Shown here one piece after another: positions 1 through 56,152 of a stretch of DNA of 56,152 nt; position 1 is the stretch's first letter, and each line of letters begins with the position of its first letter. The DNA comes from Aromatoleum toluolicum (GTDB lineage: Bacteria; Pseudomonadota; Gammaproteobacteria; Burkholderiales; Rhodocyclaceae), in NCBI RefSeq assembly GCF_012911005.2, contig NZ_WTVS01000037.1:1-56152 (forward strand). The letters run 5' to 3'. The translations under genes and the position numbers were made by a program. Under the pieces are notes generated by a model that saw nothing but the letters and a program-made list of their open reading frames with translations, made no database searches and had not been told where the DNA came from.

Positions 1-637
1 AAAAGCCTGATTTTTCGCGGGTTCCCGGCTTGTGTTTCTTCGGGGTTCAGGCAAGCTACCTTGGAGCCTCGGGGCGGGGTTTGGGGGCCGGAACAGGCCC
101 CCAAGGTGTTGCAGTTGCTCTTGCCCCGCAGGGGCACAAGCTCCCCTGCTCCCCGTCGATTACCCACATGGCCAGCGGAGCGCGGGGCCGGCTTTTGCAT
201 CCCACCATCTACCTCGTCGCCTCGGCGTCCAGGGGCACGCAGGACGGGCGCGGTCAAGGGAGAAACCGGAGGCCGCACGCGGAGCGCAGCCCGAAGGGCG
301 AGCACCGAACGGGTGAGGATTTCAGGGCGCAGCCCGGCCCTTGACCGGAGAAGCCCGGCCGGAGGGCACCATGACGACGAATAAAGGCGCGAGGTAGTGG
401 TGGGGTGCGGCCCCGCGCGTAGCGGATTCAGCGCACCAGCGCCGGCACACCACGGATCAGATCCACAGCCTGAACTTTCGCGCGCGAAAGTTCCTCGATG
501 CGGCCTTCAGGCCGGGCAAGCGGAGCGCGCAGCGCCGGCACGGCGCGGAGGCGTCAGGGATTGACGCCCGAAGGGGCGAGACGCCGCAGGCGGCTCGATG
601 CGCAGCACGAAAGCCCGGCCCCGCAGGGGAGACGCCC
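1..637. repeat. 637-bp long repeat, copy 1 (window start)
   Basis: Nearly identical to 52191-52827 and 55516-56152. Compared with copy 3 I see one difference (A instead of G near position 498), and compared with copy 2 one more (T instead of C near 472). No convincing gene: the overlapping reading frames lack protein-like composition. It is rich in hairpins: TTGGGGGCC/GGCCCCCAA with a 6-nt loop near 88-112, GCCTGA/TCAGGC near the left end, a long-range CGGTCAAGGG (251-260)/CCCTTGACCG (338-347), and the dispersed palindrome at 473-492. In the other two copies the left edge abuts a promoter that reads leftward. Confidence 0.95.
473..492. repeat. Dispersed palindrome, perfect 20 bp (in long repeat copy 1)
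   Basis: Perfect inverted repeat AACTTTCGCG/CGCGAAAGTT containing the core CTTTCGCGCGCGAAAG. First site of the family found every 1-5 kb in this window. It is intergenic here, inside the 637-bp repeat. Confidence 0.9.
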
Positions 638-642
638 AGGGG

Positions 643-1290
643 TCACGCTTGCGCCTCGATCTGCCCATGCACAGCAGCACGCAACGACTCCAGCGCATCC
701 AGGAACCGCTCGGCCGCAACGTCAGCCGCCCACGGCTCCCACGGCCGACAACCGTAGATTTCAGCCAGCGGATCGACATCAAGCACCGGATGCACGATGC
801 CCAGGACATCACGCACTTCATGAGCTGCCCAGCCAATGCAATGCACAGCCTCGGAAGCGGCCGCCACCGAGTCGGCCCGCTTGTGGACGGCGTGCGCTGC
901 CGGCGACCAAGCGCGCAGCTCGTACCGTTCCGAAACCGCAGCCATCAGGCGAGACGAAACAGCACGGAAGGAAAGGCCCAGCACGTCCTTCAACGGAGAA
1001 ATGCAATCGAACCCAAGGAAACCTTCCTCGGCGTCGTGTAGAAGCTCCAGGAGCGCGTCAGAGGCCGGCAAAGGGGTGTCGCTCCACAGCCGGCGCAAAG
1101 CGAGCACCAGGAGCGAATGCTGGGCCACAGAGAGGGGCAGGGGCCATGATGATTCCCCACCCCAGCGGTACGTCCTCGCCAAACGCAAGGCAAGGTCACT
1201 GTCGAGCCACGCGCCGGGATCGGGATTGATGAGGTCGAGGCGACGGCCAGAAGGAAGCCGAACCCACGCGCGCGCCTTTGCCTGCGTCAT
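643..1290 (-). CDS. HD-domain phosphohydrolase (YfbR-like)
   Basis: 215 aa. The HD metal-binding pattern is visible: His in VAQHSLLV (about residue 58), the HD pair in LLHDAEE (85-86), and a later acidic helix KRADSVAAASEA. This matches the small YfbR/YedJ-like metal-dependent phosphohydrolases (5'-deoxynucleotidase type) common on phages and plasmids. Substrate is not known from sequence; a nucleotide is likely. It is the last gene of a leftward chain: its ATG overlaps the stop of the retropepsin gene by 4 nt (ATGA), which implies translational coupling. Its stop is 6 bp from the long repeat. Family assignment is fairly sure, function inferred. Confidence 0.8.
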   Translation of the reverse strand: MTQAKARAWVRLPSGRRLDLINPDPGAWLDSDLALRLARTYRWGGESSWPLPLSVAQHSLLVLALRRLWSDTPLPASDALLELLHDAEEGFLGFDCISPLKDVLGLSFRAVSSRLMAAVSERYELRAWSPAAHAVHKRADSVAAASEAVHCIGWAAHEVRDVLGIVHPVLDVDPLAEIYGCRPWEPWAADVAAERFLDALESLRAAVHGQIEAQA

Positions 1291-1814
1291 CGGCCGCCTC
1301 GCAAGATCATGAAGCCGCCCGAATAGGCGATCTGGAAGCGGTTGAGCACGTCCATCCCCAGCAGCGGAGCGGAAAGGCGCTCCAGGACGGCGATAGCCGC
1401 ACCCTCAACGGCGAAGGGGCCGACGATCACCGTGTTGGCCGCAGTGATGCCACCACGTTCACGGCCTGCGGCCGTGTCAAAGGATGTTGCGCGGCCAGCG
1501 CGGATGCCAGCATTGCGGGCGAGCTTGACCGGCAGCGTCGTGAAGCGCGCTCCGGTGTCCACCATGAAGACCACGGGAAAGCCGTTGACGGCCCCGGCGA
1601 TGTAGTAGTGGCCGTCCGCAGCGCGCGGGATGGAGTAGTCCCCATTGCCCAGGCGCTGCGCCGGCTTGACCATCACGGGAGAGGCCGCCGCAACGTCTAG
1701 CTGGTCGCCGGGGTAGCTCTGGCCGTCATAGACGATGTATTCGCGCTGCTGCGCGTGCGATGTTCCAATGGCAAGGCAGGCCATCAGTGCCACAAGGGCG
1801 CGAGTAGCGTTCAT
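1287..1814 (-). CDS. Secreted retropepsin-like aspartic protease
   Basis: About 175 aa from the ATG at 1814, chosen because it gives a clean signal peptide (MNATRALVALMACLAIGTSHA) and a 4-nt ATGA overlap with the upstream gene. The longer frame has a non-protein-like N-terminus. The single-domain clan AA signature is present: FMVDTGA with the catalytic Asp near residue 86, then a second-half hydrophobic-Gly motif LLGMDVLNRF near the end. It resembles the TIGR02281-type bacterial retropepsins, which act as dimers in the periplasm. Target unknown. A second, membrane-anchored member (2988-3806) is encoded three genes upstream in the same transcription unit. Confidence 0.75.
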   Translation of the reverse strand: MNATRALVALMACLAIGTSHAQQREYIVYDGQSYPGDQLDVAAASPVMVKPAQRLGNGDYSIPRAADGHYYIAGAVNGFPVVFMVDTGARFTTLPVKLARNAGIRAGRATSFDTAAGRERGGITAANTVIVGPFAVEGAAIAVLERLSAPLLGMDVLNRFQIAYSGGFMILRGGR

Positions 1815-2212
1815 TGCCAACTCCAGCGATAGAAGCCAGTCAAGTGCGCGAAAATAGCGGCGTTCGCGGCACTGGCCAGCCAGGTGAAAAACAGAAAGGA
1901 AGCCTTCCGCGACTTGTGGCGGAAGGCATGTTGACCAATCAAGGCACCGGGCCAGCCGCATAGCAGCGCGATCCAGTGCAAAGACTTTTCAGACCAGCGC
2001 CAACGGTCAGCGACGGCCGCTGATTTGTCGAGGCCGTAGGCCAGAAAGGCCAAGTTGCTCATGAGCGCATAGGCCCAAGCGTAGTGAGGCCGGATACGCC
2101 CGGCGATGCTGGCGACAATTACGCCCCCAAGGAACACCGTGCCCAGCGCAAAAGCGGCCCAGCGATGGGCGATCCAAAAGCGATCCGCCAGTGACAGGCC
2201 CGGCGCGTTCAT
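1811..2212 (-). CDS. DUF1294 membrane protein
   Basis: 133 aa with four hydrophobic segments. The middle carries the DUF1294 signature: YGLDKSAA, then RWSEKSLHWIALLCGWPGA, then QHAFRHKSRKASF. Members are small inner-membrane proteins of unknown function, often fused to cold-shock domains; no such fusion here. Start and stop overlap both neighbours by 4 nt (ATGA), so it is co-translated with the two flanking secreted proteins. Function cannot be given. Confidence 0.8.
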   Translation of the reverse strand: MNAPGLSLADRFWIAHRWAAFALGTVFLGGVIVASIAGRIRPHYAWAYALMSNLAFLAYGLDKSAAVADRWRWSEKSLHWIALLCGWPGALIGQHAFRHKSRKASFLFFTWLASAANAAIFAHLTGFYRWSWQ

Positions 2213-2961
2213 TTCGCCAAAGCAGGATCAGCGGAGAGGCCCAGGGCCACAATCAAGCCGGCAGCCTCCTGCAAGCCCGCAAGGGACGACTGGATGAGTC
2301 GCGCCGGCACCAGCTCGGCATCCTCGGCCGTGGCTAGCACGGAGCACTTCTGTTCCGTGCTGCCTTCCTTGCGCGTCAGGTTGACGACATTGCGCTGACG
2401 GTAGCGCCACGTCTCGCAGCGCGACAGGCATTTGCCGTCCGGGTCGCCGGCCGTGGCCGCGTTCACCGAGTCCTGCGCGCCGGTTGCATTCCCGACATTG
2501 GATGCAATCGTGCCGATCAGCATGGCCAGCGGGTTCAGCGACAGCATCACGGAGCCGCCCCGGCCGCTTTTGGTGGCCAAGGGTGCGGGGTTCTCGGCAT
2601 AGTCGCCCACGCGAACCTCGGCGGTACGCCGGGTCGCGGGGCGCAGCGCCTGGAAGGCACCATCCAGCTCGTACACCACGTCAGCCTGTTCGCGGGTGTC
2701 CACCAGCTCGAAGCCGCTGGAGGCCAGCGAAGCCCGCGCGGCGGCCGTCAGCTTTGGGCTGGCCAGGAATTCGATGAAGACTTTGCGCCCTCGATCAGCA
2801 GTCAGGTCGATGCGCCCGGTGATGGCCACCTTGACCTCGGCGGCCGTGGCGGCCGCTACAGCAGCCGGAGCATCGTCGGGCACCGCTTCAGAACTGGCCA
2901 GCGCAGGTAGGGTGCAGCCGGCCGCAGCGGTCAGAAGCAGGTAAAGCGGAAGGTGACGCAT
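2209..2961 (-). CDS. Exported protein of unknown function
   Basis: 250 aa from the ATG at 2961, which has a strong ribosome site (AAGGAGG, 4-5 nt spacing) and a signal peptide ending near ALA. A possible lipobox (AAAGC) is weak. An ATG at 2991 overlaps the upstream stop but would add ten charged residues before the signal sequence. The mature part has an alpha/beta region with ITGRIDLTADRGRKVFIEFLAS, a Gly/Ala-rich hydrophobic stretch around SLNPLAMLIGTIASNVGNA, and a Cys pair in GKCLSRCETW. I do not recognise the family. Context (two proteases, an OmpA-type protein) suggests an envelope role. Confidence 0.65.
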   Translation of the reverse strand: MRHLPLYLLLTAAAGCTLPALASSEAVPDDAPAAVAAATAAEVKVAITGRIDLTADRGRKVFIEFLASPKLTAAARASLASSGFELVDTREQADVVYELDGAFQALRPATRRTAEVRVGDYAENPAPLATKSGRGGSVMLSLNPLAMLIGTIASNVGNATGAQDSVNAATAGDPDGKCLSRCETWRYRQRNVVNLTRKEGSTEQKCSVLATAEDAELVPARLIQSSLAGLQEAAGLIVALGLSADPALAK

Positions 2962-2987
2962 GTTTTCCTCCTTGTTGTTCTTGATGT

Positions 2988-3806
2988 TCAATCGTCTTCT
3001 CGGAAATGGGTGGTGGAGAACAGCAGCGCCGATCCGCGTTGCTCGATCTGCACCATCCCCAGGATGTTCATGCCCAGCAATGCAGGGCCGTTCATGGTGG
3101 GCATGACGGCAACCTGGACGTTATGGGCACGGAAGGAACCGAAAACCACTTCTGCTACCGTGGCGACGCATCCGAAGACCTCGCCGGCCGCCGTGCTGAA
3201 CTGGCGAGGTTCGCATGATGTGATGCCCAAGGGTTTGGCCAGCGAGCCAGGAACGGATGTCACGCCCGCGCCGGTATCCACAATGAAGGTGACAGGCTGG
3301 CCGTTGATGCTGCCCGGCGTCTCATAGTGCCCGCGCTGATTCTTTGGCACGCTCATGGTGGCCACGCGCGGCGGCTCGCCCGCTCGTTGTGCGGCCGTGG
3401 CGGCAGGCTTTTTGCCGAAGTAATCGAAGGCAACAAAGCACAGGAACCCGATCCCGATCCAGACATAGGCGATGCCGGCGAGGCGCGGCCTTGCCATGTA
3501 GAAGGCCGCACCGGCCACCATCAGGAGGCACAAGACCGGATGGCTCAACACGAAACCTTTGAGCCATTGGGTCGTCATCAAGAGGGCGTCGTGTGGAGTC
3601 GCCCCATGCGCTATTTGCCAGATCGCGCCCGCGACAATCAGAAAGGCGTAGGGCAGCGCATTGGCGATGACGAACTGCAAAAAGGTGATACGGGGTTGGT
3701 CTGCGCGAACCTCGCGCGAACCGCGAAACACCTTCGGGTCATAGTAATGATCCTGCATGGTTTTCGCGGCCCGCTCTCGATACCAATCCCGGTCATCTGC
3801 GCTCAT
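2988..3806 (-). CDS. Membrane-anchored retropepsin-like protease (TIGR02281 type)
   Basis: 272 aa. A cytoplasmic N-terminus of about 40 aa is followed by three hydrophobic segments (about 42-66, 83-102, 108-128). A C-terminal aspartic protease domain has TFIVDTGAG (catalytic Asp near 177) and the closing LLGMNILGMVQIEQRG. Members of this family are single-domain, dimerising, periplasm-facing enzymes. It starts 9 nt after the stop of the upstream OmpA-type gene and is coupled to the next gene. This is the second retropepsin in the same operon; the two are clearly divergent, not a recent duplication. Natural substrate unknown. Confidence 0.8.
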   Translation of the reverse strand: MSADDRDWYRERAAKTMQDHYYDPKVFRGSREVRADQPRITFLQFVIANALPYAFLIVAGAIWQIAHGATPHDALLMTTQWLKGFVLSHPVLCLLMVAGAAFYMARPRLAGIAYVWIGIGFLCFVAFDYFGKKPAATAAQRAGEPPRVATMSVPKNQRGHYETPGSINGQPVTFIVDTGAGVTSVPGSLAKPLGITSCEPRQFSTAAGEVFGCVATVAEVVFGSFRAHNVQVAVMPTMNGPALLGMNILGMVQIEQRGSALLFSTTHFREDD

Positions 3807-3815
3807 GGCCAGCTT

Positions 3816-4871
3816 TCACTTACTGAAGACCACGGCCGGCACTGGCATCACCAGCTCAACCTCTACGCGCCGGTTTGCGCTGCGCCCAGCCTCGGTGTCA
3901 TTCGAGGCGACAAAGCAGGTCACGCAGTAGGAGACTTTCAGCTTTCGGGGGTCAACGCCACCACGGGCAAACGCGGCGCGCACAGTCGCAGCTCTTGCGA
4001 TGGCCAAGGCGCGATTGCCGGCCACGGTGCCGGTCGAATCAGTGCGGCCACGGATCAAGACGCGCTCGGCCGTCATGGCCAGTGGCAGCAGCTCGGACAA
4101 GCTACGCTTGGCCTCATCGTTCAGATTTGCCACGGAGCTAGAAAACGGGAGCGAGCGCAACGAACTGGAGGCAGTAGCCGCGACTGGCGCGGCCGTGGCC
4201 GGGCCGACTGCAACTACCGTCACGGGGCGCACGTCGTCGGTGAGCTGGGCGGAGCCGGCCGGGATGGCATCCGCTTCGGCCGGGATGGCGAGTGTGGCGA
4301 CAGTATGGGCGTCTAGCTTGGCCAAGACCGAAGGCTGCGGCCGTGCAGCCGCCTTGCCAGTCGCCTCTGGTGCAGCATCGGTGCTGCCCAGCATCGGAGT
4401 CTTGGGCGTTGGTGCCGCACACGGATTGCATGGCACAAAGTAGTCGGTGCCGGTTTGTGGATCGCGCACTTGGGCCAGCCCGGTGAGCACGGGCGCGCCC
4501 ATCAGGAGCACACGGGGTTGCTCGGGAGGCATCGGCGCGCATCCGGTTACGCCAGCGGCAAGCATGGACGCCCCTAGCGCCCAAGTCACAGGCGCTGGCC
4601 AGAACGGCGTGCCAGGATGGAGTGCGCGCCGGCCCTTGCGCGTCAGAGACAGTCGGATGGATGTGCCGGCAGGCTTGCGCGACAGATAGCCGCGGTCGAT
4701 AAGGTGGCGGGTTTCACCCAGGTACTCGCGCATCACGGCCAGATCGACAGCACCGCACAATGGGCGGCCCGCCGCGCGTTCCGAAAGCACCCGAATGCCC
4801 CGCACTTCGCCACGGTCGAGCGCACGCAGCAGCGCAAGCGCGGTTCCGTTCAAGTCGGGATGTTTGCTCAT
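3816..4871 (-). CDS. Winged-helix/lipobox/OmpA-domain protein
   Basis: 351 aa with an unusual order. Residues about 8-85 look like a winged helix-turn-helix DNA-binding fold (ETRHLIDRGYLSRKPAGTSI then RLSLTRKGRRAL). A hydrophobic segment 89-110 ends in the lipobox-like AGVTGC (Cys 111). A long Ala/Pro-rich linker follows, then an OmpA C-terminal domain (about 245-345) with the peptidoglycan-binding pattern GRTDSTGTVAGNRALAIARA and GRSANRRVEVEL. Either it is a transmembrane regulator that senses the cell wall (ToxR-like topology), or an internal start yields a separate OmpA lipoprotein. The ATG at 4871 has AAGGA upstream and lies 3 nt after the HU stop. Confidence 0.7.
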   Translation of the reverse strand: MSKHPDLNGTALALLRALDRGEVRGIRVLSERAAGRPLCGAVDLAVMREYLGETRHLIDRGYLSRKPAGTSIRLSLTRKGRRALHPGTPFWPAPVTWALGASMLAAGVTGCAPMPPEQPRVLLMGAPVLTGLAQVRDPQTGTDYFVPCNPCAAPTPKTPMLGSTDAAPEATGKAAARPQPSVLAKLDAHTVATLAIPAEADAIPAGSAQLTDDVRPVTVVAVGPATAAPVAATASSSLRSLPFSSSVANLNDEAKRSLSELLPLAMTAERVLIRGRTDSTGTVAGNRALAIARAATVRAAFARGGVDPRKLKVSYCVTCFVASNDTEAGRSANRRVEVELVMPVPAVVFSK

Positions 4872-4874
4872 GGT

Positions 4875-5150
4875 TCAGTCCTTCACCAAGTCCTTGAACG
4901 TGGCCCCAGGCGTGAACTTCGGCTTGTGGGTCGAGGGAATCTTGATCGGCGCGCCGGTCTTCGGGTTGCGCCCGGTGCGCGCCGCGACGGCTGCTTTCTC
5001 GAAAGTGCCAAAGCCGGTGAGCTTCACCGCGCCGCCCTTGGCCACCTCGTTTTGTACGATGGTGATGAGGCTATCGAGAAAGCGCGTGGTGGCCGCCTTG
5101 GATGCTTCGGTGTCTTCAGCAATGGCGTCGATCAGGTCTTGTCGGTTCAT
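4875..5150 (-). CDS. hup: HU-family DNA-binding protein
   Basis: 91 aa, full length for HU. The N-terminal helix pair (MNRQDLIDAIAEDTEASKAA) and GFGTFEKAAVAARTGRNPKTG, the DNA-bending arm with its conserved RNPKTG, are typical. The C-terminus KPKFTPGATFKDLV is the family end. HU binds and bends DNA without strong sequence preference. On a plasmid it may replace or supplement host HU in packing, replication or relaxosome assembly. A GGAGA ribosome site lies 5-6 nt upstream. Whether it has a preferred site, such as the dispersed palindrome, cannot be told. Confidence 0.93.
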   Translation of the reverse strand: MNRQDLIDAIAEDTEASKAATTRFLDSLITIVQNEVAKGGAVKLTGFGTFEKAAVAARTGRNPKTGAPIKIPSTHKPKFTPGATFKDLVKD

Positions 5151-5165
5151 GGAAATCTCCGTGTG

Positions 5166-5309
5166 TCAGTTGAGAATATGACCCAGCACCTTGCCGCAAC
5201 GGGCGCAGCGCCGTTCATGTACTTGGGTTCCGTCCCAGCTCGAATAGATGGGCGTGGACAGCGGCGAATGGATGCCAAACAGGCAAAGCAGGGCGTTCCA
5301 CACCTTCAC
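5166..5309 (-). CDS. Small zinc-ribbon-like protein (47 aa)
   Basis: A short reading frame fills the gap between HU and the HAD gene. The GTG at 5309 overlaps the HAD stop as GTGA, exactly like the ATGA junctions elsewhere in this cluster; a second in-frame GTG at 5303 is possible. The product begins VWNALLCLFGIHSPLS and ends with RRCARCGKVLGHIL, a single CxxC that could bind zinc with other Cys/His (C near 8, H near 13). I do not recognise the family. Position, length and composition support a real gene; function is unknown. Confidence 0.6.
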   Translation of the reverse strand: MKVWNALLCLFGIHSPLSTPIYSSWDGTQVHERRCARCGKVLGHILN

Positions 5310-5830
5310 GGTGCGGCCCACATCACGCGGGTGAGCTGAAGCAGCGACTCCCCGGTAAGTCCGTCCAGATACTCGGTGGCCACCAGCCGGCGTGTATCTG
5401 GAAATTCCTGCACGCGGTCATCGAGGGCAGCCCACTGGGTGACGCCGTACTCGCGGACAACGCAAAGGATCTCGTCCAGCCTGGTGCAATCAGGCAAAAC
5501 GGGCGTGCAGCCGATAACGCGCTCGCGCAGCTCGATGGAGAAGAAGTTGCGCAGCTCATCCAGCGTGTGCGTCTCGCGCCAGTTGGACGAAATCACCACA
5601 TCAACATCGGGATGCGTTCGCAGCCATGTTTCCAGCAGGGGCAGGTAAATCAGCGTGCCAGACTGGCCAGGGTGTAGAACCCCGTCGATGTCCAGCATCA
5701 GGACGGGGCCACGGGGAGCACGCTGAAGCGCCCATCGTGTTGCGCGTTGAGTCGCCGGCAGACTTTCGCGCGCGAAAGTCGGGGCGACGGTCGGGCGAAT
5801 GCCGACGAAGCGGAGTAGGGCGCTCATCAT
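5306..5830 (-). CDS. HAD-like domain protein
   Basis: 174 aa from the ATG at 5830 (ATGA overlap with the DUF1173 gene). HAD motif I is LMLDIDGVLHP (nucleophile Asp and second Asp), motif II SSNWRE carries the Ser, and an ALDDR near residue 135 matches the acidic motif IV. Length suits a small HAD phosphatase of the kind found on plasmids and phages. The N-terminal 20 residues before the domain contain the dispersed palindrome, which encodes TFARES here. Substrate unknown; a nucleotide or nucleic-acid end is possible. Confidence 0.75.
   Translation of the reverse strand: MMSALLRFVGIRPTVAPTFARESLPATQRATRWALQRAPRGPVLMLDIDGVLHPGQSGTLIYLPLLETWLRTHPDVDVVISSNWRETHTLDELRNFFSIELRERVIGCTPVLPDCTRLDEILCVVREYGVTQWAALDDRVQEFPDTRRLVATEYLDGLTGESLLQLTRVMWAAP
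5761..5780. repeat. Dispersed palindrome, perfect 20 bp
   Basis: GACTTTCGCG/CGCGAAAGTC, core CTTTCGCGCGCGAAAG. It lies inside the HAD gene near its N-terminus, before the conserved domain, where it encodes TFARES. Confidence 0.9.
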
Positions 5831-7038
5831 CGGCCGTGCTCCGGCAGCGCCGGCAGCGCCGGCATAGGAGCCTCGCCAGCCACCCACTTCCATGAAGGGA
5901 GCTTGCTTTCCGCAATCAATTCATCGACGGCGGCCGCATAGTCTTCACTGGCCCCAGGCGGAACCACGTACATGGCGGTCGGCTCCGGCTCGGTATCCGA
6001 AGCCACCGCGCAGGCCAGTGGCCGCGTGGAAGGCAGGTTGTACCGCATCCCTTTCATGAAGCGCCGGTTCTGCTGCGTCAGAGCATCGAGCGCCATCTTC
6101 TCGAAGGTGCTTTCAAACGGAATCCAGTTCTCGGTCACGCACATCAGCGCGACTTCCTCCAGCGAGGCCACGCCGGTAGCGCCGATGCTGAAAGTGCCGA
6201 TCATCATCAGGTGGGTGCCCTCCAAGGCATCCCACAGGCCCAGCTCCACCTCGAATCTCTTGAGCAGCCTCTTGTAGATGTCGTCGTTCATCATGAAGTG
6301 GCAATCGGGCAGGTGCTTGAGGACGATCTTGTGCCCGTAGCGCGACTGAGCCAGTTCCTTCACCTCCCCCACCACCAGCATCAAGCGCCGGGTGCCCTTC
6401 TCGGGCGTGGCGATTCGCATCATCTGCGCGAGTCGCCGCTGGGTGATTTCGTTCTTCTTCTCGGCGTTGAACGATTCGGGCATGTAGAGCATTCCGGCCA
6501 AGCTCGCGCCTTTTGCAGTCTTGTCCTCGGCTGCTTGCAGCAGATACTTGCGGATCACGTACCAACTGCGCTTGCCGGCCATCGTCGGTGCCCATCGGTT
6601 GAAGCCCGCTTCTTCCCACAGGTAATGCAGGGTGCCGCGCAGGGTCAGTTTGTTGCCATCGGTCTTGACGCTATCCGTCTCCTTTCCGCTCGGTGCCGGC
6701 GCGGATCGGCTGGCCCCCTTGGACAGCGCGAAGTCGAACTTCAGCGCCGTGGTGCCTTCGTCGGGGTTCTCCTGGATCGCGGAGCCAATGACTTGGCCAA
6801 GCCCGGACAGCTCGGGCGGCGGCTCGTAGGAATCGCAGGCCGGGGCGTGGCCGCTACCAGAATTGGGCATCCGTTTGATGAGGTACTTGTCATCGACCTT
6901 GGCCACGTACATTTCAATGCCAGGGGTACGGCACAGGCACAGCGGCCGCTCCCGCGAGCTGTAGATATTGGCCAGCAGCTCGGACAAGGCTGGGTCGTCT
7001 GAATGAATGGATTGCCCGCCAATCTGGTAGATCGCCAT
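5827..7038 (-). CDS. DUF1173 family protein
   Basis: 403 aa. N-terminus contains a Cys-rich patch (RPLCLCRTPGIEMYVAKV and HAPACDSYEPP) typical of DUF1173, followed by LRGTLHYLWEEAGFNRWAP and a long mixed alpha/beta region. DUF1173 proteins occur almost only on conjugative plasmids and integrative elements of proteobacteria; their role is unknown. It is the first gene of the coupled chain that runs down to position 643 and is followed (ATGA) by the HAD gene. Two CxC/Cys-His clusters could bind metal. Confidence 0.75.
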   Translation of the reverse strand: MAIYQIGGQSIHSDDPALSELLANIYSSRERPLCLCRTPGIEMYVAKVDDKYLIKRMPNSGSGHAPACDSYEPPPELSGLGQVIGSAIQENPDEGTTALKFDFALSKGASRSAPAPSGKETDSVKTDGNKLTLRGTLHYLWEEAGFNRWAPTMAGKRSWYVIRKYLLQAAEDKTAKGASLAGMLYMPESFNAEKKNEITQRRLAQMMRIATPEKGTRRLMLVVGEVKELAQSRYGHKIVLKHLPDCHFMMNDDIYKRLLKRFEVELGLWDALEGTHLMMIGTFSIGATGVASLEEVALMCVTENWIPFESTFEKMALDALTQQNRRFMKGMRYNLPSTRPLACAVASDTEPEPTAMYVVPPGASEDYAAAVDELIAESKLPSWKWVAGEAPMPALPALPEHGR

Positions 7039-7053
7039 GTTTTTCTCCCTTGC

Positions 7054-8736
7054 TTACCGGCCCATGTCCCGGCCCACGTCCCGCGCGTTCTCCCGCGCAG
7101 GCTCTTTGCCCTGCTCGTACACCTGACTCTTTTCGTTGCCGTGCTGGATCGTCACTTTCTCGCCTACCCGGACATCCCGATCCAGCCCTTCCTTCTCGTA
7201 GCGCACAGCCACCATGTCGGACATCTTCACCAGGGCGTGATGCGATGAGGTGGCCACCACTTCGCCCTTCACGTCCTGCTTGAGTTCTTGCGCATCCAGC
7301 ACCACCAAGCCCCGATGACTGGCGGCCATGTCGATCACGCGCCGCGATTCATCCACGGTGACACTTCCCTCCGGGACGCGGCCCCGATGAAGCTGCTCGG
7401 ACAGCTCGGCACGCGCATTGAAGTAGCTGGTTTCCCGCTGGTCTTGACTGGTCTGAGGTGTCCAGCTCTGCTTGATGTCGTGAAGCTGCTTGTAGGCCCC
7501 GTCCAGCTCCGGGTGGCGCTCCAGCGCCTCCCGCTTGGTGAGCTGGTCGAATGCCTGGGCGCGCTGATAGGCCGGGGTCTGCTCGAAATGGGCCAAGTCG
7601 TTTCGAGCCGCTTCGAGCTTGGCCGCCAGCTCGTCACGGTCGGCCAGCACCGGCCGCGCGGTGCGCTCCTGTTCCGGCCGCAAGGCATCAGCGTAGGCCC
7701 GCTTCAGGGCCTCGTCGTTGCCCCCGATGTACTTGCCATACTCCCGCACACCCTCCTTCTCGGTGTACGTGGTCTGCCCCGGCGTCGAGGCCGACTCCCG
7801 GCCATTGGGAAGGCGCTCGGTGCGGATCACATAGGGCTGGTCTTCAGCCTTGGCATCCCGGAAGGCCCTGGCGGCTTCATTGACGTTGCTGTAGTCCTTC
7901 GCATCGTTCTTGGCCACGGTGCCCACGGTGTAGGTCACGTTGTCGCGCACACCTTCCCGCTGCTTGGCCAGCGTATTGATGTCGTCCAGGGCGGACACGT
8001 AATCGCGCCGCTCGGCGTGCGTCCAGGCGCGCCCGCGCTCCTGCTCCAACACATCAACCGCTGCTGCTCGCCGTTTCCACTCTCCGCGCTCTTGGCTGTT
8101 CTCGTAGATTTGCCGTTGGTTGGCGTCATAGACGCGCACCGAGTCGGTGAGCTTGTCGCGCTCCAAGGCGCGCACGGACTCCACCATGCCGTTGTAGGCG
8201 TTGTCGTGCTGTTCCTTGTTGACGAACCGCCCGGTGCCGCGCTCGGCCACCTGTTCCTCGAAGCGCAGCCGTGCGCGGGTCACTGAGGTTTCCGGGTTGA
8301 CGGCCAACACTCTGGCCTCCACCTCGTAACCCTGTTCCTTCAGGCGAGTGGTCAAGTCCCGGATGTTCTCCGGGCTGCGCATCGTGCCGTCCACCACCAG
8401 ATTGCGGCGGTTCTCCACGGCGGCCAGCGTGAGGCGGGTAGCCCATTCGCCGGCCTCTTTCTGCGTTCGGTCGGCGGCGTGCTGGGGGTCTTCGCGCGAA
8501 AGCTGCTTGTAGCGCGGGTTTTCCTCGCGCATCCGGTCGGCGTCGATCACCACAGCGCCACCGTTGGCGCGCAGCTCGCGGATCGCCTCGGCCGCCAGCG
8601 CCGATTTACCCGATCCCGGTTGGCCACCCAACAGGATCGCCTTCGGATTCTCCTGCGCCGTCGTTCTTGCCAGTGCATCGCGCTCTACGTCTTTGTAGGC
8701 GCTCTCCATTGCGTACTTGGAAACCTCCCCAGCCAT
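7054..8736 (-). CDS. Zeta-toxin kinase with C-terminal KfrB domain
   Basis: 560 aa. The N-terminal P-loop AILLGGQPGSGKS (33-45), the IDADRMREENP segment and the VVDGTMRSPENI motif identify a zeta-type UDP-GlcNAc/nucleotide-sugar kinase toxin. The middle is a charged coiled region. The C-terminal about 180 residues (EALERHPELDGAYKQLHD to the end) contain the KfrB signature: VATSSHHALVKMSDMVAVRY and VGEKVTIQHGN. The same C-terminal module ends the Fic protein at 9521-10609. The small gene just upstream is the candidate antitoxin. KfrB domains are typical of IncP-like plasmid proteins with DNA-associated roles. Toxicity is inferred. Confidence 0.82.
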   Translation of the reverse strand: MAGEVSKYAMESAYKDVERDALARTTAQENPKAILLGGQPGSGKSALAAEAIRELRANGGAVVIDADRMREENPRYKQLSREDPQHAADRTQKEAGEWATRLTLAAVENRRNLVVDGTMRSPENIRDLTTRLKEQGYEVEARVLAVNPETSVTRARLRFEEQVAERGTGRFVNKEQHDNAYNGMVESVRALERDKLTDSVRVYDANQRQIYENSQERGEWKRRAAAVDVLEQERGRAWTHAERRDYVSALDDINTLAKQREGVRDNVTYTVGTVAKNDAKDYSNVNEAARAFRDAKAEDQPYVIRTERLPNGRESASTPGQTTYTEKEGVREYGKYIGGNDEALKRAYADALRPEQERTARPVLADRDELAAKLEAARNDLAHFEQTPAYQRAQAFDQLTKREALERHPELDGAYKQLHDIKQSWTPQTSQDQRETSYFNARAELSEQLHRGRVPEGSVTVDESRRVIDMAASHRGLVVLDAQELKQDVKGEVVATSSHHALVKMSDMVAVRYEKEGLDRDVRVGEKVTIQHGNEKSQVYEQGKEPARENARDVGRDMGR

Positions 8737-8753
8737 TTGTCTGCCCTCCTGCC

Positions 8754-9014
8754 TTATTGGTAAAGGTCGCGGGCCTGCTGGCCGTACTGAGTGATGACGC
8801 GCTCGATGGCCTCGTCAGCATTCGGATCGAGGTCTTCGCGGATCGTGCGCAGCTCGTCCTTCGCTTTCTGAGCGGCCGCAATCACGGCCTCGTCAGGGGT
8901 AGCTTTTTCGCGCTCGGCGGCAATGGCTTCGGAGTGGTGGGCGATGATGGCCCCCAGGACATCCAGCGCCACCTCGTAGCGGACGCCGGCACGGCTGAAA
9001 AGTTGATTGGTCAT
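8754..9014 (-). CDS. Candidate zeta antitoxin / small helical protein
   Basis: 86 aa, largely helical and acidic (EAIAAEREKATPDEAVIAAA, KAKDELRTIREDLDPNADEA). It lies 17 nt upstream of the zeta-toxin gene on the same strand. In epsilon/zeta systems a small helical antitoxin is encoded next to the kinase. I see no diagnostic epsilon motif, so the pairing rests on position, size and charge. The ATG is preceded by a short spacer after the membrane protein gene. Confidence 0.55.
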   Translation of the reverse strand: MTNQLFSRAGVRYEVALDVLGAIIAHHSEAIAAEREKATPDEAVIAAAQKAKDELRTIREDLDPNADEAIERVITQYGQQARDLYQ

Positions 9015-9026
9015 GGTCTGGATTCC

Positions 9027-9488
9027 TCACTGATTACCGGATTGGTTCTTGGCTTGGTTTGCATGGAGCGGCCACAGGGCCGCGTGCAGCAGGCGGTAGG
9101 TGATGCGGTCGCGCTTCAGCAGGCGCGCATACACGTCGTTGGCCGTCAGCCCAAGGCTGCGGGTGGCGTACAACCCCCAAGCCAGATAGACGGCCAGCAG
9201 CACGGCAGCAGCCGGGACAAAAGCCAGAAACCACACCCCAGCTATGACAAGCCCCACCACAAGCAAGCGGCCCCCTACGGTCGCCCACTTGGAGCCGAAC
9301 ATTTCGAGCTGGGCCTTACGGTTCAGGTCGTGCTCGGCATGAGCGCGCTTCCAGACATCGGCCCACAGCTCTCCGGGGGAACGGCTGAAGACGGCATCCA
9401 GGTAGGCACGAAACTCGCGCATCAACAGGTAGGACGCGGCAAAGCACATCCCCACAAAAACCAGCAGCTCAAGCGTTTCTCGATTCAT
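9027..9488 (-). CDS. Membrane protein of unknown function
   Basis: 153 aa. One hydrophobic segment near the N-terminus (LLVFVGMCFAASYLLM) and one or two in the middle (GRLLVVGLVIAGVWFLAFVP, AAAVLLAVYLAWGLYA), then a basic tail. No family recognised. It sits between the Fic and zeta modules in the same direction; a function with either toxin is only a guess. An AGGAGAA ribosome site precedes the ATG. Confidence 0.6.
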   Translation of the reverse strand: MNRETLELLVFVGMCFAASYLLMREFRAYLDAVFSRSPGELWADVWKRAHAEHDLNRKAQLEMFGSKWATVGGRLLVVGLVIAGVWFLAFVPAAAVLLAVYLAWGLYATRSLGLTANDVYARLLKRDRITYRLLHAALWPLHANQAKNQSGNQ

Positions 9489-9504
9489 GTTCTTCTCCTT
9501 TGGT

Positions 9505-9520
9505 CTTTCGCGCGCGAAAG
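9505..9520. repeat. Dispersed palindrome, 16-bp core
   Basis: CTTTCGCGCGCGAAAG, perfect core without symmetric flanks. It lies in the 30-bp gap directly after the stop codon of the Fic gene and before the membrane protein gene. Confidence 0.9.
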
Positions 9521-10609
9521 TCAGCGCGGCGTCGGCACGCGCTCGCGCTCCATCTGCATGTCCTTGCCGCCACGATCCCGCGCCGGCTCCTTGCCCTGCT
9601 CATAGACTTGGCTGCGCGCCTTGTCGTACTGGATCGTCACGCGGTCGCCCACGGCAAGGTCACGATCCAGATTGGCGCGTTCGTAGCGCACGGCGATCAT
9701 GTCGCCCACTTGGAGCATCGCGTGGTGCGACGAAACCGCCACCACTTCGCCCTTGAATTGCCCGCCAAGCCGTTCGGCATCCCGCACCATCAGGCCGCGA
9801 TAGGCTGCGGCGTGGTCGATGACTCGCTTGGACTCGTCCAGCGTCACGCCATCGCCCACCAGCCGGCCGCTGTGCAGCTCTTTGGAAATTTCTGCCCGCA
9901 GGTAAGCGGCGTCCTGCCCGGCCCGGTGGGCGTCGTGCAGCATCTTGTAGGCACCATCCAGCTCGGGATGCTTGGCCAGAGCTTCGCGCGTGGCCAGCTT
10001 GTCGAAGGCCACCGCCCGCTCCACGGTCGTGATTTCGTAGAAAACCTCGCGCGCCGGCTCCAAGTTGCCGCGCGCGGATTCCTTGGCGGCCTCGTTCCAC
10101 GTCTGCTTATCGACCTTGGAGTAATCGAGCTGGTAGCCCGCATCCTTGGCGAGTTGCCCGATGAATTCGCGCGTCGTGCGGCCGTTCCCTTCGCGGAAGG
10201 GGTGCATTTCGTTCACGCCGGCATAGACCTCGGCCATCTTCCCGCTGAACTGCTCCTTGTCCATCCCGCGCAGATAGTTGGCTTCCTTGATCGCGGATTG
10301 GATTTCCTGCGCCTTCTGCGGGATGTCTTCCTTGAAGGTGAACAGGGTTCGGTCGCCCGCAGGCCCCTTTGCAATATCCACCTTGCGCACTTCGCCGGCC
10401 CACTCGTAGACATCCCGAAAAACCTGCTTGTGGATCGCCTGAAGGTGGGCCAAGTCGTATTCGCCCCGTACCGGGTTTTCGCGCAGCTCCTGGATGCGAA
10501 CGGCCGTTGCGCCGCGCTCGAAGCGTTGAAGCGCCGCGAGGTCGCGGATGTCGGCCTTGTTCTTGAGAACGTGCGTGCCGGGGTAGGTGTAGTCCTCTTG
10601 CTCGCTCAT
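9521..10609 (-). CDS. Fic-domain AMP-transferase toxin with C-terminal KfrB domain
   Basis: 362 aa. The Fic active-site loop HPFREGNGRTTR (136-147) is complete, with the catalytic His, acidic residue and phosphate-binding Gly/Asn/Arg; the upstream flap region and helix QAIHKQVFRDVYEWAGEVRKVDI fit the VbhT/BepA-type fold. From about residue 205 onward (EALAKHPELDGAYKMLHD, then VAVSSHHAMLQVGDMIAVRY and VGDRVTIQYDKARSQVYEQG) it carries the same KfrB-containing module as the zeta protein. Fic enzymes of this class adenylylate targets such as gyrase and are held off by a small antitoxin. That gene overlaps the start by 4 nt (ATGA). Confidence 0.88.
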   Translation of the reverse strand: MSEQEDYTYPGTHVLKNKADIRDLAALQRFERGATAVRIQELRENPVRGEYDLAHLQAIHKQVFRDVYEWAGEVRKVDIAKGPAGDRTLFTFKEDIPQKAQEIQSAIKEANYLRGMDKEQFSGKMAEVYAGVNEMHPFREGNGRTTREFIGQLAKDAGYQLDYSKVDKQTWNEAAKESARGNLEPAREVFYEITTVERAVAFDKLATREALAKHPELDGAYKMLHDAHRAGQDAAYLRAEISKELHSGRLVGDGVTLDESKRVIDHAAAYRGLMVRDAERLGGQFKGEVVAVSSHHAMLQVGDMIAVRYERANLDRDLAVGDRVTIQYDKARSQVYEQGKEPARDRGGKDMQMERERVPTPR

Positions 10610-10833
10610 TGGCTGGCCCCGCGTGCGCGCTCCAGGTACTTGGCTACCGCCTCGTCAGGGGTCAGGGTGCCGGCGATGACGGCCTCCTGAATGGCGAGGT
10701 CGGCGGCGTCCACCGGCATCCCCTCCAGGGACAGGGAAGCATTGGCTTGAACAAACTGCGCACGGCGCACGTCGGCCGGATGGGGCGCAGCCACGGGGCC
10801 GGTATCGAGTTCATAAGGGTTCTTGTCTTCCAT
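10606..10833 (-). CDS. VbhA-like Fic antitoxin
   Basis: 75 aa. Residues 33-38 read SLSLEG, which matches the inhibitory helix motif (S/T)xxxE(G/N) of class I Fic antitoxins; the following AIQEAVIAGTLTPDEAVAKYLE is the typical antitoxin_VbhA helix-turn (E...G.lTpeEa). The Glu would obstruct ATP binding in the Fic pocket. The stop overlaps the Fic start as ATGA, so toxin and antitoxin are translated together. Confidence 0.85.
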   Translation of the reverse strand: MEDKNPYELDTGPVAAPHPADVRRAQFVQANASLSLEGMPVDAADLAIQEAVIAGTLTPDEAVAKYLERARGASQ

Positions 10834-10845
10834 GTTCGCCTCCAG

Positions 10846-11091
10846 TCAGCCCAAGCCGGGCACAGCAATGCCAAACACCCGCACGGCAACAAACACCACT
10901 GCCGCCAGCCCCGCCACGATCAGCACGCCGCGCAGCACGCGCGCGAGCAACAAGCCAACGACAATGCCGATTAACAGCGGGGTAGGGGTTTCAGCGAAGA
11001 TGCGTTGCAGTGCGGCCCAGGCCCCGCCCACGTAGGGAGAAACCATTTGCCATATCTGCGTCAGCAGCGCATCCATCGGTAAGTTGTCCAT
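10846..11091 (-). CDS. Small two-segment membrane protein
   Basis: 81 aa with two long hydrophobic stretches (PLLIGIVVGLLLARVLRGVL, then IVAGLAAVVFVAVRVFGIAV) after an amphipathic N-terminus. No family recognised. It is the first gene downstream of the operator-bearing gap at 11092-11216 and is followed by the Fic antitoxin, so it may be the first gene of the toxin operon. It might equally be a small holin-like or entry-exclusion-like protein; nothing in the sequence decides. Confidence 0.55.
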   Translation of the reverse strand: MDNLPMDALLTQIWQMVSPYVGGAWAALQRIFAETPTPLLIGIVVGLLLARVLRGVLIVAGLAAVVFVAVRVFGIAVPGLG

Positions 11092-11216
11092 GCGGGTGTC
11101 CAGTGCCAGTATTCAGATGCCGTTTGTTTGCTTTCACGGTGAAAGCAAGTTTATCAAAAAAATCCTACTGGCACTAGGCGTTTAGCGCGATAACGTCAAT
11201 AGGAAGGGGAGGGCGA
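11092..11216. promoter_or_regulatory. Regulatory gap with 21-bp operator-like palindrome
   Basis: Contains the inverted repeat TTGCTTTCAC (11128-11137) / GTGAAAGCAA (11139-11148) with a single central G. A near copy lies at 34584-34603 in front of the transfer operon, and the A-rich sequence beside both copies is also alike. The half-site GTCAATAG (11194-11201) of a second operator family is present too. No convincing -10/-35 pair could be fixed for the leftward gene. The core resembles a parS-type TTTCAC..GTGAAA site with one extra base; this likeness is only visual. Confidence 0.6.
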
Positions 11217-11585
11217 TCACGCCACCAAGCTCTCGCGCACCGGCCGCAGCGCGGCGGATGTCTGGCTGATGATCTGGTGGATTTCGCCCAGGTAGCTATC
11301 CACCCGGTTCTTCATGCTGGCCCAGGTATGTTTGGTCTGAACCAACGCATCGAGCGTTTCAGCGTCGAACCGCCCCGCCTGGATGCAGTTGTGGATGGTC
11401 AGCAGGCGAATCTCCATGTTGCGCAGCGCATACTCGCAACGATTGATTTGCTGGCCGTCGATGGGGGTATGGCAGTAGCGGACGTTCTCCACGTCGCGCA
11501 CGAAGCCCTCGAAGTCCTTTTGATGGTCGCTGAGAAGGCCGACAAAGGTTTCCATCAGGCGCAGTTCGCGGTCAGGGGTAGTCAT
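11217..11585 (-). CDS. Helical protein of unknown function
   Basis: 122 aa from the ATG at 11585, chosen for the GGAG ribosome site 8 nt upstream. The protein is helical, with FVGLLSDHQKDFEGFVRDVE and NRCEYALRNMEIRLLTIHN, and three scattered Cys/His residues. It follows the Cas4-like gene by 23 nt. Its stop abuts the operator region. No family recognised. Confidence 0.6.
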   Translation of the reverse strand: MTTPDRELRLMETFVGLLSDHQKDFEGFVRDVENVRYCHTPIDGQQINRCEYALRNMEIRLLTIHNCIQAGRFDAETLDALVQTKHTWASMKNRVDSYLGEIHQIISQTSAALRPVRESLVA

Positions 11586-11608
11586 TGGTGGAATCTCCAT
11601 GTTGTTGG

Positions 11609-12133
11609 TTAAGGGTTGAGAGAAAAGCATTCGGAACGATGGCCGCATGTGTCGCATTTGCGGCCCCGGCTTTTGCGCGCCTTGGCCCTGCGCTCGGTGA
11701 GGTCGATGTACCGGGCCACCAACTGCTCGCAATAGGCGTCGTCGCGCAGCTCCACGCGCATGGCTCGGCGCTCACGGGTTTTTCGGTTGTTGATGGCCAC
11801 GAAGCCAAAGGGCGCTGTTTCGAGTCCGTTCAGGCGAAGCAGCCACGCTTGCAAAGAGAGCTGTGCAATGTCCGTCTCATAGACGCGGTGGGCATCGCGG
11901 TTCTTGTTTTCGAGGGGAACATGCAGCCCATCAGGAAGCCGATACACCTGATCGGGCCGGCCCACGACGGGGAACGGTGCATTGATGAACAGGTTGCGCT
12001 CCACTTGAGCCACCTTGCCGGCCGCAAGCTCGGGAGGGAGCCAGTTCTGAGTGAACCCTCGCCAGACCATGAATGTCCAGCCGGCCAGCACCAGGGCCAG
12101 GGCGAATAGGATGTAGCTGGCCAAGTTGCTCAT
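11609..12133 (-). CDS. Membrane-anchored PD-(D/E)XK nuclease, C-terminal half of a Cas4-like fold
   Basis: 174 aa from the ATG at 12133 (ATGA overlap with the upstream gene). An N-terminal membrane helix (5-24) is followed by the nuclease core: GRPDQVY (Asp 61), PLENKNRD (Glu 75, Lys 77) and QLSLQAWLL (Gln 91), the RecB/Cas4 motifs II-IV. The C-terminus has Cys 160, 163 and 169, matching the three C-terminal iron-sulphur cysteines of Cas4/Dna2. The N-terminal Cas4 cysteine and GxxxH motif are absent here but appear in the preceding gene, so the two products may form one split nuclease. Role on the plasmid unknown. Confidence 0.7.
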   Translation of the reverse strand: MSNLASYILFALALVLAGWTFMVWRGFTQNWLPPELAAGKVAQVERNLFINAPFPVVGRPDQVYRLPDGLHVPLENKNRDAHRVYETDIAQLSLQAWLLRLNGLETAPFGFVAINNRKTRERRAMRVELRDDAYCEQLVARYIDLTERRAKARKSRGRKCDTCGHRSECFSLNP

Positions 12134-12549
12134 CGCGGCATCCCCAGCAAGCGAAGCAGGGCGTTCAGCCCAGCGCGCACAGCCGTGGCCGCGCACCGGC
12201 TCCTGCACAGCAGAGGCACCAAGCCAGGTGAGACGACGTAGTAGGCTCGGACGAACAAGCGCCCTACCATTGCCGGCATCAGCACCCGGTCACGCCAAGC
12301 GCGGAGGAAATTTGTCTCGGCGGCGTCAGGCCCGTAGATCGCGGTGGCAATGAAACAGCGCCGGTCAATCGCCGCGCGCGTCTGCCCTTCGACCTGAAAC
12401 CGTAGGTGCTCGAAGGTGCCGGCAGCGGCCTTCGCCCGAACCTCCAGCGGCCGGGCATCCCCGCGCTCACGGTCGAAAACCACCTTTTGCTCGCAGTAAA
12501 CCGTGCCTACGATGTCGGTGATGGTGTGGTACTTTTTCGCCCGCCTCAT
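12130..12549 (-). CDS. Cas4 N-terminal-like segment fused to CFI-box domain
   Basis: 139 aa from the ATG at 12549. Residues 8-50 resemble the start of Cas4/RecB nucleases: TDIVGTVYCEQKVVF (Cys 19) and AAAGTFEHLRFQVEG (Gly/His 48). Residues 65-112 are a CFI-box: RCFIATAIYGPD, then LRAWRDRVLMPAMVG and YYVVSPGLVPLL. CFI-box domains are short C-terminal modules of unknown function. The stop overlaps the ATG of the downstream nuclease-core gene. Together the pair supplies all Cas4 motifs. This arrangement is inferred from motifs only. Confidence 0.65.
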   Translation of the reverse strand: MRRAKKYHTITDIVGTVYCEQKVVFDRERGDARPLEVRAKAAAGTFEHLRFQVEGQTRAAIDRRCFIATAIYGPDAAETNFLRAWRDRVLMPAMVGRLFVRAYYVVSPGLVPLLCRSRCAATAVRAGLNALLRLLGMPR

Positions 12550-12815
12550 CACCCCTCCTGCTTTCGCGCGCGAAAGCCGGGCTTGGCCAGCATCCAGCGA
12601 TAAATGCCCAGCAGGCTTGTGGCAGTGAAAGCCACCTGCATGAAGATAAGGCCCGGCGCGTCGGTCATGACGCCGAAGCCGATCCAGCAGACATTCGAGG
12701 CTAGGAAAGACACGAACCCCCAGCCCGACAAACGGTTGTTGAGGGCCAGCAGCAAGGCCCCCAGCACCCCAAACGCGCAGCCGATCCATTGCAGGTAGAA
12801 GGCATCCATGCGCAC
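12549..12815 (-). CDS. Small PnuC/SWEET-like membrane protein
   Basis: 88 aa with three hydrophobic segments (LQWIGCAFGVLGALLLAL, GFVSFLASNVCWIGFGVMTD, LIFMQVAFTATSLLGIYRWM). The pattern NNRLSGWGF...SN..WI and FTATSLLGIYRW is typical of small plasmid/phage proteins related to one half of PnuC transporters; a substrate is not evident. The last residues (PGFRARKQEG) are encoded by the dispersed palindrome, so the palindrome forms the C-terminus. Ends 1 nt into the next gene. Confidence 0.6.
   Translation of the reverse strand: MRMDAFYLQWIGCAFGVLGALLLALNNRLSGWGFVSFLASNVCWIGFGVMTDAPGLIFMQVAFTATSLLGIYRWMLAKPGFRARKQEG
12560..12577. repeat. Dispersed palindrome, perfect 18 bp
   Basis: GCTTTCGCG/CGCGAAAGC. 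It lies in the last codons of the small membrane protein gene, encoding FRARK. Confidence 0.9.
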
Positions 12816-12820
12816 TCACC

Positions 12821-13546
12821 TCACAGAAGGGCCTTTCGCCCGGTTTCCACGGCCCGCATCCGCATGGCCAAGGTTGGGTAAGCATTGGCGAACGAGAACC
12901 AGCGAACCCAGGATTTCGAGGGGTACAACACGGCCAGCTCGCGCAGCGCCGTCAACATCGCTTCGCGCCCTACGGACTGCGCAGCGCCGGCATCCGCCCG
13001 GTACTCGCAATACCGGCGAATCCCCAGGAACAGGAGGAAGGCGGCAAAGAAAAAGTTGTTGTTGTCCAGGAGGTGGCTGCTCACAGCAAAGCAGCAGGCA
13101 TAGGTGAACGTGGCGAAGATATGGCGCTCATGAACATGTGCGTTTTCATGGGCGATCACGCCCCGCATACCCTCGTCGCTCATGCTGGCCAGCAGGCCGG
13201 TTGTCACGTAGATGCGCGAATGACTCGGCAGCAGCCCCACGGTGTTGGCTTCCTTGTCGGCATGGTCATACAGGAAGACGGGGCGACTATCAGGGACGGT
13301 TGCCACTATCCTTGCCAAACGCTCTTGAAGCACAGCATCCCGCGACGGTCGCGGAGCAAGGAAGCGCGCCGATAATGGCGCGCTGGCATAAAAGCCGAAC
13401 AGGAATATCAGGCTACCGAGAGCCTGAGTCATTGGCTTGGCGGCCGGATTCGTGGATAACCTGCCAGTTACCCACAAAATGCCGCCAGCAACCTCCATGA
13501 TGAAGACGATCAGAATGATCCGTCTGAACCAGTGAGACGGGATCAT
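12821..13546 (-). CDS. M48-family membrane metallopeptidase
   Basis: 241 aa. Two N-terminal membrane segments, then the zinc site HENAH (133-137, HExxH) in GVIAHENAHVHERH, a membrane-associated stretch, and the third ligand Glu in YCEYRADAGAAQ about 45 residues later. This is an HtpX/Ste24-like enzyme active at the inner membrane. Family members degrade or trim membrane and exported proteins. On a plasmid it might act in envelope quality control during pilus assembly; that is inference. It is first in the run 13546 to 11217. Confidence 0.85.
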   Translation of the reverse strand: MIPSHWFRRIILIVFIMEVAGGILWVTGRLSTNPAAKPMTQALGSLIFLFGFYASAPLSARFLAPRPSRDAVLQERLARIVATVPDSRPVFLYDHADKEANTVGLLPSHSRIYVTTGLLASMSDEGMRGVIAHENAHVHERHIFATFTYACCFAVSSHLLDNNNFFFAAFLLFLGIRRYCEYRADAGAAQSVGREAMLTALRELAVLYPSKSWVRWFSFANAYPTLAMRMRAVETGRKALL

Positions 13547-13621
13547 TGCAAATTGCAGTCGTCACAGATTAAGGCTGTGGGGATCGAGCGATACGGCGTT
13601 TGATCGGTGCCAGCGCGCCAG

Positions 13622-13951
13622 TCATTTCTCATGCTGAGAGGCTGTTGCGAAGCACATCCGCCCAAGGTGGCCGTGGTAATGAGAATCAGGAGTAGTTTTT
13701 TCATCGGTTGCCCTTTCAGGGGAAAGTTGGTTGTTGATTTCTTCCAGCAGCTCCCGGCACACTGAATGCACCCGCTGACGCGAGACGCCGACGTGGCGCG
13801 CGACGGTTGCCTGCCGGTAGCCTTTGAGGAACACTTCTTCAGCGATGCGGTAAGATTCGGACGAAAGACCCAGCCGCCGCGCTGCTTTCACGAAGACAGC
13901 ACGCGACACATGGCCACACGCTGCGGAAACAGTCTTGAATATCTGGCTCAT
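13622..13951 (-). CDS. korA: TrfB/KorA-type transcriptional repressor
   Basis: About 109 aa. The helix-turn-helix GYRQATVARHVGVSRQRVHSVCRELLEEI closely matches the TrfB/KorA family of plasmid global repressors, and the preceding FVKAARRLGLSSESYRIAEEVFLKG is the family's N-terminal helix region. The His-rich tail is not typical. The ATG at 13951 has AGGGG but almost no spacing; an upstream TTG at 14005 is a less likely alternative. The operator-like TTGTC/GACAA site in the divergent promoter region suggests self-regulation. Likely targets are the sites sharing GTCAATAG at 11194, 52174 and 55497 (inference). Confidence 0.75.
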   Translation of the reverse strand: MSQIFKTVSAACGHVSRAVFVKAARRLGLSSESYRIAEEVFLKGYRQATVARHVGVSRQRVHSVCRELLEEINNQLSPERATDEKTTPDSHYHGHLGRMCFATASQHEK

Positions 13952-13982
13952 CCCCTTGCACCGTAAGGGTTTTGAGCGTATT

Positions 13983-14012
13983 TTGTCAATAGACAAGATG
14001 CGCAAATTCTAT
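13983..14012. promoter_or_regulatory. Divergent promoter with operator-like TTGTC-AATA-GACAA
   Basis: The 14-bp site at 13983-13996 contains the half-site GTCAATAG seen in the ssb and DUF3560 promoters. For the leftward korA-like gene, -35 TTACAA and -10 TAGAAT (complement of 14006-14011) are 18 bp apart, so the site would lie just after the start point. For the rightward gene, TTGTCA (13983-13988) and TTCTAT (14007-14012) are 18 bp apart, so the same site would cover the -35. One protein could shut both. Confidence 0.55.
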
Positions 14013-14034
14013 CCAAATTGGAAGGAGAGTTGTA

Positions 14035-14289
14035 ATGAAAAAGATGCTTTACGTTGCTTTCATCGTGGCAGCACTTGCCGGCATGACGAACGCCAGCGCC
14101 CAAGCGGCCGCCGCGAAGCGTGGCGGTGTCTGCATCGGCCCCTTCCGTGGTGGCGACTCGGTGTTGCAGTGCGAACACATCGGCAAGGTGACGATCAAGC
14201 AGATTTACGAAAAGGGCTTCCGTGTCGTGCATATGCAAGATGACAAAAACACGGCCACCTACGTGATGCTGGTTATTGAGGAACAATAA
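14035..14289 (+). CDS. Small exported protein
   Basis: 84 aa, with a clear signal peptide (MKKMLYVAFIVAALAGMTNASA) and a GGAGAG ribosome site 7 nt before the ATG. The mature part has two Cys (VCIGPF, LQCEHI) that could form a disulphide. No family recognised. It is one of very few rightward genes in the first 44 kb, divergent from korA and ending against traG. Small exported proteins beside F-type tra operons are often entry-exclusion factors; here that is a guess. Confidence 0.65.
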   Translation: MKKMLYVAFIVAALAGMTNASAQAAAAKRGGVCIGPFRGGDSVLQCEHIGKVTIKQIYEKGFRVVHMQDDKNTATYVMLVIEEQ

Positions 14290-14600
14290 TGATGCGACTG
14301 AAAAAAATGCTGTTCTCTCGAAGGCGCTGGATGCTCTGGCTTCCATTGCCGGCCGCTGCCGCACTTTCGGCATCCGGTGGTAATTTCCTTGCCGACTACA
14401 TTCCAATGCTCGGCGGCGGATTGATTTTCTGGATTCCATTCTGGCTTGCATGGTGGTTAAGCGATGGATTCAAGGGAATGTCGAAATGGCCCGGCACTGG
14501 CGCGCCAAATAGCGCAGCAGGCGTTAATCCATTTACCGGCAAGTCTTGTGTTGTTCATCATTTACCCTGGGGCGATAACTACACGGGCGGCAATTCTTGA
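14289..14600 (+). CDS. Small membrane protein
   Basis: 103 aa. The ATG overlaps the upstream TAA by one base. Basic N-terminus, then two hydrophobic segments (MLWLPLPAAAALSASGG and MLGGGLIFWIPFWLAWWLSD), then a polar Gly/Asn-rich tail with one Cys. Topology is compatible with an inner-membrane partner of the small exported protein before it. It ends 25 bp from the convergent traG, with a strong hairpin terminator between. Confidence 0.6.
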   Translation: MMRLKKMLFSRRRWMLWLPLPAAAALSASGGNFLADYIPMLGGGLIFWIPFWLAWWLSDGFKGMSKWPGTGAPNSAAGVNPFTGKSCVVHHLPWGDNYTGGNS

Positions 14601-14620
14601 AAGGGGGCAAAGCCCCCTTT
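14600..14620. terminator. Bidirectional rho-independent terminator
   Basis: Perfect 9-bp stem AAAGGGGGC (14600-14608) / GCCCCCTTT (14612-14620), loop AAA. T-rich sequence follows on the plus strand and the A/T arms give a short U-run in both directions. It separates the rightward two-gene unit from the end of the leftward tra operon. Confidence 0.85.
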
Positions 14621-14624
14621 CCCT

Positions 14625-17600
14625 TTACTTGCTGCCGTTGTTGATCTGAACCGAGGCGGCCGTTTCCCGCTTCATGTTGTCGTTCAGCTTTTCGCCGTCT
14701 GCCGTACCGTCGCCGCCAGTCAGCTTGTCCCAAGCCTTCTGAACGGTGTCCTTGCCGTCGCGGATCATGTTGTCCTCGTTGACGGCTGCGGGATTGGCCC
14801 GCCCAGCGCCTACAGCCTTGTCCGGGCTGGCCCAGGCATTCACGTTCTCGTCCAAGGCCCCAGCACGCGCCGGGATGCTGCCCTTGTTCTTCGGGTCGAG
14901 CTGGCCCTGTACGTCCCCTCTGGATTCCGCAATGATCGGAGGCGCAGAGGTATCGACCTTGAGCGGAGCGGTTCCGCCGTAGCCGGTCTGTGCCACCTTC
15001 TTCTTGTGGACGCCCTGGATGTCCTGCGGGATGCCGGCGCGATCCTTGGCGGATTGCTTCTCCAGCTCGCCCTTCGTGGTCGGCAGTTTTTCGCCTGCGA
15101 AAGTCTGCTGCGGCATGGTGGTAGCTTGTTGAACCATGCCCTTCTCGCTCACGTAGTCCTGCACCATGTCCATGATCCGGTCTTCGGATTGGTTGGCGAA
15201 ACGCATGGCGGTCATGCCATTGCGCGCGGCCACCTTCTCGAACAGATACGGATCGGCCATCAGATCCTTGTGAGTCGTGAAGCTGTTGCTGTCGCTACGG
15301 TTGGCGCGGTCGCCAGTACCGAACTCACGGCGGTCAGAGACATCACGCACGCGGGAAACTTCATCCACGTTTGTGAGGGCTGCATCGCGGCCGTGGCGGT
15401 CGTTTTGGGCCGATTGGTTGCCCGTCCCGGCCTGCTCGGTTCGTGAGCCGCGTTCAGCAAACGTGCGCTCGGTGCGCGCGGCTTCCTGGTTGCCATGAAC
15501 CGTATCCACGCCCCGATCCCGGCCGTGCTCGGCCGTGTAGGTCTTCGCGCCGTTGTACCCCAGGCCCGCGTTGATGAGGCCGCCCGAAGGCTGGGCACCA
15601 CCCTTGCCGCCCCGGTAGTTCTTCAGAGCTTGGTCGATCTGTTGCTGGTTCGCGCCGCCCTGCTTCATGGCGTCGGCAATGCGCTTTTCCTCGCGCGGAT
15701 CAGGCGCACCGCCTGCACCGCCAGCACCAGGCGCACCGCCGCCGTTGGGGTTCCCACGGCCAACACCCAAATTCATGTGGAGCTGGTCATTGGCACCGGC
15801 CGCCGTGCGGAAGTGCGAACCCTCACGGAAGTTGCGATCCAAGTTCTGGCCGGTTGAGTGCTGGCCACCATACCCACCCTCGCTCCCGCGAGCCGCCACC
15901 ACACCCGTATTCTGATATTGACCACGGGTTGTATCGTGCCCCTTCACGTCCGTGAGGCTGGAGCTGTCGCCGTGCCGGCGCGCCAGTTGATCCCCGGTCG
16001 ATGTGATGTCGGTACGATGCGCTTCCTGGTTGCGGCCGGCTTCCAGTCGGTGATCCATGTTCATCTGCGTCAGCATCCGGTTTTGGAGCTGTTGCAAGGC
16101 AACCGCGCCGTTCGCGGCCATCGTGGCCGTCGAGCCATTGCCCCGACCGATGGTTGCCCCGCCGCCTTGCAGGCCGATGTTGCTGTCGTACTTGTTCATC
16201 GAGGTCGTGTTGACCGATGCGGTATCAAGTCCAGCTTGGCCCATGCTGACATTGCCGCTGGCATTGCTTGCGCCCACCGCCGCCCCGGCAGAGGCAAAGC
16301 CGGTCATCATCCGGTCGGCAACACCCATGAAACCGCCCTGCCCCAGCTTGATGATGGCCCCGGCGATGAATGGCACCAGGACAACCATGTAGCCGATGGC
16401 CGCCTGCTCGTTGGTCAGCGTGGCGTCGAAAGCATCGGTGAGCTGGAACGGCACACCGGCCGCCAGCTCCAGCGCGCGCGCCTTGTAGCGCAAGTGCATG
16501 AGCGACAGGTGGTTGATGACGGCAAACAAGATTGGCCACAGGCCGATCCAGGCCAGCGACATCATGTAGCCCGCAATGATCTTCTTTGCCCCCTCGGTCG
16601 AGCTGACAACCATCAGCACCACAACAACCGGGAACAGACCGTAGATGATTGCCTCGATCCAGTTGCGCATGTGGGGCAGCGTCTCTTGCGCCAGCAGGCT
16701 CAAGGTGCTGTTGGAGCCGTCCGCTTGCCGCGCCGCTTGGGCAGCGCCGGCCAGGGCATTAACCTCGGCCACCCGCGCAGGATCGTTCAGCAGCGCCGGC
16801 AGCTCGGTGCCGGCCTCCTTCCAGATGTTGTTGAACATCGCCTGCTTCATCGCGTCTGAGGCGTTGCTGGAGTTGTTCAGAATCCAGTCGTAGGACGTGC
16901 CCACCGTCGAAACGAACATGCTGGTAGCGATAGCATCACTGCTTGCCCGCGTGAAAGCCTGCTTGCCGTAGAAGGCTTGGCCAGCCGTTACCGCGTCGTT
17001 GACCTTCTCCTTCAGGATGGCCGCAACATTGGTGCAGGTATCGGTGGTAGGCGCATTCGTCAGGGTGTTGTAGGTGACGAAGCGGGCTGGACTCGTGTTG
17101 TTGAAAATCACGTTCCAGGTATCGGTGCCGCCCACAATCTGCTGCGGGGTGATTTCACCGTCTTTCACGTCGTACAGCGTGCATTCCTTGATGAACTGCA
17201 TCAGGTCGGAGCGCAAGCTGGGGTCGCGGATCGTCGCGTTATTGACTTGTTTCAGGATGCGGTGCCCGAAGCCCACATCCCCTTTTTGCAGGCCCAGGTC
17301 TTCAGGGACACCGAAGACCGTTTCATAGGTGTTGGTCAGCGCGCCGAACACCAGATTGGTCGTCTGCGCAGTGACGGCCAGGGCAAAGGGCACGTTATCA
17401 ACCACGCGCGGCGGCTCCAGCCCTGTCTTGTCTGTCAAGGCAACGCGCGCGATCGGCAGATTGAGCACGGTCACAAAGGCCAGGGCGTGGATAAACCACT
17501 TCGCCATTTCGAGCTGCTTGTTCATGTAGCCGAACATGCCGATTGCGATGGCGAACAGGAAAACCAGCTTCAGCAAGCCAGCGAAGCCAGCGCCGGCCAT

Positions 17601-17672
17601 CATCGAGGCCACGGCGTTGAAGACGTAGTAGAGCGTTTCTACGTTCCAGTAGGTTTGAATTTCGATGTCCAC
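14625..17672 (-). CDS. traG: TraG, F-type mating-pair stabilisation / exclusion protein
   Basis: 1015 aa, last gene of the transfer operon. The N-terminal third has the membrane segments of F-type TraG (LLKLVFLFAIAIGMFGYM, then FIHALAFVTVLNLP; later IEAIIYGLFPVVVVLMVVSS and YMMSLAWIGLWPILFAVINH). The long C-terminal region is polar, Gly/Gln/Asn-rich and probably periplasmic, as in F TraG, where it stabilises mating pairs and meets TraS of the recipient. A degenerate copy of the dispersed palindrome encodes TFAGEK in this tail (15089-15103). No TraS homologue is recognisable beside it. Confidence 0.92.
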   Translation of the reverse strand: MDIEIQTYWNVETLYYVFNAVASMMAGAGFAGLLKLVFLFAIAIGMFGYMNKQLEMAKWFIHALAFVTVLNLPIARVALTDKTGLEPPRVVDNVPFALAVTAQTTNLVFGALTNTYETVFGVPEDLGLQKGDVGFGHRILKQVNNATIRDPSLRSDLMQFIKECTLYDVKDGEITPQQIVGGTDTWNVIFNNTSPARFVTYNTLTNAPTTDTCTNVAAILKEKVNDAVTAGQAFYGKQAFTRASSDAIATSMFVSTVGTSYDWILNNSSNASDAMKQAMFNNIWKEAGTELPALLNDPARVAEVNALAGAAQAARQADGSNSTLSLLAQETLPHMRNWIEAIIYGLFPVVVVLMVVSSTEGAKKIIAGYMMSLAWIGLWPILFAVINHLSLMHLRYKARALELAAGVPFQLTDAFDATLTNEQAAIGYMVVLVPFIAGAIIKLGQGGFMGVADRMMTGFASAGAAVGASNASGNVSMGQAGLDTASVNTTSMNKYDSNIGLQGGGATIGRGNGSTATMAANGAVALQQLQNRMLTQMNMDHRLEAGRNQEAHRTDITSTGDQLARRHGDSSSLTDVKGHDTTRGQYQNTGVVAARGSEGGYGGQHSTGQNLDRNFREGSHFRTAAGANDQLHMNLGVGRGNPNGGGAPGAGGAGGAPDPREEKRIADAMKQGGANQQQIDQALKNYRGGKGGAQPSGGLINAGLGYNGAKTYTAEHGRDRGVDTVHGNQEAARTERTFAERGSRTEQAGTGNQSAQNDRHGRDAALTNVDEVSRVRDVSDRREFGTGDRANRSDSNSFTTHKDLMADPYLFEKVAARNGMTAMRFANQSEDRIMDMVQDYVSEKGMVQQATTMPQQTFAGEKLPTTKGELEKQSAKDRAGIPQDIQGVHKKKVAQTGYGGTAPLKVDTSAPPIIAESRGDVQGQLDPKNKGSIPARAGALDENVNAWASPDKAVGAGRANPAAVNEDNMIRDGKDTVQKAWDKLTGGDGTADGEKLNDNMKRETAASVQINNGSK
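15089..15103. repeat. Dispersed palindrome, variant
   Basis: TTTCGCCTGCGAAAG, same outer arms as the family with CT in place of the central GC pair. It lies inside the traG C-terminal tail and encodes FAGE in the reverse strand. Confidence 0.65.
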
Positions 17673-17683
17673 GGCATCCCCCC

Positions 17684-19090
17684 TTAGCGCAGGCTCTTGC
17701 CGAAGGCGAGCGAGTTACGCAGCGTCTGCGACAGGTTGGCATTCAGCGCACGCTCCATGTACTGCACCTCCTGGGCGATGTTGTAGGTGCTGATGGTCTG
17801 CGAGTAGGCAGTGGCCAGCACCTGCTTTGCCGCGCGCGAAATTTCCTCCAGCTCGGGCTTCATCTTGCCCAGCTCGGCGGCCTGGGTGGCATCGGCTGCG
17901 GCAGAGAACTTCGCCATCGCGCCGCGCAGGTCGGTGACGGCACGCTGGATGTAAACCTCGGCGTATTTGGCGGCGATCAGCTCCTGGTAGCGGCCAATCA
18001 GCGCGTCGGCCATCGAGGTGTTGTTGAGGGTTGTCGTCACGGCCAGCATCTTGTAGATGGGCAGATCGGTTGCGTTCAGGAAGCCGATGGTGGCCGCCAT
18101 GTCGTCGTGAGCTGAACGGTTGGCGATCTTGTCGGAGATTTTTTCCATCTTCTCCCGCACCATCGTCTTGAAGCTCTTGGTGGTCACTTCATCCTCGGTC
18201 GGACTCAAGCAGCCGTCCGCGCTGGTGGTGTCGCAACGCCAGATCGGCACCGTGATGGTGTCGGAGGTGGTACGCGCACCCACCAGGGCCTCCACCGTGA
18301 TTTCCTTGCGCAGCAGCGGGATAGGCAGTTGCGGGGTGTCGCCGGTCGGGAAAATCATGCTGCCGATCATCGACATCAGGATCATGCGTTGCTCGTCGGT
18401 GACGCCATCGAGCTTCTTGAGCGCCTTCCAAACCACGTTGCCGGTCGGGAGCTGGTCTTTCGCCTCGGGTCGCGCGCTGGCCGCCGAGTTCACCGTCTGG
18501 TTGGCCCGGCTTTCGCTGTTCATCACGTTCGTCCAAGCGTCGGTGATGTTCTCGAAAATGTTGGTGTCCACACCGAAGTTCTTAGCCGCGTTTTGCTTGC
18601 CGCGCGTCCAGGTGTCGGGCACGGCCGCATTGACGATCCCCTTGGCCGCCTCGCAGGAATCCATGTTGAGACGATTGGCAGCTTGCGCCGTGGCTTGCAG
18701 GGCCTGCATCACGTTGTCGCAGGTCGGGCACAGGTTCTGAATGGCCAGCTTGAAGCCGTAGCCCAGGGCATTCGAGCCAATGTTGCGCAGCATGGCCACG
18801 AACTGCTCTTTGTTGATGAACGAGAAGCCGCCCGCGAACAGGTCAATGCCGCCGCACCCAGCGTTCCAGCTCGGCGGCGTCACCGTCGCCAGTTGGTAGG
18901 TGCGCTTGGGCATCCGCATGAACAGACTGCCCCCGGTGTAGAGGTTCATCGTCTGGCCTTGCAGCACGGCCGGGTTGCTGACGTTGCCTTGAGCATTCAC
19001 GGAGTCGAAAAGCTCCTGCATGTTCATGGCGTAGGTAGAGGTGGTGAAAGCAAATGCCGTCACCAGCGCCGTTACTTTTTTCAGTAGCAT
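17684..19090 (-). CDS. traH: TraH, F-type pilus assembly protein
   Basis: 468 aa from the ATG at 19090, which has AAGGAG 7 nt upstream and a signal peptide ending near TSTYA. The sequence after it (FDSVNAQGNVSNPAVLQGQ, then YTGGSLFMRMP and NAGCGGIDLFAGGFSFI) is strongly conserved in TraH. CPTCDNVMQ and later Cys suggest disulphides. TraH acts in the periplasm/outer membrane with TraF, TraU, TraW and TrbC in pilus extension and retraction. It lies between traF and traG as in F. Confidence 0.95.
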   Translation of the reverse strand: MLLKKVTALVTAFAFTTSTYAMNMQELFDSVNAQGNVSNPAVLQGQTMNLYTGGSLFMRMPKRTYQLATVTPPSWNAGCGGIDLFAGGFSFINKEQFVAMLRNIGSNALGYGFKLAIQNLCPTCDNVMQALQATAQAANRLNMDSCEAAKGIVNAAVPDTWTRGKQNAAKNFGVDTNIFENITDAWTNVMNSESRANQTVNSAASARPEAKDQLPTGNVVWKALKKLDGVTDEQRMILMSMIGSMIFPTGDTPQLPIPLLRKEITVEALVGARTTSDTITVPIWRCDTTSADGCLSPTEDEVTTKSFKTMVREKMEKISDKIANRSAHDDMAATIGFLNATDLPIYKMLAVTTTLNNTSMADALIGRYQELIAAKYAEVYIQRAVTDLRGAMAKFSAAADATQAAELGKMKPELEEISRAAKQVLATAYSQTISTYNIAQEVQYMERALNANLSQTLRNSLAFGKSLR

Positions 19091-19100
19091 GGGCAGCTCC

Positions 19101-19913
19101 TTAGAAGTTATCGCCGGGCTTGGTGCCGGTGAGGACAAAGATTCGATTGACGATTTCGGTTAGGGCCATCATTCCGAAGCCCACGGGCGCACGGTCGCCG
19201 GTCTGCTTTGAGCCAATGAACAGTGCCGGCACGCGCTCAATCCCCCAAGCCGCAGCTTGCGCGCGGCCGTCGCGGGGGTTCGGGAACTCGGGCAGGCCCA
19301 TGCCATCGACTGATACCGGCAGCACCTCGATGCCGTACTTGTCGGAAAGCATCTTCAGCGTCGGGGCCATTGCATGGCAGTACGGGCAGTCGCTACGGAA
19401 GAAGAAGATCAGCCCGTGCTCCTTGGCCAACATCTTCAGTTGCTGTTCCTCGTTCTGAATGCGGCCTTCGTCGTAAATCTTGATCGCGGAGTTATTGACC
19501 GGCCGCTTTTGCGCGTAGTCGAGGCTCGGGTTTTGCCAGACCACGCGCCGCCAGTTGTCAGCGAAGACAGCCCCCTTGTCCTGCGTCATCTGCCAAAGCT
19601 CCAGGTAGTCCTTCATGTTCTGGTCGGTGGGGTTCATCACCGCCACGTCTTCCCGGCGCTTCAGTTCTTGTCGCAGTTGCTCGGCGGTCTTGATGTCCTT
19701 CAGCTCGATGCGCTTTGGCTGGTCAGCCTTGCGGCTAGTCTGCTGCCGTGCCGGTGCCGGCGTCGGCTGCACAGGTTGCGGCTTGGCGTCTTCCATGTCG
19801 CAGTACCAGTTGGGCTTGTTCGCATCGCACTGCCAAACAGACGGGTAATCCAGTGACTGCGCATTGGCGTACCCGGACAGCAGGGCCAGCAGGAGAAGGC
19901 TTCGCTTCATCAT
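19101..19913 (-). CDS. traF: TraF, thioredoxin-like pilus assembly protein
   Basis: 270 aa with a signal peptide (MMKRSLLLLALLSGYANA). A charged N-terminal region precedes a thioredoxin fold whose active site CPYC (176-179) is intact, in FFFRSDCPYCHAMAP; the cis-Pro loop ERVPALFIG follows. F-plasmid TraF has lost the CxxC, so this version is probably redox-active, like TrbB/DsbC. It is likely to help fold the Cys-rich TraN, TraU and TraH proteins. It stands 10 nt upstream of traH. Confidence 0.93.
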   Translation of the reverse strand: MMKRSLLLLALLSGYANAQSLDYPSVWQCDANKPNWYCDMEDAKPQPVQPTPAPARQQTSRKADQPKRIELKDIKTAEQLRQELKRREDVAVMNPTDQNMKDYLELWQMTQDKGAVFADNWRRVVWQNPSLDYAQKRPVNNSAIKIYDEGRIQNEEQQLKMLAKEHGLIFFFRSDCPYCHAMAPTLKMLSDKYGIEVLPVSVDGMGLPEFPNPRDGRAQAAAWGIERVPALFIGSKQTGDRAPVGFGMMALTEIVNRIFVLTGTKPGDNF

Positions 19914-19917
19914 TGGC

Positions 19918-20280
19918 TTACTCCACGGAAATTGGCGGGGTGCCGTCGAGGCAGTAGTTGAGCTGGGTCTTCAGGATCGCGTCGGTGCGGCCTTGTGGGG
20001 TATCCACGTCCTTCTTGGTGAACACCATTTCAAGGCGCTTGCAGTCGGCGCGGCTGAAAGACTTGATGACCTTCGCAGTCACCAGCAGCGGCCCGGTCGA
20101 GCGGAATTGGCGCGTGAAGTGCTCGGCCACCTCCCCTTCCATGACGCCGCTGGAGCTGCCGTTGCGGATCGCAGCGGCCAGCACGTCGTGTTGCCGGGTA
20201 TAGACGGTTGGCCCAGCGAGGCTTTCGCGCGCGAAAGTCGAGCAGGCCAGCAGAATGAGGGCGATAGAGAGAGTTTTCAT
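19918..20280 (-). CDS. Exported protein between traN-like gene and traF
   Basis: 120 aa with signal peptide. The C-region of the signal reads TFARESLAG, where TFARES is encoded by the dispersed palindrome and S-L-A gives an acceptable -3/-1 cleavage site. The mature part has two Cys (RADCKRLEM, LNYCLDG) and a mixed alpha/beta pattern. No family recognised. It is embedded in the F-type operon with ATGA coupling to the upstream gene, so a periplasmic role in mating-pair formation is likely. Confidence 0.65.
   Translation of the reverse strand: MKTLSIALILLACSTFARESLAGPTVYTRQHDVLAAAIRNGSSSGVMEGEVAEHFTRQFRSTGPLLVTAKVIKSFSRADCKRLEMVFTKKDVDTPQGRTDAILKTQLNYCLDGTPPISVE
20222..20237. repeat. Dispersed palindrome, 16-bp core
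   Basis: CTTTCGCGCGCGAAAG inside the signal-peptide coding region of the gene at 19918-20280, encoding FARES. Confidence 0.9.
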
Positions 20281-21521
20281 TGGTCGTAGTAGCTCTGAAC
20301 TTTTTTGTTGACGGTCTGCTGCACCCGGTTGCTCATGGTCGATGCCGGCACATCCTTGGGCACGATGTCCGCGATGAACTCGGACAGATCAATCCGGGAG
20401 AAATCGAGGGCCTGGAGCTGCGCCTGGTTGAAGCCGCCGCAGCTATTCATCGGCATCCCGAGTTGGGCGCGGCCTTGGCGGTTGATGATCTTGGCCAGCT
20501 TGGAGTTAAAGCAGCAGTGGCGTTCCTTCTTCTCCACGCAGACCTTGAGCACCTTCTTGCTGCAATACGTCTCAATATGGACGCACAGGTTTTGGCCGCG
20601 CTTCATGGCCATGACCTGCTCGGCCGAATCGCAGCTCAACCATTCCTGCACCAGCATGATTGCCACGGACAGGGCGAAGCTGTACGGGTCAAAACCGACG
20701 AACTGGAAGCCGTTGGCAAAGGTGAACTCAAAAGTGAAGCCATAGAACCCGAATTGCGGATTGAAGACACCATCACCCAAGCCGGAGGCCCAGCTATTCA
20801 TTGCGCCAAGTCCCTTATCTACAAGGGAGCTGTCGAGCTGGCCATACAGCGAGTCGTACATGTACTTGGAACCCAGCACGATGGATTCGCGGCCCGCTTC
20901 GCCTGCCGCCTTCATGCCGGCGCCCAGGAGCGCGTAATTGCTGAAGGCAGCGCCACCACCGGCTGACTTGCAGCAGCTCTTGAGCGTGGTGCCACCCAAG
21001 ACCTTGATGCTGCATTCCTCCATGTAGCCCTTGAAGATTTCGACCTTGTTCGGGTCGATGCCGTACACGCCGGCCTCGCGGGCGGCCTCCATCATCACGG
21101 CCGCTTGGCCAAAGTCCTTGTCGGGTGGCGCGCTGGTATCAAAGCACCCAGCCCCGCCGTTCTGGCAGAAGGCGCTTTGATCGCACACCGTTTTCTCGGT
21201 GTAGGTTTCAGGCTTGTCCGGGCAGTTGTATTTCTGCTCGTACATCACGCAGGTGCCGGAATCGTCGCGCTCCACGCATGACGATCCGATCTGAGAGCAC
21301 CCCTTGTCTCGCAGCGGCTGGCAGTCGTTGACCATGTTCTGGCTGCGGCATTGATAGGTGTCCTGGTATTCCCAGCATTCACGAAAGACGGACAGGCCCG
21401 ACACGTTGCGGGTCTGGTTGGGCGCGGTGCAAACCGTTCCCGTCTTCTGGCAGTCAGGCGCTGCGAAGGCGCTGAAGCTGGCGACAAAGGCCAATGCGGC
21501 AAGAATCTTCTTCATCATCAT
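20277..21521 (-). CDS. traN: TraN-like Cys-rich mating-pair protein, second of two
   Basis: 414 aa from the ATG at 21521 (ATGA overlap with the preceding gene; two more ATGs follow in frame). It has its own signal peptide (MKKILAALAFVASFSAFA). The body is Cys-rich, with the conserved TraN C-terminal block: EWLSCDSAEQVMAMKRGQN, then CVHIETYCSKKVLKVC and RHCCFNSKLAKIINRQGRAQL. TraN is an outer-membrane adhesin that contacts recipient porins. In F a single protein carries adhesin and conserved base; here the N-terminal part seems to be supplied by the upstream gene. Confidence 0.85.
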   Translation of the reverse strand: MMMKKILAALAFVASFSAFAAPDCQKTGTVCTAPNQTRNVSGLSVFRECWEYQDTYQCRSQNMVNDCQPLRDKGCSQIGSSCVERDDSGTCVMYEQKYNCPDKPETYTEKTVCDQSAFCQNGGAGCFDTSAPPDKDFGQAAVMMEAAREAGVYGIDPNKVEIFKGYMEECSIKVLGGTTLKSCCKSAGGGAAFSNYALLGAGMKAAGEAGRESIVLGSKYMYDSLYGQLDSSLVDKGLGAMNSWASGLGDGVFNPQFGFYGFTFEFTFANGFQFVGFDPYSFALSVAIMLVQEWLSCDSAEQVMAMKRGQNLCVHIETYCSKKVLKVCVEKKERHCCFNSKLAKIINRQGRAQLGMPMNSCGGFNQAQLQALDFSRIDLSEFIADIVPKDVPASTMSNRVQQTVNKKVQSYYDQ

Positions 21522-22816
21522 TGAGCCCTCTGTTCCAGGGGAGCGCACTGGCTGTTGTCCCATTGGTCATAGCAGTTGCGCGGGCACAGTTGGCGCGTCG
21601 TGAGCTGGATCGCCCCTTCCCCGCCGCCCGCAACAATCGTCCGCATGAAGATCGTGTTGGAGCCGTTCTTGAGGTAGGGCTTCACGTCGATGTTCAAGCC
21701 GAAGTTCCAGCTCGTCGAAAGCTCCGGGCCGCTGAAGCAGGTGGCGCAGTACTGAACCATGCCGGTGCGGTAGTCGCTGGTTGTGCAATTCCAGCCGCCG
21801 CCCACGGCCGTGCAGGATTGGTAGGAGACGGCATTACCGCCACCGCCGCCGCCCCACCAACCGCCGCCGCCCGTATCGGAGCACTGCCAGCCACTGCCCC
21901 AATCGTCCCAAGTCTGCGTGCATGAGCGCGTGCTGGAGGACTCGAAGACCGGAGGCGGCGAATAGATTTCGAGGCGGTCGCCACCACGCGGGCCGACATA
22001 GACGAGGTTGCCGTTCACCTTGACCATCAGCCAGTCGTCAAACGCGGCACGGGTCAGGGCGAAACGGGTAATCAGCCCCACGTCACGGATGTCGAAAGTG
22101 AGGTTGCGGTCGTACACCGCACCCCAGCCGCCCCAATAGTTGTCCGCGATGGTGCCGAACTGGAGGATGTAGTTGCCGGCCCCGTCCGGGGTGAAGCTGG
22201 TGGCCATGTCGCCGGCCCAGCTATTCGGGACAATGCCGCCCTGGTCGCAGCCGTCGCGTTCTGGATCGCACGCCACCTTGAGCACGCGCTTGCAGGACAG
22301 GTTTTCCAGCGTCTGCGTTTCCGTGCAAGTCTCGGTGATGTAGGTCGCCGGGTTTTTCACGCGCTCCACGCGGCATTGCTGCGTCGAAGCGCCGGGGATG
22401 CTGCCGGGGTTGTTGATGACGCCTTTGGAGCCGGTCAGGATCGGGTCGGTCTGCTTGTCGATGGTGAACTTCGGCCGCTGCGTCGGGTTCTTGCTCATGA
22501 AGTTCACCGCGTCGCATTCCTGCTGCTGGAAGGCATTGGGGGCCTTGTACGTCTCGCACTGAATCTGCTTGTTCGTGCCCGCCCCGCCGATGAGGTTGCG
22601 CCCCTCCTGGAAGTTTGCCGTCTCCGGTGCCGTGGTGCTGTAGTACGGCAGCACGTTGGAGCCAGTTGCCCCATTGATCTTGCCCCCCACCACACCTTTG
22701 CCCGTGTTGGCGAAGTCCTTGCCGGCATTGAAGGCGTCGGCCGGCGTCGTGATGGTTTGTGCGCTGGCTACGCCCACAGCGGCCAGCATCGCGGCGATGG
22801 AAAGGACGCGCTTCAT
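21518..22816 (-). CDS. traN: TraN-like Cys-rich mating-pair protein, first of two
   Basis: 432 aa with signal peptide (MKRVLSIAAMLAAVGVASA). The Cys patterns CETYKAPNAFQQQECDAVN, QQCRVERVKNPATY and CKRVLKVACDPERDGC resemble the N-terminal part of long TraN proteins. Downstream is a beta-rich domain with a Gly/Trp stretch (DTGGGGWWGGGGGGN, about 316-330), suggestive of an exposed adhesin loop. It has a normal stop and is coupled by ATGA to the second TraN-like gene, which has its own signal peptide. The pair is therefore a two-gene version, not a frameshifted one. Confidence 0.75.
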   Translation of the reverse strand: MKRVLSIAAMLAAVGVASAQTITTPADAFNAGKDFANTGKGVVGGKINGATGSNVLPYYSTTAPETANFQEGRNLIGGAGTNKQIQCETYKAPNAFQQQECDAVNFMSKNPTQRPKFTIDKQTDPILTGSKGVINNPGSIPGASTQQCRVERVKNPATYITETCTETQTLENLSCKRVLKVACDPERDGCDQGGIVPNSWAGDMATSFTPDGAGNYILQFGTIADNYWGGWGAVYDRNLTFDIRDVGLITRFALTRAAFDDWLMVKVNGNLVYVGPRGGDRLEIYSPPPVFESSSTRSCTQTWDDWGSGWQCSDTGGGGWWGGGGGGNAVSYQSCTAVGGGWNCTTSDYRTGMVQYCATCFSGPELSTSWNFGLNIDVKPYLKNGSNTIFMRTIVAGGGEGAIQLTTRQLCPRNCYDQWDNSQCAPLEQRAQ

Positions 22817-23589
22817 TGGTTCCCCCTGATCTGGCGAAGGTAGCGAGACGCCACGGCTTCAAACTGCGGCGCGCGGCGCACAATCTCGTCCAGGGCGTAG
22901 TCCAGCGAAACGTCACCGGCCACTGCCACAAAGTTGTCAGGGAGGGCGCAGCCCTCGTTGTCCACTTGGTCGATGGTTGCGGCCTTGGCCAGCACCATCG
23001 TGGGAACAGCCTTGACCTTGTACTTGGTGAAGGCGTTGGGGTTCACCAGGACGTTGCCGCCCTGCTCTCCCAGCTCCTTGATGGCCAGCGCCGTATCCTT
23101 CAGCGAGTTGTTCTTGAAACCGCGCAGCACCACAGAAGCCCCCACCCGGTTGGCTTGGCTGACGATCCGCTTGAGTGATTCGGCCGGCATCGTGAAGCTG
23201 GCGAAAATCATCAGGTCATCCATCTTGCGGGCCTGGGCCTTTTGCTCGTATTGCTTGGCCAGCGCCTCGATGTCGATCCCGGCGCGCTCCGGCGTCGGCA
23301 CGTTGGGGAACACGTTGGCGGCGTTCTTGGTCGCGGGGTTGTTTGGATCGAACATCTGCTTGCGCTCACGATCTACGCGGCGCATTTCCCGGTCGATGTC
23401 GGCCGAGTTGGGCATAGCGCCCTTCTTGGCCTTCGAGGCGGGGTTGTTCGGGTCAAACATCTGCTTGCGCTCAAGCTCGATGCGTTGGCGTTCTTGGTCG
23501 AGCTGGGATGCGGTCGGCGTGCTCTGCGCCACGCTTTCGCGGGCGAAAGCGGCCAGCAGCATCAGCCCGATGACAGTTTTCTTGTTCAT
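22813..23589 (-). CDS. trbC: TrbC, F-type pilin assembly protein
   Basis: 258 aa from the ATG at 23589, which overlaps the traU stop by one base. The signal peptide contains FARES, encoded by a variant of the dispersed palindrome, then VAQ as cleavage site. Two copies of ERKQMFDPNNPA followed by S/T-K lie in the charged N-terminal region. The conserved TrbC core follows: MIFASFTMPAESLKRIV, VLRGFKNNSLKDT, NPNAFTKYKVKAVPTMVL. TrbC is a periplasmic protein working with TraW in pilus assembly. The ATGA overlap to the traN-like gene continues the coupled operon. Confidence 0.93.
   Translation of the reverse strand: MNKKTVIGLMLLAAFARESVAQSTPTASQLDQERQRIELERKQMFDPNNPASKAKKGAMPNSADIDREMRRVDRERKQMFDPNNPATKNAANVFPNVPTPERAGIDIEALAKQYEQKAQARKMDDLMIFASFTMPAESLKRIVSQANRVGASVVLRGFKNNSLKDTALAIKELGEQGGNVLVNPNAFTKYKVKAVPTMVLAKAATIDQVDNEGCALPDNFVAVAGDVSLDYALDEIVRRAPQFEAVASRYLRQIRGNQ
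23534..23549. repeat. Dispersed palindrome, one-mismatch variant
   Basis: CTTTCGCGGGCGAAAG with symmetric CG flanks (23532-23551). It lies in the trbC signal-peptide region and encodes FARES despite the central change. Confidence 0.85.
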
Positions 23590-24590
23590 CAGAATCCCAC
23601 TCCCAGGCAGCAGTTTTTCTTGCGGAAAATCATGTAGGCGAAGTCTTCGCCGGCATACGGGTAGCTCTTGCCAGCGCCCCAAATCGCGGTCGTGCGGCCA
23701 TAGGGTTGGCAGCAGCGCCCGTTGATCTTTTCCGTCTGCGGGATCGGGTAGAGCATCTGGTACTTGTATTGGGTCTTGTCCATCACCGGCTCGGGATAGA
23801 TGCCGCACAAGCCGTCAGCGCCAGAGGTGCCCCACATCAGGAATTCGCGGTGCAGCTTGGCCGTCATGCGCTGCACCAGCAGCGAACTGGCTTGTACGTG
23901 TGAGACGTGGGCCTGCACATGGCCGTTGAAGGGGTAGATCGAACCCTGGCAGCCGGCGCACCAGAAAAGCGCGTTACTGCCAAAGCCAGCCGATGACAAC
24001 ACGCAGTCGCCGGCACACGCGGCTTGGGCAATGGGGTTGCCGAACAGGAAAGTTTCCGGGTTCAGCAGCATGGTCAGCTCGTCGTCGTTCCAAGTCGGAT
24101 CGACTTCGGTGATGTAGGCCACGTCAAAGGAACCCGTCTCCAGGCACGGGTTATCCAGGATCACCTCCAGCCAATAAAGGATCGGATCGGCGTACCAATG
24201 AACCTGATAGTTGGACTGCTTGGTGTTGTCCTGCTGCAAACGGATCTCGCCTTCCGGGGCACGGATACCGGGATCGAGCTTGATGCCTCCCAGCGAGACA
24301 AAGCAGTACGGGGTGCGGGTCACATCCACGCGCCGCGCCGGCTCCCAAAAGCCGGTCTTGATGCCGATGCGCAGCGGGTTGGTGCAGGTGCAGAGGAAGC
24401 CGTCCGGGTTGCCGGTGTCCTCCTGGCCCATCGTCATGATCGGCGTGCCGCCCAACGTCAGCGGGAACAGGCAGCTCCAGCAAATATCGGTGATGGGGTT
24501 GGCAAACTTGCCCTGGCACACGCCGGCCATACTTTCGCGCGCGAAAGTCGCCGCGAGCACCATGAAAGCCATTACAAGCCAGCGTTTCAT
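23589..24590 (-). CDS. traU: TraU, F-type mating-pair protein
   Basis: 333 aa. Signal peptide MKRWLVMAFMVLAA followed by TFARESMAG (palindrome-encoded), then the strongly conserved TraU start VCQGKFANPITDICWSCLFP and Cys-rich body (FLCTCTNP, CAGDCVLSSAGFGSN, FWCAGCQGSIYPFNGHV, NGRCCQPYGRT). TraU is a periplasmic protein needed for DNA transfer and pilus number. Many Cys imply dependence on the encoded thiol oxidoreductases. Start overlaps the traW stop by ATGA. Confidence 0.96.
   Translation of the reverse strand: MKRWLVMAFMVLAATFARESMAGVCQGKFANPITDICWSCLFPLTLGGTPIMTMGQEDTGNPDGFLCTCTNPLRIGIKTGFWEPARRVDVTRTPYCFVSLGGIKLDPGIRAPEGEIRLQQDNTKQSNYQVHWYADPILYWLEVILDNPCLETGSFDVAYITEVDPTWNDDELTMLLNPETFLFGNPIAQAACAGDCVLSSAGFGSNALFWCAGCQGSIYPFNGHVQAHVSHVQASSLLVQRMTAKLHREFLMWGTSGADGLCGIYPEPVMDKTQYKYQMLYPIPQTEKINGRCCQPYGRTTAIWGAGKSYPYAGEDFAYMIFRKKNCCLGVGF
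24531..24548. repeat. Dispersed palindrome, perfect 18 bp
   Basis: ACTTTCGCG/CGCGAAAGT in the traU signal-peptide region, encoding TFARES. It is only 1 kb from the trbC site, the closest pair in the window. Confidence 0.9.
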
Positions 24591-25225
24591 TGCAGCTCCT
24601 TCGCGGGAATCTCATCGAGCACAAGCATCTTTCCCTGCTGACGAATCACAGCCGGCACGGCCGTGATGCCGAACCGTTTGGAAAGGGTGCCCTTCTGGTC
24701 GTAGAAAACTTGGGTCTTCCAGGCTTTGGTGAGGTCGAGCCAAGACCCAGCAACGAGAATCGGCTTCACCTTGAGCTGGCCGCCCTTGGCCACCAAGCGC
24801 CCCACTGCTTCGCGCTGTTCGGGGTCGCGGCCGTCGAAGAAAACCAGCGTCTTCGTCAGGCTGGTCATGTCCAGCGGGTTGATCTTCGTTCCAGCCGGCA
24901 CCACGATGCGGCCGTCGTCGGTCGTCACCGGCTTGGTGTAGGTCACGGTGGGGTCGATGAAACGCTGCGCGCGGGCGCGCACGGTGGTGATACCGTCCAC
25001 CGGCTTCATGTTCTTGATGCTGCCCATCGAGCGGCGGATGGCTTCTTCCTGCAACCGCTTCAGCTCGCCGCTACGCTCCTTTTCGCGCAGCTTCTTCATA
25101 ATCATGTCGAGGGCGCTTTCCTCCCCAATCGGGTAGGTCGGCCCGATGCTGCCCAAGCTCGCCGCGTTCGCGGCAGGCAGGATCGAGGCGATCAGCAGGG
25201 CTGCGATCAGCTTAGAAAATCTCAT
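24587..25225 (-). CDS. traW: TraW, F-type pilus assembly protein
   Basis: 212 aa with signal peptide (ending PAANA). Conserved TraW blocks: IGPTYPIGEESALDMIMKKL, then RAQRFIDPTVTYTKP and VFFDGRDPEQREAV, and RFGITAVPAVIRQQGK near the end. TraW works with TrbC in the periplasm for pilus extension. The gene overlaps the S26 peptidase gene by 14 nt and traU by 4 nt. Confidence 0.95.
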   Translation of the reverse strand: MRFSKLIAALLIASILPAANAASLGSIGPTYPIGEESALDMIMKKLREKERSGELKRLQEEAIRRSMGSIKNMKPVDGITTVRARAQRFIDPTVTYTKPVTTDDGRIVVPAGTKINPLDMTSLTKTLVFFDGRDPEQREAVGRLVAKGGQLKVKPILVAGSWLDLTKAWKTQVFYDQKGTLSKRFGITAVPAVIRQQGKMLVLDEIPAKELQ

Positions 25226-25688
25226 AAGCCCTCCCGATGACTTCGGCCTGCTTCACGTTGCCGGTCAGCGCATACCGCGAGTCCAGGCTGTTCGGGTTGG
25301 GCGTCGAAACGAAATACTCCCCTGCCCCGATAACGCCCTCTTGCGCGGGCTGGAGAGGCACGCCAGCCTTCGAGAAGGGCTTGGCGGTGCCGATGTATTG
25401 GTCATTCACCCAAAACGCGCTGCCGGCCCGTTTAACCGTGTCGCCAGCCACACCGGCCACGCGCTTGATGAAGGTGGTGCCAGCGGGATAGGTCGCACCG
25501 CCATGCCAGCGGTAGGCGATCAGCTCGCCCTTCTTCACTTCCCCGCCCTTGTGGATCACGTAGAGGGTGCCGGGCAGGCTGTTGGTGAGGTTGAAGGTGT
25601 AATCCAGCCAAGGGGTAGTGGCGGCGGCCAGCGCACCCACGGCGAACACACCCGCGCAAACTGTCCAGTAGATGCGCTTCGCCTTCAT
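25212..25688 (-). CDS. S26 signal-peptidase-like TraF-type protease
   Basis: 158 aa from the ATG at 25688. One N-terminal membrane anchor, then the S26 catalytic pair: Ser in LTNSLPGTLYVI and Lys in TTFIKRVAGVAGDTV. The closing motif EYFVSTPNPNSLDSRY is the usual family end. Plasmid peptidases of this type (TraF of RP4, and the S26 genes placed between trbI and traW in F-like systems) process pilin or other exported tra proteins. The likely substrate is the TraA pilin leader; this is inference from context. Confidence 0.88.
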   Translation of the reverse strand: MKAKRIYWTVCAGVFAVGALAAATTPWLDYTFNLTNSLPGTLYVIHKGGEVKKGELIAYRWHGGATYPAGTTFIKRVAGVAGDTVKRAGSAFWVNDQYIGTAKPFSKAGVPLQPAQEGVIGAGEYFVSTPNPNSLDSRYALTGNVKQAEVIGRAYEIF

Positions 25689-26116
25689 CACTTCATCCTC
25701 GCCCGGACTTGATCCGTGTAGTCGATGGTCACGCCACCCAGCAGCGCCGCCTTGTTGACGATCACGCAGTTGCACTCTTGCCCCAGCGCATCCACGGTCG
25801 CGGACAGCTTCTTGGCAAAGTCGATGGTCAGCTTCTGCGCCACGGCGCGCTGCTCGTCGGTCACGTCGCCACCCTTCCCGATCACGTCGAGGGTGCGCTT
25901 CTGGTCTTCCTCCACCAGCACCTGCAAATCAACGGTGGCCACACGCGCAGGCATGTTGCGGTTGATGACGTAGGCCACTGGCGCGAGCGCCACCAGCGTG
26001 AGCAAGGTGGACAGCACGGCCGGGATCACATAACGCATCCGGTCGGCGGCCGGCACGGCGGCCTCGGCCGGCGCTGGCGTCTCGGGGGTTGGGTTGGTGT
26101 TCGGTTCAGTAGTCAT
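25688..26116 (-). CDS. trbI: TrbI, F-type transfer protein
   Basis: 142 aa. Pro/Ala-rich cytoplasmic N-terminus, one membrane segment (YVIPAVLSTLLTLVALAPVAYVI), and a periplasmic helical region with NRNMPARVATVDLQVLVEE and DYTDQVRARM, as in TrbI of F, which affects pilus retraction. It overlaps traC by 11 nt and the peptidase gene by 1 nt. Confidence 0.85.
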   Translation of the reverse strand: MTTEPNTNPTPETPAPAEAAVPAADRMRYVIPAVLSTLLTLVALAPVAYVINRNMPARVATVDLQVLVEEDQKRTLDVIGKGGDVTDEQRAVAQKLTIDFAKKLSATVDALGQECNCVIVNKAALLGGVTIDYTDQVRARMK

Positions 26117-28730
26117 CTTTCCTCCGGCGCGGGGACAGTTGTTCTTGAGGGGCGCGGCGGGCCAGCATGATTTCCAGGGCTTCCATCGTGGAATGGCCCT
26201 GCTCCAGCAGCGCGTTGCATTCGTTGAAGTCCTGCGCGTTGGTCGAAGCCATCAGCAGGGAGAAGGGATCGGGGATGTGGCGCACCACGGAATCGCCGTT
26301 GGGCGAGGAAATGAGCATTTCGCTGAAGCGGCCGCGCTCGGTGCGCAGCGACAGCAGCATCCGCTTCACGGCCGGCGAGAAATTCACCATGCCGTCCTCG
26401 ATCAGCTTTTCCAGGTTCTTGCGGTCTTGGCGCAGCAGAATCTTCCAGTCGGCGTTGTTGTAGGCCGCCTGGGCCGCATCATTTTTATAGGCGTCTTCGA
26501 TACCTTGCGTGCCCACACAAAAAATGCCGTTGTACTTCCGGGCGCGGCGGTAGCCTTCCTCGATGAACTCTGCGGTTTCCTTGTCAGCCCCCAGGAGCTG
26601 CCATGCCTCATCGACCAGACACAGCTTCTTGCGGTCGCGGGTCAGATACATGTCGTGGGCAATGCGCGAGGTCAGCACGAACAGCACCACGCGGCGCAGC
26701 TCGGGAGCGTTCTTCAGTTCCTCCAGCTCCAGCCCCACCATGTCGGCGTCCAAGCTGATGTTGGCGCGGCCGTTGAAGAAGTCCCCATAGACGCCATCCT
26801 TGGTGAACGGCGCGAGCTGCTTGGCCAGCTCGTAGGCCACGCGCTCGGTGCTGCCCGACTCGTTCTTGATGTTGCTCAACAGGTAGTCGCGGATGCGGGT
26901 CGGGTTGGTGTCCTGCCCGTAGTCTTGCCAGACGGCGGTAATCGCCTCCCCGATCAGCGCGTACTGGAATTCCGTCAGCGGCGCATTGGGGGACGCCATG
27001 CGGCCGATCATCGGCTTGAGCATCCGCATTTCCGCCTTGAAATCCAGCTCGTCGTCAGTGCCCACCCAAGTGAATGGATTGATGCACAGCTTCGTGCTCG
27101 GCGTGAACTCCAGGAAGGTGCCTTTCTGGAGCCGGATCAGGTTCTGATAGCTGCGGCCCACGTCGATCACCCACACCCGCGCGCCAATACCTCGATAGGC
27201 CGAAACGACTTCGTTCATGGTCACGGACTTGCCCGAACCGGACACGCCCGCCACGAACACGTTGTAGTTGCCCTGCTGGTTGCTGTAGAAGTCGAGGAAG
27301 GTAGGGGTGCCACGACGGCCAAAGAACATCATCACCGGGTCGCCTGCGCCCTTCCATTCGCCAATCACCGGGGCCATGTCCACCGCGTTCACCGTGGTCT
27401 TGGACGTGATGAGGCGTAGCTTCTGCAAGTCGTCGCGCACCGTCTCGGTGAGCGTCATGGGCAGGCTGGAATACAGGGCCGTCAGTTGCAGCAGTTGCAG
27501 CGGGCAGATCGTGAAGCGTTCGCTGCGCCACACGTTCAGGGCCACTTGGCTTGCCCGGTTGATGACGCGCTTGGGTGCGAACAGCAGCAGCGTGTGGTAC
27601 AGCTCGCACATGCTGCCGCCGTTGTTGAGCTGGTGCAGCACGATGTCCCAATCGTTCGCCTGGGCCTGAAGCTCGGGCTGGAACTCGGCCATCTTGGACT
27701 TGGCGTTTTGCTTGGTGCGTGCGGCCTTGATCTGAGCCTTGCCGTCCACCACGTTGGGGTCAAGCGTGAAGACGCCACCGCACACCAGGAATGGGCACGG
27801 GTATTGAAGGCCGTCATCGAAAAACGAACCGATGATGTTGGCCATCTCCCACAGCTCTTTCTTCTGCGGGTACTGAAGCACGCCGAAGCCACGCACGGCG
27901 ATGCGCTTGTCTTCGTCGCCCTGCTTCTCGGGCGGCAGGCCAAACAGCAGCTCGTTGGCTTTCACGCGCACATGCTGGCCAAAGGCCGTGACTTGGTTTT
28001 TGATGGATTTCCCGTCGTCGTAGCGCAGATCGGGGAACGGCTCCTTGCTGAACATGCTTTCGGGGTTGAGGATCGGCCACAGGAAGCTAATCAGCCCGTC
28101 AGCATCGAGGGGGAAGGACGGCAGGCTTGCCGTGCGCAGCGAAGCGCGCACTGTCTCGCGCAGCTCGTACATTTCCTCCACCAGCTTGGCGTCACGGAAG
28201 GAACCGGCTTTGGTGATGGAGAACAGCAGGCGGATGTTCTTCACCACGTAGTTGTCATTGGGCCAAAGCGGCTTGCCCTTTGCCTTGTAGATGTACTCCA
28301 CGCGGCGCTTGGCCAGCTCCTGAAAGAACGGCGTGGTCTTGCCGTTGTCCACCGCGATATGGCGTTGATCCATGTACGCTTGGAACTGGTCATCCAGCAC
28401 CGGGCTACCGAACAGGCACCACTGAATTCCGTAGTGCGGCGGCACCGGGGTAAAGAGCGTATTGAGGCGGCTCGCCATGTCGTCGTCCGCGCCGGTTTGC
28501 GCGATGACTTCAAAGCAGAAGGCCACCGAGTTGTCGTTGTAGAAAAGGCCCGTGTCGGGGTCGTATTGGTCGTACTTGAGGATGCTGTGCAGCCCATAGA
28601 GGCTCGTCACCTCGTTGGCGGCCGCCACGGGGGCCGGCTGGCTCCCGACATCCGAGGTGTTGCCCAGCACGGTTTCGTCCCAAAACCGGGCGGCAGCACC
28701 CTTTAGCTTGTCCATCATGCTGTCTTGCAT
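26106..28730 (-). CDS. traC: TraC, VirB4-type ATPase of the F-type system
   Basis: 874 aa, usual length. Walker A GVSGSGKS near residue 493 in YNVFVAGVSGSGKSVTMNE; Walker B region KKLCLVDEAWQLLG; further motifs YRRARKYNGIFCVGTQGIED and QDRKNLEKLIEDG. TraC is the cytoplasmic/inner-membrane ATPase that powers pilus assembly and DNA transfer. The ATG at 28730 has GGAG 9 nt upstream. Confidence 0.97.
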   Translation of the reverse strand: MQDSMMDKLKGAAARFWDETVLGNTSDVGSQPAPVAAANEVTSLYGLHSILKYDQYDPDTGLFYNDNSVAFCFEVIAQTGADDDMASRLNTLFTPVPPHYGIQWCLFGSPVLDDQFQAYMDQRHIAVDNGKTTPFFQELAKRRVEYIYKAKGKPLWPNDNYVVKNIRLLFSITKAGSFRDAKLVEEMYELRETVRASLRTASLPSFPLDADGLISFLWPILNPESMFSKEPFPDLRYDDGKSIKNQVTAFGQHVRVKANELLFGLPPEKQGDEDKRIAVRGFGVLQYPQKKELWEMANIIGSFFDDGLQYPCPFLVCGGVFTLDPNVVDGKAQIKAARTKQNAKSKMAEFQPELQAQANDWDIVLHQLNNGGSMCELYHTLLLFAPKRVINRASQVALNVWRSERFTICPLQLLQLTALYSSLPMTLTETVRDDLQKLRLITSKTTVNAVDMAPVIGEWKGAGDPVMMFFGRRGTPTFLDFYSNQQGNYNVFVAGVSGSGKSVTMNEVVSAYRGIGARVWVIDVGRSYQNLIRLQKGTFLEFTPSTKLCINPFTWVGTDDELDFKAEMRMLKPMIGRMASPNAPLTEFQYALIGEAITAVWQDYGQDTNPTRIRDYLLSNIKNESGSTERVAYELAKQLAPFTKDGVYGDFFNGRANISLDADMVGLELEELKNAPELRRVVLFVLTSRIAHDMYLTRDRKKLCLVDEAWQLLGADKETAEFIEEGYRRARKYNGIFCVGTQGIEDAYKNDAAQAAYNNADWKILLRQDRKNLEKLIEDGMVNFSPAVKRMLLSLRTERGRFSEMLISSPNGDSVVRHIPDPFSLLMASTNAQDFNECNALLEQGHSTMEALEIMLARRAPQEQLSPRRRKDDY

Positions 28731-28767
28731 TGAATGTTCTCCATGTTGGCCGCCCGGCCAGCGATGC

Positions 28768-29418
28768 TTATTCGCTGTCCGGGATGACGTTGCCGGGGCG
28801 CATGATTCCGTTCAGCAGCTCGGTGGCTTGCTCGTTGCTCATGCGGTCTTGACGGACGCCGATAGACTCCATCCCGTTGTCAGCGGGAGGCGTTGGCTGC
28901 TGCCCCAGCACGCCAGGGCTTTGCCGTTGCTGGCCAGCGCCGGCCGTTTGCGGCTGCGCAGCCTGGGCCGTCACATTCGACGGGGCGCGTACCGGCCGGT
29001 AGTTGTCCTGGATGCGGCGGCGGTTGTGCTCGATCAGCCAGCGGCCGGAATCGACCGGCAGGTACACGTAGGACTGGTCGTGCAGATCGCCATCGGTGTC
29101 TTCCCACGGGGCGAACCAGACGCGAAGCAGGCGCGGTGCGCTGCGGATCGGCGTGCCCGAGTAGATGGGCTTGGTCATCACGTTGCTGCCGGCTTTCGCC
29201 TGCGAAAGTTCCACCGGAGCCTCGCCGCGCGCATTCACGCGCTGGCCCGGCAGGTTCTTCGCCTGGGCATTGGCGTAGATGCCGCTCATCGACTCGCACA
29301 AGATGCCGTCCGGGGCCTTGCACGCGAATTCGGATTTCGCATCAAAGCCAGACATGCTGCTGCAACCGGATAGGGCCACCACGGCCCCGATGCCAAAGGT
29401 CAAGGCCAGTGCCTTCAT
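28768..29418 (-). CDS. traV: TraV, outer-membrane lipoprotein
   Basis: 216 aa from the ATG at 29418 (GGGAGG upstream; overlap with the stop of the small lipoprotein gene). Lipobox VALSGC gives a lipidated Cys, followed by SSMSGFDAKSEFACKAPDGILC, the conserved TraV start with paired Cys. TraV is the VirB7-like lipoprotein that links TraK to TraB. A variant of the dispersed palindrome encodes LSQAKA near residue 71, in a variable stretch. Confidence 0.93.
   Translation of the reverse strand: MKALALTFGIGAVVALSGCSSMSGFDAKSEFACKAPDGILCESMSGIYANAQAKNLPGQRVNARGEAPVELSQAKAGSNVMTKPIYSGTPIRSAPRLLRVWFAPWEDTDGDLHDQSYVYLPVDSGRWLIEHNRRRIQDNYRPVRAPSNVTAQAAQPQTAGAGQQRQSPGVLGQQPTPPADNGMESIGVRQDRMSNEQATELLNGIMRPGNVIPDSE
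29193..29208. repeat. Dispersed palindrome, variant
   Basis: CTTTCGCCTGCGAAAG, family arms with an altered centre. It lies inside traV in a variable region; the reading frame used (LSQAKA) differs from the FARES frame. Confidence 0.75.
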
Positions 29419-29564
29419 TTGCTTCCCTCCCATGCGTGCGCGGCACTGCCGCTGAAACCGACACCCTTGCAGCAAGCGCCGCAGTCGCGGCCAGCGAGCG
29501 AACCGCAGCCCGTCAGGGCCAAGGCGAGCGCGCCGGCACCAAACATCAAGGCGGTGCGCTTCAT
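29415..29564 (-). CDS. Small lipoprotein (49 aa) between dsbC-like gene and traV
   Basis: A short gene with ATGA overlaps on both sides and an AGGAGG ribosome site. The product starts MKRTALMFGAGALALALTGC, with a good lipobox (LTGC), and continues GSLAGRDCGACCKG, a compact Cys cluster after the lipidated Cys. A small, Cys-rich outer-membrane lipoprotein in the middle of an F-type operon is a plausible partner of TraV or TraN. Family not recognised. Confidence 0.75.
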   Translation of the reverse strand: MKRTALMFGAGALALALTGCGSLAGRDCGACCKGVGFSGSAAHAWEGSK

Positions 29565-30310
29565 TGGGTTGCCTCCTGCGCAGCGGCCGGCGCGCCAGGC
29601 TTACCGGCGTTCAGCCACTGGTCGATCTTCTCGGCCGGTGCGGAGCCAGGCAGGACGCGGCCATCGGCGGCAATCAGGGTAGGAGTGCCCACCACGCCCA
29701 GCTTGGAACCCAGCACCAAGTTGTCGTTGACGGGGTTGTTGCAGGCCACCAGCTTGGGCTTCTTGCCGGCCAGCATCAGCTCGCTCCAGGCTTTCGCCTT
29801 GTTCGGCGCGCACCACACGCTGACGGCCTTGGTCTTGGCTTCCGGGTGCAGCGATTCGAGCGGGTACAGGAACGTGTAAATGGTCACGTTGTCCAGGCGG
29901 GCCAGCTCGCCCTCCAACTGCTTGCAGTAGGGGCAATCCGGGTCGCTGAACACGGCCAGGATTCGGCTGCCGTCGCCCTTGACCGTCTTGATCGCTTGGC
30001 CAAGTTGCTGTGCCGGGAACTCGGTTTTCTTGCTATCGAGCTTGCGCTGGGCAGTCAGATCGACTTGCTGCTGCATGTCGAACAGGTGCCCGAAAATGAA
30101 GTAGCGGCCCGACTCGTCGGTGTAGGCGATGTTCTCGCCCATCACTACCTCATACAGCCCGGAAACTTGCGACTTGCGAATTTCCTTGAAGGTCGTCTTC
30201 GGGTACATGGTCTTGAACTTCTCGACCACGGACGCGGGCGCTTCATCTTGGGCAAATGCGGGAACAGCCAGCGCAGCAGCCAGCGCGAGGGTCAACACTC
30301 GTTTAATCAT
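29561..30310 (-). CDS. DsbC-like thiol:disulphide isomerase
   Basis: 249 aa with signal peptide (ending VPAFA). N-terminal dimerisation region (VVEKFKTMYPKTTFKEIRKS), linker, and thioredoxin domain with CPYC (126-129) in AVFSDPDCPYCKQLEGEL; VVGTPTLIAADG is the cis-Pro loop. DsbC homologues occupy this position in many F-like and SXT-like operons and probably isomerise disulphides in TraN, TraU, TraV and TraH. It overlaps traB by 8 nt. Confidence 0.92.
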   Translation of the reverse strand: MIKRVLTLALAAALAVPAFAQDEAPASVVEKFKTMYPKTTFKEIRKSQVSGLYEVVMGENIAYTDESGRYFIFGHLFDMQQQVDLTAQRKLDSKKTEFPAQQLGQAIKTVKGDGSRILAVFSDPDCPYCKQLEGELARLDNVTIYTFLYPLESLHPEAKTKAVSVWCAPNKAKAWSELMLAGKKPKLVACNNPVNDNLVLGSKLGVVGTPTLIAADGRVLPGSAPAEKIDQWLNAGKPGAPAAAQEATQ

Positions 30311-31652
30311 CTTCGTATCTCCTGGAGTTGGTGCCGGTGCGCTTCAGGAGGCCCCGGTAATCGTCCTTGGCGAGCGCCTTGCCGGAATAAACAGCGCCCT
30401 TGGTGATGAGGATTTCGACGGTACGGCCGCCATCGGTTTCGATGACGGGGTACAGCTTGTCCGCAGCCTTGAGGTAGTACTGAGCGAGCTGCTGGCCCGC
30501 GCTGCCTACCCCACCACCGATAGCGGCTTGCCCGATCTTGTCCGGGTCGATGGTTTGCGTGATGCCGCCGCCGCCTGTGCTGGTGATGGTTGCGGAGGAC
30601 TGGAAGGCTTTGCCGATACCACTGAGCGCGCCGGCAAACAGGGCATTGGCGAGCAACTGGCCCTGCTTGGTGACGAGACGGCCCCGAACCCCAGCCTTGC
30701 CGTCTTCCCCAATCACTTGGCCCTTGATCGCCATTTCAACGGCCTCGCCGTTGATAACGCAGGCCAGGGTTTCGGTGCGGCCCATCATCCGCTCTGAGGA
30801 CAGATCGCCCCAGGTGGCGGCCACGATGCGGCAATCCTTGATGTCCAGCTTGTGCTTGTTGGCCAGATTGGCGACATCGAGCACATGGAAAGCCACCGGC
30901 AGCGGGTTCGATTGGGCTTGCCCGCCTGTCGGCGCATCCACGCCGTTGAGCATGGCCACGCGCACAAAGGAGCCAGCCGGCAGAAACTCGATGGTCTGCT
31001 TCTTGCCGTCTGCCCCGCCCGAGGTGGTGCCGTACTTCTTGGCCTTCTCGTCGGTTGGGAAGCCCAGCACCTCGGTGATGCCACCAGCGCCGCCAACGGC
31101 TGCGCCCGCTGCGCCCTTGCCCTCGGCATTGTTGAAGGTGATGATTTCCACTTCCCGCCGCGCCGGCACATCCACCTGATTGAGCGGCTGGTTTAGGGTG
31201 GTGGCCCCGCCCTTGCCGTTCGGTGACTGGAGAACACGCTGGCCCGGCCCGGTGCCGTTGCCAATGGGCAAAGGCTTGTCCAGAACCGAAGCATCTGGCT
31301 TCGCAGCCGTTGCGCTGCCAGCCGAACCGGCTGCGGCCTTGTTGGCCTTCAGTTCCTCCAGCGCCTGCGCGAGCTTCTTGTTCTGTTCCTCCTGGGCCTT
31401 GAGCTGGGTCTTAACTTCCCCGATCAAGGCTTCGTTGGACTTCTCCTTGGCCGCTTGCTGCGCACGCCACGCATCCTTGTCATCTACGGTGCCCGGTGCG
31501 GTGATGCTGACGGTCTTGGGCTTTTCGCGGTGCTGTGCTGGGCCACTGTCGAACAGGAACATGCCAGCCCCGGCCAGACCGAGAATGCCGGTCACTGCCC
31601 CGCCGATGAGCATCATCTGGCGTTTCTTTGTTTGTGCGTTCGGCTCACTCAT
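30303..31652 (-). CDS. traB: TraB, inner-membrane scaffold (VirB10-like)
   Basis: 449 aa. Membrane segment near residues 13-33, coiled-coil (KEKSNEALIGEVKTQLKAQE), Gly/Ala/Pro-rich linker, then the beta-barrel-forming C-terminal domain: IEFLPAGSFVRVAMLNGVDA, CRIVAATWGDLSSERMMGR, and VSGIGKAF-like region. TraB spans the envelope and joins TraK/TraV. It overlaps traK by 8 nt. Confidence 0.95.
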   Translation of the reverse strand: MSEPNAQTKKRQMMLIGGAVTGILGLAGAGMFLFDSGPAQHREKPKTVSITAPGTVDDKDAWRAQQAAKEKSNEALIGEVKTQLKAQEEQNKKLAQALEELKANKAAAGSAGSATAAKPDASVLDKPLPIGNGTGPGQRVLQSPNGKGGATTLNQPLNQVDVPARREVEIITFNNAEGKGAAGAAVGGAGGITEVLGFPTDEKAKKYGTTSGGADGKKQTIEFLPAGSFVRVAMLNGVDAPTGGQAQSNPLPVAFHVLDVANLANKHKLDIKDCRIVAATWGDLSSERMMGRTETLACVINGEAVEMAIKGQVIGEDGKAGVRGRLVTKQGQLLANALFAGALSGIGKAFQSSATITSTGGGGITQTIDPDKIGQAAIGGGVGSAGQQLAQYYLKAADKLYPVIETDGGRTVEILITKGAVYSGKALAKDDYRGLLKRTGTNSRRYEDD

Positions 31653-32382
31653 TGTCTTTGCGCTCCCGAACGATGTAGATGTCCGTCCCGTCGCCCTGCA
31701 TCAGCGTGTGGTGCTCTACGGCAATGGCGCGCACGCCACGGCGGTAAAGCTCCTGCTCGACCAGCAGCATTTCGGAGGGGGAAACGTTGGTCAGGCGGTA
31801 TTTCTCGCCCACCACTTCGCCATCCATGTACTTGGCCACCAAGATCAAGCGCCCCTCTTTCCACAAAGGCACTTCCTTGTTCACCTGGATGGTTTCAACG
31901 CTGTCCTTCAGCTCGTCGTCGGCCATCACCAGCATCAAGTCCTTGATGCGGCGCTGGTAGGAGACGGTGCGGCCATCAGCGGCTGCGCGGCTCGAAGGCG
32001 TAGCCTTCTCGCTCGGCGGCCGGATGATGATTTCCTCGCCGGCCACCGGACGCGGAACGAGGATCAGCTTGTAGGTAACGCCCTTCTCGTCGGACACGAA
32101 AACCGTGACCGTGCCCTGGTTGGGCGACTCGCTGGCCAGCGTGAAGTAGTAAGCCCCCAGGGCCTCGTCCTTCTGGCCTGCCAGCACGCCCTTCACGCTG
32201 GGCACCACATTGGCAATGCGGCGCCCGTCGATTGCGAGACGATTGGTTTCGTTGACCGAGATATTGACTTGAACGTGGCCCCGGTCAGCGTTCTCAACGA
32301 CTTGCGTTGCGCCTGCTTCAGTTGCCAGCAGGCTTGTTAGCAGAAGGATCGCGCTTAACGATTTCTTCGATCTTGGAAACAT
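31645..32382 (-). CDS. traK: TraK, secretin-like (VirB9-like) core protein
   Basis: 245 aa from the ATG at 32382, which begins the signal peptide (MFPRSKKSLSAILLLTSLLA). The body (VNISVNETNRLAIDGRRIAN, EIIIRPPSEKATPSS, EVVGEKYRLTNVSPSEMLLV) matches TraK. The gene overlaps the 3' end of traE by 65 nt, more than usual in this operon; no later start would keep the signal sequence. TraK forms the outer-membrane ring with TraV and TraB. Confidence 0.92.
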   Translation of the reverse strand: MFPRSKKSLSAILLLTSLLATEAGATQVVENADRGHVQVNISVNETNRLAIDGRRIANVVPSVKGVLAGQKDEALGAYYFTLASESPNQGTVTVFVSDEKGVTYKLILVPRPVAGEEIIIRPPSEKATPSSRAAADGRTVSYQRRIKDLMLVMADDELKDSVETIQVNKEVPLWKEGRLILVAKYMDGEVVGEKYRLTNVSPSEMLLVEQELYRRGVRAIAVEHHTLMQGDGTDIYIVRERKDNE

Positions 32383-32911
32383 AGAGACGCCCCGAGGTAG
32401 TGATGGTGAATTCAACGAGATAGTCCTTCTCGCGTTCGGAAGTGAGCTTGTCGGCAATAAAGGTCTTGAGTTTTCCGCTGACCTTCACGCGCTTGTCCTG
32501 CTCGCTGACTTCCTCTTTGCGAGGAACCCAAATAGTGGTGACTCGCTCCTGTTTGAGCCGCATTGCGGCCGCATCAAGCGCGGTCTTCAACCCGGCGTAG
32601 CCGTCCGGGTCGGCCATCTTGAGAATCACCTTGTTGTTGTAATCAACCGTCTCCGGCGTGACGGTCAACACCGTGCCCAGGACATAACCGGCCATATCCA
32701 GCAGGTAGTCCTTATTGGCGTAGTTCGATCCAATCTCGTAGGGCCGCTTAACTTCAGGCGGCACGATCTTGGTTGTGTCGCGCACGACGACGAAGCCCAG
32801 CAGCAGCACCCCGAAAAACAGAGTGCCCAGCAGGCCCGCGTTCATCGCGCGGTGGAAGCGGACTTGCGATTGCAACTTGTCCCGCTCATTGATTGCTTTA
32901 TCTGGTGCCAT
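32318..32911 (-). CDS. traE: TraE, pilus assembly protein
   Basis: 197 aa. Membrane segment (AGLLGTLFFGVLLLGFVVV) after a short charged N-terminus; then KIVPPEVKRPYEIGSNYANK, DMAGYVLGTVLTVTPETVDY and the conserved C-terminal KEDYLVEF-like block. VirB8-like inner-membrane component of the F-type channel. It follows traL by 14 nt. Confidence 0.94.
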   Translation of the reverse strand: MAPDKAINERDKLQSQVRFHRAMNAGLLGTLFFGVLLLGFVVVRDTTKIVPPEVKRPYEIGSNYANKDYLLDMAGYVLGTVLTVTPETVDYNNKVILKMADPDGYAGLKTALDAAAMRLKQERVTTIWVPRKEEVSEQDKRVKVSGKLKTFIADKLTSEREKDYLVEFTITTSGRLYVSKIEEIVKRDPSANKPAGN

Positions 32912-32925
32912 AGCGCGTGTAGCCC

Positions 32926-33219
32926 CTATCCATTGAGTTCTCGAATGTGGCTACCCGGCAGCTCTTTCGGCTCGGGAAACCCGGTGAACCAGTACAGGAG
33001 GTGGGTGGCCATGCCCGGATGCTTCCCAGCCTTCAGCTTCCCGTAGAAAAAGGCCGCTCCAATACCGAGGAACAGCCCAATCACCGGGAAGCCTGAGCCA
33101 ATGCCAACCAACACGCCCATGAGGCCGATCATGGCAACGTCCATTTCCCAAAAGAGGAATTTGGCTCCGTCGTCCAATCGGCGCGGGATGTAGTGAGAGA
33201 GATCCGTTTTTTCGGACAT
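32926..33219 (-). CDS. traL: TraL, pilus assembly protein
   Basis: 97 aa from the ATG at 33219 (AGGAGG, 5 nt spacing; an in-frame GTG lies 6 nt earlier). The typical TraL pattern YIPRRLDDGAKFLFWEMDVA is followed by two hydrophobic segments and YWFTGFPEPKELPGSHIREL. VirB3-like inner-membrane protein. Confidence 0.94.
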   Translation of the reverse strand: MSEKTDLSHYIPRRLDDGAKFLFWEMDVAMIGLMGVLVGIGSGFPVIGLFLGIGAAFFYGKLKAGKHPGMATHLLYWFTGFPEPKELPGSHIRELNG

Positions 33220-33234
33220 GGCCACCTCCTGCGC

Positions 33235-33567
33235 TTAGATGACGGCCGTGAAACTGGCGTTGACGATGCCGACGATCACGCCGATACCCATCGACAGCAC
33301 CACCGCGCCGAAGAACCAGCTCCAGTCCTTCTTGACGGCGGCGACGACGGAACCCACGCCGATGGCGATCAGGGCGGCCAGCTTGCCCAGGTTGCCCTTC
33401 ACCCAGCCGTCCCACTTGGTTACGGCGGCGTCGAACTCCGTGCCGTCACTGGCGTATGCGCCGGAAGCCAGCATCATCAGACCCAGGATCAGGCCGGCGA
33501 GCATCAGGGCCTTGAACCACTGGCCCGCTTCCTTGCGAACATCGACTGCTTGAATTGCTGCGTTCAT
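33235..33567 (-). CDS. traA: TraA, F-type pilin precursor
   Basis: 110 aa from the ATG at 33567 with GGAG about 9 nt upstream. The long leader (AVDVRKEAGQWFKALMLAGL then ILGLMMLASGAYA) would be cleaved before SDGTEFDAA, leaving about 70 aa with two hydrophobic helices (LGKLAALIAIGVGSVVAAVK and FFGAVVLSMGIGVIVGIVNA), the F-pilin layout. Maturation by the S26 peptidase at 25212 is likely; TraQ/TraX were not found. Placed before traL as in F. Confidence 0.93.
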   Translation of the reverse strand: MNAAIQAVDVRKEAGQWFKALMLAGLILGLMMLASGAYASDGTEFDAAVTKWDGWVKGNLGKLAALIAIGVGSVVAAVKKDWSWFFGAVVLSMGIGVIVGIVNASFTAVI

Positions 33568-33661
33568 CTTCAATAACTCCTACGTAGAAAGTTGGTTGGA
33601 ACCCCTGCATTTCCCCGTGTGGGGCCTTGCGCCAGGGGGATGCGCAAAGACGGAAAGCCCA
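33568..33661. promoter_or_regulatory. Hairpin-bearing gap upstream of traA
   Basis: On the minus strand this 94-bp gap can fold TTGCGC/GCGCAA (9-nt loop) and then CCCC/GGGG hairpins. It lies between the exported-protein gene and the pilin gene. It may be an attenuator or mRNA-processing site that lets pilin be made in excess of the upstream genes. No U-run follows, so a simple terminator is unlikely. Confidence 0.35.
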
Positions 33662-34045
33662 TCACTTCGGTTTGCTGACAGGCTTGCATTCGTACTGAAT
33701 CGCGGGCTTCTTCCGCTTCTTCTTCAGTGGCTTTTTCTTGGCCGGGACTTTCGCGTGCGAAAGTTCTTCGGGCGGCTGGATGGATTGAGGCGCAGGCATG
33801 ACCGGCTCTTGGACAGCAGGCGGCGGTGGAGGCGGCACGTACAGATGCTTGATGGAGCGTTCCGGGCAGTCTTCCCCGTCGCAGAACACAAACTTGGTGT
33901 CGCGGGGCACGCCGAACTGCACCACGTCGGAGAGACGATCCAGGGGGTTGGGCTGGTTCAGTGACTGCGCATTGGCAGCAGTGACGCCAGCAGCAGCCAG
34001 CGCAAAGACGATAGAAATGCGAAACGGTTTGGCTGGCAACGCCAT
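33662..34045 (-). CDS. Exported Pro/Lys-rich protein in tra operon
   Basis: 127 aa from the ATG at 34045. Signal peptide ends near AANA; the mature part starts QSLNQPNPLDRLSDVVQFG, has one CDGEDC pair, a seven-Pro run and a Lys-rich tail (KKKPLKKKRKKPA). A variant of the dispersed palindrome encodes LSHAKV in the disordered tail. Family not recognised; it lies between the transglycosylase and pilin genes, 1 nt after the former. Confidence 0.65.
   Translation of the reverse strand: MALPAKPFRISIVFALAAAGVTAANAQSLNQPNPLDRLSDVVQFGVPRDTKFVFCDGEDCPERSIKHLYVPPPPPPAVQEPVMPAPQSIQPPEELSHAKVPAKKKPLKKKRKKPAIQYECKPVSKPK
33747..33764. repeat. Dispersed palindrome, one-mismatch variant
   Basis: ACTTTCGCGTGCGAAAGT, family arms intact with a single central change. 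It lies in the disordered tail of the exported protein gene. Confidence 0.85.
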
Positions 34046-34046
34046 A

Positions 34047-34547
34047 TCAATCCCCTTGGAAACTGGCCACTTGGGCCGGTGAAGTTGAAATTTGGTGGGC
34101 TTGCTGTCTGCGGTAGCCCTCGTAGAACCGCTGCACGTCGCGGACGTACTCAACCTGGGCGCTCACATTGGTCGATGCCGGGCCGGCGTAGTAGCAGCCC
34201 ACGGACTTCCAGGTAGCGCCGAAACGCTGGATGCAGTCGGCCAGAACCCAGGCCCCCACCTTCTGCGAGGTGCAAGCGTCGAACAGGTGTTCACGGCGGA
34301 TGCCGAAGCGCGCGAGGTTCGGCAGGTGGATCGTGTTGATCTGCATGAGGCCCAGCGCGCGGTTGCCGTCTTTCAGCTTCGGGCCGACTGCACCCGTCCA
34401 GCCGCGCGATTCCTTCCAGGCAATCGCCTTCAACAGCAAGGGGTCGATCCCGTAGCCGCGCCCAGCCTCATCCCAGCACGTTGCAGAAGCAGCGAGCGGC
34501 AGCATCAGCGATGCCGCCGCGATCAGTGCGCGTGCAGAGAAGTACAT
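34047..34547 (-). CDS. Lytic transglycosylase (P19/VirB1-like)
   Basis: 166 aa from the ATG at 34547. An ATG 15 nt upstream would fall on the predicted transcription start, so the second is preferred. Signal peptide ends near ASA; the SLT motif is complete: AIAWKESRGW with catalytic Glu, then ALGLMQINTIHLPNL and CYYAGPAS. It opens peptidoglycan for the transfer channel and is the first gene of the 20-kb tra operon, the usual role of P19/orf169 in F-like plasmids. Confidence 0.92.
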   Translation of the reverse strand: MYFSARALIAAASLMLPLAASATCWDEAGRGYGIDPLLLKAIAWKESRGWTGAVGPKLKDGNRALGLMQINTIHLPNLARFGIRREHLFDACTSQKVGAWVLADCIQRFGATWKSVGCYYAGPASTNVSAQVEYVRDVQRFYEGYRRQQAHQISTSPAQVASFQGD

Positions 34548-34568
34548 AGAGGCGTTTCCCATTGCGAT

Positions 34569-34603
34569 ATTGTAGCAGTCAACTTGCTTTCACGATGAAA
34601 GCA
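34569..34603 (-). promoter_or_regulatory. Promoter/operator of the tra operon
   Basis: On the minus strand TACAAT (complement of 34569-34574) is a good -10. The palindrome TGCTTTCA (34585-34592) / TGAAAGCA (34596-34603) covers the -35 zone; no separate -35 hexamer is clear. It is a near copy of the site at 11128-11148, so one repressor or activator probably controls both units. Confidence 0.6.
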
Positions 34604-34615
34604 CGATAACAGAAA

Positions 34616-34649
34616 AAACCTAGAGCGACAAGGCATCTAGCCTAGGTTT
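34616..34649. promoter_or_regulatory. Inverted repeat upstream of tra promoter
   Basis: AAACCTAG (34616-34623) and CTAGGTTT (34642-34649), 8-bp perfect arms separated by 18 bp, in the 430-bp gap between the divergent tra operon and response-regulator gene. Possible binding site for a dimeric regulator, for example the neighbouring LuxR-type protein. The rest of the gap (34650-34811) shows no gene; CAGGA/TCCTG arms near 34762-34782 are a weaker repeat. Confidence 0.4.
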
Positions 34650-34811
34650 GTCATCGTGGGAGGTGGCGTTGAGGCACCCATCCGACAGCCCCGCTTTACC
34701 CGCCGAATCCAGCTTGCCAAAGGCATGAAATGCCCACGACAAGGGGCCAAATGATACCATGCAGGAGAAAAATAACTTCCTGTCAGCGGAAGCAATAGGT
34801 TAGTTCGCACG

Positions 34812-34817
34812 TATAAT
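34812..34817 (+). promoter_or_regulatory. -10 box of the response-regulator gene
   Basis: Perfect TATAAT. The best-spaced -35 (34789-34794, GAAGCA) is poor, which suggests that an activator is needed. Transcription would start near 34824, leaving a leader of about 155 nt before the preferred ATG. Confidence 0.5.
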
Positions 34818-34979
34818 GCCGTCCCCCGAACGGTGCGGATCATGGCTAGATCAGCCGGGCGCGGTATATCGAATGCGGCTTTTCTGTCAAAATTCGGTTA
34901 TTGCCTCGCCGGCGAGGGTGTTGCACCCACCGCCGATCTGCATGGCCGCTATCCGCCAAGCACGGCAGCGCCTGCCTGC

Positions 34980-35690
34980 ATGGCCAACGAACTTCGGGAT
35001 CAATACGATCCCAAACCAATAGGTGACGTTTTGGGAATAAAAGTATTTCTTGCGGACGATCACCGGCTGCTGGTAGCCGGTTTCCGCGATGTATTGAAGG
35101 ACTACGGGATCGACGTAGTAGAGGTGGCCTACAGCCTGGATGGGCTGATCGACCGCTTCTTAGAGGTCAAGCCGGATGTCCTGGTGATCGACGTGCGCTT
35201 TGACAGCAAAGGCTGTGGTGAGAACGGGCTGGACGTGTGCGAGGAACTACTGGCCCGCGACCCCTCGGCCAAAATCATTGTCTTTAGCCAGTTTGACGAC
35301 CAATACATCATCGAGCGTTCCTACAAGCTCGGCGTGCTGGCCTTTGTGCGCAAGGATGAAAGTACGGAAGTGCTCAACGAGGCGATCAACACGGTAGCCC
35401 AGGGCAAGGAATACTTTTCCCCCGAGATTGCCCGCCTACTCGCATGGTCGGCCGTCAAGGATCGGAACCCGAACCGGCTCCTGGATGAGAACGAAATGCG
35501 GGCCTTCAGCCTTGCAGCCGATGGCGCATCCATGACCGAAATTGCCACCGCGATGGACTTGTCCACCAAGACCATTGGCCACTTGATGAAGGGCGTAAAA
35601 GCCAAGCTAGGCGTTGAAAGCCAAGCTGACATCACCAAGCTGGCGATCCGTCACGGCATTACGACAACTGCCCTGAAAACGAAAAGCTGA
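34980..35690 (+). CDS. LuxR/NarL-type response regulator
   Basis: Receiver domain with KVFLADDHRLLVAG (acidic pair) and phospho-acceptor Asp in DVLVIDVRFD; Lys in AFVRKDES; then a C-terminal LuxR helix-turn-helix (MTEIATAMDLSTKTIGHLMK then GVKAKLGV). The start is uncertain: ATG 34980 lacks a ribosome site; a TTG at 35031 has AGGTGA and lies just before the domain; ATG 34833 would add a non-conserved 49 aa. It converges on, and overlaps by 32 bp, the histidine kinase gene, the probable partner. Two-component systems are rare on transfer backbones; control of conjugation by an external signal is inferred. Confidence 0.85.
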   Translation: MANELRDQYDPKPIGDVLGIKVFLADDHRLLVAGFRDVLKDYGIDVVEVAYSLDGLIDRFLEVKPDVLVIDVRFDSKGCGENGLDVCEELLARDPSAKIIVFSQFDDQYIIERSYKLGVLAFVRKDESTEVLNEAINTVAQGKEYFSPEIARLLAWSAVKDRNPNRLLDENEMRAFSLAADGASMTEIATAMDLSTKTIGHLMKGVKAKLGVESQADITKLAIRHGITTTALKTKS

Positions 35691-36627
35691 GTTTCGTTCC
35701 CGGCCGCTTCTGGTTGGCAGGATCGGCCGCCTGTATTTTCAGCGCACCACCAAGCACCCGCACCCGCTCGCGCATGTCGATCAGTCCAATGCCGGCGTGC
35801 TCTCCATTGCGAGCCGTGGCTTTCATCCCCACCCCGTCATCGGTGATTTCCACCTTGTAGGTGTCTAGCGCCTTGTTGTGGTGGATGCTGACGCGCACCT
35901 GGGCAGCTTTGGAGTGCTTGATGGCATTGAAAATCGCTTCCCGGATGATCTTGTAGGCGCTGATAGCCGATGCCTCTGGCATCGCAGGCCGCTTTGGTAG
36001 ATCGTGCTCCAGCGTGATGGCCGGCTTTTCGGAAATGTTCGTGTAGTGGGCCACCAGCGACTCCAAGGCCGCAGTGAAGCCGATGGAGTCGATCACCTCG
36101 ATTCGCGTGTTCTTGATGATGTCGCGCATTTCGGCATAGGCATCATTCAGCATTCCCGAGGCATTACCCAGCAGCTCGGCGGCCCGCCCATTCCCAGCCA
36201 CCAGCGGCTCAAGCTGCTTCAGTACGTTGCGCGTGAGCAGGAGCTGGGGATTCACCTCGTCGTGCAGACGGCGTGCAAGGGTGCGCCGTTCCTCGTCAAT
36301 GCGCCGGTTCGATTCAGCCAGGACACGGCGGGTTTCTTCGTGAGAAACGTCCACGCGCTCCATCCCATAGCGGACGGTGATGTAGAGCACGTAGAGAAAA
36401 AACACAAGCATCAGGCCAGCGGCGATGTGCGAAATCATGTTGGCCCGGTTCATGAGCGGCAGCGCCAGGATCATCAGCGCCGCCCATACCCACAGGAAAT
36501 ACTTGGCCGCCTGGTTGCCGCGCAGAGCCAGCACCATACTGACCAAAAAGACGGTCAGCAGAAAAGCGCAGCTCGTATAGAAGATGACTTCCACTTGAAT
36601 GGCCTTGCTCCAATCTCCAGGCGGCAC
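35659..36627 (-). CDS. Membrane sensor histidine kinase (HisKA_3 / NarX-UhpB type)
   Basis: 322 aa. Three to four hydrophobic segments in residues 15-85 and no large periplasmic loop; then the dimerisation/phospho-acceptor helix RRTLARRLHDEVNPQLLLTR with His in RLHDE; ATPase motifs: N-box REAIFNAIKHSKA, G1 ITDDGVGM, and GIGLIDMRERVRVLGG. This class pairs with LuxR-type regulators such as the convergent gene. Sensing through the membrane part or through the nearby PAS protein is possible. Confidence 0.9.
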   Translation of the reverse strand: MPPGDWSKAIQVEVIFYTSCAFLLTVFLVSMVLALRGNQAAKYFLWVWAALMILALPLMNRANMISHIAAGLMLVFFLYVLYITVRYGMERVDVSHEETRRVLAESNRRIDEERRTLARRLHDEVNPQLLLTRNVLKQLEPLVAGNGRAAELLGNASGMLNDAYAEMRDIIKNTRIEVIDSIGFTAALESLVAHYTNISEKPAITLEHDLPKRPAMPEASAISAYKIIREAIFNAIKHSKAAQVRVSIHHNKALDTYKVEITDDGVGMKATARNGEHAGIGLIDMRERVRVLGGALKIQAADPANQKRPGTKLSFSFSGQLS

Positions 36628-36635
36628 GGTCTAAA

Positions 36636-36911
36636 TCACCGCATCTTGTTCAGTGCGTCTTGGCCAGACTCACCCACTTGGATGCCCAGCTCAACCGCTT
36701 TGTTCGAGGTGGCTACCACCTTGGCCTTGCGCATGTCGTCAAAGGTATTCACCCCGGTGACGATGGCGCAAACCTCGCCGGTCTTGTTGCAGGTTTCCAC
36801 ATTGATATAACCGCAACCGAGAATCCCCTTGGGGGCCTTCATTACCAGTAGCGGCCGCGCCAGATCGAATTGCAGCAGCTCCAGGTGCTCTTGAATGGCT
36901 CCAGCGTCCAT
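36636..36911 (-). CDS. DUF1805 (YunC-like) protein
   Basis: 91 aa from the ATG at 36911 (AGGA 8 nt upstream). Characteristic DUF1805 pattern: PLLVMKAPKGILGCGYINVE, then CNKTGEVCAIVTGVNTFDDM and KAKVVATSNKAVELGI. The function of the family is unknown. It is 8 nt upstream of the kinase gene and is likely co-transcribed, so it may modulate the signalling system. Confidence 0.8.
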   Translation of the reverse strand: MDAGAIQEHLELLQFDLARPLLVMKAPKGILGCGYINVETCNKTGEVCAIVTGVNTFDDMRKAKVVATSNKAVELGIQVGESGQDALNKMR

Positions 36912-36943
36912 AGTCATTTCCTTTACAGAGAGGGTTGAGAAAA

Positions 36944-37798
36944 TCAGTTCTTACGCTTGCTGTTCTGGATCATTTCGTTAATGGCGTCATTGGCGATGGT
37001 AGCCTTGAAGGTATCAACAAAATGCTCGATATATTCCGGGTGTTTCTTGTCCATTTTCGATATGTCGATATTGATGCAGATGAATCCGATCAAGCCGTAC
37101 ACATCGTGAAAAATCGGGATCGTGGTGGACTTCACCGCGCGTCCGTCTTTCAGGGTGAGGTCGTAGCTCACAAACGAAGCACCACGCCCCTGGCCCTGCC
37201 CTTCGCCATAGCTGTAGTTCTTGATGAGCTGGATACCGAAGTTGGTATTCGTGTCGCCCAGCCTGCGGCCGGAAATGGGGTTCTGCACAGCCACAATCGA
37301 GCGCAGCGGGTTGCGCGTGTCGTGCAAGACGATCTCTACCGGCGTGCCCGCGAACGTCTGGCCAATGCCGTTCACGATGTCCGCATAGGACTGGAAGATG
37401 CGATCCTTCTCCCGATCCACCTCCGACAGCGCCACATAGTCGGGCTGCTGGGTCAGCATGAGGTACTTGGCCTTGGTCGGCCCGTCCAGCAACAGGGTGA
37501 CGTTGTTGGAGTTGCCCAGGTAGATCAAATCCGCCACGGCGCGCGGCGAGGGATGCTGAGAGAGGTAGTTGACCGCCTTCACGAACAATTCCCGATCCAG
37601 GTATAGCGCCCCGGTGTCATCGGCGCGGATCGGGTAGAAGTCGTCGTAGGCGGCCAGTGCTTTACCGGGCAGAACCCTAAGATCAGGGGAAGGCGGGGCA
37701 CGAAAGCCCAGCACATAAATGCTGATGGCTGCGATCAGTACGCCCGGCACAAAAACCGAAGCCAGACGTTTCCAGTTGATCGTTGAAATAATAGACAC
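36944..37798 (-). CDS. Membrane-anchored YheO-like PAS sensor
   Basis: 284 aa from the GTG at 37798 (GGGAGAGG upstream; an ATG at 37855 is less likely). One membrane segment (SVFVPGVLIAAISIYVLGF), an about 110-aa extracytoplasmic or linker region, and a C-terminal domain with NPISGRRLGDTNTNFGIQLI, then GRAVKSTTIPIFHD and GLIGFICINIDISK, the YheO-like PAS pattern. YheO proteins are normally cytoplasmic regulators with a helix-turn-helix; that part is missing here, and a membrane anchor is present instead. It lies upstream of the DUF1805 and kinase genes in one direction, so it may be the sensory input. Confidence 0.7.
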   Translation of the reverse strand: MSIISTINWKRLASVFVPGVLIAAISIYVLGFRAPPSPDLRVLPGKALAAYDDFYPIRADDTGALYLDRELFVKAVNYLSQHPSPRAVADLIYLGNSNNVTLLLDGPTKAKYLMLTQQPDYVALSEVDREKDRIFQSYADIVNGIGQTFAGTPVEIVLHDTRNPLRSIVAVQNPISGRRLGDTNTNFGIQLIKNYSYGEGQGQGRGASFVSYDLTLKDGRAVKSTTIPIFHDVYGLIGFICINIDISKMDKKHPEYIEHFVDTFKATIANDAINEMIQNSKRKN

Positions 37799-37888
37799 GC
37801 GCGCCTCTCCCTGAATCCACCGATGAACCTCACATGATATTCGGGTTCTCGGCACCCCGGCAAACAGGGCGAGGCGTCTATGGCGCGG

Positions 37889-38101
37889 TCACTTTTTCCG
37901 TTTCTTCAGGTCGGTCTCGATGAGTCCCGAAATATAGGTGTTGGCAGGTATTTTCAGATCGTCGCACAAGTCCATCATGCGCTCGTGCAGCTCGGGGTCC
38001 ATCCGCAGGGATACCGTTCGGCGGTCGCCATAATTGCGAGTTCTACGGCGTTTAGTTCCCTGCCCATCGGCCGACATCTCGGCGTCCTTTGGGTCGGTCA
38101 T
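37889..38101 (-). CDS. Small ribbon-helix-helix-like protein
   Basis: 70 aa. Basic N-terminus, then RRTVSLRMDPELHERMMDLC with DDLKIPANTYISGLI, the beta-strand/helix/helix order of MetJ/Arc-type repressors. Such proteins on plasmids regulate transfer genes or stability. Its promoter target could be the PAS-kinase unit immediately downstream. Identification rests on the pattern only. Confidence 0.7.
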   Translation of the reverse strand: MTDPKDAEMSADGQGTKRRRTRNYGDRRTVSLRMDPELHERMMDLCDDLKIPANTYISGLIETDLKKRKK

Positions 38102-38180
38102 GGCTTGTTCTTTAGCATAGTCAAAGGTTCATCACACAAGTCTAAGCCGACTTGCCTACTGGCGAAAGGCAGAACCAGCC

Positions 38181-38204
38181 GCCAACTTTCGCGCGCGAAA
38201 GTTG
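38181..38204. repeat. Dispersed palindrome, perfect 24 bp
   Basis: Longest member: arms CCAACTTTCGCG and CGCGAAAGTTGG. Intergenic, between the relaxase gene end (38243) and the RHH gene; the 140-bp gap 38102-38242 holds nothing else that I can identify. Confidence 0.92.
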
Positions 38205-38242
38205 GTTAAGGCCAGCGCGCGTAAGTTGACATTTTATAGGGA

Positions 38243-41128
38243 TTACCGTTGAACGTCACCGTTTCGCTGCGGCGACACCGGGCGTTCTCCCGCCTTGTCG
38301 GCCGTGATTGCCGTGGCCCGTTCGTGTTGCCGGAGCGTTTCCACCGCACTGGTCTTGTCTTGCTTCGCCGCCACCGCCTTGGCCGCCACCGCCTTGTCGT
38401 TGGTGTAGATGCGCAGCTCATGCGAGGCGCGCGTGGCCCCGACATAGAAGCTCCGATCCCCGAAGACCTTGGCCATGTTCTCCAGCGCCCGCTCCTGCTT
38501 CTTCTCGCTCTCGGTCTGAGGCGCTCGGATGTGGAAGATGGCCCGGTGCTGAGTCGCGCCCTGGGAGGCGTGAACCGTCTGCGCGTAGGCATGATCCCAA
38601 TGCTTGTTGCGAGAGAGATCCACTTGGTGCAGTGACACATCCTTGCCTTGCTTCAGCTCCAGCGTCACCTTGTCCCCAGCCACAGCCGTGACGCGCGCCA
38701 CCTCGCCGTTTTTGAACTCGCCTTCGTTTCGGGTGATACGGATCAGGTCGCCCTTGGCCAGCTCGCGGGTGTCGCGGTCGTACACCTCGATTTTGTTGTG
38801 CTTCTTCGGCTGCCATGCGATCACAGAGCCGTCTTCCTTCTGGAGCACCACAGTGCCATTGGGGGCATCCACGGCCGACACGCGCATGTATTCGCCCTTC
38901 TTGGCGTCGATCTGCTGGTAGTCCCGCCCGAAGCGCACCACGTCGCCGGCCTTGTAGTATTGCGCCTCCTTCTGCATGGCCCGCGTCCACCCCTTCGAGG
39001 TGTAGATTTCGCGTGTGTCCTCGGAGCGCGACAGTTCGCCCTGTTCCTTCAGCCCCTCGCGCACGCCGGCATTGATGGCCCGCCTGTCTTCGTTATAGGC
39101 GGTAATGACGATGGTGCGCTCCCGCTCGGCCTTGTCGAGCTTCAAGATGTCCTGCACAACGGCCGCCACCAGGCGGCCCTTGTCGTCCTCGGACTTCTCG
39201 GGGATTTCCCGGATCATCCCAGCCTTGTCCATGTACTCGAAGGCCCGTGCGTTGTTGGCCAGCTCCACTTGGGTGAGACGCTGCCCGTCCCCCAGGTTGT
39301 CGCGGCCGGTGATGATGTCCACGGCTTGCTTCAGGTCGGCGGTCTTCTGGCGGTTGATTTCGGTCATGTAGGCGGTTTCCATGCCGTCCCGCTGGGCCAG
39401 CTCGAAGGGCTTGCCGGCCTCTACACCCTGCAACTGGAGCGTGTCGCCCAGGTACACCACCTTGGCCCCGGCCTTTTCGGCCATGTGGTCGAGCTGGGCC
39501 TTCTGGCGCTGCGACAGGAAGGACGATTCATCCACGATCCAGACTTCCGCCTTGCGCTGGAAGTCGGGTGCGTACTGCTTGGCAAACTCGATGTCCTTCT
39601 GTAGCTGCCGCTCCTTGATCTGGAACATCGAGACGGTATCAGTAGCAATACCTGTCTCCCTAGCCAGCACCTTGCTGGCCGCCCCGGTCGGAGCCATGCC
39701 GCGCACCGTGTAGCCCTGCTCCTGCGCCATTTCGCGCACGCCTTTGAGCATAGTGGTCTTACCCGTCCCGGCAAGGCCCTGCACCGCCACGTAACGATCT
39801 TCAGTGGTCAGTACCTTGCTGATGGCCTCCTTCTGGCCTTCGCTGTATTTGAAGCCCTGCCGGCCCTCGGCCTGCGCGATCCGCGCTGCCACCGCTTCCG
39901 GCTCCATCATCTTCGGCGTCTGGCCCTTCTGTGCGCGCACTTGGTCGAGTGCCCACATTTCGCTGCCCAGCATCTTCTTGGTCGTGTAGTTGCCGTCAGG
40001 CAAGGCCACCAGATCACCATCCTTCTCCAGCTTGTCGAAGGCCCGCTTCACCTCCGATGCCGATACGCGCCCTGCCCCGTGCTCGATGGCCGCCGCCATG
40101 AGGTCGTTCTTGGATACCACGGCCTCGCGCTCGATCAGGTGTGCGGCCGCAAAGGACATCGCCTCGCGCCCGGTGAGCTTGTCAGCGCGCACCACACCAC
40201 CTTGCGCCCGTTGCGCGTCGGCCTTGGCCTGGATGGCGTCGAAGTCGATCCCGATGTCTTTGGCTCGTTCCTTCCAGCTCCCGATCAAGGCTTCATGATC
40301 CACGTCCACCTTGCGCGCTCTGGTCTTCAGCGTGGCGTCTTCCTTCTGCTGCGCGCTGGCATCGTCGATGTCCACGCCCTTGGCTTTCAGCGCCGCCTCT
40401 ATTTCTGCCCGGCGCTGGCTGAAGTGCTCGATCTGCTCGCGGGTGATACCGGCAATCTCGAAGTTGCCTTTCTCGTCGGTGCGGCGAATGTCGTAGCCCA
40501 GCGCCTGGAGCCGGTCGGCCAGCTCGGACGTGTAGATGGCCCCGATAACGCGCTGGGCGTTGTAGATTTCTTCATTCGTCAGGGAGCGCCACTGCCCATC
40601 CTCCCGCTTGGTGGCGTTCATGATGACGGCGTGCGTATGCGTCTGCGGGTCGAGGTCGCGGCTTGTGTTATGCCGGAACATGGCCACAGTCACGTTGCCG
40701 GTCTGTACCGCTTCGGTCTTCCCGTCCACGGTTTGCCGCGTCCTGGCCAGCTCGGTTTCGATGTGGCTGAGTGCCTTCTTGACGGCCGCCTCATGCGCCT
40801 CCCGCACGTCCCGCTTGCCGTACACCTCGGCCATGAGAGAAACACTCTTGGGCGCGGAAAACGTCATGTCGGTGCCCGGCCGGTGCTCGCGTTCCTTCTC
40901 GCCGGTTTCCTCGTTCTTGACCCACTTGCCCAGCTCTTGGCCATCCACCTTTCCGTTCAACACCTCGAAGAAGGCTTGACGATCAATCTTGCCGGAAAGC
41001 CCAAGGTGTTCGGCCCCCTTGCCGAACCACTCGGAATGCTCCAAGCCCTCGTCCTGGGTGTAGTAGTTGTCAGCGGAAAAGTAGTGCAGTGCCTGCCCGG
41101 CGCTGCCCACGTTGTTCATGCTAATCAT
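38243..41128 (-). CDS. traI: MobF-family relaxase/helicase (TrwC/TraI-like)
   Basis: 961 aa from the ATG at 41128 (GGAGG 9 nt upstream, overlapping the previous stop). Relaxase domain: tyrosines in HYFSADNYYT (16, 22, 23), His triad in RHNTSRDLDPQTHTHAVIMN (about 153, 164, 166). Helicase domain: Walker A GLAGTGKT near residue 450, VWIVDESSFL, and the C-terminal HASQGATQH/YVGATRA motifs of SF1 helicases. It nicks oriT, remains on the 5' end of the strand and unwinds the plasmid. Length is close to R388 TrwC (966 aa), not F TraI (1756 aa), although the channel genes are F-type. Confidence 0.96.
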   Translation of the reverse strand: MISMNNVGSAGQALHYFSADNYYTQDEGLEHSEWFGKGAEHLGLSGKIDRQAFFEVLNGKVDGQELGKWVKNEETGEKEREHRPGTDMTFSAPKSVSLMAEVYGKRDVREAHEAAVKKALSHIETELARTRQTVDGKTEAVQTGNVTVAMFRHNTSRDLDPQTHTHAVIMNATKREDGQWRSLTNEEIYNAQRVIGAIYTSELADRLQALGYDIRRTDEKGNFEIAGITREQIEHFSQRRAEIEAALKAKGVDIDDASAQQKEDATLKTRARKVDVDHEALIGSWKERAKDIGIDFDAIQAKADAQRAQGGVVRADKLTGREAMSFAAAHLIEREAVVSKNDLMAAAIEHGAGRVSASEVKRAFDKLEKDGDLVALPDGNYTTKKMLGSEMWALDQVRAQKGQTPKMMEPEAVAARIAQAEGRQGFKYSEGQKEAISKVLTTEDRYVAVQGLAGTGKTTMLKGVREMAQEQGYTVRGMAPTGAASKVLARETGIATDTVSMFQIKERQLQKDIEFAKQYAPDFQRKAEVWIVDESSFLSQRQKAQLDHMAEKAGAKVVYLGDTLQLQGVEAGKPFELAQRDGMETAYMTEINRQKTADLKQAVDIITGRDNLGDGQRLTQVELANNARAFEYMDKAGMIREIPEKSEDDKGRLVAAVVQDILKLDKAERERTIVITAYNEDRRAINAGVREGLKEQGELSRSEDTREIYTSKGWTRAMQKEAQYYKAGDVVRFGRDYQQIDAKKGEYMRVSAVDAPNGTVVLQKEDGSVIAWQPKKHNKIEVYDRDTRELAKGDLIRITRNEGEFKNGEVARVTAVAGDKVTLELKQGKDVSLHQVDLSRNKHWDHAYAQTVHASQGATQHRAIFHIRAPQTESEKKQERALENMAKVFGDRSFYVGATRASHELRIYTNDKAVAAKAVAAKQDKTSAVETLRQHERATAITADKAGERPVSPQRNGDVQR

Positions 41129-41580
41129 CCCTGTCTTCCTCCCATTGCCGGCACGCTGAAAGCCTTGGTGATCGGTGCATAGCACACCCCCACAATCGCC
41201 GCGCAGCCCTGTGCCGTAGCCACCAGTTTGACGGCCTGATTGCCCCCAGCCAAGCGCACGCGCACCGCCACCCGCTCGGTGTAGTAGCGCATGTTCTGGC
41301 CCATCGCCTTGTCGAACTTTTCAAGCGGTGGCGGCAGCTCAACGCCGGCCACCGTCACGGCTGGGTTGTCCGTTTTGAAGCTGAAACGGTCGCGGTACAG
41401 GTGATAGCCCGGTGCGATGATGTACTCCAGCTCCACCACTCGCGCATCCACCCGGCGAGCCGACACCCGGAAGGCTTCATCAGGTTGCAGCAAGTCCGGC
41501 TCGGCCTGCACGGAAACGCAAAAAGCCGCCAAGCAGGCGGCCGCGACGGAATGTAGAAATGCCCGTCTCTGAGTTTTCAT
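41125..41580 (-). CDS. DsbD alpha-domain-like exported protein
   Basis: 151 aa. Twin-basic N-terminus and signal sequence (ending SVQA). The rest matches the periplasmic N-terminal domain of DsbD: EPDLLQPDEAFRVSARRVD, IIAPGYHLYRDRFSFKT, and the redox pair QGCAAIVGVCYAP (Cys 126, 133; six residues between them, canonical DsbD has five). The membrane and gamma domains of DsbD are absent, so it must take electrons from another protein. Location between the coupling-protein and relaxase genes, with a 4-nt overlap into the relaxase, is unexpected for a periplasmic thiol protein. Confidence 0.85.
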   Translation of the reverse strand: MKTQRRAFLHSVAAACLAAFCVSVQAEPDLLQPDEAFRVSARRVDARVVELEYIIAPGYHLYRDRFSFKTDNPAVTVAGVELPPPLEKFDKAMGQNMRYYTERVAVRVRLAGGNQAVKLVATAQGCAAIVGVCYAPITKAFSVPAMGGRQG

Positions 41581-41591
41581 TCGGTATCCTC

Positions 41592-43589
41592 CTATAGCGC
41601 ATCCGCCAGCGGGTTGGGCTTCTTGCCCTGGCCGGCTGATTTCGCATCTGCATCATCTTTCGCGCGCGAAACCTTCTCGGCTGGCTTGATGATTTCGCCG
41701 GTTGCCTTGTCGATCACATCGCCATTTTCGTTGCGCATAACCTCCACCGTAGCCGGCGCGTCCATATCGTCGTCATCCAACATGTCGCCTTGCTCCGGCG
41801 CGGCCGGCTGCTGAACTTCAGCGGCGGACGGAGCGGGTGCCGGCGCTGCGGCCGCCGTGGTCGGCTTGAAGCTGATCGCAAAGCCGTCGCGCTCGATGAA
41901 GCCGTTGGCCTGTTTCTCTGTCGGCACGTAACCATACTTGACGCGGGCAATGGGATAGTCGCCCGGAACCAGCAGATAGCCGGTCATATCGGGCAACGTC
42001 AAAATCTCCGATGTCAGCACAAGGTCGCGCATCTGTCGGCGCGCCATCACGCTCACGCCGTCACGCTGCGAGCTGAGGCCGTAGCTCAATGTTTCATCCT
42101 TTTCATCCACCTCGGCCTGTCCCATCAATTCGGCCAACAGCTTCGCCGCAGCTCCATCCGTCACACGCAGCAGCAGCTTCGTTTGGCACCCGGAAATGAT
42201 CGTCTTGGCCAGATCGTGCCCGTAGATTTCGTAGAGCTGGCTGAAGTCCTGCACGCCCAGCACCATGCACAAACCGTACTTCCGTGTGTTCGTCAGAGCC
42301 AGCTTCAGGATGTCGAGTTTTTGGAGTGTCGGCAGCTCGTCAATGCAAAACCAAAGCCGCTCGCGGTGGATCGGCTCCAAGTCAAGCACGGCCTTGATTG
42401 CCGTGTCGATCCACAACGACAGAACGGGCTTCAATGCCTCGCGCATCGCTTCCCGTGCTGTGATGAACATCCATGAATCGCCTTCTTCATGTACCCATTT
42501 TCGGATGGAGAACGATTCGCCCTCATCTGGCAAAAACCGGAAGGCTTCAAGCTGGTTCTGAACAGTCATCTTGAGTGACATCCCCGTGCGCTCGGTCGTG
42601 GGATCAACATAGGTTGCGCCCGCTGTCCCCTGCAACAATGCGTGCATGGCGTCCAGGTTGCTCTTGGCGATAGCGTTGTAGAGGTCGCGGTTCGTGCGGC
42701 GGCCCTCGCGCCCCAATACTGCAATCACGTCCTTTAGCACCATCCGGCCCGCAAGCGCCCAAAATGGATCGGACTCGGCCGGATCGGGGATCAGGCCGTT
42801 CGCCATGTTGTCGAAGTGGTAGTCCTTGGCGATTTCGTTCCAGATGTTCCAGTTCGGGCTTCTGGAGTCCAGCGGGTTCATCAGGATGTCTTTGCCTTCA
42901 CGGTAGAACGCCTGGGTGAACTCGCCGGTCGGGTCATACACGATCATCCGCTTGCCACGCGCCCGCACCTGTTTCATGAGTGCGAAAAACTGCTGTGACT
43001 TACCCGTACCCTGCGCGCCGGCAAACAGCGTATGCAGCGTCTCTGACTTCACGCGCATGGGCACGCCCGCAATCTCATAAGGGCTTGCCTCGTCGCGGTG
43101 TCGGATCAGTCGCGCAAGCTCCTTTCCTTCCACCAGCTTGGCCCCGCGCAGTTGGTTGTCCTGCATCCGTTCACGGCCATAGCCCCACCAGTACAAAGAG
43201 ATCAGAAACACCACACCGATGGAAGTCAGCAAGCCGAACATGCCGCCGTTGCGCAGCTTTCGCCAAGCATCTTCGGCCATGTCGTCGGTCAGCAAGGCAA
43301 CCTCGGAAACTTCCATCTTGCGCAGCTCGCCGTTGACGTTCAGCTCCATCTTTCCGGCCGTCATGTAGAGCGCATCCCGCGTGTGCGCCAAGACGTTCCG
43401 CTCCAGCGCGTACTTTTCGTCTGCGGTAGTCGCATTCCAGAAGTACGCCGTCGTGACTGCCAGACCGGCCAAGATGGAAATCAGCACAACCGTCCAGATG
43501 GCCACCACGAACAGCCTGGCTTGGTGCATCCACAACTCGGCCCCACGGGAGAAGCTACCGGCGCTTCCCTTTTCCTCTCTCTTTGCCAT
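41592..43589 (-). CDS. traD: Type IV coupling protein (TraD/TrwB family)
   Basis: 665 aa. Two N-terminal membrane segments (27-50 and 118-134), Walker A GAQGTGKS (191-198) with ALMKQVRARGKRMIVYDPTG after it, Walker B region LWFCIDELPTLQKLD, and KYGLCMVLGVQDFSQL. It is the hexameric ATPase that hands the relaxosome to the secretion channel. The acidic/Ala-rich tail contains a 14-bp version of the dispersed palindrome (encoding SRAKD). It is 11 nt upstream of the DsbD-like gene. Confidence 0.95.
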   Translation of the reverse strand: MAKREEKGSAGSFSRGAELWMHQARLFVVAIWTVVLISILAGLAVTTAYFWNATTADEKYALERNVLAHTRDALYMTAGKMELNVNGELRKMEVSEVALLTDDMAEDAWRKLRNGGMFGLLTSIGVVFLISLYWWGYGRERMQDNQLRGAKLVEGKELARLIRHRDEASPYEIAGVPMRVKSETLHTLFAGAQGTGKSQQFFALMKQVRARGKRMIVYDPTGEFTQAFYREGKDILMNPLDSRSPNWNIWNEIAKDYHFDNMANGLIPDPAESDPFWALAGRMVLKDVIAVLGREGRRTNRDLYNAIAKSNLDAMHALLQGTAGATYVDPTTERTGMSLKMTVQNQLEAFRFLPDEGESFSIRKWVHEEGDSWMFITAREAMREALKPVLSLWIDTAIKAVLDLEPIHRERLWFCIDELPTLQKLDILKLALTNTRKYGLCMVLGVQDFSQLYEIYGHDLAKTIISGCQTKLLLRVTDGAAAKLLAELMGQAEVDEKDETLSYGLSSQRDGVSVMARRQMRDLVLTSEILTLPDMTGYLLVPGDYPIARVKYGYVPTEKQANGFIERDGFAISFKPTTAAAAPAPAPSAAEVQQPAAPEQGDMLDDDDMDAPATVEVMRNENGDVIDKATGEIIKPAEKVSRAKDDADAKSAGQGKKPNPLADAL
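41658..41671. repeat. Dispersed palindrome, 14-bp core
   Basis: TTTCGCGCGCGAAA (left C but not right G retained). It lies in the coding sequence of the traD C-terminal tail. Confidence 0.8.
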
Positions 43590-43590
43590 T

Positions 43591-43968
43591 TCAGCCTCCT
43601 TTCACTCGCTTGAGCTTTGCCTTCGCCTTGTTCTGCGCTTCGTACAACTGCTGCACGTCACGCGCCTCAACAATCGCCGCCAGCATGTACTCCGCAGTGA
43701 AGACCGAAAGCCACAGTTCATCGGGAATCTCGACCTTTCCGCCACCCTGCCCGCCAGCGCGGATTTCATCGAGAAGGCGGCGCAGCCGCTGCTCGATGTC
43801 TTGCACGTTTTCTGCGATCACGCCCTGCACCAGCGTTTGGCGCAAAAACTCGGAAATGCTGATTCCGTGCTCGTTTGCCTTGGTTCGATAGAACCCCGCC
43901 GTGTCCTCATCGAGTCGGATGTTGAACCGCTCGGTTGGGCCTTTCCCTGTTCCTTTCGCTCTCGGCAT
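43591..43968 (-). CDS. Ribbon-helix-helix relaxosome accessory protein (TrwA/TraY-like position)
   Basis: 125 aa. N-terminal RHH pattern: GPTERFNIRLDEDTAGFYRT followed by KANEHGISISEFLRQTLVQG, then helical DIEQRLRRLLDEIRAGGQGG and a C-terminal helix. In R388 the gene order is oriT-trwA-trwB-trwC, with TrwA an RHH protein that binds oriT and stimulates TrwB and TrwC. Here the same order and direction hold. It likely binds the direct repeats at 44006-44044. Confidence 0.8.
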   Translation of the reverse strand: MPRAKGTGKGPTERFNIRLDEDTAGFYRTKANEHGISISEFLRQTLVQGVIAENVQDIEQRLRRLLDEIRAGGQGGGKVEIPDELWLSVFTAEYMLAAIVEARDVQQLYEAQNKAKAKLKRVKGG

Positions 43969-44005
43969 TTTCCTTTACTCCATAAGGGTTTAGGCCATTA
44001 TAGCA

Positions 44006-44044
44006 TTTTCGGTGTCGCCGCGTTGTCTTTTCGGTGTCGCCACG
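44006..44044. repeat. Two 17-bp direct repeats in oriT region
   Basis: TTTTCGGTGTCGCCGCG (44006-44022) and TTTTCGGTGTCGCCACG (44028-44044), one mismatch and a 22-bp period, so both lie on about the same face of the helix. Likely binding sites for the RHH accessory protein. Confidence 0.8.
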
Positions 44045-44102
44045 CTAAAAGGCGCGCCACAGCGCGGCTTTTAGCACCGGCAACCATGTTGCGTGGTGTG
44101 TG

Positions 44103-44150
44103 ACCGTTCTTCCGGGGCGCGGGGCTTGCCCTGCGAGCTGGAAGAACGGT
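44103..44150. repeat. 11-bp inverted repeat in oriT region
   Basis: ACCGTTCTTCC (44103-44113) and GGAAGAACGGT (44140-44150), perfect, with a 26-bp GC-rich spacer. A hairpin of this type usually lies beside nic in MobF origins and is read by the relaxase. Confidence 0.75.
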
Positions 44151-44280
44151 GCCGTTCTCTCCCCCAGGCCCTAGTGGAAGAAAACCGCGCATTTGGTAAA
44201 ATGCAGCCGATCAGGGACGCAGCACGTCCCGCCAGATCAGGCAGGTTTTCCACTAGAACCCACAACGCGAGGTAAGAGCC

Positions 44281-44601
44281 ATGAGTAGTGAAACGACGAA
44301 TCCGAAGTCAGGCCGCAAGGCCAAGACGCTGGATGAAGAAATCGCAGCACAACGCGAGAAGCTGCGGAAGCTGGAGGAACGACAGCGAGAGCAGCAGCGC
44401 AAGGAACGCGAGCGCAACCAGAAGGCAGTGATGGAACTCATCAAGACGGAACGGCTTGATGCGGTTCCATCTGATCTTTGGCGCGAAGCGATGCCAAAGA
44501 TCAAGGCCCTTCTGGTAGTCGATGCAGCGAAACCGGCAGAGCCGGTGACGCCTGTTCAGACTGCGCCTGAAGTAGCAGCGACGGCCGAGGCCAGCCAGTG
44601 A
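44281..44601 (+). CDS. Coiled-coil protein next to oriT
   Basis: 106 aa with GAGG 8 nt before the ATG. Basic N-terminus (MSSETTNPKSGRKAKTLDEE), a strong coiled coil (QREKLRKLEERQREQQRKER), then LWREAMPKIKALLVVDAAKP and an Ala/Pro-rich tail. The basic start, coiled coil and place beside oriT suggest a MobC- or TraM-like accessory factor, but no family match is certain. It is divergent from the RHH gene. Confidence 0.6.
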   Translation: MSSETTNPKSGRKAKTLDEEIAAQREKLRKLEERQREQQRKERERNQKAVMELIKTERLDAVPSDLWREAMPKIKALLVVDAAKPAEPVTPVQTAPEVAATAEASQ

Positions 44602-44757
44602 GCGTTTTCCACAAATCCACAGGCCCCGGTGCCCTCGACCGGGGATACCCAAATATCCCAAAGGGAGAGGGTCGCGCCCGGTTTTCCACAAGAGACTTCT
44701 TGTGGAAAACTGGAAAAGCGCGAGGGCCTGTGGGGCTTGTGGGAAACGCGGCGGTTG
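44601..44757. repeat. Structured element, unit 1 (DnaA-box-bearing nested hairpins)
   Basis: 157 bp. Outer arms GCGTTTTCCACAA... and ...TTGTGGGAAACGC can pair; inside are GGGATA (44642-44647)/TATCCC (44654-44659) extended by CCCTC/GAGGG, and a perfect 13-bp hairpin GTTTTCCACAAGA (44681-44693)/TCTTGTGGAAAAC (44698-44710). TTTTCCACA fits the DnaA-box consensus TTWTNCACA three times (two forward, one reverse). Unit 2 lies 276 bp further on with the same fold but changed bases. No gene. Confidence 0.9.
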
Positions 44758-44876
44758 CAGGAGAGACGGCCCGGAGTCCAGAGGCGCGCCTTTGGTCGGC
44801 TCCCCTCACGGGGAGACGAAACGGGTGGGGTTGGTTTTTGACTCACCCAGGGGCAGAAGGCTGCAAGCAGCGGACG

Positions 44877-45032
44877 AGCGTTTTCCACAAATCCACAGGC
44901 CCCGTAGCCGTTGCCCGCGATACCTCAATATCGCAAGAGGCAACGGTCGCGCCCGCTTTTCCACAAGAAACCTCTTGTGGGAAAGCGGATCAGCGCGAGG
45001 GCCTGTGGAGCTTGTGGGAAACGCGGCGGTTG
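44877..45032. repeat. Structured element, unit 2
   Basis: 156 bp, homologous to unit 1. GCGATA (44917-44922)/TATCGC (44929-44934) replaces GGGATA/TATCCC, CCGTTGCC (44908-44915)/GGCAACGG (44939-44946) replaces CCCTC/GAGGG, and GCTTTTCCACAAGA/TCTTGTGGGAAAGC (44955-44986) replaces the perfect hairpin of unit 1. Pairing is kept while sequence changes, the mark of selected structure. Two forward DnaA-type boxes. The 119-bp spacer between the units (44758-44876) shows no gene. Confidence 0.9.
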
Positions 45033-45047
45033 ATAGTGGCACGGTCT

Positions 45048-45173
45048 AGCGCCCGGAGGGCGCAAGCGAAAGGGATGTGCAAGGCTGCGCAGCAGTCCCC
45101 GCAACGCGGGGATGAGCGCGAATGCGCGAACCTGGAGCAGCCCGGTCGGCCCGCAAAGCGGGACGATTCGCCC
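45048..45173. repeat. About 125-bp dispersed repeat, copy A
   Basis: Direct repeat of 48501-48622, starting AGCGCCCGGAGGGCGC and ending GGGACGATTCGCCC. Hairpins CCCGCAACGCGGG and CCCGCAAAGCGGG lie inside; in copy B the first is CCCCGAAGGGG, so the stem is kept with different sequence. No gene. Confidence 0.88.
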
Positions 45174-45193
45174 AACAACGGACGGTGAAGACG

Positions 45194-45415
45194 ATGGAGC
45201 AAAGCATCGGGAGCCAGGAGCTATACCAGCACCTGAAGACCCACGGACGCGCGGAAATTGACGGCTGGGCGATTAACGCGGACGGTGCGGAAATTTGGCT
45301 CACGAACCCCTACGGCATCGACGTGGGGTTCTACGCAAACAACGCGGAAGGATGCGCCGGCATCCTGGAGCGCATTTCAACTGACGATCACGAAAGGGAA
45401 TGGGGCACGCTGTAG
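45194..45415 (+). CDS. Small protein of unknown function
   Basis: 73 aa from the ATG at 45194. Composition is protein-like: ELYQHLKTHGRAEIDGWAIN then GAEIWLTNPYGIDVGFYANN and a final helix. Ribosome site weak (GGTGAAGACG). Immediately after the structured repeats, rightward. No family recognised; small unknown genes are usual in leading regions. Confidence 0.55.
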   Translation: MEQSIGSQELYQHLKTHGRAEIDGWAINADGAEIWLTNPYGIDVGFYANNAEGCAGILERISTDDHEREWGTL

Positions 45416-46013
45416 TGCAGCCATTCAGAATTCAAGGCAACCGACACACGCCACGGAACGGGCGCGGTTGCGTGACAAGGAAAGGCGAAGGCGACGGACG
45501 AAGGAAGTCGCCCTCGCCTTTCGCACTTTCCGGCCCTGCGTGACGCGGCACAAGCGCGGAACGAAACAGCAGGACGGAAAGCGGGAGAAGGCGCAAGGCG
45601 AACCGCTGCGAAGCAAGGGAAGCCGTATTGCGCCTCCCCGACTTTCGCGTGCGAAAGTTGTACAAAACCGGCAGCGGAGCGGACGGGCCGGGACGGCCGC
45701 CGAATGGCGGCAGCGGGAACCGAGACGGCCCGGCGACACGAAGCAGAATGGCAACGGTAGCAGCCTACGGGGCGAGAAGTGGAAAGCCTAGAAGCGATAG
45801 CGAATAGGCGATCACCAACTGCGAGCCAGGCCGCGCATTGCGTGGCCTGCGTCTTTCGCGGCGATCCAGATCAAGAGCCGCGAGAAAGGCATACGGCAAG
45901 GATGGTGGTCGGCCGAAGGCTGGCCACCATCGAGCCAGTGCAAGCGGAGAGGTTGCGGCCTGAGTTCCGGCGAAGCTGGAACGAAAGACCGGCAAGGAAG
46001 CGGAGCGGGAAAA
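45416..46013. other. Gene-poor, hairpin-rich stretch
   Basis: About 600 bp with no convincing gene. Contains a strong hairpin (45480-45495 / 45507-45522, 16-bp arms with one mismatch) that could end the small gene before it, the dispersed palindrome at 45641-45658, and several GAA-loop hairpins, for example GATGGTGG...CCACCATC near 45902-45931 and AGGCCGCGC/GCGTGGCCT near 45829-45849. Confidence 0.6.
45641..45658. repeat. Dispersed palindrome, one-mismatch variant
   Basis: ACTTTCGCGTGCGAAAGT, identical in form to the site at 33747. Intergenic. Confidence 0.85.
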
Positions 46014-46067
46014 CCGGATTGGCACGGTTGGGCCGAAGGGCCAGCCGTGTCAATCCGGCGCTTTTTT
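46014..46067 (+). terminator. Rightward terminator overlapping the recombinase 3' end
   Basis: 21-bp arms (46014-46034 / 46038-46058, three mismatches), loop GAA, followed closely by six T (46062-46067) on the plus strand. It would stop rightward transcription before it runs antisense into the recombinase gene, whose last codons form its right part. Confidence 0.75.
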
Positions 46068-46667
46068 GGGGAAGTGCCGCGCAAGGAACTTGCGCATGGT
46101 TTTCTCGGTGACGCCAAAGTATTTGGCGAGCTTCGGCGTCGTCAAACCGAGGGCGTGCAGCTCCCCTACTTTGTCGCGTTGAGGGTCGAGCTTGAGGCGG
46201 CCGGTGCTGCCTTTGCGCCGGCCGCCGATTCGGCCCTCAAGGCGAGCACGCTGCAAGCCTTCACGGGTGCGCGCACGGGTGAATTCCACCTCGATCATGG
46301 AGGCCATAGCGAAAGCGGCGGCCTGAATTTGAGCATTCAGGCTACCGTCCATGACGGTGCCGTTCTTCGTGATGATGATGGTGACGCCGCGCTCGGCGGC
46401 AGTCTCCAGAATCGAAAAGACTTGTCCGGGAGACCCGCCCAAGCGGGTGAATTCGGAAGTTAAAAGCAAGTCACCACGCTGGGCCTGCTCCGTTAGGAGC
46501 GAGCCCAGCGCGCGTTCCCGCCAGGGAACAGAGCGACTTGCCGTTTCTTCAACGACAACGAGCGGGGCGTAGCCGCGCGAGTTGGCGAAATCCAGCAGGC
46601 CAAGCCGCTGGTTCGCCACGTCTTGCGAGTCGCGCGAGACTCGCAAGTATGCGAAGTAACGAGGCAC
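46050..46667 (-). CDS. Serine recombinase (resolvase/invertase family)
   Basis: 205 aa from the GTG at 46667, 7 nt after the upstream stop. Catalytic Ser in YFAYLRVSRDSQ; conserved LLTEQAQRGDLLLTSEFTRL; long E helix ASMIEVEFTRARTREGLQRA; C-terminal DNA-binding helix-turn-helix (LTTPKLAKYFGVTEKTMRKF). The usual active-site stretch (D/S)RLGR is TRLGG here, so one catalytic Arg is absent and activity is uncertain. It could resolve plasmid multimers, with the long repeats or gene-poor stretch as a res site; that is inference. Confidence 0.82.
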   Translation of the reverse strand: MPRYFAYLRVSRDSQDVANQRLGLLDFANSRGYAPLVVVEETASRSVPWRERALGSLLTEQAQRGDLLLTSEFTRLGGSPGQVFSILETAAERGVTIIITKNGTVMDGSLNAQIQAAAFAMASMIEVEFTRARTREGLQRARLEGRIGGRRKGSTGRLKLDPQRDKVGELHALGLTTPKLAKYFGVTEKTMRKFLARHFPKKAPD

Positions 46668-46674
46668 GGCAGAT

Positions 46675-46911
46675 TCACGCGGAGAACATGAGTTTGTAGG
46701 CGAGAGGGAAAGCGGCCAGGACGCCCACAATCGGGCACAGGCGGCGGCAGAATGCCGCGCCGGTCTTGGACTGGATGCTGCGAGCGAGAGCGAAGCCCAG
46801 CAGCCAGCCAAGGCCCCAGCCGGCGACAAGCACCAGGAGCGCAAAGAAGGTGTTGCGGCTGAAATAGTCGAGGGATGCGGACATCACTCGGTCGGCGGTT
46901 TTGTCATCCAT
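46675..46911 (-). CDS. Small membrane protein
   Basis: 78 aa with two hydrophobic segments (FFALLVLVAGWGLGWLLGFA and LCPIVGVLAAFPLAYKLMF) and a basic loop containing two Cys. GGAG 6 nt upstream of the ATG. Upstream partner of the recombinase gene in one transcript. No family recognised. Confidence 0.6.
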   Translation of the reverse strand: MDDKTADRVMSASLDYFSRNTFFALLVLVAGWGLGWLLGFALARSIQSKTGAAFCRRLCPIVGVLAAFPLAYKLMFSA

Positions 46912-46923
46912 GAAGGGCTCCGA

Positions 46924-47250
46924 TCAGTAGACGCAAACGGAGCTGGCCAGCAGGTCAGCGAGTTTGCGGGCTTTGGTGGTCTTGGGCATGGATTGGCCAA
47001 AGTCGGTGATCGCGTCCACCAGGACGCGGCACTCGGCTTTGGTCAGTCGCACGCAGGGAATGGGATAGGTAGCGCCATTGCGGAATCGACTGGCCAGCGC
47101 CGGCACGGCGCGCAGCCGGCGATTCTCGCAATGCACGGCATCGAGCACGTCGGCCACGGCCACCATGTCGCCGGCTTTGCCGGTGAACATGTGGTCGGCT
47201 TGGGCGTGGTCGCCGTCCGAAGTCAGCAGCGCGAAGATGTCGAGCGCCAT
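46924..47250 (-). CDS. Conserved hypothetical leading-region protein
   Basis: 108 aa from the ATG at 47250. Alpha/beta protein: MALDIFALLTSDGDHAQADH, then NRRLRAVPALASRFRNGATY and PIPCVRLTKAECRVLVDAIT. Two conserved-looking Cys. No family recognised. No good ribosome site; the gene may be translationally linked to the one ending 14 nt before it. Confidence 0.6.
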   Translation of the reverse strand: MALDIFALLTSDGDHAQADHMFTGKAGDMVAVADVLDAVHCENRRLRAVPALASRFRNGATYPIPCVRLTKAECRVLVDAITDFGQSMPKTTKARKLADLLASSVCVY

Positions 47251-47264
47251 GATGGGCCGGCGCG

Positions 47265-47594
47265 TCAGCGGGCGCGCGGAGCGCGCAGCGCGGTGGCCAT
47301 CAATGGCTCCACAAAGCGCAGCAATGCGCTTTGCTCGTCCACGGTGAAACCGCTGGTCAGGCTGTGCTCGATCAGCTCCAGTGCGGCCTCCTTGTACTCG
47401 ATGGGGAGAGCACTGAGCATGGCCAGACTGAAAAGGTAGTCCGGGTGCGCGGCGGAAGCGGCGCACTGGAGCAGGATCAGCGCGGCCTCGTTAGACGGGT
47501 TTTTTTCGATCAGGTGAAGGGTTGCCCTCACCGGCTCGGGAAAGTCGCTCAAAACGGCTGTATTCGCGCCGTAGATCGGGCGATGCTCGCTCAT
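47265..47594 (-). CDS. Helical protein of unknown function
   Basis: 109 aa from the ATG at 47594 (GAGG upstream). Mostly helical: VRATLHLIEKNPSNEAALIL, AMLSALPIEYKEAALELIEH, and DEQSALLRFVEPLMATAL; pattern resembles short helical repeats. It is first in the leftward unit to the recombinase and follows the TTACCG/CGGTAA operator-like site. Confidence 0.6.
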   Translation of the reverse strand: MSEHRPIYGANTAVLSDFPEPVRATLHLIEKNPSNEAALILLQCAASAAHPDYLFSLAMLSALPIEYKEAALELIEHSLTSGFTVDEQSALLRFVEPLMATALRAPRAR

Positions 47595-47604
47595 AAGGGC
47601 CTCA

Positions 47605-47660
47605 CGGTAGTTATTTGTCCAGAAAGGGCGAATTTTACCGGATTCGACGGTAATTAAAAG
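47605..47660 (-). promoter_or_regulatory. Promoter with TTACCG/CGGTAA inverted repeat
   Basis: TTACCG (47635-47640) and CGGTAA (47648-47653), 7-bp spacer. On the minus strand TAAAAT (complement of about 47632-47637) can serve as -10 with TTTTAA 16 bp upstream. Related TACCG/CGGTA words occur near 47604 and 47710. Likely operator of the four-gene unit 47594-46050. Confidence 0.5.
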
Positions 47661-47710
47661 GTACGTTTTAATGCCGCTTTTTCCGGCAGGAAAAACGGTC
47701 GTTAAAACTA

Positions 47711-47744
47711 CCGGGCAAAACGCCCCGGAGGGGCGTTTGCCGGG
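47711..47744 (-). terminator. Terminator of the radC unit
   Basis: AAACGCCCC (47718-47726) / GGGGCGTTT (47730-47738), loop GGA, extended by CCGGGC/GCCGGG outer arms. On the minus strand it follows the radC stop by about 30 nt and is succeeded by T-rich sequence. Confidence 0.75.
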
Positions 47745-47766
47745 TTTTTCACCCGGCTGGCAGCGG

Positions 47767-48261
47767 CTACAGCAGGCCGCGTTGAGCGAAGGACACGGAC
47801 GCCCCGCCGGCGACGATGACGTGATCCAGCACGCGCACGTCCACCAGGGCGAGCGCATCCTTCAGCACTTTGGTCAGGTTCTCATCGGCGCGTGACGGCT
47901 CGGGCACCCCGGAGGGGTGGTTGTGCGCGAAGATGACGGCGGCGGCGTTCAGGCGCAGCGAGGTCTTCACCACCTCGCGCGGGTACACGCTGGTCTGCGT
48001 CAGCGTGCCCCGGAACAGCTCGATGTACTCGATGACGCGGTTCTGTGCGTCCAGGAAGATGGCCGCGAACACTTCATGCTCCAAGCTCCCAAGGCGCAGC
48101 GAGAAGAAGGCGCTGGCGTCAGCCGGCGCGGAAATCAGGCCGTTGCGCATCACCTTTTCGTCAAGGATGGCCAAGGCGGCCTCGATGACTTGGCCGGCGC
48201 TGGCCAGTTGAAACTGGCCGTTGTCGTCAATGGTGAAAAGGTCGATGTGCGAAGCAGTCAT
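47767..48261 (-). CDS. radC: RadC/JAB-domain protein
   Basis: 164 aa. The JAB metal site is complete: AAVIFAHNHPSGVPEPSRAD (HxHPSG...S..D), with EYIELFRGTLTQTSVYPREV before it. Plasmid RadC proteins are frequent in leading and anti-restriction regions; the biochemical role is unknown (a metalloprotease- or DNA-related function is discussed). The ATG at 48261 follows a gene-poor stretch, so it has its own promoter. Confidence 0.92.
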   Translation of the reverse strand: MTASHIDLFTIDDNGQFQLASAGQVIEAALAILDEKVMRNGLISAPADASAFFSLRLGSLEHEVFAAIFLDAQNRVIEYIELFRGTLTQTSVYPREVVKTSLRLNAAAVIFAHNHPSGVPEPSRADENLTKVLKDALALVDVRVLDHVIVAGGASVSFAQRGLL

Positions 48262-48461
48262 GTCATGGACTCCAGGAAGTGGGCGGGATTGCCTACTTCC
48301 TCTGGATCGGTTCGCAGCGCAGCGGTCAAGGGTGAAACGGCCAGCGGCCGCAAGCGCCCGCCAGGGCGCGCAGCCCTTGACGGCGAGAACGAACTGATAC
48401 CCTTGGAAGTGACAGGCAACCCCACCCTCTGCACACCACGGACGCCTTTGTGCAGTTGTCT

Positions 48462-48481
48462 AGCTTTCGCGCGCGAAAGCT
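48462..48481. repeat. Dispersed palindrome, perfect 20 bp
   Basis: AGCTTTCGCG/CGCGAAAGCT, intergenic, 20 bp before copy B of the 125-bp repeat. Confidence 0.9.
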
Positions 48482-48500
48482 CACTTCAGGCCGACAGGCC

Positions 48501-48622
48501 AGCGCCCGGAGGGCGCAAGCGAAAGGGATGTGCAAGGCTGCGCAGCAGTCCCCGAAGGGGATGAGCGCGAATGCGCGAACCTGGAGCAGCCCGGTCGGCC
48601 CGCAACGCGGGACGATTCGCCC
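48501..48622. repeat. About 125-bp dispersed repeat, copy B
   Basis: Direct repeat of 45048-45173. The first internal hairpin is CCCCGAAGGGG instead of CCCGCAACGCGGG, and the last is CCCGCAACGCGGG. Flanking DNA differs at once on both sides. Confidence 0.88.
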
Positions 48623-48815
48623 GGCAGGATTTCAGGGGTTAGAGGAAGCCAGGGAGAGAGAGGAACACGGGGAAGGAGAAGATCGACCCAGCCAGCAGCA
48701 GCGACACAAGGAAGGACGCCGGCAGGACGGCGCGCGCAGCGCGCAGGCTTGCCGGCCCAGCCAGCAGGGCGAAGCCCTGCCCTTCCAGCCCGGCGCAGCC
48801 GGGCTTGTCGCCGGC

Positions 48816-49034
48816 CTACCGCTCCACCTGGGGAGCGGTCGCGGCTACGGCCGCCCTGCCCGCCTCCATAGCAGCATCGGCCCGCTTGTCCAGCAGGGCG
48901 CACAGGAAGGCGGCATCGTTGGCCACGTCCACCGGGTCACGGGTCAGCGCGGAGCGCAGCGCGTCTTTCATCCAGTGGGAGGCGGCGGGATCGGCTAAAA
49001 CTTCGTCAATAGTCGGGACATGGGCGCGGGGCAT
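48816..49034 (-). CDS. Small protein of unknown function
   Basis: 72 aa from the ATG at 49034 (GGAG 8 nt upstream). Helical: VPTIDEVLADPAASHWMKDA then LRSALTRDPVDVANDAAFLC and LLDKRADAAMEAGRAAVAAT. Typical small acidic leading-region protein; family not recognised. Confidence 0.6.
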   Translation of the reverse strand: MPRAHVPTIDEVLADPAASHWMKDALRSALTRDPVDVANDAAFLCALLDKRADAAMEAGRAAVAATAPQVER

Positions 49035-49077
49035 AGTAGGTGCTCCAGTTGCGGCCGCCACCGGGCGGCCGCGCGTT

Positions 49078-49527
49078 TCAAAAAAGGGCCAGTTGCGGGG
49101 GTTCCGCCTCGGCCAGCTCGGTTTTCACGTCCTCCAGCTCAAGCGTCAGCTTGACCAGAATGGACAGGTCATAGGAAATGTGGGCGTCCTTCAGGCGCAG
49201 CGCCGTGCGCAGCGCGCCCAGCGGGTTGTTACCGCTGGAAATGCACACGTCGTAAGCGGACAGGGCCGCTAGGCCCTGCTCGCGGTAGCGCGTATATGTG
49301 GCGATGTCGCGCTGTAGCTCGGCCTCGTACTGCTCGATTTTCAGGGCCAGGTACTCGGCCCGGTCGGCCGGGGCCTTCGGGACGCGGTGCCCTAGATGGG
49401 GATCGAGGCTTTGCCAGTTGGCGCGGATGCCCACCTTCTCGGCCTCGGGGAATTCCGCGATCAGGGCCGCGACAGCGGCCGGATCGACGGCGGCCACCAG
49501 TGCGGCGGCCTGCTCCTGTATAGACAT
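49078..49527 (-). CDS. Conserved hypothetical protein
   Basis: 149 aa, GGGAGG ribosome site. Ala-rich helical N-terminus, a central coiled-coil (EYLALKIEQYEAELQRDIAT), and a C-terminal helix ending in EPPQLALF. One Cys. No family recognised. It is 13 nt from the next gene upstream. Confidence 0.6.
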   Translation of the reverse strand: MSIQEQAAALVAAVDPAAVAALIAEFPEAEKVGIRANWQSLDPHLGHRVPKAPADRAEYLALKIEQYEAELQRDIATYTRYREQGLAALSAYDVCISSGNNPLGALRTALRLKDAHISYDLSILVKLTLELEDVKTELAEAEPPQLALF

Positions 49528-49540
49528 CGGCCGCCCTCCC

Positions 49541-50008
49541 CTAGCCTTCCAAGCGGGTCAGCAGCGGGACAGCGCCGTAATTCCACCAGTCGAAAACCCG
49601 GTGCAGCGTGGCGCGCTGTTCTTCCTCGGTCGCGGTGCTGAAAAGGTTGTGCTGCCGGATCACGCGGCCAGCGTGGAAGGCTTGCAGCACCTCCAGCGGG
49701 GACGGGGCACCATCGAGGGCGCGCAGCGCCTCGCGCAGCTCGCCGTCTTTCACGAAGCCAGGCGGGAACGGCTGGCCACGGTCGGCGGCTGCGGTCGCGG
49801 CCTGCTCGATGTCGTGCAGTGTCCATTGCTTCATGATTCGATCCAGCAGGGCGGCGCGGCCCTCACGGACTCCCGCGCGCAGCGCGGCCGCTTGTTTTTC
49901 CAGTTCCTCGGCGCTGGCCAGCTTGGCGGCCAGCTTGTTGCGCTCGTTGCGGATCGGGTCGCCCACTTCCGGCAGCAGGTCAACCCAAGGCATGAATTTC
50001 GGTTGCAT
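49541..50008 (-). CDS. Conserved hypothetical protein
   Basis: 155 aa from the ATG at 50008 (AAGGAG 8-9 nt upstream). Begins MQPKFMPWVDLLPEVGDPIR, followed by a long basic coiled region and a C-terminal part with FVKDGELREALRALDGAPSP and VFDWWNYGAVPLLTRL. No family recognised. It is probably co-transcribed with the DUF3560 gene 53 nt upstream. Confidence 0.6.
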   Translation of the reverse strand: MQPKFMPWVDLLPEVGDPIRNERNKLAAKLASAEELEKQAAALRAGVREGRAALLDRIMKQWTLHDIEQAATAAADRGQPFPPGFVKDGELREALRALDGAPSPLEVLQAFHAGRVIRQHNLFSTATEEEQRATLHRVFDWWNYGAVPLLTRLEG

Positions 50009-50061
50009 GGCTCGTACTCCTTGAGAGGCCCCGGCGAAGCCGGGGCGCGTGCGTTGGTGGG

Positions 50062-52038
50062 TTAGGCGGTCAGGGTGAAAAGGGCGGTATTTACGGCGGT
50101 GCCGGATTCCGCGAAGGTATCGGGGGGCAGGTTCTCCCATTCGCCGCCGTGCTGCTCCACCAGCGGGCGGAGCTGGTCATTCTGGCGGGGGCCGTTGGCG
50201 CAGATCGCCACCAGCTTGCCGCCCGGCTTCAGGAAGCGCAGCGCGTGGCGGATGTGCTTGATGTCGTCGGCGTTGGCAAAGGGGGGATTCATCAGAATGC
50301 GGTCGAACGATCCCCACAGGGTTTCGGGCGTGCATTGCAGGAAATCACCGATCACCACGGCGCGGCGGTCTGCATCGAGGCGGCCGCCCAAGGCCGCGTT
50401 AATCTCCACGGCCACCACTTCGCAGCCCTCGGGCAACTGCTCCAGAATCCGGCCGGTGCCGGCGCTCGGCTCCAGCACGCGCATTCCCGGCTCGATGTCG
50501 GCCAGCTCAACCATGCGCGCGGCCAGATCGGCCGGGGTCGGGAAAAGTTGCGGGACGCTCACAACCTGCACGCCGGCTTTGAGCTGGTCGCGCATGGCTT
50601 GGAAGTCCTCGGCCATCGCGGCGCGGTTGTCGGTGCTCTCGGTGCTGGCCGGGGCCTGCTCGGCCGTCACCGGGGCCGGGGCCACGGGTTCGCGCTCGAA
50701 TTTCACCGGCTCGGCCGCCTCGGGCGCGGGCTTGTCCACGCGCTTGGCGTCGGTGATGTAAACCTGCACGATCCGATAGCCGCTATTGGCCAAAAAGGCG
50801 GTGCGGTAGCGGTACGCGCCATGCTCGGCCGTGGCTTGCGCGGTGCGGGTGCCCTTGTAATCGGTGGGCTTGCGCTTGTATTCCTCGGCGGTCATTTCGA
50901 TGAAGCCTTCACCGGGGAAATTCACCAGCGGCGGCAGCTTGGCGGCCTTCTTGACCTTGGCGGCGTCTTCCTCGGTCGGCGCGCGGTAGTCCTTGATTTC
51001 CTCAATGCCACGCACGCGCACATAACGGGCGTTCGTGGTCACGCTGTTGATCTGGCCGCCCTTCTTATTGACGCGCATCACCACCAGCCATTCACCATCA
51101 ACCAGGACACGGCCGCCCGGCTGGATGTCGAAACCCTCGGCCTTCAAACCGCCTTGCTCGTCCAGCATGGCGCGCTCGTAGGCAATCCGGTTTTCATAGT
51201 GGGCAATCCAGCGGTCACAGTGGGCAACCGTGGCCGGGTAGGTCTTCTTGGCGGCCTCGATCACTTCGGCCAGGGTGCGCGGCGCGTAGAGGTTCGGATG
51301 CGAGCCGTTCAAGGCGTCGTAAGCGGTCGGGGTGTGGCTCCAGTCTTCGCGGTCGCCTTCCTTGCGCGGCAAGTGCAGCCAGCACATGCCAGCGATGCGC
51401 AGGGCCACGGCCTTTTGCAGCTCGGCGTCTTGCTCGGCCTCGCATTCAAGCCACAGCTTCAGCCACATTTCGGCCTCTTGCTTGCTGCGCTCCTGTTTGC
51501 GCTTGTCGGCCTCCAGCCCCTTGATGCGGCGATGACGGACGGCGGGCAGCTCCTTGTATTTCGCATGACGCAGGGCACCGGCTGCGCGCTGCTTCCAGTA
51601 TTCGGAGGTTTCCCACATCTGCACGGCGCGGCGCATCCCATTTTCCATGCGCTCGGCGTCCTTGCGGGCCTTGCGTTCGCTGTGATGGCCCACAAGGATG
51701 GGTTGCCCGAACTCGAACCGCTGCCCGATGGCCTGCACGGCGTTGCGCGCTGCGCTGGCGTCATGGGCGCGCTTGTCGCTGTAGTCCTCGAAGCGGTCGG
51801 CGCGTTCCTCGGCGCGCTCAACTAGGCCCGTGTCCTCGTCGCCAATCTCGCCGCACAGTTCCATCAGGAGGTCTTCGCGGGCCGGCGTCCACATGGGGGC
51901 CACGAAAAGCTCTTGACGGGGTGCCCACTTGAAGCCGGCCGCCTTCACGCGCTCATAAGTCGCGCTGTCCAGTCGTGAGGACGGGTAAAGGCGCAGCTTG
52001 TTGTCTTCGGGGGAATAGGTGGCGGTCAGCGTTTGCAT
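50062..52038 (-). CDS. DUF3560 protein with N-terminal coil region and C-terminal methyltransferase
   Basis: 658 aa from the ATG at 52038 (AAGGA 8 nt upstream). The N-terminus (TATYSPEDNKLRLYPSSRLD, then GFKWAPRQELFVAPMWTP and RAEERADRFEDYSDKRAHDA) is the DUF3560 start. A middle domain has VLVDGEWLVVMRVNKKGGQI. The C-terminal 170 aa form a Rossmann methyltransferase: motif I VLEPSAGTGRILEQL and motif IV LMNPPFAN. Asn-Pro-Pro-Phe indicates N6-adenine or related DNA methylation. Such proteins sit in plasmid leading regions and may protect incoming DNA from restriction; this role is inferred. Confidence 0.87.
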   Translation of the reverse strand: MQTLTATYSPEDNKLRLYPSSRLDSATYERVKAAGFKWAPRQELFVAPMWTPAREDLLMELCGEIGDEDTGLVERAEERADRFEDYSDKRAHDASAARNAVQAIGQRFEFGQPILVGHHSERKARKDAERMENGMRRAVQMWETSEYWKQRAAGALRHAKYKELPAVRHRRIKGLEADKRKQERSKQEAEMWLKLWLECEAEQDAELQKAVALRIAGMCWLHLPRKEGDREDWSHTPTAYDALNGSHPNLYAPRTLAEVIEAAKKTYPATVAHCDRWIAHYENRIAYERAMLDEQGGLKAEGFDIQPGGRVLVDGEWLVVMRVNKKGGQINSVTTNARYVRVRGIEEIKDYRAPTEEDAAKVKKAAKLPPLVNFPGEGFIEMTAEEYKRKPTDYKGTRTAQATAEHGAYRYRTAFLANSGYRIVQVYITDAKRVDKPAPEAAEPVKFEREPVAPAPVTAEQAPASTESTDNRAAMAEDFQAMRDQLKAGVQVVSVPQLFPTPADLAARMVELADIEPGMRVLEPSAGTGRILEQLPEGCEVVAVEINAALGGRLDADRRAVVIGDFLQCTPETLWGSFDRILMNPPFANADDIKHIRHALRFLKPGGKLVAICANGPRQNDQLRPLVEQHGGEWENLPPDTFAESGTAVNTALFTLTA

Positions 52039-52148
52039 GGTCGTTTTCCTTATGCGGAGGGTTGAAGATGGTCTAAGCGGCTGGGGTCTGGTCTGCTCAC
52101 CGTCACCCCTGCCGGGGCATCGCCTCATCACTGAAGCAATGCCTATAT

Positions 52149-52183
52149 TCTACCCGTCAAACTATTGACCGTCAATAGTTTGT
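52149..52183 (-). promoter_or_regulatory. Promoter with 23-bp operator for the DUF3560 unit
   Basis: Palindrome with 11-bp arms AAACTATTGAC / GTCAATAGTTT and one central base (52161-52183). On the minus strand -35 TTGACG (complement of 52172-52177) lies within it and -10 TAGAAT (complement of 52149-52154) follows after 17 bp: a near-consensus promoter that a protein bound to the palindrome would block. The leader to the ATG is about 100 nt. Confidence 0.85.
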
Positions 52184-52190
52184 GAGAGAA

Positions 52191-52827
52191 AAAAGCCTGA
52201 TTTTTCGCGGGTTCCCGGCTTGTGTTTCTTCGGGGTTCAGGCAAGCTACCTTGGAGCCTCGGGGCGGGGTTTGGGGGCCGGAACAGGCCCCCAAGGTGTT
52301 GCAGTTGCTCTTGCCCCGCAGGGGCACAAGCTCCCCTGCTCCCCGTCGATTACCCACATGGCCAGCGGAGCGCGGGGCCGGCTTTTGCATCCCACCATCT
52401 ACCTCGTCGCCTCGGCGTCCAGGGGCACGCAGGACGGGCGCGGTCAAGGGAGAAACCGGAGGCCGCACGCGGAGCGCAGCCCGAAGGGCGAGCACCGAAC
52501 GGGTGAGGATTTCAGGGCGCAGCCCGGCCCTTGACCGGAGAAGCCCGGCCGGAGGGCACCATGACGACGAATAAAGGCGCGAGGTAGTGGTGGGGTGCGG
52601 CCCCGCGCGTAGCGGATTCAGCGCACCAGCGCCGGCACACCACGGATCAGATCCACAGCCCGAACTTTCGCGCGCGAAAGTTCCTCGGTGCGGCCTTCAG
52701 GCCGGGCAAGCGGAGCGCGCAGCGCCGGCACGGCGCGGAGGCGTCAGGGATTGACGCCCGAAGGGGCGAGACGCCGCAGGCGGCTCGATGCGCAGCACGA
52801 AAGCCCGGCCCCGCAGGGGAGACGCCC
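52191..52827. repeat. 637-bp long repeat, copy 2 (internal)
   Basis: Same sequence as 1-637 and 55516-56152 with one or two base differences. Homology to copy 3 continues leftward through the promoter palindrome (from 52161), with one mismatch just outside the 637 bp. To the right it ends at the stop codon of the small zinc-ribbon gene. No gene inside. Confidence 0.95.
52663..52682. repeat. Dispersed palindrome, perfect 20 bp (long repeat copy 2)
   Basis: AACTTTCGCG/CGCGAAAGTT, same site as 473-492 in copy 1. Confidence 0.9.
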
Positions 52828-53042
52828 TAACGACGGCGGGAATCCTGGTGCAACAGGTCATAGACGCCCTGCCCTTCGCTGTGCTGGCAATACTGGCACC
52901 AGCGGAGCATCCCCGCAGCCGTGGCCCGCCATTGCGTCATGCCGCGCTTTGCACACGCCGGGCAAAGCCCACGTTTCGGCTTCCGGGAACCGAAGCCCTG
53001 GCCAGCTCTCACGCCCACGGCGCGCACCCGGAAAAGGGCCAT
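52827..53042 (-). CDS. Small zinc-ribbon protein
   Basis: 71 aa from the ATG at 53042. Two CxxC pairs in KRGLCPACAKRGMTQW and MLRWCQYCQHSEGQG give a four-Cys zinc ribbon. Basic N-terminus. Its TAG overlaps the last base of the long repeat. No specific family; compatible with a DNA- or RNA-binding accessory protein. No clear ribosome site, so the start may lie elsewhere. Confidence 0.6.
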   Translation of the reverse strand: MALFRVRAVGVRAGQGFGSRKPKRGLCPACAKRGMTQWRATAAGMLRWCQYCQHSEGQGVYDLLHQDSRRR

Positions 53043-53139
53043 GCAGGGACGGCGTAGCCGTGCCGGCCAAGCCCAGCAGGATGCCGCGCGGCGGGGCGCA
53101 GCCCCAAGAGCGCCCGCCCGCGCAGGCGGGCGGTGGTCA

Positions 53140-53370
53140 TCAGCATTGCCAGTTGGCACGGAAGCCGCGCCAGTCGCGGGCCACAAAGCCGGTGGCCGAT
53201 TCGAGCGCGGCGGCCAGGGCCTCGGCGCGCGCATGGGACGAGTGGCGGCGGATCGCGGCCGCGAACTCGGCCAGGGTCAGGCGGGAACCCCAGCGCACCA
53301 AGTAGCCCCATGCGGCGATAGCGTGGCGGATCAGTTCGTTGGTGGCAGTGTCGGTAGCGGTCTTGCTCAT
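53140..53370 (-). CDS. Small conserved hypothetical protein
   Basis: 76 aa from the ATG at 53370 (AAGGA with 7-nt spacing; an ATG 6 nt earlier is too close to it). Helical with HAIAAWGYLVRWGSRLTLAE and HARAEALAAALESATGFVAR. No family recognised; typical plasmid leading-region gene. Confidence 0.6.
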   Translation of the reverse strand: MSKTATDTATNELIRHAIAAWGYLVRWGSRLTLAEFAAAIRRHSSHARAEALAAALESATGFVARDWRGFRANWQC

Positions 53371-53477
53371 GGTCATGTCCTTGGGTTGGATGGTCGAGGG
53401 TGAGGCTGACGCGCGGGCCTGCTCGCCCTGGTGCGCGTCAGCCGGGTGCAGCGCCGGCCAGCGGCCGGCGCTCCGAT

Positions 53478-53786
53478 TTAGGCGGCGGCCTCCAGCTCGG
53501 GCACGGCGCGGGATTCATCCAGGCGCAAGCGGGATTCGGGAACCGGGAACCACGGGCAATCCCAGTCCAGCAGATAGCGCGCGCCGTTCGCGTACTGGCC
53601 GCACGGCGAAGCCGGGCGCTGATAGAAGCCGGTGACACGCAAGGGAAACTCAATGCCTGCCGGGTTCGTGTAAATCACTGGATCGCCGGCTTTGAACCGC
53701 AAGGGCTGGCCGTTCTCGGGTGCATAGGGCTTTTGCGCGTCGTGCTGGGCGGTGACTTCCTCGGCCCATTCGTGGTGGCTGCTCAT
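53478..53786 (-). CDS. Conserved hypothetical protein with beta-rich core
   Basis: 102 aa, AAGGA upstream. LRFKAGDPVIYTNPAGIEFP then LRVTGFYQRPASPCGQYANG and YLLDWDCPWFPVPESRLRLD suggest a small beta barrel of a kind seen in plasmid accessory proteins. No named family. Same direction as the neighbouring DUF932 gene. Confidence 0.6.
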   Translation of the reverse strand: MSSHHEWAEEVTAQHDAQKPYAPENGQPLRFKAGDPVIYTNPAGIEFPLRVTGFYQRPASPCGQYANGARYLLDWDCPWFPVPESRLRLDESRAVPELEAAA

Positions 53787-53855
53787 GGTGTCGTCCTTCG
53801 TGTAGTGGTGGGAGGGAGGCCCGGCCGCGCGTCCAGCGTGGCCGGGCGGCTCGGG

Positions 53856-54683
53856 TTAGCCCTTCAGGCGGCGCATTTCCTCGGCCAGCACCCACAAGGC
53901 GCGGTTCAGCTTAACGCTCTGGTCGATGCCGTTGACCGGGCGCGTCGTGGTGGTGCGGCCGCTGCGGTTGCGGCCGCGCAGTCCGCCCTTCATCATGTTT
54001 TCCTGCACGCGGTTGAAGGTCGTCCACATATCGTCGCGGCGATCCTCGAAGCGGCGCGGGGCCAGGATTTGGGATTCAGTCACGGGCACAGCCCCGCTGT
54101 CCTGGTCGTCGTACTTCAGGGCCAGTGCAGCGCGGGCAAAGGCGGCCTGCTCGCCCTGGTTGAGCGTGAGCACCTGCATGGCCTCGCGCTGGGTGGTGGC
54201 TTCCTCGAAGCTGTCCAGCACCTTGAAAGCGCCTTCGATCACATCGCCCACCACGTCGCCGTTATGGCGCACGCGGATGTCGCTGGTTGTCTCGCCGCAT
54301 ACCATGCCGTTAGAGCACACAAAGCGGAACATGCCGGCCAGCATCTGGTAGCTGCTGGTGCCGTCGTGGCTGTTCAGCAGGATGATTTCATTCGCCTCGC
54401 GGCCGGCGATCTGGTCGGCGTGGCGCAGGCGGATCATGTGCTTGGTGTGCTCGCGCTTTTCCTCGTTGCGCACGCGGGTCTGGCAAACCATGAAGGGCTG
54501 GAAACCCTCTTTGCGCAGGCCGTTCAGAACGTCAATGGTCGGGATATAGGTGTAACGCGCGGAGCGGCTTTCGTGGGCGGCCTCGGCAAAAATCGAGGGG
54601 GCCACGGCGCGGATTTGGTCATCCGACAGGGGCATGTCGGCGCGGATACCGGAAGCATTGCGGAAGCGGCTTGCGAGTTGCAT
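53856..54683 (-). CDS. DUF932 family protein
   Basis: 275 aa from the ATG at 54683 (GGAG 8 nt upstream). DUF932 signature: SIFAEAAHESRSARYTYIPT, then LRKEGFQPFMVCQTRVRNEE, IRLRHADQIAGREANEIILL and FRFVCSNGMVCGE. DUF932 proteins are encoded on phages and in leading regions of plasmids and include YfjQ/YubP-type members; an early role in the recipient is likely but not proven. Confidence 0.9.
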   Translation of the reverse strand: MQLASRFRNASGIRADMPLSDDQIRAVAPSIFAEAAHESRSARYTYIPTIDVLNGLRKEGFQPFMVCQTRVRNEEKREHTKHMIRLRHADQIAGREANEIILLNSHDGTSSYQMLAGMFRFVCSNGMVCGETTSDIRVRHNGDVVGDVIEGAFKVLDSFEEATTQREAMQVLTLNQGEQAAFARAALALKYDDQDSGAVPVTESQILAPRRFEDRRDDMWTTFNRVQENMMKGGLRGRNRSGRTTTTRPVNGIDQSVKLNRALWVLAEEMRRLKG

Positions 54684-54765
54684 GGTCATTTCTCCAGTGA
54701 GTTGATGATGGTCTAGGGATCAAAGGGCCGATAAGCCCGGCCTGCTCGCCGGGCCTGTCGGTTGT

Positions 54766-54945
54766 TCAGGTCTGCGGCGCGGATTCGCGCAACATCCCTT
54801 GAATCTTGGCTTGGAGGTCTTCCAAGCGGGCCACCGCCTCGGCGGTGCCTTCTTCGTTCGGGCAGTAGTCTTTTTTGTCGTCGATGAGGTTTTTCACTGC
54901 ATATTCCAGATCGAAAAGCTCATCACGGGTAAAGCTGCTGGCCAT
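54766..54945 (-). CDS. Small acidic protein downstream of ssb
   Basis: 59 aa. It starts 2 nt after the ssb stop and reads MASSFTRDELFDLEYAVKNL, then DDKKDYCPNEEGTAEAV and an amphipathic helix LEDLQAKIQGML. Composition and spacing support a real gene co-transcribed with ssb. No family recognised. Confidence 0.65.
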   Translation of the reverse strand: MASSFTRDELFDLEYAVKNLIDDKKDYCPNEEGTAEAVARLEDLQAKIQGMLRESAPQT

Positions 54946-54947
54946 GA

Positions 54948-55388
54948 TTAGCGGCGGCCTTGACCGGCTTGCTCGGTGCTGTCGTAGTCGCGCATCCAGT
55001 CGTCGTGCTCGGCGTTGCCGGGGCCTTGCTGCTGCTGGCCAGCGTCACCGCCTGCACGGTTGCCGCTGGGACGGCCCAGGTACTGCACGCGCTCGGCCTC
55101 GAAGTTGAAACCGCCCTTGCGTTCGGCCTGCTTGTACCAGCTACGAATCCGGCCCATCACCGCCACGGTGGAACCCTTCTTCAGAAACTTGGCGTCGTTC
55201 TCGGCTTGCTTGCCGTAGGTCGTCACCGGGATGAAGTCGGTTTCTTCGTGCTTCTTGCCGTCGCGGTCGAAATAGACGTTATCCACGGCGACAGTGAAGG
55301 TCACGGAAGGCGTGCCGCTGGGCGTGTAGCGCAATTCCACGTCCTTGGTCACGTTGCCCACGATGGTGAAAGTGTTGATGCTGGCCAT
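54948..55388 (-). CDS. ssb: Single-stranded DNA-binding protein
   Basis: 146 aa from the ATG at 55388 (AAGGAG, about 8 nt). Complete OB fold: MASINTFTIVGNVTKDVELR, VTFTVAVDNVYFDRDGKKHE, TDFIPVTTYGKQAEN, GSTVAVMGRIRSW and GFNFEAERVQYLGRP. The C-terminal tail lacks the usual DDDIPF tip and ends EQAGQGRR, with an internal acidic HDDWMRDYD instead. Plasmid SSBs coat the incoming strand and counter SOS induction. Promoter with operator lies 85-118 bp upstream. Confidence 0.95.
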   Translation of the reverse strand: MASINTFTIVGNVTKDVELRYTPSGTPSVTFTVAVDNVYFDRDGKKHEETDFIPVTTYGKQAENDAKFLKKGSTVAVMGRIRSWYKQAERKGGFNFEAERVQYLGRPSGNRAGGDAGQQQQGPGNAEHDDWMRDYDSTEQAGQGRR

Positions 55389-55472
55389 GATCGAAGCTCC
55401 TTTTTTGCTCGGTTGATGGTGGTCTTTGCTGCCTGGTGCAGAACCGTTCTTTGTTCCTACACCATGAGTCAT

Positions 55473-55506
55473 ATTGTACCATAAAACTATTGACCGTCAA
55501 TAGTTT
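55473..55506 (-). promoter_or_regulatory. Promoter with 23-bp operator for ssb
   Basis: Same palindrome as at 52161-52183 (arms AAACTATTGAC / GTCAATAGTTT, here 55484-55506). Minus-strand -35 TTGACG (complement of 55495-55500) and -10 TACAAT (complement of 55473-55478), 16 bp apart. ssb and the DUF3560 gene are thus co-regulated from duplicated upstream DNA. Confidence 0.85.
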
Positions 55507-55515
55507 GTGAGAGAG

Positions 55516-56152
55516 AAAAGCCTGATTTTTCGCGGGTTCCCGGCTTGTGTTTCTTCGGGGTTCAGGCAAGCTACCTTGGAGCCTCGGGGCGGGGTTTGGG
55601 GGCCGGAACAGGCCCCCAAGGTGTTGCAGTTGCTCTTGCCCCGCAGGGGCACAAGCTCCCCTGCTCCCCGTCGATTACCCACATGGCCAGCGGAGCGCGG
55701 GGCCGGCTTTTGCATCCCACCATCTACCTCGTCGCCTCGGCGTCCAGGGGCACGCAGGACGGGCGCGGTCAAGGGAGAAACCGGAGGCCGCACGCGGAGC
55801 GCAGCCCGAAGGGCGAGCACCGAACGGGTGAGGATTTCAGGGCGCAGCCCGGCCCTTGACCGGAGAAGCCCGGCCGGAGGGCACCATGACGACGAATAAA
55901 GGCGCGAGGTAGTGGTGGGGTGCGGCCCCGCGCGTAGCGGATTCAGCGCACCAGCGCCGGCACACCACGGATCAGATCCACAGCCTGAACTTTCGCGCGC
56001 GAAAGTTCCTCGGTGCGGCCTTCAGGCCGGGCAAGCGGAGCGCGCAGCGCCGGCACGGCGCGGAGGCGTCAGGGATTGACGCCCGAAGGGGCGAGACGCC
56101 GCAGGCGGCTCGATGCGCAGCACGAAAGCCCGGCCCCGCAGGGGAGACGCCC
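55516..56152. repeat. 637-bp long repeat, copy 3 (window end)
   Basis: Reaches exactly to the last base of the window, as copy 1 starts at the first. If the molecule is circular, copies 1 and 3 are one locus and the sequence runs on at position 638. Differs from copy 1 by G instead of A near 56013. Confidence 0.95.
55988..56007. repeat. Dispersed palindrome, perfect 20 bp (long repeat copy 3)
   Basis: AACTTTCGCG/CGCGAAAGTT, same site as 473-492 in copy 1. Confidence 0.9.

What the first reader, a model, noticed from the sequence alone, without database searches (positions are those of the whole stretch)
473..56007. A 16-24-bp palindrome (CTTTCGCGCGCGAAAG) is spread at near-regular spacing around the whole plasmid
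Sites at 473, 5761, 9505, 12560, 15089, 20222, 23534, 24531, 29193, 33747, 38181, 41658, 45641, 48462, 52663 and 55988; neighbouring sites are 1.0 to 5.3 kb apart, most 2.5-4.7 kb, with no empty stretch. Ten are perfect over the 16-bp core and the rest keep both outer arms. Chance cannot explain even two perfect 16-mers in 56 kb. They occur in genes and between genes, and flanks are often symmetric beyond the core (up to 24 bp), so the arms change together. Even coverage suggests a function for the whole molecule: a ParB/KorB-like or nucleoid-protein binding site, a packaging or segregation mark, a modification site, or a hairpin used on the single strand in transfer (a palindrome works on either strand).
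Basis: seen in the sequence. Interest (0 to 1): 0.92.

Follow-up and report, generated by a model that had tools for sequence, protein, structure and literature searches.

The report
Plasmid-wide array of ParB/KorB binding sites
A conjugative plasmid family carries the same short palindrome about every 3.6 kb, even inside its transfer genes; it looks like the docking site of the plasmid's own partition/repressor protein, in a form that resembles but is not the known KorB system of IncP plasmids.

Summary
All 16 listed sites exist (coordinates off by 0-5 bases) and share TTTCGC-NN-GCGAAA; 10 are perfect 16-mers. Chance and codon use do not explain them. Window spacing is far more even than random (CV 0.29 against 0.91). 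The window is 56 kb of a circular 92.5-kb replicon; a 29-kb stretch outside the window, mostly inserted DNA, has no site. The sites are most likely operators and centromere sites of the plasmid's own ParB/KorB-like protein (contig 88,091-89,383), which sits with a ParA and a KorA-like repressor. Main evidence: the 12 closest ParB loci fetched all carry the motif, the other 68 do not. Sites survive at orthologous places where this ParB is present (10 of 11 and 11 of 13, repeated module left out) but mostly not in a plasmid with the same transfer genes and only a remote ParB (2 of 8). The central dinucleotide goes with the ParB recognition helix. A second palindrome covers the -35 box of five promoters, as a KorA operator might. 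This works like the RK2 KorB/KorA network but with another operator and regular spacing. No binding was tested.

The parts
475..490 (.). site, GC centre, perfect 16-mer; in a small doubtful ORF; 503 bp from the second palindrome at contig 92476, across the contig end
5763..5778 (.). site, GC centre, perfect; between genes (65 bp before the HAD-domain gene)
9505..9520 (.). site, GC centre, perfect; between genes
12561..12576 (.). site, GC centre, perfect; inside 3' end of a small gene
15088..15103 (.). site, CT centre; inside traG
20222..20237 (.). site, GC centre, perfect; inside 5' end of a small tra-region gene
23534..23549 (.). site, GG centre; inside 5' end of trbC
24532..24547 (.). site, GC centre, perfect; inside 5' end of traU
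29193..29208 (.). site, CT centre; inside traV
33748..33763 (.). site, GT centre; inside a small gene next to the pilin gene
38186..38201 (.). site, GC centre, perfect, 24-bp palindrome; just downstream of the mobF relaxase gene
41657..41672 (.). site, GC centre; inside 3' end of the TraD-like gene (type IV DNA-binding domain protein)
45642..45657 (.). site, GT centre; between genes
48464..48479 (.). site, GC centre, perfect; between genes (203 bp before radC)
52665..52680 (.). site, GC centre, perfect; in a small mapped ORF; 503 bp from the second palindrome at 52161
55990..56005 (.). site, GC centre, perfect; in a small mapped ORF; 503 bp from the second palindrome at 55486
52161..52179 (-). 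second palindrome ACTATTGACSGTCAATAGT over the -35 box of a likely minus-strand promoter (DUF3560 gene): candidate KorA-like operator
55486..55504 (-). second palindrome over the -35 box of a likely minus-strand promoter (ssb gene): candidate KorA-like operator
13622..14005 (-). second KorA/TrfB-like gene of the backbone (Pfam KORA, E 1.6e-7)

Best explanation
The palindrome (AC)TTTCGC-NN-GCGAAA(GT) is the recognition site of the plasmid's own ParB/KorB-like protein (430 aa, contig 88,091-89,383, outside the window). Inferred working: a ParB dimer binds the two TTTCGC half-sites through its helix-turn-helix, closes with CTP into a sliding clamp and spreads along the flanking DNA. At sites near promoters (70-503 bp from five promoters whose -35 box lies in the ACTATTGACSGTCAATAGT palindrome) the clamp meets the KorA-like repressor and shuts the promoter. 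The sites spread every 1-5 kb through the rest of the backbone, tra genes included, load clamps over the whole backbone for partition with ParA and for general silencing. Shown here: the sites, their statistics, conservation, co-occurrence with this ParB family and the par-operon context. Inferred: binding, CTP clamping, KorA locking, repression and partition.
For: Chance and codon use excluded. ParB-family rule: with an alignment of 8 ParBs, the 12 best of the 80 loci returned from genome contigs (32-100% identity; six of them over 93% identical) all have the motif in the fetched stretch, while 0 of the other 68 (1.14 Mb) do; 43 of those 68 hold the classical parS word GTTTCACGTGAAAC, which is in none of the 12. 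Massilia plasmids with a 35% identical ParB carry 18 and 13 sites. Natural experiment, with the repeated module at 475/52665/55990 left out: the B. savannae plasmid keeps a motif within 60 bp of the orthologous place at 10 of 11 alignable sites and the Denitratisoma plasmid at 11 of 13; the Mycetohabitans plasmid, with the same tra genes at 60-78% flank identity but only a remote ParB, at 2 of 8. Specificity: 10 of 10 ParBs aligned from GC-centre replicons have Glu two residues before the helix Trp ([GS]E[AG]W[VI]SKR); 0 of 5 from AT-centre ones do. Internal control: an IncP-1 segment on the same contig with its own KorB carries 5 RK2-type TTTAGCSGCTAAA words, none elsewhere on the contig, and lies in the stretch without TTTCGC sites. 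Fold: ParB_N domain and a GERRYR stretch (the ParB CTP motif, recalled); among the 50 listed fold hits the highest target-normalised TM is RK2 KorB in the KorA-DNA complex (8qa9_B, 0.76). Operon hyp-parA-parB-korA with a site before its first gene and one before korA. Invariant arms argue for sequence-specific protein binding.
Against: No binding or expression data. The KorB Pfam match is just under its cut-off (21.5 against 22.3 bits). ParA travels with ParB throughout, and a KorA-like gene nearly throughout, so co-occurrence alone cannot name the binder. The Mycetohabitans plasmid still has 4 motif copies. The B. savannae plasmid lacks the site upstream of the par operon, and only 1 of its 5 second palindromes (and 1 of 2 in Massilia H6) has a site within 510 bp. 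The GC-centre ParBs may share one ancestor, so the Glu/centre rule may reflect a single event; no tree was made.
Confidence: 0.82

Rival explanations
1. Another plasmid DNA-binding protein (the KorA-like repressor, the KfrA-like protein or HU) binds the sites; ParB only travels along.
For: A KorA-like match lies near parB in 11 of the 12 motif-bearing genome loci and in all 15 plasmids that have a full-length ParB homologue, the own one included.
Against: KfrA was not found in the fetched stretches of L112-L117, all with the motif; L117 (Halochromatium) has ParA, ParB and 4 motif copies but no KorA or KfrA match by tblastn (a divergent KorA could be missed). A separate palindrome over -35 boxes is the better KorA candidate. 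TTTCGC resembles the RK2 KorB half-site TTTAGC and the parS half-site TTTCAC.
Confidence: 0.08
2. ParB sites for partition only: a dispersed centromere without a role in gene control.
For: ParA-ParB operon; 8 window sites lie inside CDS, more than 10 kb from the five -35-palindrome promoters. In B. savannae most second palindromes have no site close by.
Against: On the own plasmid all five second palindromes have a site within 70-503 bp (one across the closed contig end), as do 39 of 42 in the eight close relatives and 8 of 8 in Denitratisoma (within 510 bp). A site lies between the par promoter and its first gene.
Confidence: 0.2
3. A hairpin used on the single strand during transfer, or a structural element.
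For: Palindrome; present in the transfer region.
Against: Arm letters are fixed: no compensated pair change in the own, Denitratisoma or B. savannae plasmid, and one single-arm change in the last. The two Massilia plasmids with the motif are typed as mobilizable with no mating-pair formation type given; their lack of tra genes was not tested otherwise.
Confidence: 0.02
4. A methylation/restriction mark, or a mobile palindromic repeat (REP-like).
For: A C5-methyltransferase gene is annotated on the relative pACP4.4; GCGCGC lies in 13 of 19 centres.
Against: 110 GCGCGC words in the window, and 6 of 19 sites lack it. Sites sit at fixed orthologous places over 60-92% flank identity, which a hopping repeat would not show.
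Confidence: 0.02

Closest known systems
KorB/OB and KorA/OA network of IncP-1 plasmids (RK2, R751)
   Same: ParB-family protein with ParA and KorA-like partners; many operators around a plasmid of about 60 kb (12 in RK2; PMC3199767, passages); KorA operators at promoters with KorB sites near or far; KorB slides as a CTP clamp to promoters up to 1.5 kb away (PMC11790492, abstract and Main section).
   Different: Operator TTTCGC-NN-GCGAAA, not TTTAGCSGCTAAA; candidate KorA-like operator ACTATTGACSGTCAATAGT over the -35 box, where RK2 KorA binds in the -10 region (PMC3199767, passage); gene order hyp-parA-parB-korA; 8 window sites inside CDS; evenly spaced (CV 0.3), whereas the 10 exact R751 words are not (CV 1.09).
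KorB of IncU plasmid RA3
   Same: KfrA of RA3 interacts with IncC and KorB (PMC7783346, abstract in the search listing), so the same set of partner proteins occurs.
   Different: Not compared by sequence here. PMC7414963: one passage search only, which showed no operator sequence.
Chromosomal ParB-parS and Noc-NBS
   Same: Same ParB_N/HTH fold; palindromic site; Noc sites are dispersed over a chromosome (recalled).
   Different: parS is GTTTCACGTGAAAC with no spacer between half-sites; here the half-sites are 2 bp apart, and one protein may serve both partition and promoters.

Membership tests
IncP-1 KorB (operator network) | ParB_N domain plus KorB DNA-binding domain | tested here: inconclusive
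   ParB_N 65.1 bits (cut-off 26.3); KorB 21.5 bits, below the 22.3 cut-off. AF2 model TMt 0.76 to 8qa9_B.
IncP-1 KorB (operator network) | operator TTTAGCSGCTAAA | tested here: not met
   0 in the 15 other plasmids compared; the 5 on the own contig all lie in the IncP-1 segment at 75-83 kb.
IncP-1 KorB (operator network) | about ten or more operators dispersed over the plasmid | tested here: met
   19 on the contig, 16 in the window.
IncP-1 KorB (operator network) | encoded with ParA/IncC and KorA partners | tested here: met
   P0002 and P0003.
IncP-1 KorB (operator network) | KorA-type operators on promoters with KorB sites close by | tested here: inconclusive
   Second palindrome on the -35 box of five promoters, 70-503 bp from a site; only 1 of 5 in B. 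savannae. KorA binding untested.
IncP-1 KorB (operator network) | CTP-dependent sliding clamp, repression and partition activity | not testable with these tools
   Only the GERRYR stretch is seen.
ParABS partition system | parA-parB operon with palindromic sites near it | tested here: met
   Own plasmid: a site 49 bp before the first gene of the operon and one 26 bp before korA. Each of the 12 motif-bearing genome loci has a site in the fetched stretch. B. savannae lacks the upstream one.

The most novel reading that the evidence does not exclude
The array is tuned for even coverage: ParB clamp-loading sites are kept every 3.6 kb on average, within CDS as well, so that sliding clamps reach every part of the backbone and form a plasmid-wide coat that silences and bundles it, while newly acquired cargo stays uncoated. 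Spacing itself would then be under selection, set by the sliding range of the clamp.
Probability: 0.3. Interest if true: 0.78.

Novelty: new variant of a known kind. Interest (0 to 1): 0.58.

Why it matters
It identifies the probable cis-sites of a ParB/KorB family for which the papers searched gave no binding site, on a betaproteobacterial conjugative plasmid family. It gives a testable specificity rule (a Glu at the start of the recognition helix goes with a GC centre) and an evenly spaced natural array in which the sliding range of a ParB clamp can be tested. It also gives a simple sequence marker for this backbone and for cargo inserted into it.

Tried and rejected
Hairpin, methylation and mobile-repeat readings were tested and disfavoured. 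Outer-flank symmetry was tested and is only modest. The Pfam KorB match is below its cut-off. An order-wide scan for further ParBs found a match in 29 of 399 genomes; of the 30 loci returned, 4 have the motif: L186 and L215 are the own plasmid seen twice, L187 (G298) has the same gene and site coordinates as the Massilia H6 plasmid already in hand, and L192 has one AT-centred copy. In one search the ORF picker took a wrong frame for L192 and L204; L192 was read separately, L204 was left.

Literature: no paper held the 14-mer TTTCGCGCGCGAAA. Of six further sequence words only TTCGCGCGCGAA matched, in two papers: PMC11429247 has it in cloning primers (passage); PMC10169843 was seen in the listing only. 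pAOVO01-type plasmids turned up in a description of pNA4_D without site analysis in the two passages seen (PMC6357080); PMC3692508 and PMC8142561 were seen in listings only. The listings showed no title or abstract reporting these sites; most of those papers were not opened, and subscription papers are not held.
Full report
CHECK OF THE OBSERVATION. The 16 sites are real. The general form is TTTCGC-NN-GCGAAA, mostly inside CTTTCGCNNGCGAAAG; on the own contig the centres are GC 13, GT 3, CT 2 and GG 1 of 19. A first-order Markov model of the window gives none at 0-1 mismatch in 200 runs, and synonymous-codon shuffles of 66 window CDS give 0.044 sites on average against 8 observed. In the whole genome all hits with 0-1 mismatch lie on the plasmid contigs C1, C220 and C240; at up to 2 mismatches three lie elsewhere. 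The control word (read backwards) has 9 hits at up to 2 mismatches against 39.

THE WINDOW. It is bases 1-56152 of contig C1, 92,504 bases. C220 has the window's length, its first 2000 bases and the same site positions. C240 is identical to C1 from 56,032 to the end and then runs 86 bases on into the start of C1, so the replicon is circular and the assembly holds it twice. The backbone is the pAOVO01/pALIDE201/pACP4.4 type, MOBF with an F-type transfer system. The circle holds 19 sites. A 29,153-bp stretch (58.9-88.0 kb) has none. In pACP4.4 the matching interval is 5,241 bp, so about 24 kb is inserted: IS1071 and mercury-resistance transposon DNA and an IncP-1 backbone segment identical to IncP-1 plasmids over the 8.5 kb compared. 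That segment has its own KorA, IncC, KorB and KfrA relatives and 5 RK2-type TTTAGCSGCTAAA words at 75.2-82.7 kb, found nowhere else on the contig. Two KorB-type systems thus sit on one molecule, each with its own operator word in its own DNA.

SPACING. Without any exclusion, CV is 0.30-0.34 with P < 1e-5 in pACP4.4, pAOVO01, the A. ebreus plasmid and the Denitratisoma plasmid (the last is a near-dimer; one unit alone gives 0.34, P 1e-5), and 0.44 and 0.53 with P 1e-4 and 1e-3 in pALIDE201 and the B. savannae plasmid. The Comamonas and Cupriavidus plasmids, with one or two gaps over 9 kb, give 0.62-0.63, P 0.02. In the own, Pandoraea and Diaphorobacter plasmids site-free gaps of 12-35 kb dominate and the test fails (CV 1.1-1.3); setting aside its one big gap gives CV 0.30 for the own. 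The two Massilia plasmids and the Herbaspirillum plasmid are not regular (CV 1.19, 1.86, 0.81), nor are the R751 OB words (10 exact, CV 1.09). Regularity is thus a property of this backbone, not of the ParB family.

CONSERVATION. Counted without the three sites of a repeated module (475, 52665, 55990), 16 of 16 sites have a motif at the orthologous place in each of 8 close relatives. In B. savannae it is 10 of 11 alignable sites, in Denitratisoma 11 of 13, often with a different centre (flank identity 60-92%). In the Mycetohabitans plasmid, which shares the tra genes but has only a remote ParB (31% over 93 aa), 2 of 8 remain (flanks 60-78%). On those 8 sites B. savannae keeps 8 (one shifted by 27 bp) and Denitratisoma 7. 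The two kept in Mycetohabitans lie in traG and traV and may be held by the protein sequence; that plasmid has two further copies at 44 and 46 kb, unexplained. The Massilia plasmids share almost no alignable flanks, so their sites arose or were kept independently of this backbone.

WHICH PROTEIN. The contig encodes ParB-like P0001 (ParB_N; weak KorB match), ParA P0002, KorA-like P0003 and P0004 and KfrA-like P0005. An 8-protein ParB alignment was used to scan genome contigs; 231 stretches encode a relative and the best 80 were returned. The 12 best carry TTTCGCNNGCGAAA in the fetched stretch, the other 68 do not; 43 of these 68 have GTTTCACGTGAAAC and none of the 12 does. ParA accompanies ParB in all 12, a KorA match in 11, a long KfrA match in 5 and a short one in L111. 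The Herbaspirillum plasmid (ParB 32%) has its own dispersed word TTTCGCATGCGAAA (10 AT plus 2 AC); Nitrogeniibacter (3), L115 (2), L117 (4) and G097 contig 35 (2) are AT-centred too. Recognition-helix starts: [GS]E[AG]W[VI]SKR in 10 of 10 aligned GC-centre ParBs; SPSW, SVPW, KAPW, TAAW and SKSW in the AT-centre ones. Near-identical loci L106-L109, L111 and L113 were not in the count of 10. In the AF2 model (residues 28-245 mostly near pLDDT 90) this helix starts at E155. Fold hits are ParB, Noc and KorB; among the 50 listed the highest TM by target length is RK2 KorB bound to KorA-OA (8qa9_B, 0.76). Half-site comparison (my reading): parS TTTCAC with 0 bp between halves, RK2 OB TTTAGC with 1 bp, here TTTCGC with 2 bp.

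REGULATORY LAYOUT. A second palindrome, ACTATTGACSGTCAATAGT, occurs 5 times on the contig (one copy with a base change). It is kept in the close relatives, Denitratisoma (8), B. savannae (5) and one Massilia plasmid (2), and absent in Mycetohabitans, Herbaspirillum, Nitrogeniibacter and Massilia WG5. Read by eye, it covers a TTGAC (once TTGAT) -35 box followed at 16-17 bp by TAGAAT or TACAAT in all five. A ParB-type site lies 503, 503, 70, 107 and 503 bp away (the last across the closed contig end). Within 510 bp the count is 39 of 42 in the eight close relatives and 8 of 8 in Denitratisoma, but 1 of 5 in B. savannae and 1 of 2 in Massilia H6. In RK2, KorA has seven sites near start points, KorB has 12 sites 39 to 2000 bp from start points (PMC3199767, passages), and KorB reaches promoters up to 1.5 kb away as a CTP clamp that KorA locks (PMC11790492, abstract and Main section). 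With 1.0-5.3 kb between sites, no base of the uninterrupted backbone is farther than about 2.6 kb from one.

ASSESSMENT. That the sites go with this ParB family is well supported by comparison. That ParB itself binds them is very likely. Repression together with the KorA-like protein is likely on the own plasmid and its close relatives, less clear in B. savannae. Even coating of the backbone as a selected function is a hypothesis resting on spacing alone. I file it as 'works like KorB/OB', but not as a member of the IncP-1 KorB operator family, because the operator test was not met.

Noticed in passing
contig G000:C1 75,000-83,000 (outside window; L003/L004): An IncP-1 backbone segment with its own KorA, IncC, KorB and KfrA relatives and 5 RK2-type KorB operator words is embedded in this MOBF/F-type plasmid, next to IS1071 and mercury-resistance transposon DNA: a cointegrate, or an assembly join.
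   Followed up: partly
contig C1 52162, 55487, 58813, 90782, 92476: Second repeated palindrome ACTATTGACSGTCAATAGT on -35 boxes; candidate operator of the KorA-like protein. Two forms of the word were not found in the papers searched.
   Followed up: partly
window 475, 52665, 55990: Three sites lie in near-identical repeated modules (site 503 bp from the second palindrome), so part of the array may have grown by duplication.
   Followed up: partly
NZ_LR778302.1 (Denitratisoma plasmid pI, W02): The record looks like a near-dimer: the order of site gaps repeats with an offset of about 66.8 kb.
   Followed up: no
NC_014723.1 44081 and 46437 (Mycetohabitans): Two 20-bp palindromes GTCTTTCGC-(AT/TT)-GCGAAAGAC remain in a plasmid without a close member of this ParB family.
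   Followed up: no
NZ_CP015372.1 1-1255 (Pandoraea plasmid): Second, diverged partial parA-parB stretch at the record start, beside the full operon elsewhere.
   Followed up: no
G000 contigs C1, C220, C240: The assembly holds the plasmid twice, once as C1 and once as C220 plus C240; C240's last 86 bases equal the start of C1.
   Followed up: yes
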